A stretch of DNA of 52,310 bases from Ectocarpus siliculosus (taxonomy: Eukaryota; Sar; Phaeophyceae; Ectocarpales; Ectocarpaceae). The position numbers and the translations under genes are program-made. The DNA lies in the NCBI GenBank assembly GCA_000310025.1, contig FN649755.1:2882432-2934741 (forward strand). Direction: 5' to 3'. Below the pieces are notes generated by a model. That model was given only the letters and a program-made list of their open reading frames with translations, did no database searches and was not told the DNA's origin. Positions within the stretch are counted from its first letter, which is position 1; each line of letters opens with the position of its first letter. Shown here piece by piece: positions 1 through 52,310 of this stretch.

Positions 1-1237
1 TATCCAAAGATGAGGTTAGTCCAGGAGAAACTAAATAGCAAATGAACCCATACTCTAGCGTTGGCGGTCAAGCACTCACTACCCGCTCGTCCTCGCAAAA
101 AAAAAAAAAAAAGACGCGCGCACTCGTCGCCGTTGCACCAAACATATCTTGCTGCTGGCGCAGTCTCGCCTTTTAGCGAAAGAGACGCCGCCTTGGAAAG
201 CTCGTCGCAGAAATCGGAAACAAAACAAGCGTGCGTCAACAAGAAAGTGAACACTTTTAGGTGTATCGAAGCGACGCAACACAAAAAGACTGTATGTTGA
301 TTGATGATGGAAGGGATCAAATAAAAGAGGGGGGGAATACCCCAAGGCAGACAAGACGAGTCGGCAAGACTTCTATACAACGCCTTGCGTGCTGACGTCG
401 AACCGGGCAGGTCATGGCGCGGTGGGACAAGGCTACCCAACCACGACTACCTACCCCACGCGGCACACGAGACTGCTGCGGGAAACAAAAACCACGAAAC
501 ATAATCCTACCACGGACTCTTTAATATCTGTGGAAGAGATGGACTTGCTGTGTTCTCGCAAGAACAAAAAGAAACGAAAAAAAATAAACACCACGTCCCC
601 AGAACAAACCAGCAGAGGCTGTACTTATAAACACACCTGAAATAATCAGGATGGTTGGGTGAACCTGTTTCCATGCGACATCATTGCCTACAACCGACAC
701 CATCCAAGGGTGTCTCCTCCCCCCCCCAACAACAACAAAAAAAAACGAGCCTAAAAAACGTTCCTCGTGTTGCTTGCTCGCTTGTTTCCATCCCGAACAA
801 GGGCGTCATCACGCCTGCGACGGAATAATTACCAATGGCAAAAAAAATTAGTCCGCACTACTTACTGTAGTGTACAATTCCTTCCGAGAACACGTTTCCA
901 GCATCATCGTCGAGATAGAGATACCCCGAGAAAACCATTCTTGTCGAGATAGCCAAGCATACCCCGAGAGCATTGTAGTTCGTCGAGGTGGGCCGCCTAA
1001 CACACTACTCACATCGTCAATACTCGGAAGTAACCACAAGATCGTCGTCTTCACAGCGCCGTTCGAGGAAGCACCATCGCATTGCCGTCAAAACCCCTAG
1101 CATGCTCCGAGAACGCACGAAACATCGCCGTCGGTTCTCGGAAAAAAAAGAAAAAGAAACATCGTCGTCGTGGCAGCACACTCGAAGAAGCATCATCTAT
1201 CATCACGACCACTTCCACCACAGCCCCCTACTGCCAT
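1..1237. other. Non-coding flank, no gene seen
   Basis: This stretch lies downstream of the minus-strand bZIP gene. It holds A-rich homopolymers and short frames without splice-supported coding character, domains or recognisable motifs. No RNA gene or complete mobile element was recognised. Confidence 0.6.
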
Positions 1238-1437
1238 AAAAGGGCGGAGAGATGGCACACCCCTATTAGCAACTGTCAAAAGCTCGATTGGCTCCGCAAC
1301 CAAAACGCTTGTGCAAGCACCAAAAATGGTGGTTTCGGAAACATGTCGTGGATTTGGGTCCGTAGACGTATCAGGCTCTTCCCGGCCCCCCTTGGTTGGG
1401 CATCTCTCCGCCTCCTACATACGGCAATCCAACAACG
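1238..1437. mobile_element. TIR element, family B copy 1
   Basis: The left end reads GGGCGGAGAGATGGCA and the right end is its near inverse, CATCTCTCCGCCTC, followed by TACATACGG. The interior contains GACGTATCAGGCTC, which is found inverted in a second copy at 16.29-16.61 kb. No transposase is present, so this is a short non-autonomous (MITE-like) element. Its right end runs directly into the 66-bp tandem array that follows and shares sequence with it. Confidence 0.55.
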
Positions 1438-1806
1438 ACAAGTCGTCCGTCCCATAATCCCACAGCCATCTCTCTGCCTCTTACATGCCGCAATCCAACA
1501 ACGACAAGCCGTCCGTCCCATCATCCCACAACCATCTCTCCGCCTCTTACCGCGGGCAATCCAACAACGACAAGTCGTCCGTCCCATAATCCCACAGCCA
1601 TCTCTCTGCCTCTTACATGCCGCAATCCAACAACGACAAGCCGTCCGTCCCATAATCCCACAACCATCTCTCCGCCTCTTACCGCGGGCAATCCAATAAC
1701 GACAAGTCGTCCGTCCCATAATCCCACAGCCATCTCTCCGCCGCTTACCGCGGGCAATCCAACAACGACAAGCCGTCCGTCCCCCATAATCCCACAACCA
1801 CCACCC
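1438..1806. repeat. 66-bp minisatellite seeded by a TIR end
   Basis: About six copies of a 66-bp unit containing CCATCTCTCCGCCTCTTAC and CAATCCAACAACGACAA. Copies start near 1442, 1508, 1574, 1640 and onwards. Because 66 is a multiple of three, open frames run through the array on both strands, but these are repeat artefacts. The unit contains the right terminus of the family B element that abuts it. It ends 12 bp before the stop codon of the bZIP gene. Confidence 0.9.
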
Positions 1807-1817
1807 GTCACTCGTAA

Positions 1818-2092
1818 TTAATCCGAGAAGGACACGTCCTGCACGAGCCGAGCGCTGAGGATCTGGCAATCGATCTCCACCCAAGAAGAAGAGGATGACG
1901 ACGATCCTCCCGCCGTCGCCCCCCTCCCGCCGTCGCCGTCGCTCGTCCCGTTAAGCGAGGCTCGGACCGCAAGGGTGCTCGGACCCCAATCGAGGGCGCT
2001 CGAGGGCACCAGCATGGTGAGGAACTCCGAGTCGCTGGACGGGGACTGCAGGTAGTCACCGCCTCCGGCGTGGAAACCCCGCTGGGGGGATG
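1818..2092 (-). CDS. bZIP gene exon 12: ATF6-like C-terminal motif and stop
   Basis: Begins after CACAGCAG in phase 1 and ends in TAA. It encodes EFLTMLVPSSALDW, then VEIDCQILSARLVQDVSFSD at the C terminus. From memory, the lumenal end of human ATF6 has an I-D-C-Q-V-x-x-x-R motif whose Cys is one of two redox-active lumenal cysteines. The match in order and spacing (a hydrophobic VLP-type patch, then IDCQ) is the main reason for preferring ATF6 over a generic bZIP. An alignment would settle it. Confidence 0.7.
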
Positions 2093-5000
2093 CTGCTGTG
2101 TTTTTTCGAGGAGATAGAGGGGGGGGGGGGCGTGCTCATTTGTTGCTTGCCGTAGTCATTTGACCATTGACCACGCGTCCCTTTCGAGACGGAGCACCGT
2201 TCCTACACCTACTAGAGACACCACCAACATTTGGGAGCTCTTTACGTTTCTGCCACAAACTCCATAAAAATTTCTTGCACATCTTATCCCCGTCCTCTAG
2301 GGCCTCTTGTGCCCACCATCTATCCCCAATTATCGCGATCGTTTTTTCGCTGTTGTCTAATTTACCAAACTTGTCCATGGGGGAGGGGGGGGGGTGCTCA
2401 TGGTCGTGCCTGCCGTAATCGTTAGACGATTGGCCTCGCATCCCTACAAAGACGGGACGGAGCACGCCGGCTTCTCACCGGACCAGATAGAGGGAGGGAA
2501 AAAAAACGAACACTGGGCGTGGACGAGTGAAAATAGGATTTGTAGGGTGCGGGGAGTTGGTGCTGTGTTGTGGGGAATAGGGAGGGAGGGATAGCCAGAA
2601 AAAGTCGAGTTTGGTTGAGCAACGGTAGGCATTGTGGTGGGCGGAAGTCGCTGCCGTGCATTGGGAAGCGGCAGGGAGGGATGGTCAGAAAAATGGAGTT
2701 TGTTACAGCAACGGTAGGCATCGTGGTGAGCGGTGTCGCGGCTGTGTATTGCGAAGAGCAAGGCAGGGATGGCCACAAAAAAATGGAGTTTGGTTGAACA
2801 TCGGCAGGCGTCGTGGTGGGCGGTGTCGCGGCTGTGTGTTGGGAGGAGGGAGGGAGGGAGGGAGGGAGGGAGGGAGGGAGGGAGGGATAGCCAGAAAAAA
2901 TAGTCTAGTTTGGATGAAGAAAAAATATCTTTCCAGGTGTTTTCAAAGGAAATCCCGTTGGCGTGATGCTACCGTGGTTTTTTAGGGGGGGACGGGGGGG
3001 TAACAATCAAGTTTGGTTGAGTAACGGCAGGCACAAAAAAAAAAAAGAGCCAAGAGAAACGCACCGACGTTCCCAACAGCAAGCACTCGACGACTCCAGA
3101 TCGTCATGGTGTGAATGTATACATCAGCATGTCATGAAAGAAAAAAATTGACAACGGTGACTGATAACTTTCTTGGGAATCGGGTTACTTCTGAAGGCCG
3201 GCACAATTACAACTAAGATGTCGCTATGTGCTGCTCGGGAAATTGTGGAAATACACGTAGCCTCCGCTCACGCTATGAATTTCATTGCTAATCTACATCT
3301 GAAGACTCCTTTTCTATAAAGATACATGTAGAGATTGATTCGTTATGTGATAATAATAATAAAAAAAAAAATGAAACAAATACAAGGACAAGCACAACAG
3401 CAAACAACAACATTACCACAACCACCGCCAAAAATATCAGCAACAAGGATGAGCCTGCTTCCCACAGGGAGATACCGCAATACCCTGCCCAATACCAACA
3501 ATAACGATGAGCAAGGGAGATACCGCAATACCCTGCCCAATACCAACAATAACGATGAGCAAGGGAGATACCGCAATACCCTGCCCAATACCAACAATAA
3601 CGATGAGCAAGGGAGATACCGCAATACCCTGCCCAATACCAACAATAACGATGAGCAAGGGAGATACCGCAATACACTGCTCAATACCAACAATAACGAT
3701 GAGCCTGCTTCCGACAGGGAGATACCGCTATACGCTGCTCAATACCAACAATAACGATGAGCCTGCTTCCCACAGGGGGGGAGACATCGCAATACGCTCC
3801 TCCGGGAAACCGTAGAAATACAAGTTCGTCTTATCAATGCTGGTCTATCCAGAGTTCTTTTTCGTGGAAGATATGAATTCATTTGTTGTGTTGCAGAACG
3901 CGCCACCACATAAGAATCGCTTATTGTGCGTGAGGCTCGACGGTATTTTTGCGTGAGGCTCAACCCATTTTTTTTAGCGGTGAGGCCTAACGCTTATTGG
4001 TTGCCTCAAATCAAATACAAGTTGGTCTCATCAATGCTAGTCTATCCCCGAACTCTTCTTCGTGGAAGAAATAAATGCATTTCTTGTGTTCAGAACGCGC
4101 GGTCGCATAAGAATCGCTCATTTTTTTGCGTGAGGCTCAACGTCCTCTTTGCCTGAAGCTCAACGCTTATTGGTTGCCTCAAAATAGAAGAAAAGAAAAA
4201 AAGGAAGCTCACCTCCAGACGGCCCGCGGTGGTGCATCGGGGCGGGTCCTCTCCTCCGAGGACGGTTCGAATCGTCCCCCCCCGCCCCAAACGCTGCCCC
4301 TCCCTCGTCTCTACCAGACCCAAAGTAGATATTTCCCCCTCCATCCATGTCCATGTTGGCATCGGATGACGAGACCAGCGCGAGAGCTTCCGCCGCATCT
4401 ACCGCAGCGTGCGGGTCCTCCGCGTGCGGCTGGACCTGAGGCAGTACCAGTGTTTTTTTACGGTGTGTTATATTTTGTGACTATTCCCCATCTGCACGGG
4501 ATTTCACGCCCTCTGATTGGTTGAGCCTTGGTTCGGGGGGGTCGATTGGATTCCTCTCCAGCGCTCTCTCTCTCTCTATGCCGAATTCCAACAACCCAGA
4601 GCAGCCGCGTTCACGCCCAGTTCGCGGCCGTGAGTGAGGGTTAGGGTTGGCCGTGAGTGAGGGTTAGGGTTGGTTGGGTAGGGCACGGTGTGTGACACGT
4701 CCCATGTGCGGAGCCTAGGTTCAACATCCGGTTAGACCCAAACAGTCTCTTGACAGACCGTAAGGTTCAACATCGGTGAGACCTAAAGGGTCTCTTGACA
4801 GACCGTAGAGTTCCAACATCCGGTTAGACCTAAACAATAGTCTCTTGACAGACCGTAAGGTTCAACATCCGGTTAGACCCAAACAGTCTCTTGACAGAAC
4901 GTAAGGTTCAACATCCGGTTAGCCCTAAAGAGTCTCTAACATACCGTAAGGTTTAACATCCGGTTGGACCTAAGCAGTCTCTTGACAGACCGTGAGGTTC

Positions 5001-8000
5001 AACATCTGGTTAGACAAACACAGTAGCCTCTTGACAGACCGTAAGGATCAACATCCGGTTTGACCTAAACGGTAGTCTCTTGACAGACCGTAATGTTCAT
5101 CATCCCGCTAGACCTAAAGAGTCTCTAAACAGACCGTAAGTTTCAACATCCGGTGAAGGTTCAACGTACGGTTAGACCTAAACAGTTTCTCTTAACAGAC
5201 CGTAAGGTTCAACACCCGGGAAGACCCAAAGGGCCTCCAACAGACCCTAGACAAGACCTCACCTGAGGAGCGTCTGCGGCCAGGAGCCGAAGGCGTTCCT
5301 GACGGGGATCGATCACGTTCACCTTGACCTGAACGAAAAAAACAAAGCAAGACGAGGCAGGCAGGGCGGTTTCAGGGCACGCTATTACATGCAGTAGGCT
5401 GATTGAACGGACGAAGACCCATCCAATCAAAACTGAGAAGAACGACCCACGATACGGCACGACACGATACGATACGATACGATACGATACGATACGGTAC
5501 GGTACGATTCGGTACGGTACGGTACGGAGCAACACGATACGATACGATGCGATACGGTACGATACGACACGATACGATGCGATACGGCACGGTACGGTAC
5601 CATGCCATTTACGGTACGGTACGGTACCATACCATACCATATACCATACGAGATATACCATTCGAAGCGAGTAGCACACGACCCCCTGGATCGATCTCCA
5701 AAGCTCGATTACTCCACGACGAAGAGGATGCCAAAACCAAACGACATATTTTCGGAAACATCTCGACGAGACGGTCCCAACGCCGCTAATTTTGGCACCG
5801 CCAGTCTTTCTGCTGCGGAACAAAGGAGCCTTCAAAATTGGGCCAGGGGGTGTGATACCTCCTGCCACGTACGGTACACATACGCGTGCTTCACTCGCAA
5901 CTATCTGAGGTGGCAAAAAACAACAAGCAACTATTTACGAACTTACTACCCCCACCCTCTGCATAACAACAACAACAAGACGCCTACCTCGCCAGCGCCT
6001 CCGTGGAACTCCGAATCCCCATCCTCGGGGACGCCGCCGTCGCCGCCCCTTCCCGCAGGGCAAGGTCTAGCTCCGGGGTGGTGGTAGTCGTAGGTCGCCT
6101 TGCTGGCACGCTCGATCATGCCTCCGCTGCGAGACAGGGGGACGACGCGACGCAAGGTCGAAAGGAGGCGGCGGGATAAGAAGGCAACCGCATAGGGAAT
6201 GTACATTAGTGTCGAGTCCCATCAGGTATATTGGAAGGAAAAGAAACGGACTCTCAAGGCACGTCTTACAGTTCGTTGTACATACAAGGGCGCTTCGCGG
6301 CGTACCGCTCCACTCGAAGAAGAAATGCTGCGAAGAGGAAAAGTTGCTTGTTTGTTAAAAGAGTATTTGGGGGTGTCGGCGCGTGTACTACGTTATCACG
6401 CTCGCGGGCTCTTTGTCGAGAGCGTGTTGCACAAAGGAGTGACTCAAGTTCCTCGATTATTAGAGAGAGTGTGACAGACGTGAGCAAGAAGAGGCAAAGC
6501 CTGCTGCACCAAGTCAGTCTATCATACTTGTATCTATCTAATCTGCGTACCCCCCCCCCGAGATCTCGGAGACTTGTATCCTGCCGAGTACACACACAAA
6601 CAAAGAGAAGGGACGCACCATGAATAAATTCATACTTCTCTGTTACTATGCGACGGCCGGAGGAGACAGAGAGTATTCAATTACTCGGGGTAAGAAATTT
6701 GTTTTTAAGAAACAAAGGCTCACTTTTTCCACGAAAAAAGTTACATAATAGCTCAACCTGGGCCACACAATAGAAGAAACGTCTCAATAAGAAAACAGAG
6801 GAGCGACCCTGAGTACGGGTGGCGAGGAAAAGCAGCGCAAATCATTACGTACGGTGTTTTTTGCAGCACGTTGTGTAGACAACCTTTGCCGATTTACGAA
6901 AATCTGGCTAGCCAAAGCAGCAGTAGTACTGCTATATGCTCTGTAAGAGGGTTTTGGGAGTCAGATGAATGTACAAGTTCGTGTGTTGGTGTGTGGTGGT
7001 GGGATGCGGGGCATGTCGTCCCTGTAGCCACTCTACATTATAGTGCTGCTGTACTACCGCGTAGGCAGCAGGTAGCCAGAAGATTTAAGGGAGAAATGAA
7101 TACACGCACAGAAAAGACTACCCATTCGAGTTTTTTTTTTTTTTTTCAGTGAATGGAGGAAAACCGGCTGAGTACTGGACTTATTTCGAGTCTTTTTAAG
7201 TCTAAACACTGATGACTTATATCAGTGATGCCAGCTGGTGCCAAGTACAAAAAACATCTGTAAAGGTAACCTACATTTTACAATACAACGATAGAAGCCA
7301 GAAGATATTTCCGCAAAAAAAAAGAAAAGTTCTTCCATGGAACGGAGGAACAAACAACGTATTCCATGTTTTTTTTTTCTCGGGCGGGTGTAGTTTTTTT
7401 GCAGACAGCAGTGCGCATGACACCGGCCGCTAGCCCCCCCGCTTTTCGCCGGGATCGAAAGGGAGACCGCGCTATAGCAATAGATTACATTGTCAGCAGT
7501 AGATTACATTGTCTCGTGCAATGCGGAGACTTGGTGGTTTGGTTGTCGTGTGTGGTAAGGTGTGTAGCCAGCGCACACGCACGACGTCAGCCGCTTGCCG
7601 AATGTATGAATGGCCTGCACTGCCAAGAAATCGGGGCGTGATTGGTGGACCCATGGTAGATGTTGGAGACGCGACTTTCTGCCCTCGCTAGCGCTGCACG
7701 CAGTCCGCCCCGAGAGCGCGCGGCACGCCGGGAGGGCCCTCGCATCACAGGGCTATCGGTAGGTGCAATCTCGTGAGCCCTCAGCCCGTAGGAAATCCGT
7801 CTATAGGTCTATAAACATTACTGAAAAAAAACATCTTCCAAACAGGAAGCAGGCAACGCAGCACACCCACAGCAAATAAACATCCAGTATGCTCATCAAA
7901 AATAGTTGTAAAACAATCACCTCATTCGAAATAGAAAAAAAAAACATAAAATTGTACCAAAAAAAATGCCTCGAAGTATATGTAGAGTTCCGCCGTACCG

Positions 8001-8365
8001 CTGTAAATGTACCTGATTACGGATTTCGTGTTGTAAAATCGACTCTCAAAACCCATGACCCCAAGGAGTACTTGAACAAACAAAAAAAAGTGCCGCCATA
8101 CCGCCGCCGTACCTCATCATGCCGTGAGCCTCGGGGCAGAACACGTACGAAGTCCTATCCGACGGCAGACCAGCACCTCCCCGGCTGCCGCCCGCCGCGG
8201 CCGCTGTCGCCGTCGGCCCTTGACGCCCTCCCTGGCCCCTTTGCCCGCCGCCTCCACCACCCGGAGGCCCGCTCACGTAGCCGGCGGCAACACCACCATC
8301 GCCCGCAGTGTCGACGTTGTTGTTGCTGTTGCGGTTGTAGAAGAGATCGAGCTCCTTGCCCGAGA

Positions 8366-8398
<33 letters not shown>

Positions 8399-11300
8399 TG
8401 AGGTCTTCGTCGATGGGGTCGGGGATGGCAGGCGGAGGGGCGATAGGGGTGTACGCCGGCCTGGCTGTCCTCTGGCGCGCGCGCGCGGTCGGGGGGGGTA
8501 AGAACAAGTATGCAAATGAGAACGCCGGAAAAACGCACCGCCGTTGCGGGTACGGTTCGGGTTCACTGTTCGATTTTCAGCCGTGTCCATGCACGACAAC
8601 ACCCAACAACTATCTCGCCGTGACCGCTACTGAAACACGGCCGTGGTTGCAGGTTGAACGTACCGAGGTTGTACGTAACGTACGAACAATGGACTTGCCG
8701 CCACCCGTTGTCGGTCCAAGTGACCTCCAACCCGGTTGTTATTGAAGGTGGTTGTAACGCACCAGCGCTGCACTTGCCGCCGCCGCCGCCTCAGGGTTAG
8801 GGTTAGGGCTAGGGCTAGGGCTAGGGCTAGGGTTAGGGTTAGGGTTTGGGATAGGGCGGGCTTCTCACCTTCGCGTACACGCCGACCACGTCTTCGTGGC
8901 AGCCCGCGTCAATGCCGCCCCGGGGATGATCGTTGCCGAACCCCGCCTAAAAAGAGACGAGCAGATCGCGTATTCGCATGAACGTTCGTGGGAAGAAGAC
9001 GGGACGGACAGGGGGAGTGGCGCATTCGTAAGGCGTTGTGTCGTGAAGAAGGAAGTTTCTTGCCCTACCCTATAAGGTCTACCACAATCTAGGCTAGGCA
9101 AGGGTAGGCGAGAGCCGGAGGGGGGGGGGGGGTACTCATGTACGCGCATGCCGTAGTCGTTAGACCATTGACCTCGCATCCCTACAACGGAGCGATATTT
9201 ATGCATGTCGGGTTTTTCGCTGGCCCAGTCTACGTTTCACGAAGATAAACCAGAAGCTTAGCATAGTAGTGCAGCATCCTCTCCGTCGTGGAGTATGAAA
9301 AGGCCGAGCTTTATGAAAAAATCGGTCCAGGGTGCGTGGAATCTTACGTATGCCTAACTCACGTTTCCAAAGACGATAAGCGGGGGAAGGATGGCATGTT
9401 ACGTACATCCCTAACTCAACTTTCTGAAGAGGCTGAGCCGGGGTGTGCCACATCTCACGCATCTCACGTTTCCAAGATGGGCGTGGGGGCGTGGGTGCGG
9501 TACCGTACGTATCTAGTGCAACCCGCGAAATGCGACAACAACTCAACTCGATGCCAGGGGGTGGTATCTTGCGTATACCAAACTCACGTTTCCAAAAACG
9601 GCGTTGTGGGCATGGGTGTGGTGTGCTACGTATCCAACGCAACCCGCGATAGGCGACAACAACTCAACTCGATGCCACGGGGGGTGGTAGAATACCGTAG
9701 GTGACATGACGTAAGATACCACACCCCCTGGAACGATTTTCAAGGCTCGAATACTCCACGACCAAGAGTATGCCGAAGGCAAACGATTCGTGTTCGGAAA
9801 GCTTTCTCTCGACGGGACGGTTTCAACTCCGTCATTTTCGGCGCCGTCACGGCTTTTCCCCAGCCGGGGAATCAAGCGTTGAAAAATGGACCCAGGGGGT
9901 GTGATGATACCTCATGATGCAACCTGCGGGATACCGGACTCACGTTTCCGAACAGGTTGAGGGCTCGTTCCCACACCCAAGGCCCTCTCCTCTCCCTGGC
10001 CGCGGTGGCCCGCCACCGCCAGGGCTCCGCCTCCACGGGGTGGAACACCCACGGCTGAGCCTCCGTCGCGTTGGCATACTCGCCTGCAAGACACGCAACG
10101 CACGCACACACACGCCAAAAAGGTACATTATAAGCTCGATGTAAACGTTTCCCCGAACATGCAGGAAAGAAGGGCGCTTTCTTTTCTCCTGTGATACGCA
10201 TGTAGAAGGAAACTCGTTTTTCGGGTGAAAAAAAACACGTGTCAGGCTTCGTCGCGTTGGCATACTCGCCTACAAGACACGCACAAACACACTAAAGCGA
10301 GGGGGAACAAGTTCAATAATGCATTTCCCCCAACTTTGCGGGAAAGAAGGGCGCTTTCTTTTATTCTCCTGTGATACGCATGTACTTAGGAAGGAAACTC
10401 GTTTTTGGGTTAAAAAAGAAAACACGCGTCAGGCTCCGTCGCGTTGGCATACACGCCTACAAGACACGCACACACACATACACGCCAAAGCGAGGGGATA
10501 CAACTTCAAGTACGCACTTCCCCCGAATGCTCAAGTGCAACAACAACAAAAAAATAACCTCTAATAAACGTCCGGCAAAACAAAAAAGAAACAGTTCAAC
10601 ACATCCCCTTCGACCGTGGCACTACACCTCGAAAAGGTTGACTTGTGAAAAAAAAGCTTCTTTACCGTCTTCGTCGTCGTCATTGCCTGCCGCGGACAGA
10701 ACTCGAGCACAGCCCGCCCCCACGGGGAGTAAATAACAGAATTAAAAAATCTTTCAAAAAAATCTGGCAAAAAAAAAATACTTCAACACAGCATTTCGGA
10801 AAGGCAGTCTTTCTTCGAATGACTTCTGAGAAGACGAGAAAAGAACACGCTTCTTTACCGTCTTCGTCGTCGTCGTCGCCTGCCGCGGATAGAACCCGAG
10901 CACCGCCGCCACGGGACGTGATGACGGAAGGCGGTGAGTTCCTGTGTGCCGGTACGAGCGCTCGTCCGGTACCGGTGCCGCCATCCTGCGTCATCGAAAA
11001 AAAAAAAAAACGGGAAGAGAACTTCAAGACAGCAGTGCAATTGTACAAGAACTTTACAGAACATTTACACAAAACACACACAAAGACTACCCGTAAACTT
11101 TCTAAACACTGCTGTGATAATTGGGGAATTGCTGCTGTTGCTGTTCCAGTGACAACGGAGACAAAAAACACATGAAGCCACCCTGCGCCGTAAAAAAAAA
11201 AAAACGTACGATGGGGAGAGAAGACAAGACACGGAGAAAAAGTGAGACCATTGGGGAACTGCTGCTGCAGAAGAGGGACAACATCAGGACACGAAGAAAA

Positions 11301-14300
11301 AGTGAGACCATTGGGGAACTGTTGCTGCAGAAGAGGGAAAACATCAGGACACGAAGAAAAAGTGACATGTTGGGGAACGGCTGCCGTAAAAAGTGAGAAA
11401 CGAGGGAGAGCATCCTAGCCCAAGACATGAACAACAAAAAATAATCCTTATCTGAGACTCTTGGGGAACTCCTGCGGGTGTGGGAATGTGGGTACCAACC
11501 CGGGGTCCACAACACAGCACGTTTCTTGGCGCCTAAAGCTACACACAAGAAAACAAAAATTACCCTAGACTCTTTATTATCTGTGGATAAAGATCGATTC
11601 GAAAGTAGAGTAGGAAATGACGTGAAAAATAAGCGATATGTATCAAAAGCTACACACAGCAGAATACAAAATTCCCTGGACTCGTTGAGCATATGCGTGG
11701 ATGGAGATGAATTCGTAAAAAAAAAAAAAATTACCGGAGTTGTCGTTGTCCCTGAGTTCAGCACGACGCCGGCAAGACACAGCGCTCCCATAACCCCGGC
11801 CGCCACTGTTGACGCCACCCCTCCTCCGCCAGCGCCGCCGCCGCCGCCGCCGCGCCCGTTGTCTCCAGAGGGAAGGCCGCCGCCGCGGAAGCCGGCCACG
11901 CTTGTAGCAGCAGCAACGGAAGAAGAGGGGGGGCGAGCGCTGCTGCCTCGTGCCTGCGAAGAGGAGGTGGGGGGGGTGCCGGAGTTCCTCGAGGGCGGGG
12001 CGTGGAGGCGGCCAGGCGCGACCGCAACATCGTGGTGCTGCTGTAGGTGCTGCTGCTGTAGGTGGTCGTTTCCATGACCCCGCTTATTCCCGCTCGAGGA
12101 CGAAGATGAAGCGGTAGCAGCCACCGCCGCCGCCGCCGCCGCCGCGTTCGCTTGAACACCAGTATTGTTCCCCGCTTCCAGCTCGCACGGGCTAGCGCCT
12201 CCTCCGCCACCGTTGACGACGGTGCTGCTGCTGCTGTCGGTGGTATCGAATGGGTCCCGAACGCCGTCCTCGCCGTCCCCTCCGGCGCAAGCCAGGAGAG
12301 CGTCAATCTCCATCGGGTCAAGCGCGGCCATCGTAAGCTCGTCCTCCTCGGAGCAGCAACCCATGCCGTCGGCGGCGGCGGCCGGATGATGTCCAAACGG
12401 CACCAGACCCTCCGCCGCGCCGGCGCCGCTCCCGCCGGCGCCGGCGCCGGCGCCAGCGGCCTCAAAGGCAAGCAGACCGGAAGCGGAAAGGCCTCCACCG
12501 CCCGCCGGAGGCTGTGCTTGAGCGGCGTCGGCCGCCATCACGCCGTCAGGGACAGAGAACTCCATGGTCGAGAGGCTCTCCGCTAGTCGCGGGGGTGGCG
12601 GCGCAGCCGCCCCGTCGTCGACGGCGGCGACGGCAGCGGCGACGGTCGAAAACGACCGGGCTAACGGCGGCGAAGCAGCCTCCTCCTCCTCCCCCTCTCC
12701 GGCCATCATCACGTCGCCCCCCGTCCAGACGCCGGCTGTGGTGACCGTCCCCGCCGAGGTGCCGCAAGCCGACAGGGAGAACTCGAGAAGTTCGTCCGTC
12801 ACCGCCAACGAGCCGGCTATGCCCCCGGCGGCCACGCTCGCCATAGCCATGGCACCACCACTTGTGGCGGTAGAGGGACTGAGGGGCGGCGTGGCCGGGT
12901 GGTTCGACCGCTTGTCCAGCGTCGACATCGGGGAGAGGTCCTTGTGGGGCACGCGGGCGGGGGGAGGGGGGGGGGGTGGGTACTCTTTATGTTTTGCATG
13001 CCTTAGCGGTTAGACCATTGACCATGCGTGCTCGAGAGGAGGGTCCTACAGGACCGATCACCGACTACTAATCGTGCCTTCCTACTTTGGTAACGGGAGG
13101 GGGGAAGGAGCAGCGCGTCGTTCGAGGAATACATTCTTCGGCGACAGAGGGAAAAAACAACAAGCCCTGCTGCTGCTCCACAAGAGCTACGTATCACACA
13201 ACGGTAGTAAGGGAGGTAGCGGATTCGCAGACCTCCGTGGGAGGCGATGCCGATGTTCGATCCTACCATACTGTCGGAGAAGGACTGGCGTGAACATGTG
13301 AAAATACCGAGTGCGCTGCATCCTGCTAACTTCCTTGCATACGGATGACCGCTGCGAATGGCTAACATTGCGTTTTCTGGTGCTTTCACTTCCAGAGACA
13401 GCGGTAGGGGGTGGGGGACAAAGATGCTGCCTGCTGCTCAGCTGAGGGCGGATACACGACAGCTCGGGTAGGACGAAAAGTGATTTGCGTCAACGTTTCA
13501 GGCAGAGCACATCCCAGACAAGAAGCAGCACAGAGTTTTGCCGATTTGTGACAGTTCTCATTATTTGAAGAATTGATTACAAGTCCAGGGAACTGATAAA
13601 AAGACGAGTATGGGTATTAGAGTCAAAAGCATACCGCACGGTAAGGTTCAAGAGAAGGCTGGGTACAAGAGTACTATTTTCCGGCTGTTGATCAACCCTC
13701 TCCATATGTAGGGGTACGTTACGTAGAAACTTCATATTTTTTCAACTTGTTTTTTTTGTTTGTCTTGACGGTTGAGACGTCGAAAAAACAGAAAAAAAGG
13801 GGTTGTTGACGCCGCAGCAGGCAACAACCATTCAGTAGCTCACGTCCCACGCGAAAGGCAGCACAGAGCTGAGCCCCCCCAATCGTTTGTTGTGCGAAGA
13901 ACGGTGGAAACAAAACAAAAAAAAAAATGAATGGTAGCTCACGTCTAAGTCGCTCTCCGACCAAATAACACAGCAGCCGTTGTCGAAGTGGGAGCAGCCA
14001 AATTCAGTACGCATGTCAAGAAAGAGACGGTTGACAAAAAGAACAAAAAACAGAAAAAAAAACGCGATAAGCAGCTCACGTCTGAGTCGCTCTCGGAGGA
14101 AGATGAGTGCGCCTGGTCCTCCGTGGTGACACCCCCCGCGTCCGACGCATCGTACGCCCCCCCCCCCTTACCCCTTGTGGTACTAGCGGACACCCCTTCG
14201 GCAGAAGAAGAGCTTGAGGCCAGCTTGAAGGCAGCAGCAGCGTGTTCGCAACAGAAGGACCCGGTGGCGGTATCCGTACTCGCAGCTGCTGCTACAGCAG

Positions 14301-17300
14301 CAGCAGCAGCAGCTGATGCGGCAGCATGAGCTGGAGACGAGTCGGCATTCGTCTGTTGCTGCTCCTGCTGCTGCTGCTGTGTTTTACTCTCCCCGCCGAC
14401 CGACTCGAGCTGATGCACCCGCTCGCCCAGCTCCTTGTTCCGTTCCAAAAGGGAGGCCCCCTCCCTCCCAACGCGCACAAAGAAAATCACGCCCGGGGGG
14501 GGGGGGGGGGGGGGGGGGTCAACGTCATGAACCGGGGCAAGTACAGTCGTTGTCCCGGTTTCGCGGTTCCTTGTTTAGTGGGATGCCCTGAATAGTGGTT
14601 CCAAAACAGCAGTGATGAAGGTTGCTCTACTATCCTACCGGTGATAGTTGATGTTTGGGGGCATAGTTGTACTATGCTGTAACTGTGCATCATATATAAA
14701 TGGTTTGGGGTGTTGCTTGTGTGTTTGTTTTGGGTGTTTTGTATTTTTCAGGTGTGGGGGGTACATATCTCGTGGCACGGCTGCACCTCAGCACTCACAG
14801 TACTAGATAACTGCCGATCCGGTTTAGCGGCGATGCCCTGAATAGGGGGTCACATTAGCCGCTAACGGTTTAGCAGAGACGACTAAGACAGCGTGGGCTT
14901 TTATAATCAGTAAGGGGGTGCAAAAGAGCGGCATAGCTTGTCCAGGTACGGTTTTGTTTACCAGAAAGATAAAACTTGTGTCAGAGGTGTTCTATGGCAT
15001 GTTCCCCGACTCACACACACATGGAACATAGGACGCTGGGTGCCCAATGAAAATACGCCAGTCTTGTACGGTAGCACCACAACGCACATACACACACCTG
15101 CTTCTCCAGCCTAGCGATCTCGTTGTCGCGCAGGCGCAAGCAGTCCTCCAGGGTGTCCACTCGCTGCCGCTGCCTCTCCCGGTGCTGCTGGGCGCTCATT
15201 CTGTTCCGAATTTTTCGGCGCTCCTTTTTTTTTTTTGTTGCGAGATATTTAGCGAGCGAGCGAAGCCGGAAGCATCAACAAGACGAGCGAGTGCGACGTG
15301 TGAGGAACGCACCGCAGAAATAGCGGCCGGTGATGGTGGTGGTGGAGATGGGCTCTTGTGAACGCATGCCGCACTCATGAGACCACTGACGTCGTATCCC
15401 ATGTAACCGCATGCGGCAGTCGTTAGACCATTGGCCTCGCATTCCTGCAACCTTTGGGACCGGCGGAGCCATACCGCGGGTGGCGAAAGATATCACACCC
15501 CCTGGATCGACGTTCAAAGCTCGACCACTTCACGACGAAGAGGATGCCGAAATCAACGAATGAGTTTTCAGAAAAAGCTCTCGACGAGACGGTCCCAACG
15601 CCGCCATAATCGGCACCGTCACTGCTTTTCCTGCGGAGTAGTCGAGCTTTGAAGATCGGTTCAGGGGGGGTGGTATCTTATGCAACCTACGGCAAACACT
15701 AACATTCGCGCCCAGAACCACCTAGATACTCGATGAGCCCCGCGGATGTTTTCCGTCCGTGGCTGCCATTCCCATTGGTTGCAAGTTGTTGGTAACACAC
15801 ACAATGCCACAACACACACACACACACGCACGGCCTAGCTGCGAGGGAGGAGAGTGCCGGAAGAGGCATTAGACATGGCACCCCCGCTAGAACGACTCTC
15901 AAAGCTCGATCGCTCCACAACCAAGATTGTCTGTACCGCACCGTATAACGTACCGTGGTATTCCGTACGAGGCGGAGAGATGGCAACCCGCCTAGAACGA
16001 CTCTCACAAGCTCGATCGCTCCACAACCAAGATTGTCTGTACCGTACCATATACCGTACCGTGGTATTCCGTAAGAGGCGGAGAGACGGCAACCCCCCTC
16101 TAGAACGACTCCCAAAGCTCGATCGTTCCACAACCAAGAGTGTCTGTACCGTACCGTATACCGTACCGTGGTATTCCGTAAGAGGCGGAGAGATGGCAAC
16201 CCCCCCCCAGAACGACTCTCAAAAGGCTCGATCGCTCCACAACCAAGATTGTCTGTACCGTACCGTATACCGTACCATGGTATTCCGTAAGAGGCGGAGA
16301 GATGGCAACCCCCCCCTAGAACAATTCTCAAAAGGCTCGATTGCTACTCAACCAAGTGGGTGTTCTGAATGAGCCTGATACGTCAACGCAAAGTCGTCGG
16401 CGAGATATTTTCAAAGCCACCATTGTTGGTGTTGCTCCTAAAATCACCGTTGTTGGTGCTGTTTCCAAAGCCACTATTGTTGGGGTTGCTTCGAAAATCA
16501 CCATTTGTTGGTGTTGGCACAATCTTGGTTGTGGAGGAGCAATTGAGCATCGAAAAATCGGTTTGGGGGGGGTGATCTCTCCGCCTCGTACGGTAATCGA
16601 GATTTCAACAATCGGTTCAAAGGGGGAGTGGCGCATTGCGCGACCAACCTACAACAGTATGCCTGCTTGAGGGGGCGTGAGCGGTGAAAGAAAGGGGCAG
16701 ATTGAGAGAGGGGCGATGTATGCGAACATAGCAAACATGATTTGAAGGGAGGGGCTCCTGTGTCTGCTGGTAGGTTGCTTGTGTGTGTGCCGGAATCGTT
16801 CGCGGAAAACACAGTGGGAACAACCACGGAAACCGAACGTATGTACGGTAATGAATCTACACGGACTGCACGGTGTGCGCGCGATCTTGGCTCCGCCTCC
16901 AACATGGATAGACCCGCTGGGTGCCGCGTTGAAACACGCCTTCTACTTGTATCTACATTGATGTACGGAATAACGCCCAAGCAGGTAGACGAGAGTATCC
17001 ACAGATGTATCATACTACTGATGTAAATCCGAGTTGCGTCTGTTCATGAGATTGACCCGTGGCGAGAGCTGATTGGTTGAAGTCTCAGGGGGGGGGGGTC
17101 AATCACGCCCACCGCGGGGCCGCTCACCAAACATTCTCTCTGTCTGACTCCACTGACTGGACGTCCATGGGCCAGTGTACTCATGCACACGCATGACGTC
17201 GTCGATATTTGGTCAGACCGCTGACCTCGCATTTCTAAACGCCGGGGGGCGGAGAGATATGTACGTCGGGTTTTTGCCGGCCCAGACTGTCTACGTTTGA

Positions 17301-19105
17301 CAAAGGATGGGCCACAAGGTGGTCATCATTCTTGATTTCGCTGTGCCAAACAAGATACTGGATGTACACGCCATGGGATGATCGGACATCTCGGCTGTCT
17401 AAACGGCGGCCCAGGCTATCTACGCTTCACGAAGGATGAACCAGAAGCTGGTCATACCATCCTTGCGTTTGCTCTTGTGCCAGACGAGATACGCCATGGG
17501 TTTGACTGGGCATCCCGGCTATCCAAACGGCGGTCCAGGCTATCTACGCTTCACAAAAGGATACGATAACCAAAGCTGGTCATGTCAACCTTGTTTGCTC
17601 CTGCGACAGATCATGGATGTCAAAAGGGAGGGGTATTTGGAAGAGAGCACTGCGTAGAATGCCCCCCCCCGCAGCCAAGAAATCCAAGTCCACCCCAAGA
17701 CACAACACAGCCACGTTTAAAAACAAACGGAGCTGATGTGCTTCCCCGACTAAAATCTAGATAAACCAGTGCTCTTTACCAGCGGTGGTGGCGACAAGAC
17801 AAATAATTTGAGCGGCGACCAAGCCGTTAAAGAGCCACCTCCTGAACATGGGTCCCGTTTCGCATTTTATTGTGGCACTACATATGCATAGCTTTCAACG
17901 GAATTATGTATCGGCAGCATTGCCATTCCATACGAGAGTACTGCTGTAGTGAGACAAGATATTGCGGGATACTGCTGCAGCCTTTCAAGAGTATCCCTAC
18001 TGCTTTGTAAGCCAAAAACTGCTGTTCCAGATGTTCCAAAAATGCTGCTCGCTTTCGTGCTGGGATAGACGATATCTACAGCAGTACACAGCCACCGCAG
18101 AGATGGGTTAAACCTTAATACATGGTGCACCCATGGACGGCGGTGTTATGCACATGAGTTCACAAGTGTCATCTTAGTCGACAAAGCAGTAGCCTACGCC
18201 AAGGGCTGTACCAGTATGGGCGGTATGTACTACTATACAGCAGTGACATGGTGTGCATGACACGCATATGCGCAACTACAGCTCCAGATGTATCGTAATA
18301 ATGTAATAATGAGTAAGATACAGCAGTCTAAGGCCTTCAGTCTACAGATGTAAGAACATCACCCAGGTGGCGAATTAATTTACAACAGCCGCGGGCCTAC
18401 CTTCCGTTCTTGGGTAGACATGTCGCCGTCGAACGAGCTCGGCGCGAGCACGCTAATCGGCAGTGGCGGCGCCCCTCCCCCTCCGGCTACGCCCCCCATC
18501 CCCGCGGCTCCAAGAGAAGCCACCTGCTGCGGAGAGATGGCTTGCTGTTCCCTCCCGGCTATCCTGCCGGCAGGTAAGGGTCCCCCTGCTGCTCCGTTAA
18601 CCTCCTCGAGCTTCACGGCATCGGCGGCTGCTGTAGCACCTCCTGTCTCCGGGGCATCGCCATCTTCGTTCCGGCCCCGCTTTCTCCGCTTGCCAGGCGG
18701 GGGCTTGCCGGCGGCGGCAGCAGTTGTCTTTGGTGCCAGACACAAGACCGCCGGCGAAGCTGCCGCCGCTGCTGCTGGTGCAACCGGCGCCAGCTTGGGC
18801 AGCCCCTTCGCCCCCGCGGGAAAAGCGGCCGCCGCCGCCGCGGCGAACGCGGCGGCGTTGAACATCCCCGGGAAGCTGCCGAACATGGAGGCCATAGCTG
18901 CCGCTGAAGGTTGAGGCGTCCCGGCTGTTGTTGATGGCAGCGGCATCACGCCCACCTTTTTCTGTTGTTGCGGTGTGACGTTGTTGGAGCTTGGAGCTGT
19001 TGTTGTGGTACCAGCAGAGGCCATTGTTATTGCGATAGGTGGAGGAGCAGTGCCGGCTTCTTCTTTCACCCTGCTCAGGTCTGCTTTCTTCGATGGAACC
19101 GCCAT
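1818..19105 (-). CDS. ATF6/CREB3-like membrane-tethered bZIP transcription factor
   Basis: Spliced minus-strand gene. Exons in transcript order: 19105-18401, 15223-15098, 14460-14080, 12940-11735, 10985-10859, 10083-9944, 8946-8869, 8471-8113, 6126-5988, 5328-5263, 4435-4213, 2092-1818. Every intron is GT-AG and all eleven phases match, giving about 1274 residues. Order of parts: Ala/Pro-rich N terminus with a KRRKRGR nuclear-localisation-like patch; basic region RRKIRNRMSAQQHRER (the N-x7-R signature); leucine heptads across exons 2-3; a long Ser/Ala/Gly-rich region; one hydrophobic segment at about residues 779-801; then a roughly 470-residue tail with an N-A-T sequon and a terminal VEIDCQILSARLV motif. 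This order matches animal ATF6/CREB3 proteins, which sit in the ER membrane and release the bZIP part after proteolysis under ER stress. The start is uncertain: the exon-1 frame stays open to an acceptor near 19236, so an upstream coding exon is possible. Family call moderately sure; exon chain strong. Confidence 0.8.
2120..2470 (-). repeat. Two SINE-like repeat fragments with G-tract
   Basis: Two adjacent copies of the dispersed tRNA-like element occur at about 2128-2190 and 2380-2470. Each starts with a poly-G run, then GCCGTAGTC..TT..GACCATTGACC (A-box-like). The second copy extends to a GGCTTCTCACCGGACC B-box-like segment. They lie in the last intron of the bZIP gene. Confidence 0.6.
2570..3035. 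repeat. About 104-bp minisatellite with GGGA tract
   Basis: Three to four degenerate copies of a unit containing GAGTTTGGTTGA.CA.CGG.AGGC and GGTGTCGCGGCTGTGT lie in the bZIP last intron. A pure (GGGA)n run at about 2846-2886 interrupts the array. Confidence 0.75.
3160..3320. repeat. Dispersed repeat, also at 29.04-29.16 kb
   Basis: The sequence GTGCTGCTCGGGAAA..GT.GAAATACA and CTCCGCT.ACGCTATGAATT is shared with 29042-29160, and in part with 3780-3850. No coding capacity was seen, and the ends are not defined. Confidence 0.55.
3467..3785. repeat. 48-bp minisatellite
   Basis: About six to seven copies of a 48-bp unit (GGGAGATACCGCAATACCCT, then CAATACCAACAATAACGATG). The first four are almost identical and the last two carry a GAGCCTGCTTCC variant. 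The open frames across it are a consequence of a period divisible by three. Confidence 0.9.
3820..4195. repeat. About 190-bp direct duplication
   Basis: Two diverged copies in the bZIP last intron share CGTGGAAGA, TTGTGTT..CAGAACGCGC, CATAAGAATCGCT and GCGTGAGGCTCAACGCTTATT. Confidence 0.65.
4213..6126 (-). CDS. bZIP gene exons 9 to 11: lumenal exons
   Basis: Exon 9 is 6126-5988 (acceptor TGTCTCGCAG, phase 2 to 0, GGMIERASKATYDYHH...). Exon 10 is 5328-5263 (22 codons, VKVNVIDPRQERLRLLAADA, phase 0/0). Exon 11 is 4435-4213 (VQPHAEDPHAAVDAAEALAL..., phase 0 to 1). All three have canonical sites. The intron between exons 10 and 11 is filled by a minisatellite, and that between 9 and 10 by a MITE and an ACGAT microsatellite. 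Confidence 0.72.
4625..4682. repeat. Interstitial telomere-like repeat
   Basis: Two copies of GTGAGTGAGGGTTAGGGTTG in tandem. TTAGGG is the telomere repeat reported for brown algae. Confidence 0.7.
4690..5235. repeat. 46-50-bp minisatellite filling an intron
   Basis: About ten diverged copies of a unit with TTCAACATCCGGTTAGACC, TAAACAGTCTCTTGACAGAC and CGTAAGG. The array fills almost the whole intron between bZIP exons 10 and 11 and stops about 30 bp from the exon 10 donor. Confidence 0.9.
5452..5650. repeat. Pentanucleotide (ACGAT/ACGGT)n microsatellite
   Basis: Runs of GATAC and GGTAC repeated for nearly 200 bp, intronic. Its frames (Tyr/Arg/Ser or Val repeats) are not coding. Confidence 0.95.
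5666..5882. mobile_element. MITE family A copy 1 (ends eroded)
   Basis: The interior matches the family: CCCCCTGGATCGAT, CTCGATTACTCCACGACGAA, GACGGTCCCAACGCCGC, then the inverted end GGGCCAGGGGGTGTGATACC. The outer TACCGTAGG ends are degraded. It lies within the bZIP intron 9. Confidence 0.8.
8113..8946 (-). CDS. bZIP gene exons 7 and 8: Cys-containing and poly-Gln lumenal exons
   Basis: Exon 7 is 8946-8869 (26 codons, AGFGNDHPRGGIDAGCHEDV...). Exon 8 is 8471-8113 and carries a poly-Gln run of ten encoded by CAG, then LSGKELDLFYNRN and RTSYVFCPEAHGMM. Phases 0/0 and 0/2 match the neighbours. Exon 7 has an unusually clean acceptor (CTCTTTTTAG). The FYNRN and SYVFCPEAHG patches are candidate conserved lumenal motifs. 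The intron between the two exons opens into TTAGGG-like repeats a few bases from the donor. Confidence 0.7.
8782..8856. repeat. Interstitial TTAGGG/CTAGGG tract next to a donor site
   Basis: About ten units alternating TTAGGG and CTAGGG, ending about 12 bp from the exon 7 splice donor (8868). It is inside the gene, so it is not a chromosome end. Confidence 0.9.
9118..9270 (+). repeat. SINE-like element, long copy
   Basis: A poly-G run, then ACTCATGTACGCGCATG, GCCGTAGTCGTTAGACCATT (A-box-like), and a tail GGGTTTTTCGCTGGCCCAGT with ACGTTTCACGAAGAT.AACCAGAAGCT. The same tail occurs at 17.26 kb and, inverted, at 39.05 and 41.82 kb. Confidence 0.65.
9290..9690. repeat. Tandem repeats of a donor junction fused to a MITE end
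   Basis: Four or so copies of a unit of about 110-120 bp, each containing ACTCACGTTTCC (inverse of the exon 6 donor GGAAAC|GTGAGT), together with a stretch of the MITE right end (GGTATCTT.CGTA) and CAACTCAACTCGATGCCA. Confidence 0.7.
9690..9934. mobile_element. MITE family A copy 2
   Basis: TACCGTAGGTGACAT...CCACACCCCCTGGAACGAT at the left and the inverted CCAGGGGGTGTGATGATACC...CAACCTGCGG at the right, about 240 bp. The right end lies 9 bp from the donor of bZIP exon 6. Confidence 0.85.
9944..10083 (-). CDS. bZIP gene exon 6: lumenal exon with N-glycosylation sequon
   Basis: Acceptor CTTGCAG|GCGAGT, donor GGAAAC|GTGAGT (phase 1 to 0). It encodes GEYANATEAQPWVFHPVEAE and a Trp/Arg-rich stretch. 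The N-A-T sequon fits a lumenal location. The acceptor is copied twice upstream, and donor-like copies lie downstream in the intron. Confidence 0.7.
10060..10545. repeat. About 185-bp tandem repeat anchored on the exon 6 acceptor
   Basis: Three copies begin at about 10070, 10254 and 10442, each with CGTCGCGTTGGCATAC.CGCC, then ACAAGACACGCA (inverse of the acceptor and first bases of exon 6). They share GGAAAGAAGGGCGCTTTCTT and CTCCTGTGATACGCATGTA. The first copy holds the real splice site. Confidence 0.85.
10655..10722 (-). pseudogene. Partial duplicate of bZIP exon 5
   Basis: Its reverse complement reads CGTGGGGGCGGGCTGTGCTC...CCGCGGCAGGCAATGACGACG and ends GAAGACG|GTAAAG. This matches the 3' half of exon 5 and its donor with a few differences. 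It has no intact acceptor-side half, so it is probably not an exon. Confidence 0.7.
10859..10985 (-). CDS. bZIP gene exon 5: juxtamembrane lumenal exon
   Basis: Starts after TGACGCAG and ends GAAGACG|GTAAAG (phase 0 to phase 1). It encodes DGGTGTGRALVPAHRN and an acidic DDDDEDG end. A partial duplicate of its 3' half, including the donor, lies in the following intron near 10655-10722. Confidence 0.7.
11215..11400. repeat. 60-bp minisatellite
   Basis: Two full copies and one partial copy of a 60-bp unit (ACACG.AGAAAAAGTGAGAC, CATTGGGGAACTG, TTGCTGCAGAAGAGGGA). Related GGGGAACT..TGC fragments lie at about 11118 and 11460. Located in the intron after the membrane exon. Confidence 0.85.
11735..12940 (-). 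CDS. bZIP gene exon 4: low-complexity region ending in a transmembrane segment
   Basis: A 402-codon exon opening at CACAAG|GACCTC and closing at CCG|GTAATT, phase 0. It encodes Ala/Gly/Ser-rich, acidic sequence (for example SEEDELTMAALDPMEIDALL, activation-domain-like). Near its end is one uninterrupted hydrophobic stretch, VASTVAAGVMGALCLAGVVL, at about 11750-11818. That is the only strong membrane segment in the protein and separates the bZIP side from the predicted lumenal side. The residues just after it include R-A-L-V and R-V-L-S, which fit loose site-1-protease type motifs (R-x-L-x). Confidence 0.75.
12958..13040 (+). repeat. SINE-like fragment beside the exon 4 acceptor
   Basis: Poly-G, then ACTCTTTATGTTTTGCATG, CC.TAGCGGTTAGACCATTGA. 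On the gene strand the poly-G becomes the C-rich pyrimidine tract of the exon 4 acceptor. Confidence 0.6.
13310..13410. repeat. Dispersed repeat, also at 51.95-52.06 kb
   Basis: Shared CATCCTGCTAA, CTTCCTTGC.TACGGATGAC and TTTTCTGGTGCTTTCACTTC followed by CAGAGACAG. Function unknown. Confidence 0.6.
14080..14460 (-). CDS. bZIP gene exon 3: end of leucine zipper, Gln/Ala-rich region
   Basis: Joins exon 2 in phase 0 so that leucines fall at seven-residue spacing across the junction (T-L-E-D, R, R-L-E-K, S-L-L-E, E-L-G-E, Q-L-E-S; one heptad position is Arg). The heptad register supports the splice choice independently of the sites. Poly-Gln, poly-Ala and acidic Ser/Asp stretches follow. The donor GAC|GTGAGC occurs in two further near-copies downstream at about 13.94 and 13.85 kb. 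Confidence 0.8.
14495..14519. repeat. Poly-G tract upstream of the exon 3 acceptor
   Basis: An almost uninterrupted run of G. On the gene strand this is a poly-C stretch about 30 bp before the exon 3 acceptor. Homopolymer length may be unreliable. Confidence 0.8.
15098..15223 (-). CDS. bZIP gene exon 2: basic region and first zipper heptads
   Basis: A 42-codon exon between an A-rich acceptor (AAAAAG|GAGCGC) and donor AAGCAG|GTGTGT, phase 0 at both ends. It encodes ERRKIRNRMSAQQHRERQRQ and then the first zipper turns. Asn and Arg are spaced as in bZIP basic regions (N-x7-R), and RRKIRN..SAQ resembles CREB3/OASIS proteins more than plant bZIPs. The intron upstream is about 3.2 kb and carries TIR and SINE-like repeats. 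Confidence 0.85.
15340..15452 (+). repeat. SINE-like fragments
   Basis: Contains GCAGTCGTTAGACCATTGGC, CTCGCATTCCTGCAA and a preceding partial copy. It directly abuts MITE copy 3. Confidence 0.5.
15469..15694. mobile_element. MITE family A copy 3
   Basis: TACCGCGGGTGGCGAAAGAT, then CACACCCCCTGGATCGACG at the left; the inverted GATCGGTTCAGGGGGGGTGG with CAACCTACGG at the right, about 225 bp. It lies in the large bZIP intron 1. Confidence 0.85.
15880..16345. repeat. About 105-bp minisatellite seeded by a TIR end
   Basis: Four to five copies of a unit with AGAACGACTCTCA, AGCTCGATCGCTCCACAACC, AAGATTGTCTGTACCGTACC and AAGAGGCGGAGAGATGGCAA. The unit is the left terminus of the family B element that follows, repeated. 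Confidence 0.9.
16282..16612. mobile_element. TIR element, family B copy 2
   Basis: Left end CCGTAAGAGGCGGAGAGATG; right end GTGATCTCTCCGCCTCGTAC with GGTAA. The interior holds GAGCCTGATACGTC (inverted relative to copy 1) and three GTTGGTGTTGCTCC-like 33-bp repeats. No transposase is visible. Confidence 0.6.
17155..17592 (+). repeat. SINE-like element with amplified tail
   Basis: After ACTCATGCACACGCATGACG and the A-box-like region comes the tail GCCCAG.CT.TCTACGTTT.A.AA.GGATG, CCAGAAGCTGGTCAT and GCCATGGG. The tail is repeated about three times with a period near 125 bp. Confidence 0.65.
18401..19105 (-). CDS. bZIP gene exon 1: N-terminal region
   Basis: Encodes about 235 residues from the first ATG (MAVPSKKADLSRVKEE). 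The exon is rich in Ala, Pro and Thr, with a run of alanines and a basic cluster GKRRKRGR that looks like a nuclear localisation signal. It ends STQERK at a strong donor (CGGAAG|GTAGGC, phase 0). The frame continues upstream without ATG to candidate acceptors near 19231-19245, so translation may start in a further exon. Confidence 0.7.
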
Positions 19106-20700
19106 GGGCTGGCTCACTAGGACCGTTCCCAGTCCCGCTCCGCTCTTGTTGGCGATAGTCCTTCCACGTGGAACGTCGTTTCTCAAGCAAGCTCCTGGGC
19201 TCGAGAACGCCTGCAAGCTCGTCGGCACCCCTGCTGTTCGATTTCTGGATTTTTTTTTTCAAATAGAGGTGGGCCGGGATGGGGGTACAAAATCCAAATA
19301 ATACACAAAAATATGGGTAGGGGGGGGGGGTATGCGTGACGGTTACACAGCGGAAGGGAGTGTGGAGACGTCGTGGAGACACGCACACACATTTTCTTCT
19401 ATCGCAACCGCTTCCGTGGCCTGCGTTACTAATTAGACCACTGCTGTTACTACAAGCAGTCCAGGTAATCATATGCATATTGTTAGAATAGCCTCGTGCT
19501 TGTAGGGGGATTGTTCCCCTTCGACTTCGTTCAACAATGCCGCCGCGCGAGCGGAAAATGTTCTTTGTTCCTCCCCTCTCGGTCGCGCCGCTCGTCGCTT
19601 GCCGCTGTTGTTGTCGCAACAAATGCTTCCTGAACGGTTCGCTACCCTGCTGCTGCTGCTGCTGCTGCTGCTAGGTTGATATCATATTCCCTCGCTGTCT
19701 TCGTCCTGACGGTCGAAGCGTCTAGCAAACAGGCCTCTCGGCCGGCCCTGGCCCTAACCGCTACGAAGCGTGCATATTCCGGCCGACGCGGGACTGCCTA
19801 CCGTTCGAGACCGAACGGCCGGGTTAAAAGGCAAGCAGCAAGCAAGCAACCGGGGCGGAGAGACGCTACAATACGCACGACAGGCAGGGGCCACCGGCAA
19901 GAAGCGAAAAATGCCATCATATGGTGGTGAGTGCACGAAACAACGGCCTTTCGTAGAAAGTGTACAGCAGTCGAGTGGGACTTGGTGGGACAGGAAATAA
20001 CACGAACGCTCTGTAGTCTAGGAGGAGACAGAGGAGATCATACAAGAGGAACACAACTGATTATCGACTTTAACCCCCACTGCGGGACATGCAGAACGGG
20101 GAGGTACATGTAGAGGCGACATGCTTATTGTTACGGGTGTGCAGTGTTGGACGTTTTTTTCCTCCGGCCAACATACACCGCTGTGCTGACGGGTGCCCGC
20201 CCCCTCCCCAGTTGCGCCGCCGTTGTTGGGGAGTTGGCTCTCTTCGGGTGTGTACGTAAAAGCGGCAGCTTGATCATAGCAAAGGCTTGGAGAGAAAGTT
20301 CCTATCAGTTGAATGCTTTGAGTTTTGCGCCCATTCGTCTTATTTCCTGGCGTAGCAACCACGCAGTCCGCATCAATCATCTGCAGGTTGGCTCGGAACA
20401 TGGAAAAGTGTCGTCGATGGGTATGCTGCCTCTGGTCTACATACAATAGATGTCAGGGGCTGACGTACATAATCCAGTGTTCGTCGAGCCTTCCAACAAA
20501 AAGTAGGTCCTATGCCCCCGTCGTTACCGAGCAAAATCATAAGAACAATTCAATATTATATGCCTCATCTCCCTGTTGGCCTCCTTTTCGCTCTCTACCC
20601 TCTCCGCGGCTACTACCATACGCTGTCGCCCCCCCTCCCGCGTGGCAATCCAGCTTAGAGCGCGTTGTCAGCGTAGGCCGCCTGCTGTCAAGAGGCGCCT
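19106..20700. promoter_or_regulatory. Divergent promoter interval between the bZIP and EF-hand genes
   Basis: The 1.6 kb between two divergent start codons should hold both promoters and 5' UTRs. Visible items are a CCACGTGG palindrome at 19164-19171 (the core bound by many bZIP and ATF6-type factors, though it may lie in transcribed sequence), a (CTG)n run at about 19650-19674, and a repeat copy at 20.03-20.23 kb. No TATA box was convincingly assigned. Confidence 0.45.
20029..20230. repeat. About 200-bp repeat, copy 1 (direct pair flanking EF-hand exon 1)
   Basis: Shares AGAGGAGATCATACAAGAGG, GGGAC..GCAGAA, GTTACGGGTGTG and ACTGACGGGTGC-like blocks with 21542-21742. Same orientation as copy 2. 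Confidence 0.7.
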
Positions 20701-23700
20701 ATGGGGCCTGTCGTTCAAGCACAACCCTCGCCGGCCGCCGCAACCTGCGGCGGTAGCAGTGGCGGTGGCAAGTTCCCTACAAGGAAGCTCAGTGGCGACC
20801 TCAAGCTGCGGCTGGCGCGGCTGCCGAGCTTAGGAGGGGGAGGTGTGCCACCAGGCGGAGAACTTGAAATCGTTCGGCGCGGCAGCGCAGGCGGCAGCCG
20901 CAGCAGCAGCTACAGAGGAAGATCATCAATTGGACATGCGGTGAGATTGCCGTAGGCACGCTGAGCCCTACTTACTATGGGTCGTGGGACTTGCTTTGTA
21001 ATGGTCGAGTCTCGCGTCGATCGACTATCACTGGGGAAACGCGTCAGGCTCGTCCGTCTCATCGAGCTACAGAGCGATGCCGCGGTCTCGCGAACGTTTT
21101 CGCAAGCCGTAAGAGTTGACGAAGCGACATCGCTCATCAACCTTGCGTATACCACTGCCGTAGACAGGGTGCTGTCGCAAGCGTTGAGTGTCCCACATGA
21201 CCGTTCTCTTTGGGTGTTCGTCATGGGGGTCAATGCTCAAGATACACCGCTGCATGCATTGACCTCTTCGTCTTTCGACCTCTACGAACACCTGGTTTCT
21301 CATACGCAGAGTACAGCAGTCCGGCGCCGCAGCTAAGATACTTGCGTTAACAAAAGCAGCTCAATAGACTTTAGGAAAGGTAATAATTGGGTTAAGAAGA
21401 CAACCGGGGATACTCCTACGCTAATCTTAATGCCGTAAGCTGTACAACGCTCGACGGTGATAACCAAACAAGAAATCGAGCCTCGACCCGAACTTCACGT
21501 TTCGTATCTCCGGGTCCCTACTGTACTAGAAACAAGAAACGCAGAGGAGATCATACAAGAGGAAGAAAAGTGGTTGTTGACTAACCCACATGTGGGACAC
21601 GCAGAAACGGGGGCGTAAATATAGGCGGCATGCTGTATAGTTACGGGTGTGTGCATTTGTTCGACGGTTTCTTCCTCTCTGGGCAAATGTACACCACATT
21701 TTTACTGACGGGTGCTCGCATCCTGGTCAGTTGGGCCGCTTTTGGGAGTCTTCTCGACCACAGCGTGTAAAAATATGGCCCTCTTCCCGCAATCGGGTTG
21801 GATCTAACGCCTCGGGGTTTACCACGTGTTACTCGGTTTGCCTCGTGGCACAGTTTCTACCTCCTTCCTGACGTGCGGCAAAACCCTACCGGCCTTTTGC
21901 TGAGCTAGCGTTGTTCACCAACCGTATGACAGCACTCACACTCGAGTCCCCCGATTCGTTTTTCTACCCCTTAGCTATCTATACACACGTTCATCCCGCC
22001 CGCCAAACAACCAACGTTGAAAAAAAGCTACGTTCGGACTGCCTACACGAAGAAAGAAAGCTTTCTGCTGCACGTAGGAAGACCAGGCTGGGGGCACGTA
22101 GACCGAAACCCTCACCCGCTATGTTTGTGCATTTGGAAAACGTGATGTTGTTAGTTTTCTTTTTCGTTTGGGTAAAAGCATACCGCGTCTTGGAGGACTT
22201 TTCGGGGACCCATTTTTTTTTTTTCTTCCTATTAATAGTTGGGTTGTGACCACGCAAGGCGTCCGCGTCAGTTGCACTGTTATAGCATAGCATAGTATAG
22301 TATAGTACAGTATAGTATAGTATAGTACGGACATTAGAAGGTACTGAGAGGAGACCGGAACGGTTTTTTTATGTGAAGACGACGACAACAACAACAACAA
22401 CAACAACAACCGCACGGAGACTGGTGTCTTTTCATTGGTCAGCCGGGTAGCGCGGTCGATGCCAATATTAAACAACCACACAGCAAAAGAATGACGACGA
22501 CAATTACAACAATATCAACAACAACAACAACGACCACAACAACAACAAAAACAACAAAAACAACAACAACCAAACCAACAACCACAACAACAACTGCTGC
22601 GTTCGGCTGCACAGTCCGCTCGTCGTCGTCGTCACGACCGAGCCGCCACGGTGCGTCGTCGTCACGACCGAGCCGCCACGGTGGGACGCGGTGCCGTCGT
22701 TGGATAGCTACGGTAGCGACTCTTTCTTGTGCTCCGTTGCTCCTTTGTCTGGGATACCGCCCTCGTTCCCGAGGGAATAGCGCTGCTCTCGCCGCATCCC
22801 CTTCTTCCTGCGTTCGACGGTGGCTCGGCTGACGTGTCCTGCCTAAGTCTTGCTGCCGTCACCCTTGTTGCTGATGTCGGTGCTGCTGCTGCTGCTGCTG
22901 CTGCTGCTGCAGCTGATCCCCCCCCCCATAAAAACGCTCCGTCCGCGTGTGTCTCCGCGCTACCATCATCGCAGAAAGACAGCAGTGGTCGTAGTTCTCG
23001 GGCAAGCGGCAGGAGGGGCCCCGCAGATGTTGGCGAAGACGACGGGGGTGGTGGTGCTGCTGCGGCCGTGAGAAGGCTTTCGATGACCTCAGCCAGGGAC
23101 GGGTTCAGCCTCGTGCCGACCTCCTCGGGCAACGTCGCGGTCGACGGGGGCGTTGACTCCTCGCGCCTGACCTGGTATGTTGGGGTTAGAGGGATAGGGT
23201 TGGGGCATACGGCCGCCGTGACGCTCATGACAAACCTCTGAATCCATTCATCGCTAATTTATCCTCTCCTGGCGCCCGACCTGGTGGGTTAGGTTAGGGC
23301 TAGGGTTAGGGTTAGGGTTAGGGCATACCGCCGTGACGATCATGATGTAACTCTGAATTCATTCATTCCAAATTTATCCTCTCCCGTGACCTGGTGGGTT
23401 AGGTTTAGGCTTAGGTTTAAGGCATACGACCGCCGTGACAATCATCGTGTAACTCTGAATTCATTCATTCCAAATGTATCCTCTCCTGTGACCTGGTGGG
23501 TTAGGTTAGGGTTAGACTAGGGTTAGGGCATACGGCCGCCGTGACGATCATGATCATCCTCAGAATTAATTCATTCCAAATTTATCCTCTCCTCGCGCCT
23601 GACCTAGTGGGTTAGGGTTAGGGTTAGGGTTAGGGTTAGGGTTAGGGTTGGGGTTAGGGCATACCGCCGTGACGATCATGATAAAACAGTGAATTACTCG

Positions 23701-24301
23701 ATTGCCAAATTTTCCCGCAAGTGTTTTTTAGTGAATAGAGAATGAGTTAGCTCGTTGTCTTCTTGCATATTTCGTTGCTAATTTATCCTGGTACTGTGTT
23801 GCCGTGGATGGATGGAGCCATTCATTTTTTTTCTAGAAGAAGGAGAAACGCAGCAGGACCTTCGGAGGACCCACAATGCGGCCGCTCTCTGCACCCGGCC
23901 GTTCATGACCTTGTCACGGCCCCTCGCCCCCCCCTCAAGGCACAGCGATTTTTCAGCAATGCCCGCACACAACGAACAAGCAGTTACAGCGCGTGATGAA
24001 AATCTACCTTTGCAGGACCAACCCGATGTCTGAGCGGGCTCCGTGGCCCGCCGGTTCCTCCCGCGGGAGCAACAACAGCGGTGGCAGAAGAGGCTCCTCC
24101 CTGGAAACAGCGACTAAGGGGTTGGCTTCGGGAAGGGGCCTCGCGGAAGGGAGGGGGGGGGCGGATGGCGACGACGACAACGATAACGAGCACCAGGAGT
24201 TCATGAGAGAGCTCGCGTCGCACAACGGGCTGCAGCTGCGGTGCTCCCAGGGAGAGGACGAGAGGGCCAGACATCGCCGAGAAGTGGACCGTCGGATACA
24301 G
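20701..24301 (+). CDS. EF-hand gene exons 1-3: low-complexity N-terminal region
   Basis: Exon 1 encodes MGPVVQAQPSPAAATCGG... with basic and Ser/Gly-rich sequence and ends GGACATGCG|GTGAGA (phase 0). Exon 2 has a poly-Ala run and ends RLTW at a strong donor CTG|GTATGT (phase 2). Exon 3 (acceptor CTTTGCAG) continues TNPMSERAPWPAGSS and an acidic DGDDDNDNEHQEFMREL helix, ending RRIQ. Exon 2 is less certain because its minus strand is also open. Phase agreement with exon 3 favours plus. Confidence 0.6.
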
Positions 24302-27300
24302 GTACAGCATTGTAGGTGGGCCCGATGCAAGGCCCCCTACACAGTAGTGCCGGCAGGATTACCGGCCTTACATCGGGTGACCGGCACAATATAGATTTAG
24401 AGTATGAGACAATTTGAACATCTGTGCGAAGCGGTTTCACCGGCCTTATGTCGGGCGACCGGCCGTATTTATTCGGCCTTCTACTGGGCCCGCTTACTCC
24501 GCAGCAGTGGTGGCGGCAGGCTTAGCTACAGGTCCGCTCTGCTCAGCTTTGGTGCTACTTTTCCCCTCTCCCGTTGTCTGTTTTTACATCGTTGTTATCT
24601 ACATGTAGCAGTGTCGATAATTCGCCGGGAAGCATAGCCTATATGCTTATCTGTTTTTTCCATTTTGGCTGCTCGGAAATATTGCGAGGTCAACGGCCCG
24701 AACGACGACGGCCTGCGTTTACACGCGTCCACCCCCTCACCTCCCGCCCTAAATAAACACTGCGTCGTTGTCGCCCCGCTGGATTGGCGTCTTGTCCATG
24801 TTCATTTCGTCACCATCGCGCACTCGCCTACCGTGCGTCACGTATGGCACCACACGCCCTGGGCCGATTTTCAAACCCCGATTTTTCCGCCAGGAGAACT
24901 CTTCACGGCCGTACGATCGTGTAGCAATTAAGTGTGTTGAAAGCGTCCTTCACAGTTGTTCGATCGAAAAAAACGAAAAGCTGCGTGACCACCCGATCAC
25001 CCCAAAATAGATCCAGGAGGACTGCGTTCGGCGGCCGAGCGTGGGGCAGTCGAAGGTCCTCCTCAAGGCGAAGATCCTGGGGAGCATCGGCGGCGGGCCG
25101 TTCGAGCTCCTCCGTGCGTTTCGGAAGATGACCTGCGGCGGGGGCACGGTGAGAGATGTCGATACTGCTGTGTGCCGTTCGGAATAGTGTAAAGAAACAA
25201 ACCAACGTGGATGAAGTCAGTTTTGGGGTTCATATCGAATACGTCGAGGATTCTAACCACGAAGACGGTTCAGTTCGCCTCGATTGTATCGCGAAAGGTG
25301 ATGGATGAGAAGGAATTGTCCACCATGTCATAGAGGTAGATGTGTGGTAGTAGGTAGTACCGTAGGCGACATAAGATATCACACCCACTGGATCGATTTT
25401 CCAAGCTCCATTACTCTTCGACGAAGAGGATGTACAAGGAAAACGATACGTTTTCAGAATGAAGCTGCTCTCGTTGGGACGTTTCAAACGCCGCCATTTT
25501 CGGCACCGCCTCTCGTTCTGCTGTGGGTAAATCGAGCCTTGAAAATCGGTCCAGGGGGTGTGGTATCTTGTGTCACCTACGGGCAGTGCTTCCATCTGTG
25601 GATAGAGGTCGGTTGTTCGCGCTACAGTAAGACAACGAAAGGAAAGGCACACGCCATGTACATACCGTAACCATGAGTTGTCACACTGCATTTTCACGCT
25701 ATGTGCATACGGTAAACATGAGAGTCACACGTATACTTTCGAAAATGAGAGTACCATTAAGAAGACCCCAAGGAACAAGACAGCGGGCCGCCGTATGAAA
25801 CTGCACCACTCGCCAGCTCTCTTCCTCGAACAAGGCGCCACAGCGCAGTACGTACAATAGCAGGTGTCACTGCCCCCCACTAGGCCGACGTTAGTAGCTC
25901 GATTTCTCCACCAATGAAAGGTTAGCGATGGCGGCAAGGGTGGCGTTTGAAAGATCTCGTCGAAGAGATAGCTTTCCTTCATGTGTGTGTAGTGTATCCT
26001 CGCACGTGTATCGGTCGACTTTTGCCGCCTCCTGGTTGCGGGGTACCGTAGGCTGCATAAGATATCACAACCCCTGGATCGATTTTCGAAACTCGACATC
26101 TCGGCAGGAATAGCGGTGGCGGTGCCGAAAATGGCGGCGTTGGATCGGTCTCGTCGAGAGCTTTCCGAAAACGTATACCTCAATTTCGGCATCCTCTTCG
26201 TTGTGGAGTAATCGAGCTTAGAAAACCCGGTCCGGGGTGTGTGATATCTTATGCAACGTACGGTAATTCTTCGTGTGTGGGGAACGCTCGCACTTGTAGC
26301 GGGAGTACCAAAGGTTGACCACCGATGTTAATCTGTTCCGAGAATATTGCGCAGAGATGAGCAGCACGTTCTGGTAACTTCCAGGGTAAGAGCTTTCCCC
26401 CCCCCGCGAAAACAAGATCCCACAATCACCGCAACCACTTCTCGACCGTGGAGTTACCTGAAACTGAACATCGGAACCGAAAAGCGTTTGGACTACTGGG
26501 TGCACGATGCGTGTCCCAGGCCACTGATTTCGGGGACTTTCAAGCGCTTGTTTTCCACCTTCACAAAGAAGAAGGCCGGTAGCGAAAAGCTCTTGGATTA
26601 TTGCACGATGTGTTTCCACGGGTAATCGGTTTCATTTCAAGGGCTTTCAAGCGCCTGTTTCCCCCTCGACACAACAGAAGATGGGTAGATAGCGAAAAGC
26701 TTCTGGGTTGTCGCACTATGCGTGTCGCACGTGATCGCTTGGTTTCCCCGCCACAAAACAGAAGATCCGTAGCGAAAAGCTCTTGGATTATTTTTTCTCA
26801 CGATGTGCTTTCGCAGGTCATCGATTTCAAGGGCTTCCGAGAAGGGGTGAAAAAGCTTAGCCTTGGCCTGACGGAGCCCGAGATCCTGGACTTTTTCCGA
26901 TCCTTCGACGCCGATGGCAGTGGGGGCATCGACTTCTCAGAGGTAAGCAAGGCAACTCGCTGTGACGAGTGGATACAGTGTGCACCTAACGACAGTACAA
27001 CCGGGGTTCCAATCCCGGTGTGACCGTTTGTGACGCCTTTTTCCCGGAAAAGGAAAAAAGATCTGGAATACACGCATACAAGTCATGGTATGCATTTCAG
27101 TCGTCCAAGCGAAGACACACAATTTTTTTCGATGTACAACAGCATATTGTACATCTACGGGTGTCTTTGGGTGGGGGGGGGGGGGGGGGGTGTACGCATA
27201 GTCGTGCATGCCGTAGTCGTTTGACCATTGACCTCGCATGTCATCCCCTCGCATGTCATTCGGTAGAGGGGGGACTTTTTGAGGCTTGGCGTACACATCT

Positions 27301-30300
27301 TGCCGGCTTGTCGACCTGACATGTGCTTGTGCGGTGCTGACACAACAGCACGAGCCCGCTCTCAAAAAATAGTTTCGCCACGAAACAAAGGTTCGCCTTT
27401 TCATGAAGAATGAGAGAAATGGGTCAAGATACAGAATTCCCCCGGTTAAGGACACACAGTGTTTTTCATTTCAACAGGTGTCACCCCCCCTTATGTTGGC
27501 CATTCTGCGGGGCACCATGCCTTTGGAAAACACAGTTGTCCTTAACTGGGGAAGTGTCCTTAAAAAATGTTGTCCTTAACCAAAGGGACGACTGTACACA
27601 TCTCAGCGGTGGACCCTAACACTATTCACAACCTGTGCTAGACAACGGCGGCGACGATATAATAGAGTACGCCCCTCGACACGATTTTGGCGTTTCATTT
27701 CTCTGGGCCCGGACTGCATGAAGTTCTGCGAGCGGTCCGGTGAAAACCGGGCGCGCTCCGTCCCGGCTTTGCAGGGGTGATAGGCCAGTCGATGGTCTAA
27801 CGACTACGGCGGAACGCTTTTTGCGTGAGCACACTCCTGTGACTACGGGAATCGACCCCGTCAAGTGATAGACTAGTGCGGACAGAAGAAGGTACTGGGC
27901 AGAGAGAACGGAACGTTTTTTTTATTGTGAAGATAACAACAACCACACCAACACCTCCCTGCTCTCTCCGCGCCGTGTGTTTCGTCGTGCGCCCGTGCGC
28001 GGTGCTGGTGAAGTTCTGCGAGTGGATGGAGGCCACCGACGACAGCGCCGACGAACCGGGAGGGGGCGATGAGGAAGATGATGACAACGGCGGCGGGGGT
28101 GGCGGGGGCGGGGGTGGGACAAGCAAGGGAAGGGAAGGGGGCTTTCGCCCTTCCAGCGGGGGCAGCGACAAGAGCGTCAGCAAGCGCAAGATGCGAGACG
28201 CGCAGGTATTAATTCGCACGTACGGTTAGACGGTGGCTTGTGCCGCTGGCCCACGGGTTCAACGTGCAGTTGTGGGGGTCCCCACAAAAAAGGCGGTCGC
28301 CCTATGTAAGGTTTATGAAACTGGGTGGATTTAACTGAACAATCAAGTTGTTCTACGCATGGATGAAGGCGGGTGTCCCATTTAAGACGGTCATTACCAG
28401 CTTCCCCATCACCGCCTTACTCGTGAACCCCTCACTGCATTAAAAAAAAATCAGGGGCTATCTCTGTAGTTTAAAGGCCTTCTCGCGATAAAAAAAACTA
28501 AGACCAGCACCACCGGGAGAAAGATGGAGCAGTAAAACAGCCAAAAAAACGGAAAAAAAACTGTTGTGTGACCTTCCTCTTGCGTGACCTCGGCTGATAC
28601 GTCAGGTATTACGCCGAAAGGCCTGTCAACCGGCGCCATAATAGATCAGACGAACGCGCACACACACTACCGTAAAACGGCGGTAGTTTATTCAATCGCT
28701 CCTCCTTCCATCAACCAACATAATCAGGGGAAAAAACGGTCTCTGGGGAAGAATACCCTGACAAAGTCAAGAAGCTTTCTGCTTCTGCTCCATCGATATC
28801 CTTGTGCGAAGTACCGTAGATCGCCCAGGTTAACCTGATCCCGCGGGTTCAAAGTAACGCTCCGTCCATGCTTTACACGCCCTCGACAAGCGGTAGCTTT
28901 ATTGGAGTAGTAGAAGAGATATGGTCTCAGGGGGGCAAAAACAACCCCCATGAGCGCACCAGAACCACGTAATGAGAGAGAAAACAGCAAGCACCGGCCG
29001 ACTGCATCGCAAAATCGCGCGGGGAGCCCCCCCCAAAAAAAACAAATATATGGGAGATATCGCTGTGTGCTGCTCGGGAAACCGTAGAAATACAGGTAGT
29101 CTCCGCTGACGCTATGAATTCATTGTTAATCTATCGTGGACTCTTTTTTGGGATATAGATGGAATCGTTGTGCCAAAATTGAGATACAAATTAAAAATTA
29201 AAAAATAAACCACAGGCTAAGGTGAAGGCGGCGTCCGAGAGGGTCCCCGAGCGCACCATGGCGGAGAACGAGCAACTCCTCCGCCAGAAAATTCTGGGAA
29301 GCATCGGCGGCGGGCCGTTCCAGCTGCTCCGGGCGTTCCGGAAGATGCACCGCGGGAGGGGAACGGTAAGAAGATGAAGAAGAAGAAGAAGAGGAAGAAG
29401 AGCAGATGCAAAGAGGGGGGGGTACGCCGCATCTGCCGTCCCCCCACTTCCTGAAAACAAACCGACACGATGCTGTGCTTTGGGAAATTGCTTAACGTTT
29501 GAGGCACGGCAGAGGGGGCAAGCTGTACACGAATATTAACTTTTCGGTTCGACCAGAGCTACCAATAATCGACAACGTAGAACGTAAATCGAGGCTGAGC
29601 AAATGACAAAGCGGTAGAAGGAGACACGGTGCGGTGCGCGAATCATAACTATGTCGTTTGATCAGTTACCGAAAACCGAGAACCAGCACGATACGTTGGA
29701 ACTTATATTCATATTTAGGCAACAACGCCATGCATGGTAGAGGGGGCATGGACGGTGCTAGGGGCACCAACTACACTTGGTGGTTCCACCAGGCACCTAC
29801 ACCCCGCTCTATCTCTCTCAAATTTGGGGAAGAAGCAGCTTCTGCATGGATGATGGGCAGCCAGCGGCCCGGGCTTGTCTTTCAGGGAGTTCACAGAACA
29901 ACACACAAGCAGTTGTTTTTTCCGTCCGTTTGTTGCAAGAAAGACAGCTAGCCCCGACTTGGTGGATTTCGATGGGAGGTCTCCGTGCCACAATCATGCT
30001 ACGTTTGCCGCCAGCGTCTTATTGTACCTTCATTCTGTCCCGGTCTTCGTCGTTGAGTTTTTTTTTTACTGCGATTCGGTAGTCACACGGTTGCTTTGAA
30101 CTTTGAGACTTTCGCGGTAAGTACAGGAGAACCCTGCACCAATCCTAGATGATAGCCGTTGGTCCCCCCCCCCCAGAGGAAACAAGAAGAATGCGCCCGG
30201 GCAAAATAAGAGGCTGTAGGAGGTGAGGCTGCTATCCTCTGTACTTGTTGCACGCAATGAAGTAGTTCACCTAAGAAGCGATGGCGGAGGCCGCAGGGTG

Positions 30301-33036
30301 GGGAGCCTCAGAGAGAAGTGAACCGTTTCTTTGTGACCGAACACGGGTAATTAGTGCCTGGCAGAAATAAATGCTTTGAGCGCTGATACATTAAGTGGGG
30401 AAAAGAAACGAGCTTCTGACGGCGCACGCATGCAGCGGTGGATGACTTACCTTTTTCACCGACCACGGGTTCGGAGTGTCTTCAAACCAAGGCAAGCACC
30501 GCAGGGAGGGGGAAAAGTGGGAAAAAAAACAAATGATAAAAAATGGCCCTGTGTGACCTTCCTCTTGGGTGACCCCGGCCGGTACGTCAGGTATATTTAT
30601 ATATGCCGAAAGGCCTATAAACCGGCACCACAATAGATGGGACGACCACACAAACACAAACACACACACGGTTAGCGCGGTCGCAGCAAATAATAATAAA
30701 AAGACACACACATGCCGCCCCTCACGGGGTGCCAGGTCATGGCATTTAGAAGTGTGTTGTGTTTTCAACCGCACTGAGAGTGACGTCTTTTCATTGGTCA
30801 GTCGATGCTACAAAACATTGACACACACACCACACACACACACCCGGCAGCAATAAATGCCGTGTGAGCTGACACCTATAAAGTGATGATAAAAGAACAA
30901 ACCCTTCATTCATTCTGGAGGCGCTTGCATGCAGGTGGCGGATCTGACATCATGTGATGACGCAGCTGATATATAGAGTGATGAAAAATATATATATTAC
31001 GTGATTGTTGATATGAAGTGACGACAAAACTTAAAACATCTCTTCTTCCTTTCTGATGCCGCGTGCGTGCATGCACGTGGTGGGTCTGGACGACATTCGT
31101 GAGGCCGATACAAAAGTGATGACAAAAAAAAAATCTGTGATGATGAGTATTAATACAAAGTGAGAAACAGAACACAAAAACCCCTCCCGTTCCTTCCTGG
31201 CCGTGTGTGCATGCATGCATACATACAGGTGGTGAATCTTTTACGACTTTCGTGAGGCCGATATATTAGTGATGGAAATAAAAAACTCTGTGATGATGAG
31301 TGTTGATACAAAGTGACGAAAAAGATACTTCAAGTACACAACATCTCCCGTTCCTTCCTGGCCGTGTGTGCATGCATGCATACATACAGGTGGTGAATCT
31401 TTTACGACTTTCGTGAGGCCGATATATTAGTGATGGAAATAAAAAACTCTGTGATGATGAGTGTTGATACAAAGTGACGAAAAAGATACTTCAAGTACAC
31501 AACATCTCCCGTTCCTTCCTGGCCGTGTGTGCATGCATGCATGCAGGTGGTGGATCTGAACGACTTTCGCGAGGCGGTGAAGACCTTCAGCCTGGGGCTC
31601 GGCGAGCCGGAGGTCGAGGCGTTCTTCAAGGGATTCGATGCCGACGGTAGCGGCGGGATCGACTTCGAGGTGCAGCACGGGAGAGAGAGAGAGAAAAAAA
31701 AAAATGGCGGTGCTTTTATATGTTTTATGTTTTTCTATGCATACGCATAAAACGTAGGTACTTGTTTATATATTTAACCTCTATGTTGTTAGCTCGTTAT
31801 GTACTTGTTGTTGCTGGCGGTCCATCATTTAATACGCTGCATGCACAAAGCCCGTGTACATATTCGTTATGTGTATTTTTGCAGTCATTTTTCTGTTGTC
31901 TACTTTACTGGACGTATTTGTGGCTGCTGGGGTTTCGACGAATCCAGTCCACAGCGGGTACGTACTCGCTTCGTGTGGTCACCCGCCGGGCGAACGGCTT
32001 AAAAACATTGATTCGCCGTTTTGCGGTGTCTTTCTTGCATTATTGCTTTTTTCTCTCGTTCCTCTCGTTCTTGTTGCTATTCTTGTTCCTTCGTTTCCTC
32101 TTGCTATTCTTGTTCTTCTTGTCCTTCTTGTCCTTCTTAAGCTCGTCCTTCCCGTTCTTCTTAAGCTGGTCCTTCTTGTTCTTCTTAAGCTCGTCCTTCC
32201 CGTTCTCCTTGAACCCGTTCAATTGTTCTTGTTACTCTTGCTTGTTGCGCTTGTTCTTGTTGTTCTTTCGTCCCATCTGTTCCGTGCGCCAGCCTACAAA
32301 CCACTTTTTTCTCCCTTGTTGTCGCTGTTCTGCCGATGATGCTTCCTTCCATCCTCTCTCCTCCTTTTCCGCAGGAGTTCTGCGCTTGGGTAGGCGGTAC
32401 CGACGCTGCAGGGGCAGCAGATGGCTTTCTCCTTCCCGACAGCAAAACCACCAAATCCTCACCTGGGTTTATTCCTGGGGTGGCCGGAGAGGGGGGATGG
32501 GACGACGATACGACGAAGACCCCCGCCATGAGGGCGCAGGAGCGGGTGACTCGGGCGTTCCGCGAACAGGTGAGGAATTATTTCGGGTTTTCAACAGTTA
32601 TTTTTTCCACGTGCGTTCACCCCACCTAACCCCACAAGAACATGGTGTTGGCGTTCTGTAGTGACGTTTTGTGAAAGAAACTGAGAAGCAAGGTCTTCGC
32701 TTGTTAATGCGGTGGTTGCCGCTCGCTTGATGACAGTCCCGTGTTTGCCTATATACCCTGTTGCTCATCTTTCATGGTGCTGCATTCTCTCGAGGGGAGG
32801 GTGGGTTCGACAAGCAGTGTTTAGCAGTGGACTTCCTTTTGACGTGCGTTTCTCGTGTACCTGTTCCTGCGCGGCGGCACTCAGGCCGGCAAGATGACGT
32901 CGGAGACATTGCACAAGGTGCTCCGCGAGAAGCTTATCTCCACCGTCAAACCAGGGGGCGGGACGCTCCTCCGCACGTACCACAACCTCCACCGCAGTGG
33001 CGATGTAGGCAAGTACTGTACACGTCTCAAAGAGAG

Positions 33037-33102
<66 letters not shown>

Positions 33103-36100
33103 ATCTTCACATTAAAAACCGTTCCCGTCTCCGCTCAGCACCTTCCATTCTCCGTACTGGTCCAACTGACACGAACGCGTTACGTGGTCACAATCCAAAT
33201 TCCCCAATACAGCAAAGAGAAAGTATGGATGTAAGAGAGAAAAAGGCAGCGTCTCAAGAGAGATTGTTCAGGAGAGAGTATGGATTTGTGACAGTACCGG
33301 CCACGTCTCAATAGAGATTAGCACTCTCTTAATGTTCTGGCCCCGCTTGCCGCAAAACGAGGCCGACCTCGACGGTACCTGGGCTGTGAGGATATTGAGG
33401 GAATCAATAGAATGAATATATATATATATATATCTCCTACGAAGAAGTTTGTCATAAAATGTGATGGAAAACGAAACACTTCCCGCCATGATCCTCGCAG
33501 TCATCAATCTTCCTCCGCATCCTGTCCGTGTACCTCCCCTCCCCCTCCCCTGCCCAATCGCGTCGCCCTGTGCTTTTCTCCCTCTTCCGTTCAAAGGCGG
33601 GGTGGAGCTGGGCGATTTCAAAGAGGCCGTCCATCGCTACGGGATGGGAGTAACTGACGCACAGGTGCCCGATAGATAACATCGACGCAAGACACAATGC
33701 TGGTACACCACAGAAAAAGGCCACCCGTTCTTTAAAGTACAGTTCCCCGGCCGAAGGAACTCATTGAAGTCTTTTCGATGAGCTTTTGAGGGACACCTGC
33801 TAGAGTAGAGACTGGACTCTTTTCGAGTCAGTTCTAAGCCATTTCACTGTGCCGGGAAATCGTACAGATTGTTTTTCCTTTTCTTGTGAGTCATCCGCCT
33901 GAAGGGGGAGGAAGGACAATTGTGTTTGGGTGCGGTAGCTCGTCAGAGGCCGAAAGAGAAACAAGGTTGACTCAAGACCTTGGTTGCTTAGAGAGTGAGA
34001 GACACGCGGTAGGCAACACCATCGCCATGTAGCATGTCCACCATCCGCGTATGGAGGCCCAGTAGACAGTATACTCTGCCGAGCACTCCAAACAGACAGT
34101 TTTTCTTTTTGGTCTTTCCTTGGCGCTCAGCACGGCCAAGTTCTCTTGTCTGGGAGTTACCATGAAGAAGTACGACCACCCCGTTTCTCAAACACGGGCT
34201 CGAGGGTGGAGGACAGGTTCAGTCCGTCAAGCCTGGCAAAGGCGGCACACCCGATCAGAGAAGCGGTAGTTCATTTTCAACGACAACGTACGTCCATCCA
34301 TCTGAGCAAGCCTTTTGCCGAATGTCAGCTGTCGTCGGTCATCAGCCTTCTGGCAAGAGCAGGCCGATCGAGGTCCCAGCCGACCCTCATTCGCAGCTGT
34401 CATCCGTTTTCAAGGAAGTAAGCAAAAGGTGCCGGAACGCCTGTCGCAGGATGCAGCGCACCCTCCACGCGACTGGCCGAATGCCTCACGGCGCTTCGCG
34501 CTCGGGGATGTGATAGCCTGATCCGGTGAAAACCCGGCGTGGTCCGTCCCCGGCTTTGTAGGGATGCGAGGTCGATTGTCTAGCGACTGCGGTATGCGTG
34601 TACACGAGTATACGCCCCCCCCTCCCCGCCCCCCGTTGCTCGCGGAACCCCCGCCACAGGTAGAAAAGCTGTTCCGGCGCTATGATAAGGATGGCAGTGG
34701 GGACATCGACTTCCACGAGTTCCTCAAGCTCATCATGTACGCCGAAGACCTCGCTCCCCAGGTGCGTTGTGGCGATCGGCTCACCGATACCGCACCTGCT
34801 TCGCTTGCGATGAAAGTGTTAGATGCACAGCATTTCCACGCCACTACAGGTTAGTCCGACTGACTTGTTAACGAGTGGATATGGTGTGTGCATCAAACAT
34901 TAGACGTCAGCGCTGACTTGTAGCATTGTACCTGGTAGTGGATATGCTGTACAGTGGATGTGCTGAGCTTCGTGAATTGGATATGGTGTGCATCAAACGG
35001 AACGTCAGAGGTGACTTGTGCATTGTAGTGGACATGGTGTACTGCACATGTAACAGCAAAGCAGTCCTTTACCCTCGTGGAACAGCAGGTTCTTGACACC
35101 TCTCTATCTATCCTTGCTTGTGCTCGCGTCACCTATGTCGTTGAGGGGAAACGGGCTGTACCGCAATTGTGCTCGACCGTGCGCGTGCTTAGTTTTTGTC
35201 GGGTTCATCCGACAACGATCCGACAACGATCCTAACCCTCTCTCCCTCTGCACTCCAACAGAATATGCCCCACCCATGGGCTTTCCCCAATCACGGACGT
35301 TCGCACGTAGCAGCCTTCACATTATCACTGACGCATCACTGCCCAATCAGGATAAGTTCATACAGAGCAGCCTTTGGGGCATCACTGCTCAGCCAACATG
35401 GGTTCGCGCGAAACAGACTTTCGAGTAGCACTGCCCAATCAGGATAGGTTCGTACATAACAGCCGTCGGATTGTGACTGCCCAATCACACAGGTTTGGAA
35501 CGCAAGGATTTCGGGAGTATCACCTCCCAATCATGTTAGGTTCGTACGTATCAGCTTTTGGAGTATCGCTGCCCAATCACGATGTGTTCGCACGTAGCAG
35601 CCTTTGGGGTATCACTCAGTCCCCCCCCCCCGGGTACCCGCGGCCCCGCCGGTCAAAGATCCTTGTCGTGTGTGCCCTAAAGCCTAGTGTAGCTCTCAAT
35701 CCCGACCTCCAATTTGTTTTTTTTTCAGTGCCTGACTGCGCCCACTGCAAAGACTTTCAACTCACCCCGTTCGACTGCTTTGGTTCTACAGTGGGGGTTC
35801 CTGTTTATTGCCGGAATTGTGCCCAGGAAATTCGCCGGCGCTATACCGAACCGGCGCTGTTCAAACTACTGGCAATGTCTCGGAAATTCCGTGCGTGCCT
35901 GCCGAAAACACCGGTACTATTCCGGGGTTGGCACCTATTCAACCGGCACAAAACAGGGACTCCACTGTATCTCAAACGGGTAGCCTTTCTGTGACTGGAT
36001 GCCAATTTTCTCCCAAAGGCGAAGGCTGTACATGACCGAGTGGCTTTCGACCGTTCCTACTTTCCTAAACGATCTCGCCTCCTCGCCCGGCCCTCTCGAC

Positions 36101-39100
36101 GACGCGTGGACAAGGGTCTAACAACTGAGGCACGAAAAACAGGAGTACGCGACCTCCCTCCTCCCCCCTCCTGTTTCCTCCGAAGCCAATAAAAGCTTGG
36201 GTTCGCCCTATTTCCTCCGGCATCAACATATTTTTTTTCTTCTTTTCCCGGCAGGAGCCCCTCGAGACGCCGGTCGGCCTTGGTACCCCCCCCTGCCCCG
36301 ACGCCGCATGCGATAGACCCCGAGGAGGCGTGCGACCCCTTACCCCGGGATGGATTTCAGACGAAAACGCCGCCACTGCAGACGGCACCAGCAACGACAA
36401 CACCGACAAGAGAGAACGTAACGGTGGCGACGGCGGCGGCGGCGGCGGCAACAACTTCGGTAACCTTCCAGGGAAGGAAGGCGGCGGAGGCGGCAGAAGC
36501 GCGGGAGAAGGTTGCGGGGCTGGACCCCACGTCGCCAGCAAGCGCCAGGGCCGGAGCCGCCCGGTGTGCGAGCAACCGGTTCTGGGATCGTCGCCCGTGA
36601 CCAACGGCGCCAAGGCCGAGGAAAAGGCGAGAGAGAACCGTCAGAAATAATTAACGTGACGCAAACCTTTTTGTCGTACGCGCGAACGACGACGCATATC
36701 CAATCCTTAGTTGGTTTTGATTTTTAACCCGTAAGACACAGACGGAAACGGGACACAGTCAGTTGTCGGGATTTTCAAGAGTCTCACCGCTGTGTGTATG
36801 TGTTGGTTTGCACCGGCCGCGCTAACCGACTGACCAATGAAAAGACGTCAATGATAGCCAGAAAGGTTTAAATATTCCCCCCCCGAAGTTTAAATATCTC
36901 CCCCGGAAGGGGGGCCAGGATTCCAAGAGTAAGCATAGCCCAACATACCATGACGAGAATACCCGTAGGTGACGCAAGATACCACACCCCTCGGACGATT
37001 TTCAAAGTACGATTGCTTCACGACGAATTCAGACAAGAAGTTTCGGAAAAGCTCTCGATGATACGGTATCCCAAACCGCCATTTCGGCACCATCATGTGA
37101 AGCAATCGAGCTTTGAAAATTGATCCTGGGGGGGGCAGTTGGTACCTTAAGGCCACCTGCGGTATGTGCTTGGTGGCGAGACCATGTCTTTTTAACGGTC
37201 TCGCGTCTCGTGTCGAGTGGGTTCGACAGGGAATTACCCCCCCCCGCGCGCGCCGTGAGGGAAGGGGGTGATATGATCGCAAAGACTTACGGGTTTCAAC
37301 ATAGCTATGACTGAAACGTTTGAAGAATGTGTTTTTCCCCGATTGCTTTCTCGCTCGCGTGGTTGCTTTCCCACTATAGTAGGGGCTACTGTTCGTGTTT
37401 TTAAGGTGGGTTGTCGTAGGGAAAACCGGATTTTTAGAGAGTGTGGTTGGGTTGTCCCGACCACGAGAAATACCTATTCCACATTTCACGGAATGGTTCG
37501 AGAGAAAAGCGGATTTAAGAGAGTGTTGTTGGCTGGTCCCGACCCTCTCTTAAAACCGTAGCGACTACATACGACCCTTGAGAAACGACTGTTGCTGTGC
37601 AGATGAACATGTTTGTGCTCTCTCGGTAGCGTGGCCGCTTTCCCAACCAACAACATATCCTTTTTAAAGCACGACAACTGCTGATGCTGCTGTTGTGCAG
37701 ATGAAGGCCTGTGTGCGCAGCCGATGGCGACACATGCTATCCGCATTCCGCCGCCTGGATCCGCTCCGAACCGGTGCGGTGACGTCGGATGAGTTCCGAC
37801 AGGTAAGTCTCGATTCGGAATATCTAATCATCACGTTTGCCGTTCTTATTTTGACTTTTCTGCTTTAAACGTGCTGCCGTGGAGTCGTGTCAAAAGCGTC
37901 CTGGTGTTGTACTCAGCGAATGGTCTTGTGCACTAAATTATTCGGTTGATACGTTCGAAAGGTGTCGATTAAGGCTAGGTTCAGCTGTTCAGACAACACG
38001 CGGGAAAAGTGATCGGCGGCGTTGTCGGCAACCTTGCTTCGATGCAGGAGTGTCGAAAGTCGGAAAATGCCAGGTGTTGGGTGTCAGTTTCTTCTTTGAA
38101 CCATTTTGCGGTGCGTTATGTTCGGTATTCGTGGTTATTGTTGTTGCTATTTCTGCTCATGTAGTGGCCATGCCAGCAGTTCTATCCCGTTCACGTGCTG
38201 CTGATCCTTGGGGGTTCGTTCAAGCTCTCGTTCGAATACGTAGCCGACTACCGCTGATGAACTTCCCCGCTCATACCCTCTTGCCCACTTCGTTCCGTAC
38301 CCTATCTCTCCGCCTGCTCTCTTTTCGCGTCTCCTCATGTTCCCCCACACTTGACTATCTCACCAAGGTGCTGACCGCTAACAAAGCGATGCAGTCTCTC
38401 CAGAAGGGAGACCTCGCCGCCCTCGCCGCTAAGCACGCGATCGCAAGGTAGCAGGCGTTTCGCATTCGATCTTGTTATTCTTGCTCAATCCGGCCACCAA
38501 AGTTTATTTTGGGTCGGCTGCAGGCCATCTGAAGCCAACACCAGCGCCGGCTGCGGCAAGGTCCCACGCTGTTATCTGAATTCATTTAAAGCTCTGTTGG
38601 CGAAACGTTTAATCAGCGGTGTCCAGTTGGGAGCAAGACCACACGCTGTTCTCTGACTTGTTCAAGAGCTCTATTTAGCGAAACGTGTCAATCAGCGGTA
38701 CCTAGTTGTGGCAGGATGGCGCGCTGACTTGTTCGGAAAGCTCTATTGGCGAAACATTTCGATCTGCGATACCGAATCGGGACAGGATCCCACACTATTT
38801 TCCAACTGGTTCGAAAGCTTTGTTGGCGAAACGATGCCGTCAGCGGTACCTAGAAGCGCTGGTTTCCCGGCCTCTACGTTCAACGCCCCGGAGCGATGAT
38901 GAGAAGAGCTCGCAACGGGAACGGCTGCACCGGTCGCACGTATTATCCCTTAATGCCCCCTCGCCCCCCCCCATCAATCGGTTAGCCGGGTGCCCAATCA
39001 CCCATGGCATATCTGGTTTCGCACAGCACACGCAAGGATGACGACCAGCTTCTGGTTCATCCTTGTGGGACGTATCCTAGGCCGGCGAAAACGTGGAATA

Positions 39101-42100
39101 CATATCGCTCCGTCCCGGCATTTTCAGGGATGCGAGGTCAATGGCCTAACGACTACGGCATGGGTTTACATGAGTACGTACAACCGTTTCCGGACGATTG
39201 ACCATTTCGTTGTCAGGGGTCGCGTGGACTACCCACGGTTCATGAGGCACCTCCTGCTAGGCAACGGACCGGCAGGGGATCGACCGGCGGGAGGAGTTGG
39301 ACGAGATAATGATGAAGACGGGGGGGGGCGCGGCAGCTCGCCCAGACATCGGTCAGCAACGTGAGTAAAGGCTGTACACGGTCGGGCGCCCTCTGATGTG
39401 CGGGTATGTATTATGTGCCAAGCCCTTTCACCCGCGCTGTGTAGCAGGCACCCGGATGATTTGAGAGTATCAACCATCTTGGTTATTCCATTTGTGCCTG
39501 TGCGAGCCAAGTTCACCAGCACAATATACTATATTACCCCACAGAGGGGGCCTAACTGTACACTTCCTTGTGGTCTGTTCGAGCATCAGGGGGGGGTTGT
39601 CGGGTGTGACGTCACACCCAATCTCTCAGCGCCTGAGGCCAGTCGGGGCTATCCGCTTTCGCAGGAAAAGAACCGATTCCGACCACGCGATGTCTCTCCG
39701 AAGAGTAGGAGGAGGAGGAGCAAGCACGTGTGGGAAAAAAACAGTTTAAGTGTAAATGGGATTTGTGATATTTCTGTGTTTTTTTCTATTGTCTATGGAT
39801 ACGAAGCCCAGTAAGGGAACAAGAGTGACGCGGAACTGACAACCTCGATTCCTACCGCTTCATGTTCCAACATTGGTTGATGGATGGGTGATCGAAACAA
39901 CGATGAAAACATGGCGCTTCGAAGGAGACAAGGACGGCATTGGATCATTTCCGAGGTCTGGGGGTGGTCTAGACTGCGGGCCTGCCCCACTTTATGCACA
40001 CGAGCCAACCAGCCTGTAGCTGTCGTCCCAAACAGCAGCTTTGAGGCACACCTGCGAGCGAAATTGGTATACCGTAGGTTGCATAAGGTATCACACCCCC
40101 TGGACCGATTTTCAAAGCTCGATTACTCCACGACTAAGAGGATGTCGAAATTGAAGCATACGTCTTCGGAAAGCTCTCCACGAGACAGTTCCAACGCCGC
40201 CATTTTCGCTACCGTCGCACCATTTCCTGCCGAGATATCGAGCTTCGAAATTCGGTCCAGGGGGTGTGATATTTCATGCAACCTACGGTACGTAGCCCCC
40301 CCGCCGTTAGGTACGGCTTGAGGAACTGCTGTAGCGAGAGAACAGGAGACTCGTTGGTTCTGTGCGTGGCTGGGCCACCATTGTTCGGCAGCGACATCTT
40401 AGTGCTACCCACCATTGTGGCTCAAACCTAACCATCCCCCTCTGCCCCCTCAAAATTCACCCCTCAATTCAGGTCGGCGAAGGCAACGAGACCCGGCCTG
40501 AAAGTCAGCATGTCAACAGGAGCGTTGCCGGCGCCGGGTGCGATTTCTTCTCCTTCGCCCCGCCGAGACCGCTTGCATCAGCTACGCCCGCTGGACAGGC
40601 AGGCTGCCCGCCACGGAAGCGGAGGCGGCGGTAGCGGCGGCGGCAATGAGCTTCGCGATCGCGCGATCGCCATCTGTCGGGAGCTCCAGGTACGCGTGCA
40701 GAACGCGCCAGCCACCACTTGAGAACCTCTTCCCTTTTTTTGGCCGAGGCTCGGTTCATAATATTTATTCTATGGGGTAGGTATCCCCAGGGCGACAATC
40801 CAGGTTTAATTATACAATACAGAATAGGTTTTAGGTAAAATATAGGCTTTAGTTTGCACTATAGGTTTTAGTGTACAATATAGGTTTTAGTGTAGGACTG
40901 AACACCTATTCTTACGGCCACGTTCTTAGGAATTTAGATTTCTCGAGGGTCAAGTTCTTGACTGCCAAGTGTTTTAAGCGGTGGCGAGTTCGGTGATATT
41001 CTTCATTTTTCTCATCACTTTTCGTCGGCGCTCACAGCATGTCTGCCGGCTACGAGCTCGAATCCGTGGTGGTCACGCTGAAGGGTTCTCCTCTCCCTGA
41101 GGATCCCTCCCTGCCGCGCCTGCATTCGTTTTCTTTAACCCAGAGGATTGCGGCACTGTCTTCCCCGAAAGGGTACACAGCAGTTATGCAAGAGATGAAA
41201 TACGTGTGTATCACCTTCGGGTCGGGCGTTTTATCTCTTGTCTCGTTACCACCTTTGAGCAAGTTGTTATTCGCAGTTTGCGTAAGGTTCTCCGCTGAGC
41301 TGGGTTTCTTATCCCTATTCGCTTGTTGTGTGAACCCTTGAGCCTTTGTTCGTTCGGCACTGTCTTTAACTGCGGGCCCGCTCTATATGGCAAGGAAGAC
41401 ACTGAGCCGTCGGACCGTCTCGTATTTTGCCTCAGCCAGTCGGCACAAGGACAGTCGATTCGCATCTTGACGCACGCCGCACGAAACATAAGCCCCAGAT
41501 TTCTCAGCGTTGATAGGAAACACTCGAGAGTATTGGTGTTCCCTTTATTTCCCTTGAGTTCAACTTTTTTTAGTGCATCGCACAGCTCGGTACATTCCCT
41601 CATGCCTTGCGGCACCTGCGCAAAACAAATGTCGATGTGAAAATAATCTTGATACCTCCCCTTCCGCGCACTCTAGCTGGTGCAGCGGCGTCGATGGTTA
41701 GCACGCGTCAGAGTTGAGGACAACAAGTGTGTGCTCTGTTCTTCTCACAGCCCCCCCTGGATGCCCAATCACCCAATGGCAGATCAAGTTGAAGTTTGGC
41801 ACAGCGAGCGCTAGGATGATCTCCAACCAGCTTCTGTTCCATCCTTGTGAAATGTAGCCCGGGCCGGCGAAAACCTGGCATTCTTTCGTTCCATCCCGGC
41901 ATTCTAGGATCAATGGTCTAGCGACGACTACGGCATGCGCTTACATGAGGACCCCCCCCTCCCCCTCCCCCCCGGAGGTGCACTCTAGCCGCTGCTTTCA
42001 GTGGTCAGAACATGTCAGCGCGGAGGACAACAAACGCTGGCCCTACCTCTCAGCCCCCCCCCTCCTCTCGAAGACGTGGTCAATGGTTTAACGGCATGTA

Positions 42101-43451
42101 AAACATGAGCTATCCCCCCCCCCTGTCCCGCGCGCGCCTGCTTTATAGCCACACATCGTCTCAGTGTGGAAACCCCTGTGGAAGGACTTCAAGGCCGCGG
42201 ACGAGTCCTCCACCGCCAAGAAGGCTACCGGAAGCAGGAGACACGCCCAGGGCGCTTGCGGCGGCGGCGGCGCGGGGGGCGCCAGCAGCAGATACCGGCT
42301 GCCGCGGGACGGCTCCTACCGCGGCGTCTGCATGGGAGACGTGGAGGCGCACGTGTTTCGGGCGGTCCTTGCAAGGTGGGGGTACAGCTACAGCGGTCAG
42401 CGCCCGCACTTTTTTCTTGGTTGAGCAAAGAGAATATACCTGGGTTTGTTGATTAAGGCGGTTGAATTGTAGCCTCGCAGATAGAATAAACCTGGGTTTG
42501 TAGGTTGAGGCGGTTCAATTGTAGCCTCGTTGTTTGTCGGAAAGCCGAGGTCATGATAGTGTAAAACAAAATCCGAGCGTACACCTAGCGCCGTCAGTCC
42601 AGAAATTGATCCTCGACAACACTCAACATCTGAGAACTTGAGCACCATTTGTAAGCTCGGTTGAGAACCCCTACACAAACCTATGTAGTAGCCATTCGAA
42701 GCATTATCCTAGGATTACAGTAACAACCCCAGCATCGGTCCAAACTAGAGGTCCATAAGGGCGGCCGTGAACTGCAGCCGTTCCCCCGGGATAGTGTTGC
42801 CGAGGTTGAAAGGACGGAACGTATGTAGTTGTGTATACGAGGTGCCGTGGACGGCTAGCACATTTGTCCGCGTTTTCCTCCTCCTCCACGTTGACGGCAG
42901 AGAGAAGCCATCTTGTGACGGGTTGTCGGTGTGTAGTTTCGCTGGTGGGGCGGTACTTCGGTGGTTGGCAGTTCTCCAACCAAAACAAGAAAGGCGGGCG
43001 GCGGGCGGCGGGCGATCCGTCACCGCAGCCCGTCGACCCACCGCTGGAACCTGCTACATACTGCATATTTGTTTGCTGCTGCGCGGCGTCTTGCCCAACC
43101 ATGCCAGCACCCAACACCAACCACAACAGCTTCTCCCCAACGCGTAGGTGGGCAATGTCCTAGCGAACAACACATTAGCCAACCAGACTCCCCCCCCCCT
43201 ATGCAAAAAGGCACGGATTGGAGCTCAGCAACCTCGACCTGATGGCGCTCGAGCATCTACCAGCCGTGGCACACAAGGGGTGGGCTTTGAAAGGCGCATC
43301 GCGTGGAGCACCCCCTCCAGCGGGCCCAGGGGCCGCCCCGGCTGCCCGGGAATCGGTGGAGGGTCAGCGAGGGTTAAGGAATGGGAGAGGAACGGGCTGT
43401 ATTGATTACGATTCCTTTCTGGCAGCGTGCTTGGTACCAGCGGTGCGCTGA
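20701..43451 (+). CDS. Large multi-EF-hand calcium-binding protein
   Basis: Spliced plus-strand gene. Exons: 20701-20940, 22774-23174, 24016-24301, 25011-25148, 26817-26942, 28014-28205, 29216-29365, 31547-31669, 32375-32569, 32885-33004, 33608-33664, 34660-34761, 36255-36626, 37701-37802, 38368-38447, 39217-39360, 40473-40689, 42149-42375, 43211-43451. The phases agree throughout, giving about 1170 residues. Canonical loops are DADGSGGIDFSE, DADGSGGIDFEE and DKDGSGDIDFHE, with degenerate hands elsewhere. No membrane segment or signal peptide was seen, so a cytosolic or flagellar calcium sensor is likely, but that is inference. Two joints are weak: the exon 11 acceptor (an alternative at 33597 shifts the frame), and exon 13, which needs a GC donor at 36627 or otherwise ends in TAA at 36648. 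If that stop is real, there are two genes. The start ATG is the first in the open exon 1 frame and is unconfirmed. Confidence 0.75.
21542..21742. repeat. About 200-bp repeat, copy 2
   Basis: Direct copy of 20029-20230, placed in the first intron of the EF-hand gene, so that the pair brackets exon 1. Confidence 0.7.
22278..22600. repeat. TATAG and ACA microsatellites in a dispersed repeat
   Basis: (TATAG)n at 22285-22328 and (ACA)n at about 22385-22410 and 22490-22590. Adjoining blocks GGAACGGTTTTTTTATGTGA and TCTTTTCATTGGTCAG recur at 27.89, 30.79, 33.1 and 36.83 kb, so the microsatellite seems to sit inside a dispersed repeat. Confidence 0.75.
22618..22682. repeat. 29-30-bp direct duplication
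   Basis: Two adjacent copies of CGTCGTCGTCACGACCGAGC followed by CGCCACGGTG, upstream of EF-hand exon 2. Confidence 0.85.
23165..23700. repeat. About 110-bp tandem repeat anchored on the exon 2 donor, with TTAGGG tracts
   Basis: Five copies each begin with GACCTGGT (the exon 2 end and donor), run into TTAGGGTTAGGG tracts, then GGGCATAC.GCCGTGACGATC and TCATTC.AAATTTATCCTCTCC. The first copy contains the real junction at 23174/23175. Confidence 0.88.
24826..24930. mobile_element. MITE family A, truncated left end
   Basis: GTATGGCACCACACGCCCTG, then GGCCGATTTTCAAA..CCGAT resembles the outer 50 bp of the family. The right half is absent. Confidence 0.45.
25011..28205 (+). CDS. EF-hand gene module 1 (exons 4-6)
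   Basis: Exon 4 encodes KILGSIGGGPFELLRAFRKM and ends in GGGT. Exon 5 encodes VIDFKGFREGVKKLSLGL, then FFRSFDADGSGGIDFSE. Exon 6 begins FCEWMEATDDSADE and continues in a Gly/Asp linker. All introns are phase 0. Spliced together they give a degenerate hand (GGGTVIDFKGF) followed by a canonical one (DADGSGGIDFSEF). The exon 6 acceptor (GCTGGTGAAG) has a poor pyrimidine tract but restores the EF-hand exactly. Confidence 0.8.
25359..25583. mobile_element. MITE family A copy 4
   Basis: TACCGTAGGCGACATAAGAT at the left, GTGTCACCTACGG at the right, with the CCACTGGATCGATTTTCCAA / TTGAAAATCGGTCCAGGGGG inverted pair. In the intron between exons 4 and 5. Confidence 0.88.
26041..26267. mobile_element. 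MITE family A copy 5 (inverted interior)
   Basis: TACCGTAGGCTGCATAAGAT ... TTATGCAACGTACGGTA. The interior is in the opposite orientation to most copies (GCCGAAAATGGCGGCGTTGG). TA is present at both edges. Confidence 0.88.
26480..26860. repeat. About 115-bp tandem repeat anchored on the exon 5 acceptor
   Basis: Three upstream decayed copies of the real 3' junction. Each has AGCGAAAAGCTCTTGGATTA-like sequence, CACGATGTG/GCGTGT, a CAGG/CGGG/CACG at the splice position and, in two, an ATTTCAAGGGCTTTC-like copy of the exon start. The functional copy ends TTTCGCAG|GTCATC. Confidence 0.8.
27165..27255 (+). repeat. SINE-like fragment
   Basis: Poly-G, TGTACGCATAGTCGTGCATG, CCGTAGTCGTTTGACCATTG, ACCTCGCATG, then a short duplicated CCCTCGCATGTCAT. 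Confidence 0.65.
27690..27810 (-). repeat. SINE-like element, inverted copy with exon 6-like insert
   Basis: Reads (plus strand) CCGGTGAAAACCGGGCGCGC, TCCGTCCCGGCTTTGCAGGG, GATGGTCTAACGACTACGGC: the element in reverse. Just before it lies TGAAGTTCTGCGAG, identical to 14 bases of the exon 6 start 290 bp further on. Confidence 0.6.
28440..28690. repeat. Dispersed repeat pair, copy 1
   Basis: Shares GTGTGACCTTCCTCTTG, GTGACC.CGGC.G.TACGTCAG and GCCGAAAGGCCT.T.AACCGGC with 30540-30690, followed by CA-rich sequence. Intron of the EF-hand gene. Confidence 0.7.
29042..29160. repeat. Dispersed repeat, mate of 3.16 kb
   Basis: GTGCTGCTCGGGAAACCGTA, GAAATACAGGTAGTCTCCGC and TGACGCTATGAATTCATTG match the copies at 3.16 and 3.79 kb. 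Confidence 0.6.
29216..32569 (+). CDS. EF-hand gene module 2 (exons 7-9)
   Basis: Same architecture as module 1. Exon 7: KILGSIGGGPFQLLRAFRKM ending GRGT. Exon 8: VVDLNDFREAVKTFSLGL, then FFKGFDADGSGGIDFE. Exon 9: EFCAWVGGTDAAG plus a linker ending VTRAFREQ. All junctions are phase 0. The exon 8/9 boundary is shifted by one codon relative to exon 5/6 (GAG|GAGTTC versus GAG|TTC) while the protein register is kept. Confidence 0.82.
30540..30690. repeat. Dispersed repeat pair, copy 2
   Basis: Mate of 28440-28690, with TATATTTATATATGCC in place of the shorter TATTACGCC. Confidence 0.7.
30905..31580. repeat. About 170-bp tandem repeat anchored on the exon 8 acceptor
   Basis: Four upstream copies of the exon 8 junction. 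Each carries GCATGCA...CAGGTGGTGAATCT, ACGACTTTCGTGAGGCCGAT (the exon start, decayed), then GTGATG-rich spacer and CCCGTTCCTTCCTGGCCGTG. The two nearest copies are almost identical. The real exon starts at 31547. Confidence 0.9.
32040..32220. repeat. Pyrimidine-rich repeats before exon 9
   Basis: CTTCTTAAGCTCGTCCTTCC and CGTTCTTCTTAAGCTGGTCC repeat several times. The minus-strand Lys/Asn-rich frame is an artefact. Confidence 0.8.
32885..36626 (+). CDS. EF-hand gene module 3 (exons 10-13)
   Basis: Exon 10 encodes KMTSETLHKVLREKLIST and GGGTLLRTYHNLHRSGD, aligned to the KILGSIGGGP..LLRAFRKM exons. Exon 11 encodes LGDFKEAVHRYGMGVTDAQ. Exon 12 encodes VEKLFRRYDKDGSGDIDFHE and FLKLIMYAEDLAPQ, a canonical hand in one exon. 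Exon 13 is a 124-codon Gly/Thr/Ala-rich linker beginning EPLETPVGLGTPP. The exon 10/11 joint is weak: the acceptor at 33597 would give a better EF-like loop (GGVELGDF) but is out of phase by one base. Confidence 0.7.
33036..33102. repeat. (TTG)n microsatellite
   Basis: About 22 uninterrupted TTG units 30 bp inside the intron after exon 10, followed by CTTCACATTAAAAACCGTTC, which matches (inverted) the dispersed repeat at 22.36 and 27.91 kb. Confidence 0.95.
34505..34625 (-). repeat. SINE-like element, inverted copy
   Basis: GATCCGGTGAAAACCCGGCG, GGATGCGAGGTCGATTGTCT, AGCGACTGCGGTATGCGTGT, then a poly-C run. The poly-C lies about 35 bp before the exon 12 acceptor. Confidence 0.7.
34865..35045. 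repeat. Degenerate GGATATGGTGTGCATCAAA repeats
   Basis: Three to four diverged copies of GTGGATATGGTGT.., ATCAAACATTAGACGTCAGCG-like sequence. Intronic. Confidence 0.6.
35200..35635. repeat. About 60-bp degenerate minisatellite
   Basis: Seven or so copies of CTGCCCAATCA..ATAGGTTCG.AC.TAGCAGCCTTTGG.GTATCA fill much of the intron between exons 12 and 13. Confidence 0.8.
36958..37168. mobile_element. MITE family A copy 6
   Basis: ACCCGTAGGTGACGCAAGAT ... GTACCTTAAGGCCACCTGCG. It keeps the paired GATTTTCAAAGTACGATTGC / GCAATCGAGCTTTGAAAATT ends; the interior is shortened. Confidence 0.82.
37701..43451 (+). CDS. EF-hand gene exons 14-19: C-terminal degenerate EF-hands
   Basis: Exon 14 has MLSAFRRLDPLRTGAVTSDE with FRQ, an EF-hand with a partial loop. 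Exons 15-16 join in phase 2 as ALAAKHAIARGRVDYPRFMR, a hand lacking loop acids. Exon 17 is a Ser/Pro/Gly linker. Exon 18 (acceptor CTTTATAG) gives PHIVSVWKPLWKDFKAADES. Exons 18-19 join in phase 2 as FRAVLARHGLELSNLDLMAL, and GTGCIDYDSFLAACL closes the last hand before TGA. If exon 13 ends the upstream gene at TAA, these exons form a separate gene whose first exon was not found. Confidence 0.7.
38530..38880. repeat. About 85-bp degenerate minisatellite
   Basis: Four to five copies of AGCTCT.TTGGCGAAAC.TTT, AATCAGCGGT.CC.AGTTG, GGA..CCACACTGTT. Intron after exon 15. Confidence 0.8.
38985..39190 (-). repeat. SINE-like element, long inverted copy
   Basis: Tail GCCCAATCACCCATGGCATA, GACCAGCTTCTGGTTCATCC, then CCGGCGAAAACGTGG and the head GGGATGCGAGGTCAATGGCC, TAACGACTACGGCATG. 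It ends about 25 bp before the exon 16 acceptor. Confidence 0.72.
40068..40293. mobile_element. MITE family A copy 7 (best-preserved ends)
   Basis: Both 54-bp ends are nearly perfect inverses: TACCGTAGGTTGCATAAGGT...CACCCCCTGGACCGATTTTC and GAAATTCGGTCCAGGGGGTG...ATGCAACCTACGGTA. TA flanks are at both edges, and there is no coding capacity. Confidence 0.92.
40800..40895. repeat. Short AT-rich tandem repeat
   Basis: Four copies of TATAGGTTTTAGT.TACAATA in the intron after exon 17. Confidence 0.8.
41755..41975 (-). repeat. SINE-like element, long inverted copy
   Basis: TGCCCAATCACCCAATGGCA, ACCAGCTTCTGTTCCATCCT, GCCGGCGAAAACCTGG, ATCAATGGTCTAGCGACGAC and a terminal poly-C run. A further fragment follows at about 42070-42120, just before the exon 18 acceptor. 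Confidence 0.72.
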
Positions 43452-45979
43452 AACGGCGCGAAGCACTTAGCACAAAGACAGGGTATACCCCTCGCTGGCT
43501 TCGGTGACAGCAGAGTTCATTTTCAGCCAGCCGTGTACCTTGTTTCGGGGGTGGTGGGGGTTAGTTTGGAGCGATCTCTGCTCCCCCCTATTTTCTTGTG
43601 CGACGAGGCGAGATTGATTCAGAATGACGAAGACCGCCCATTACGGCTACGGTGGTAGTGGGCTTAGATACCTACAAGCAATCCCAAAAGTTATCGCACA
43701 CAGAGGACCGGGCGGCCACGCGGTCGGACGACTTCAACGATCACGGGGCTCCCGAACACCGCACAGCGAAGGTGTGGGTATGATGGCATCAAGGCGTTCG
43801 TTCTGCGGTACGGAACGCGGTCCGATTGTCCACCGGTGTACTGTAGTCGACGACAACGACGGAGACGGGTGTACGCTGTCCGCCTCCGCTCGTTCCACGG
43901 CACGGAACGCGGGACGGGTTTCCAACGGTAGTCAGCCACAACTACTTAGGACCGACGCAACCTGTTCCCTCCAGCGGCGCGACGAGAGGTTGGGACGGTA
44001 GTGAAGGCAAGAAAAACAAAGCGAGAGGTGCTCATATAGCCTGGTCATCGACGCTTGACGGGGATCGTGATCAACGTTGGGAGCGAGGCTACTCCGTCCG
44101 TAGCCAATGGTGTATGGTAAAGAAGGAGGCACGATGAATAGTCCTATCGGGTTGCGGACAGGAGCAAGCATGGTCTCACCTTGGCTTCCCTCGGGGTAAT
44201 AAGGTAGGAAAATAGCTTCGAGGTTGCCCGGCCGTGTTGGTTGTTCAGTGGCGGGGCGCCTCGTACAATTTGTGTGTCGATTCCAATTCGAAAGGTGTTT
44301 GCGTCACTACAACAATCGAAATGGCCATTAACCATTGATTGGTAGTACATAGCGTGTCTTTGGTGGGGCCAGAGAGTGTGGGCCCGGACATATGGCATCT
44401 TTCAGGATCGAATGACGTGGCAAAGTGTTGATCCTCATATTTCAGAGAACGTTGTCGTAAGCTTGTAGAGGGGGGCTGTCATATGTGTACTTTGATGGGT
44501 TCTTGGTAGTAGCGCCCGAAGGAAAGTACCGTAAATGCTGCCGCCCGATTGGCCAGCAGGGAGGAAGATAGTATAGACTATTTCTCACTTGAATCGTAGA
44601 GCGTTGAGGCCGTCATGTAAACCTGTTGCTGTTCCACTTCTGTAGACTGGCTTACTTGGTACGAAAGTAGATATTGATACTGACTGCGAGGTTAACTGAA
44701 TGAAATAATATTCACGTTTATCGGGTCACATCCTTCCTTTCGCGCACAAAACAGTTCCCGAACGGACAAAGAGATAAGATATGACGCGTGAAACATGGCA
44801 AGGTTGGCTGTAGTCCAGACTACTGTATTACGTATATTATGTAGTTGTGTTTATTATAGACAGATCGTGCGTTTCGCAACTGTCTTTCGCTTGACGAATC
44901 GCGGCGCGGCATCCATCCCAGACGTCCCAAAGAAGTTACTGTAGTTTTGTGTTTGTTGGGCGAAGTGGCTTACGCTGTGCACCGAGGGACGCTGTTCTCT
45001 CGAGCTGCTGGCGTTGTTTGCGAGGTAGGTGTAGGTAGGGTAAACACAGAGTGATTTATTATCCACACTCAGACGCCCAAGCTGTCTTCACCTGACGGTT
45101 ACAGACTTGGAAATACGCCTTCACAATACTGCACAGAACCCATGCAGTAGAACCAGTCGTTCTTGTACACAAATACTCCAACAACAGTGTTCGTCGTCCT
45201 CCTTGAACCCTGTCAACCAGATGATTCGCCCCAAAAGCAGCTAAGGTCGGCAAGAACGCGTGTTGTTTGTTCGATGGTACATATTTTGACTACACGTTGT
45301 TGGAGCACTGCATTCTTTCAGCTGAGAGATCAACAACAAGGTTGTGGACCAGCGACGGTGGTCTCTAGTACATTGCCTACTCTGTAAGTTGTAGACTAAC
45401 TACAAATCACAACCCATGTACAATAGTCTAAATCTCTGCCGTTCTCACGACCCTGCCGGGCACGCAATGATTGTCTCGCCCCCCAAATACGATAGTCGCC
45501 CCGCCGCCCTGCGTAACTTGTACTTCATAAAAATACTGACTAATTAATTGTTGGCGCACACACCGCTCTGCGACGACTTCCCGCGACAGAAGAAGCACAT
45601 ACGTGTCTATTCGCGCACGACATTAATGATCACAATAGGGAGGGCGTCTTCAAGGACATAACTTCTTGGTTGTTATTTGTTAGCCGAGAGACGGGAGAAC
45701 CCTGACCCCGCCCAGTAGTAGTGGACCGCCGCGCATTCCGTCCTGAGCTCGACCGGAGGCACAGAACGACAACTGTTTACATTCACGTCCTCTGCCATCC
45801 CCAGTGCTCTGGTTGACGTCCATCGATCAATCGCCCTGAGTGAAAGTCTAGTCTTTTTTAGTCCATCTGTTGCTTTTTTTTTCGCGTTGTTTGTACGTGC
45901 TGATCAGAGGCAACCACATCTCCCTCACTACAAGACCACCGCCTTACACCGCCTTACAATAGGAGACTGAAGACAATGT
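43452..45979. other. Intergenic, no gene recognised
   Basis: Downstream of the EF-hand stop codon. No splice-supported coding sequence, known repeat or RNA gene was found. It is less repetitive than the introns. Part will be the EF-hand 3' UTR. Confidence 0.5.
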
Positions 45980-46254
45980 ATGTATGCGCAGTGGTGCTTG
46001 TCTTCCAGTAGTAGTCAAGACACATCAATCTGTGGTTGTTCACCGCTGCAGCCAGTGTACCTTGCACACATGTGTCTTGTGGCTAGACTACGAGGAAAGA
46101 TATGGTATGTAGGCCCGAAGATATACGCGTCGCGCGTGTACACCAGTGAAACCGTCACTTGGATCTTTGTGAGACGAGCGGTCCAGTTTTTTTTGAGAGG
46201 TTGTGTCACCCTGTCAGTGTCTGTCTGTCGACGCGCGCGACGTCTCGCGTGCAG

Positions 46255-46461
46255 GTTTATCGCATTACAGACATACTTCTGGAGCAGCAGCAGTAAGCCT
46301 ACCACGCTTCAGCCTCCCGCACAAAATCCCCTCAAGGCACCAAGATACAAACAGCGAGGCGAGGCGGCCCGAAGAAAGCGGCGAGACTTGGAGACTTCCC
46401 AGCGTAACTTGCCCTCTTCGGCGCCGAGACTGCTGGCGACGGCGGCGTTGAATTGTCTTTC
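46255..46461 (+). CDS. Candidate upstream exon of the EsV-1-7 gene
   Basis: Bounded by a good acceptor (CTCGCGTGCAG) and donor (CTTTC|GTGAGT). The frame KPTTLQPPAQNPLKAPRYKQ...RRKRRDLETSQRN ends in phase 2. It would splice in phase to an acceptor near 48297 (CTGCAAG|GATAAGC), giving ...NCLS-ISLAEWEGSDYDGV leading into the EsV-1-7 exon. No start codon is assigned. It could also be chance. Confidence 0.3.
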
Positions 46462-47355
46462 GTGAGTGTCCCCCCTTGTCTGGCTGGCGTTATCTTCTCG
46501 TTAGCTTAGTCAACTCGTACGCTCGCGTTTACTGCGCCTTGTGTAGAAACGATCTCTCTACCCCCGCCAGCCGTAGCGTAAAGGGCGAGAGACAAGCCCG
46601 CCATTTCCTTGTTGACGGTTGCTACAGCTAGTCTACAGCAGTATGTGCCGCACACAGAATTCAATGCAATAATCAACAATCGAGCCGTTCGAGGACTAAA
46701 AGTAGTGCACACGACACCTGTCCCGCACCGGCTCTCTGACTCCACCCCTCGATGAACACGGCATGAGGGCGAGCAGATGTTTAGCGGTGGCGGCGGCTTG
46801 TACCGAGATTTCAGTAAAGGGCTCGCTTGCCGCCAGCTCTTTGCCATCACATGTGCTGTGTGTGTCAACAATTCGTTTGTGTGTCAACAATTCGCCGCGA
46901 GAGTTTTTTTTTCCGAACGAGCCGACGTAAACATATACGGTCTGCAGCTCGTCCTGATTCGTCAACACCCCGCATAATTCCATCAACTCTCAAGTGGTTC
47001 TCGCTTTCGATGCGCTGGAGGGGTTGGCTGTCGGTCGACGAGGAAAATACTAACATGTAGAGTCCCGCAAGCCGGTCGTGGAGTGGATGTACTGTATGCA
47101 TAGGGAACGTCCGAGTTTGTTTTCGTTCCATCCATTCTGGGCGTCAGCCGATAATGGTATAGTACAGTAGCATGTACAGTAGTGTCGGTCGACAGATTTT
47201 TCCTCCTCCTGTTTTCCTATTGCTGGATCCGCGCAGTTGGCCGGAGTAGCCGCTGAAAGTTTGCCCACTGCTGTACGTATACAGCAGAGATACCTGGTGC
47301 CCCTAACTGCGAACAGCCACGATGAGTCACTGAGCGTGCAATGTATAGTCTATAT
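46462..47355. other. Non-coding interval
   Basis: No convincing exon, RNA gene or mobile element. Short frames lack domains. Confidence 0.45.
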
Positions 47356-47529
47356 GCAGGTGGAGGTCGACCCCCCTTCCCCAAAATGCCCGATGACCGC
47401 GCCCCCTTGTGGAGACCTTGTCAAGGTCAGACACCTTGGGGAACATAACCAAGACCTCGAAAAAAGGTCTCCACAAGGAAGCGCGGGCATCTCCACATTT
47501 TGGGGAAGGGGGGTCGACCTCCACCTGTG
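47356..47529. mobile_element. Foldback element with 32-bp inverted repeats
   Basis: The ends CAGGTGGAGGTCGACCCCCC TTCCCCAAAATG and CATTTTGGGGAAGGGGGGTC GACCTCCACCTG are inverse to each other. An inner pair, TGTGGAGACCTTG and GGTCTCCACAAGG, nests inside. About 174 bp, no coding capacity. It is unrelated in sequence to TIR families A and B. Confidence 0.85.
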
Positions 47530-47799
47530 TACAATTGCCGAACACTGTACTGTACGGTTCCTGTTTTTCACTGGTGGAGGCATCGAGCCATGGGGTGCAG
47601 TGTTGGCTACGCGCTTCACAGCAAGTCGTCCGGCGACGTAAGCTAAGCAGCAGTCGAGCCTGGGCGGTTGTCTTGATTCAAGAGTTATGCGCGAAAGCGC
47701 GGAGCTCAGAGTACGCATGCATGTAGAGGTCTGCTTCCTGTAGGAGGGTGTTGCTGCTCGAGCAGCATTTTCCACGGTAGAAAGCCGAAGCTTCCACAA

Positions 47800-48300
47800 G
47801 TGCCGTGGAAGCCACCATTACAGTCGCGGAAACGGCTCCACGGAGGACATGGATGCCTCAGTGAAAGCTCATGGGAGCTCGTGGAGAAGATAACTGGAAG
47901 CTGCTTTCACTTCCAACGGTTTCCAAGAATGTACTCCCTGAATGTGCATTCCCATCCAAATTTCGTCGTACGTAGTGGTGATGGAATTCCGTCGTACAGG
48001 AAGAACTTAAATGAGTGTCTTCCATGCGGGAGTCGGAAGTCCATGGATACTCACTCGTGGTGTGCACGGTGTTTCAATGTGCACTTTCCCGGTATGCTTC
48101 GGCAAATTGACGATGATGACACCGCGTGGGCTAGTCAAATACCCGCCGTCATTGGGAACAGTTTGTTTGCCGGGTACGCCGTCCATCTTTTGTTTTCGCC
48201 CATTTTCCAACGTAAAAAAGTTGTTTCTTGCCGCGTGTCCGAACCGTGTGGTGTCTTGTCGGCCAACTCTTTCCGAAGGATCACAGTACTGCAAGGATAA
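47800..48300 (+). CDS. Unassigned open frame, doubtful
   Basis: A 166-codon open frame without ATG at its 5' end (it starts at GTG). It contains NECLPCGSRKSMDTHSWCAR and CFNVHFPGM, a Cys/His-rich patch, and ends just before the EsV-1-7 gene. The pattern is not C-x4-C...C-x2-H, so it is not an EsV-1-7 repeat. It may be chance, 5' UTR, or a gene remnant. Confidence 0.15.
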   Translation: MPWKPPLQSRKRLHGGHGCLSESSWELVEKITGSCFHFQRFPRMYSLNVHSHPNFVVRSGDGIPSYRKNLNECLPCGSRKSMDTHSWCARCFNVHFPGMLRQIDDDDTAWASQIPAVIGNSLFAGYAVHLLFSPIFQRKKVVSCRVSEPCGVLSANSFRRITVLQG

Positions 48301-48377
48301 GCTTAGCGGAGTGGGAGGGTAGCGACTACGACGGCGTTACAAAAGACCTCGACCTCCACCGATCCAACGGGGGTGGG

Positions 48378-50276
48378 ATGCAGTCTTCTGGGAAGTGCCT
48401 GCATCCGGGCTGCTCCAAGAGACCGACGTACGGCGTCGAAGCAAGCCGAAAGAGAGAGTGCTGCAGCCAGCATGCTCGGCCATGGATGGTTAATATTGAT
48501 CTCACGAGGTGGGCTCTCTGCGCGAGTTTTTAAAGCTCTGCCCGTGTTTGTAAAGAGCCAAATGACGCCTTCTTTTGGTGTAAGTCTTCATGTTTGGTCA
48601 GCCTTCGATTTTTGACCACGTGCATCGTCGAGAGAGGGCGGGAAAATACCATGAGGTAATGACGTAACATATGGGCTGGAGGGATGCTCGCGTCAACAAT
48701 AAAGCTCACCCCCCCCCGGCGCCATACAGAATGACAGCCTTGGAAGCCCAGGAAGTCCGAATCTTTGTTGTTGGTAGCGGTTCTACAATAATTTCCTACC
48801 TAGGCTCCCGCCCAACCCAAACCCTGACGACCACATTCCCTATGCATTGGGAGCTGGGGAAAGCTGGATGGGGCCTAGGGCACTGCAAGAAGAATGGCGG
48901 GCATCGGGGAAAAGGGACGGGGGCCGATACCCATCCTTCGCGGAATAAAATAGTAGAACGTGGATGGGCACGCGTGTCTACCACGATAACATTGTAATCG
49001 ATTTTTATCATAGGGGCGTCGCCCTCAACGCCCCCCACCGAAACCGATGTGTTGTCTGTAAAGGTGCGCCAAGGACAAGTGCGAGACTCGCGCCACCTTC
49101 GGCGAACCGGGGAGCGGTCGGCGTCAGTTCTGCAGCAAGCACGCTCCCAAAGGCATGCTCAACTTGGAGCGCAAGAAGTGCTCGGCAGACGACTGTCTGA
49201 TGCCGCCGACGTACTGGCACGAGGGGAACCGGAAGCGGAGGTTCTGCAGCAAGCACGCGGAGGACGGCATGGTCAAGTTGGACAAAAAGCTGTGTCCGGT
49301 TAATGGCTGCTTTACGTCGGCGTCCTACGGGGTCATGGGGAAGAAGAGAAAGTTCTGTGCCGTGCACGCTGAGCGAGGCATGGTATCCATCGGGGGAAGG
49401 CGGTGTGCGAAGGGAGACTGCGGCAAGCGCGCGAACTACGGGGTCGCTGGGACCAACAAGCGGGAGTTCTGCGCCACTCACGCGGAGACCGGGATGGTGA
49501 ACATCAACAACCAGAAGAGAGGCTCGGTTCAGAGAAAAAAGCCCAGCGCCGGGCCACACGATGATGTTGAAGAGGAGAGCGACGAGAAGCCGGCCGTGCG
49601 CGGCGACGGTCGGCGAGCCAGTGATCCTTCCGTCTTGGGCGAAGAAGAAGGAGGGGGAGTGGGAACGAGTTTTGCTCGTAGCGCCGAGGAGAATGGACCG
49701 GTGAGCACGGCAGCAGACGAACGCAACGATTCCTGGGGTGGCCCCCGCTTGCCGGTAGCGGCGACTCGCGACGGGGGAGTGTGGGACTTGAGAGGACCCT
49801 GTGGCGTCGGTAGCAGCAGCAGCGGAGGCAGCAGCTTCGGCGGCGGCGGCGGCGGCGGCAGCGGGAGTGCAGTATCGGCTGCTCACGCAAGCCAACGGGT
49901 CAAGGGCAGCAAGTGGGCAGGCAGTCCCCCCATGGCGGCAGCAGAGGGAGCCATGGGGGGGCACAGCGATGTGAAGTACGAGGAAGTTGTAGCAAACTTC
50001 TGGCCTGAAGGAACACTTACAACTTCACCGGGAAAGGACGCGAGAAAGGGGGCTAGGTCTTGTTCTCCAAAGGAAATAGAAGGACGCACCGCATCGGAAA
50101 CATATGGGGGGTCTTCAAGGTCAACGTCGTCGTCGTCATCGCCGAGTGGGAGGAGGCCGAAACGGCCAAAGAAGGCTATGCGGCCGTGGCCGAAAAGCAA
50201 CGGCACCGCCGTTCCGCTTCTGCTTACCTCAGACGGGTGGTCGAGCTGGGAGTGGCAACCGCTGGCCATGAGTTGA
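48378..50276 (+). CDS. EsV-1-7 repeat protein (five repeats)
   Basis: Two exons, 48378-48508 and 49064-50276, joined in phase 2 (ACGAG|GTGGGC, GTAAAG|GTGCGC), giving about 447 residues. Five tandem repeats follow C-x4-C-x16-C-x2-H-x12, one of them a residue short: CLHPGC..CSQHARPWMVNI, CAKDKC..CSKHAPKGMLNL, CSADDC..CSKHAEDGMVKL, CPVNGC..CAVHAERGMVSI, CAKGDC..CATHAETGMVNI. The Cys/His set is complete in all. Named after a gene of the brown-algal virus EsV-1, this family is expanded in brown algae and includes the developmental regulator IMMEDIATE UPRIGHT of Ectocarpus. The C-terminal half is acidic, then Gly/Ser-rich, with a GRRPKRPKKAMR nuclear-localisation-like patch, so a nuclear regulator is possible (inference). 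The start is the first ATG before repeat 1. The frame is open upstream, and a 5' exon near 46.4 kb is possible. Confidence 0.88.
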
Positions 50277-51455
50277 TCTCGTTCCAATCCCTTACCGTAA
50301 GCACGAAAGCGTGATGCTACGGTAGGGGGTCACCTCATCTTAGTGGACGTTTGGGTGGGGAGACACACACTGGGTAGGTAAACTTGTTGGCCCCATCCGA
50401 TTTCGCCGTAAGATCACCGAAACAGGACTACACGTTCCGTCCCAAAGCTGTAAGATTTCATCCCAAAAGCGCATCCACCTACCATAGCATTAGTGTCTGT
50501 CCAAAGATATTTTTCGCCACGCCTGGATGGCGACGACACTCGTACCACCGGTCGGGAGTCGAGTCCAGTAGTGATATTTCGAGGCGACATTCTCACCCGG
50601 TTGCGCTGTGCTTCTCCTTACCAGAGTTGCACCGACTTGAACTCCGCCGTGATGACGGTCTTGCATGAACACACTGAACGCCAGTGATTGGCGTCGATCA
50701 CGGCTGTGAGACGGATTCCGTTTCAAGGAATGGAGTGCAAAGCCGTCGCAAAGAGCCATGAAGCCGCTAACCGCGGCCTTATGAGGGGCTCCCCCATTCA
50801 GCCTCGCACACAATGGCGTGGCTCGCTTGAATCCACTGAGCTTAGCGTGGCATCCTTTCGCCGAAAAGAAGAGTGCCTTCAATTGGACATCGTGTGTTAA
50901 AGTATGTCCTCCGGGTGACTACAGCAGTACCGCCCAAACTAGAAGAAGGGTTGACGCCAACGAAATCGCTTCGTCGGTTACTCGCATGCTGTGATATCTA
51001 CGGGAGCTAACACGGTACGCCGTAGCTCCCCGCGCCTCTCTGTCTTGGCCTAGTGCAGTAGGTGCCCACGTGCAGGGTCCACCCTCCCGTCAGTGCTCCT
51101 CTCCTGCGTGATCCCAGCAAGACGACAGCGGCTACAGTGAAGTGACAAGCAGATAATCCTTCCTCGTGTGTCGTATTACGTCTACATGTAACCTCGTACA
51201 ACAACGTCGCCCCATGGTACTGTGAGAGGGACGCTTGTTTACCATACCCCAAGTAGTATTTGGCTCATTCACGACTTTGGGGGCCAACAATAATTGTTCA
51301 GCCCAATTTAGTTGTGATATTCTCTTTTTCTGTCTTGTGTTGCCCTCTGCAAAGGCCGGAAGAGACGAGATGCTTGCTCGTTGTGCTCTGACGAAAAGCC
51401 GGGTGCACCAGCTAGCTGAGGTTCGAGACGGGAAAGTACCAAGATGCAAATTGTG
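50277..51455. other. Downstream of EsV-1-7 gene, no gene recognised
   Basis: Probably the 3' UTR, then intergenic sequence. Short frames only, no domain and no defined repeat. Confidence 0.5.
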
Positions 51456-51459
51456 GAGA

Positions 51460-51530
51460 AGCACGATGACCACTAGACTACTAGTCAGCGCCGCTGCCTA
51501 GTAGTCTTTCTAGTGGTCATCGTGCTTCCT
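51460..51530. repeat. Long hairpin (inverted repeat)
   Basis: Arms GAAGCACGATGACCACTAGA CTACTAG and CTAGTAGTCTTTCTAGTGGT CATCGTGCTTC pair over about 27 bases with a 3-base bulge around a 13-base loop (TCAGCGCCGCTGC). It could be a foldback element or a small-RNA precursor. Confidence 0.85.
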
Positions 51531-51764
51531 TACAAAAGTTAATGCCCGAGTCCGTCAAGCTTACTTCAAGCCATGGACACGCTGCTCCAGGGTTGCCATC
51601 CCTGTGATAAGCACTGTCTTGCCCGGAAAATTCCATCGGTACAAGAGGTTCATCGGCTTGCTTTCAGAAGTCTCATACACAGATTTTTATTCCCATGTAT
51701 CGGGCGCAACAAGGGTCTACGCGAAAACAAAATCAAGATACATAGGCCTACTTACTGAAAATCG

Positions 51765-51890
51765 GGGTCCGTGGGGGTGGGGGGGTGTACTCATAGTCGT
51801 GCATGCCGTAGTCGTTTGACCATTGACCTCGCATCCCTACAAAGCCGGGACGGAGCACGCCGGGTTCTCACCGGACCAGGCTCTCACATC
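51765..51890 (+). repeat. SINE-like element, typical head
   Basis: Poly-G, GTACTCATAGTCGTGCATGC, CGTAGTCGTTTGACCATTGA, CCTCGCATCCCTACAAAGCC, GGGACGGAGCACGCC, GGGTTCTCACCGGACC. The spacing of the A-box-like and B-box-like segments is tRNA-like. Confidence 0.7.
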
Positions 51891-52179
51891 ACCAAGCGCG
51901 AAGCGCCGTGAGGTATTTGGCGAGTCGCATGAAGGGTGAGCTGCATCCTGCTAAGGGTGTTCAGCATCTTGTGCTTACTTCCTTGCGTACGGATGACAGC
52001 TACGTATGACTTAATTTATTTTCTGGTGCTTTCACTTCCAGAGACAGTTGTAAGCACTGTGTAACTGCCTCTAGGAAGCTTGACCATTTTAACACAACGT
52101 GGTGCGATCATCCCCCGTTGCGCGGAGTGAGGGTTCTCGACCCCGCACAACATGATCTACTCGACCACCATTATGGTTA

Positions 52180-52310
52180 CCGCCAAAAAAAAAAACGAGG
52201 TAAAAAAAAAAACGGTAACCTGGTGCCGTGGGGGGGGGGGGGGGCCCATCCCTGGTTCCCCGGGTTTTCCCCCGAGGCGCCCGCTTTTTTTCCCCCGGTT
52301 CCCCCTTTGT
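52180..52310. other. Low-quality homopolymeric window end
   Basis: Successive runs of A, G, T and C (for example a 16-G run, TTTTCCCCC-type steps) unlike the rest. This is probably unreliable sequence at a contig end. Confidence 0.65.

Follow-up and report, generated by a model that had tools for sequence, protein, structure and literature searches.

Minisatellite-like tandem duplications that cross exon–intron junctions in the brown alga Ectocarpus siliculosus

In a 52,310-nucleotide stretch of the Ectocarpus siliculosus genome (the window), several introns carry tandem copies of a splice site joined to the edge of the neighboring exon. These arrays are best read as the phenomenon named “mirages” in amphioxus, here in a brown alga. 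They are probably ordinary minisatellite-like tandem duplications (units of ~100–190 bp). The stretch is rich in duplications, and some would have crossed exon–intron junctions by chance.

The original prediction placed such copies at seven donors and acceptors, and repeats above shuffled sequence were recovered at all seven (Table 1). Each place holds at least one copy with a splice-site-like junction and ~18–56 bases of the adjoining (putative) exon. Repeats were scored as z, for which the target intron was shuffled 100 times with its dinucleotides preserved and the best copy compared with the result. Alignment confirmed that the junction-spanning units contain exon bases in the EF-hand, bZIP, and kinesin genes. 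Four of the seven places lie on well-supported exons (three EF-hand gene junctions and the bZIP exon 3 donor), and both kinds of junction are affected (donors at 23174 and 14080; acceptors at 26817 and 31547). The other three concern putative bZIP “exons 5 and 6,” which are without protein support. Most copy pairs are ~60–88% identical.

Table 1. Genes, exons, and junction-associated repeats in the window (positions counted from its first letter).
Feature	Position	Strand	Remarks
EF-hand gene body	24016..34761	+	three modules; gene finder corrected by reading; Pfam EF-hand
EF-hand exons	24016-24301, 25017-25148, 26817-26942, 28014-28205, 29216-29365, 31547-31669, 32885-33008, 33597-33664, 34660-34761	+	
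Tandem array over EF-hand exon 2 donor	23157..23712	+	unit ~102 bp; exon end 23174
Diverged array over EF-hand exon 5 acceptor	26472..26836	+	spacing ~105 bp; exon start 26817
Weak single copy, EF-hand exon 6 acceptor	27698..27735	+	exon start 28014; absent from the original prediction
Array over EF-hand exon 8 acceptor	30923..31579	+	units 142-161 bp; exon start 31547
bZIP exon 3 donor copies	13823..14109	-	last exon base 14080
Putative bZIP exon 5, duplicated 3' part with donor	10640..10915	-	spacing 193 bp
Three-copy array over acceptor of putative bZIP exon 6	10050..10524	-	spacing ~186 bp
Four copies resembling putative bZIP exon 6 donor GGAAAC|GTGAGT	9350..9611	-	donor at 9943

The EF-hand exons are coding. 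Pfam EF-hand models scored above their cut-offs in two of the three modules, and the exon 8 module fell below the cut-off with a query that was incomplete for that module. Exon 2 lies upstream of the gene body as tabulated, and the model may lack one or more small exons. A clear copy with exon bases was found at four of the 18 junctions of this gene, namely the three predicted ones and the exon 6 acceptor (z 4.7, ~12 exon bases counted from the exon start at 28014). At the exon 2 donor (z 15.2) there are four additional copies with 17–18 exon bases each. All four keep GT, and three score level with the true donor (4.4 for each of these and 0.9 for the fourth, vs. 4.2). Four copies lie upstream of the exon 8 acceptor (z 20.3), three of them with AG, and copy scores of 4.4, 5.3, and 5.3 compare with 4.8 for the true site. 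Two of the three copies upstream of the exon 5 acceptor (z 8.1) have lost AG. An inner pair of exon 8 units is identical at 156 of 157 positions and the outermost pair at 85 of 138, a homogenization of the mirage kind seen in this array alone; the heads of the inner pair are unlike the true exon head.

The bZIP label comes from a basic region and zipper read in the translation; the Pfam bZIP model gave no match in the fragment searched, which is without most of the basic region. Two copies had been predicted for the exon 3 donor (best copy, z 9.6). The one at 13.94 kb (13915–13960) is clear, with 18 exon bases and a score of 28.0. The 13.85 kb copy (13823–13846) fell away: its score of 12.0 is close to the shuffle level of 11.3, and it keeps GTGAGCTAC and just three exon bases. 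Donor scores of the copies (4.9 and 4.9) equal that of the true site (4.9). The expectation that decoy splice sites are left in introns is supported; these decoys often score like true sites.

The arrangement also recurs elsewhere in the genome. Two conserved kinesin genes, both on other contigs, hold three clear junction-spanning cases. They involve exons between Pfam-matched pieces and were spotted from array positions, then checked by translation and alignment; in one of the two genes (C24), individual exons translate as kinesin. The predicted donor at position 2916 of C24:2455600 looks ~14 bases off by reading, and our home-made gene finder placed GC donors at 12% of sites, probably an excess. 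The frame of the joined C24 translation is broken, owing to this donor and to a small predicted exon that the joined sequence omits. Under a strict filter for Pfam-anchored exons, no straddling duplication was found at 256 junctions.

The original prediction went further, proposing a process anchored at junctions, and here the data did not follow it. Over 299 junctions of kinesin and kinase loci, the rate of local copies at junctions relative to intron interiors was ~0.8 (0.34–1.50 by bootstrap over 62 segments), with no excess at junctions. In the EF-hand gene, local copies occurred in 3 of 18 junction windows and 75 of 414 intron-interior windows. A junction peak was likewise absent from the profile over the small set of 72 two-ended introns. 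Of 15 arrays detected by BLAST with low-complexity masking, three straddled a junction against 1.9 expected from random placement (p 0.28) and six lay near one against 3.8 expected (p 0.15); a single kinesin gene contributed three of these six. The predicted repeats are far above shuffles, yet unexceptional when set against the background of the window itself. Of 871 arbitrary 60-base tiles in the window, 144 had a copy at z > 5 no more than 1 kb away (EF-hand region, 37 of 198; bZIP region, 26 of 97), and local duplications cover 12.7% of the window vs. 1.4% of the kinesin/kinase loci.

A moderate preference for junctions may still exist. With the threshold relaxed to E ≤ 1 (26 arrays), 12 lay near a junction against 6.8 expected (p 0.02), and straddling reached p 0.09. 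All three BLAST-detected EF-hand arrays straddle (0.38 expected, p 0.001), a post hoc figure because these arrays drew attention first; three low-complexity arrays found by TRF in EF-hand introns (29368–29401, just past a donor; 32054–32210; 33038–33102) fall outside this count, and none straddles. In five of the ten array–junction pairs listed at E ≤ 1e-3, the array end falls in the interval from −60 to +50 around the junction. Arrays extending 60–200 bases into an exon were absent from the sample at E ≤ 0.1 and numbered one at E ≤ 1. Pure indifference to junctions with 100–190 bp units would predict more arrays deep in exons, so selection or a near-junction breakpoint preference shapes the arrays.

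Duplications might arise preferentially within ~60 bp of exon–intron junctions, through a mutation bias linked to transcription or splicing that continually adds decoys to introns. We regard this as unlikely. Border features (nucleosome edges, splicing-coupled R-loops or breaks, or template switching between AG|GT motifs) would then start tandem duplications more often, and the straddling EF-hand arrays, the relaxed-threshold excess, the position of array ends, and several units of nucleosome scale (142–193 bp) are consistent with such an origin. The flat base-level profile, the strict placement tests, the weight of one kinesin gene, and the low-complexity EF-hand arrays argue against it, as does the inner position of the most similar units at exon 8.

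It is less probable still that the copies are functional decoys, that is, alternative or poison splice sites that regulate these genes and are maintained by selection. Their scores mostly equal those of true sites (EF-hand exons 8 and 2, bZIP exon 3), AG is kept in four of the seven copies upstream of EF-hand exons 5 and 8, and GT in all four copies of the exon 2 donor. On the other hand, AG is lost in the remaining three acceptor copies, and the arrays at exons 5 and 8 can be aligned with each other only within the exon, and on these grounds the explanation was rejected. In six of the seven acceptor copies a stop follows the decoy position within 29 codons, although a poison site would fit this too.

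Slightly less probable again is the birth of these introns by tandem duplication of AG|GT-bearing exon segments, of which the arrays would be remains. The presence of an exon edge and splice signal within the copies recalls such an origin, but each of the three EF-hand arrays touches just one end of its intron (the intron between exons 7 and 8 begins at 29366, its array at ~30923), which led us to reject it, and in none is a whole intron flanked on both sides by copies of the same exon segment. All three EF-hand modules have an intron at the same position, and an array accompanies it in only two of them, so that the introns appear to predate the arrays. A comparably slight chance attaches to false copies from mis-resolved repeats in the assembly, an artefact that the nearly identical inner exon 8 units could suggest and that we rejected because most pairs are too diverged for assembly duplication and the same build recurs in the kinesin genes on other contigs.

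Under the preferred reading, a tandem duplication in a duplication-rich region would happen to cross an exon–intron junction. By exon definition, splicing would still use the outer site, the one joined to the intact exon, which would leave the mRNA unchanged and turn the inner copies into intron. Because the outer site would still define the intact exon, the crossing duplication would be tolerated and could survive at the junction. Slippage or unequal exchange may then expand the array, and drift may erode its copies. The splice-enhancer-like skews described at Ectocarpus exon ends (PMC4476162) would let the intact exon win. Judged from the sequence, coding regions appear untouched by the arrays, and most upstream acceptor copies have no continuing open coding frame. 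The exon 8 copy at 31077 (exon part open in frame) and the exon 5 copy at 26622 (no stop within 100 codons) are still open, so decay is incomplete. A dedicated function is unnecessary for this explanation. The predicted lengthening of introns applies locally, arrays making up 14% of EF-hand intron bases, but is minor in the kinesin/kinase sample, whose 72 introns hold 745 array bases out of 39,958.

Amphioxus mirages have been described in the globin genes BflGb6 and BflGb9 and in Adh3 (PMC3087553), and in the arrays described there regular splicing was apparently undisturbed. As in those cases, the tandem units reported here run across the junction, taking in exon as well as intron bases, at both 5' and 3' boundaries, are of similar size (150–160 bp in BflGb6), keep AG or GT in many copies, and include some nearly identical inner units. 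The lineages are very distant, however, and the amphioxus account has RT-PCR and haplotype data where ours has a single assembly; in our data, moreover, arrays are common at a distance from junctions too. Human segmental duplications contain internal tandem repeats at exon–intron boundaries (De Grassi and Ciccarelli, 2009; PMC2812944), a similar minisatellite expansion, although the repeats described there alter coding sequence or create introns. Duplications carrying splice signals are likewise known from intron gain by tandem genomic duplication in potato RdRp (PMC4974935) and from human introns derived from tandem arrays (Zhuo et al., 2007). Unlike the intron gain described in PMC4974935, pre-existing introns are enlarged at one end in our arrays, and a new intron position was not seen.

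Boundary-spanning minisatellites, known from amphioxus, are thus extended to a very distant lineage, which suggests that tandem duplication in intron-rich genomes generally yields them as a by-product. Introns that contain several equally scoring splice sites, with presumably just the outermost in use, offer natural tests of how the spliceosome chooses exons. A junction bias, if true, would indicate that mutation is linked to the structure of genes.

The splice sites of putative bZIP exons 5 and 6 are plausible and their frames are open. The repeat at the exon 5 donor (z 22.9) includes up to 56 exon-side bases, and z reaches 19.9 at the exon 6 acceptor and 5.9 at the exon 6 donor, where GT is altered in one of the four copies. 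Inverted-repeat arms (9274–9349 and 9709–9773) adjoin these donor copies.

The original prediction held that tandem duplication is anchored at splice junctions of two genes, and self-BLAST confirmed arrays at the places it named. We aligned 30 exon and 30 intron bases per junction to the junction's own intron and scored each against 100 dinucleotide shuffles (z in the table). In the EF-hand (EF) gene, a clear copy with exon bases was found at 4 of 18 junctions (exon 2 donor; exon 5, 6 and 8 acceptors), the exon 6 acceptor being an addition to the prediction; a further donor was left out of this count because its copy lacks exon bases. EF-hand modules 1 and 3 pass the Pfam curated cut-offs, and module 2, whose query sequence was shortened, falls below. 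The bZIP gene, with a basic region and zipper readable in translation, has copies of the exon 3 donor, convincing at 13.94 kb and not at 13.85 kb, and of three junctions of putative exons.

Junctions and repeat features (window positions unless a contig is named)
Feature	Position	z	Details
EF exon 2 donor	23174	15.2	decoys 4.4, 4.4, 4.4, 0.9; true site 4.2
EF exon 5 acceptor	26817	8.1	
EF exon 6 acceptor		4.7	
EF exon 8 acceptor	31547	20.3	decoys 4.4, 5.3, 5.3; true site 4.8
EF donor	33008	4.7	no exon bases in copy
bZIP exon 3 donor		9.6	decoys 4.9, 4.9; true site 4.9
bZIP exon 4 acceptor		0.5	no copy
bZIP exon 4 donor		3.2	no copy
Putative bZIP exon 5 acceptor		-1.0	no copy
Putative bZIP exon 5 donor		22.9	
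Putative bZIP exon 6 acceptor		19.9	
Putative bZIP exon 6 donor		5.9	
EF modules 1-3	25017-34761		one intron position common to all
Module 3 acceptor, common position	33597		no array
GGGTTA run	8793-8856		telomere-like, interstitial
GGGTTA runs	23286-23323, 23609-23659		same, within EF exon 2 donor array
Inverted-repeat pair	25357-25582, 26043-26265		related, inside one EF-hand intron
Inverted arms	9274-9349, 9709-9773		flank copies of putative bZIP exon 6 donor
Tandem array	15881-16356		109-bp units, 4.4 copies, 90% matches; not among junction arrays noted earlier
Kinesin donor	C15:2643348		straddling, 23 exon bases
Kinesin acceptors (two)	C24:2455600		straddling, 43 and 41 exon bases; second is VDLAGSE exon
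Kinesin repeat block	C12:219300-224100, at 941-2124		large; related direct repeats, most pairs 78-92% identical; apart from predicted junctions

At EF exon 8, four copies lie upstream of the true acceptor in units of 142, 152, 161 and 157 bp, and the AG is retained in three of them. The inner two units are identical at 156/157 positions and the outermost two at 85/138. Because the near-identical inner units share a head unlike that of the true exon, the latest duplication (or conversion) seems to have left the true junction uninvolved. Inner copies are partially decayed: reading from the aligned decoy positions, the first stop falls at codons 14, 29, 9 and 9, and the exon part of the copy at 31077 is still open in frame. 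In the exon 5 array one of three copies retains the AG, with first stops at codon 21, nowhere in 100 codons, and at codon 14. Most decoys match the true sites in splice-site score (table). The acceptor at the common intron position carries arrays in modules 1 and 2, which are alignable with each other in the exon part only.

Junction-crossing duplications also occur in other genes. We sampled kinesin-motor matches (131 used, from 138 listed) and 30 kinase loci (267,690 bases), excluding from training and anchors the matches running through stops (8/30 kinase; 21/131 kinesin, by subtraction). A small gene finder trained on the 132 fragments kept gave 299 usable junctions (235 on Pfam-anchored exons, 64 on exons between anchors). 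Three straddling duplications were verified, all off Pfam-anchored exons (0/256 on such exons in a stricter junction set).

We slid a 40-base window over each junction and searched its intron side, up to 1 kb away, for copies. Among the 299 junctions, windows with z>4 numbered 2, 4, 3, 7, 8 and 6 at positions -40, -20, -10, 0, +10 and +20, 8 each at +40, +80, +120 and +160, and 5/289 at +200. The profile is flat, with a pooled ratio (-10 to +10 over +40 to +200) of ~0.8 (bootstrap over 62 segments, 0.34-1.50). The EF gene gave 3/18 at junctions vs 75/414 in intron interiors, the count of four above coming from longer windows. We compared the 15 arrays found at E<=1e-3 with a random-placement model that let an array cover at most 60 bases of exon: 3 straddle a junction where 1.9 are expected (p 0.28), and 6 lie near one where 3.8 are expected (p 0.15); the respective p values were 0.22 and 0.10 for 20 arrays (E<=0.1) and 0.09 and 0.02 for 26 (E<=1), with 0, 1 and 3 arrays left out as in or over exons. 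In two-ended introns with low-complexity arrays masked, one of the five arrays in the sample straddles a junction, against an expectation of 0.57; in the EF gene all three do, against an expectation of 0.38 (post hoc p 0.001). At E<=0.1 array ends reach at most 60 bases into exons, and at E<=1 a single array end goes further. Together, these results argue against strong anchoring at junctions; there may be a modest junction preference, or selection restricting the amount of exon copied.

The arrays probably originated by slippage or unequal exchange, and crossing duplications probably survive because the outer site beside the intact exon is used. Ectocarpus exon ends reportedly carry skews resembling splice enhancers (PMC4476162), and such skews would favour the intact exon. 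The junction-spanning arrays are the same structures as the amphioxus "mirages", as described in PMC3087553: BflGb6 units measure 150-160 bp, 5' and 3' boundaries are both affected, two haplotypes have 6 vs 3 units, and RT-PCR suggests regular splicing. The best-ranked open-licence literature yielded no description of arrays of this kind from brown algae, which does not prove their absence.

GC content is 53%, and genes in the sample are intron-rich according to the gene finder; both features would suit a brown alga. The 72 two-ended introns of the sample have a median length of 453.5 bp; a median of 524 bp is given for autosomal introns of the brown alga Ectocarpus in PMC12477816. Local duplications cover 12.7% of the window vs 1.4% of the sample loci, sets that are unmatched because the latter centre on exons of conserved genes; 144/871 arbitrary window tiles have a local copy. 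The inverted-repeat stretches and arms in the table look like short non-autonomous DNA transposons.
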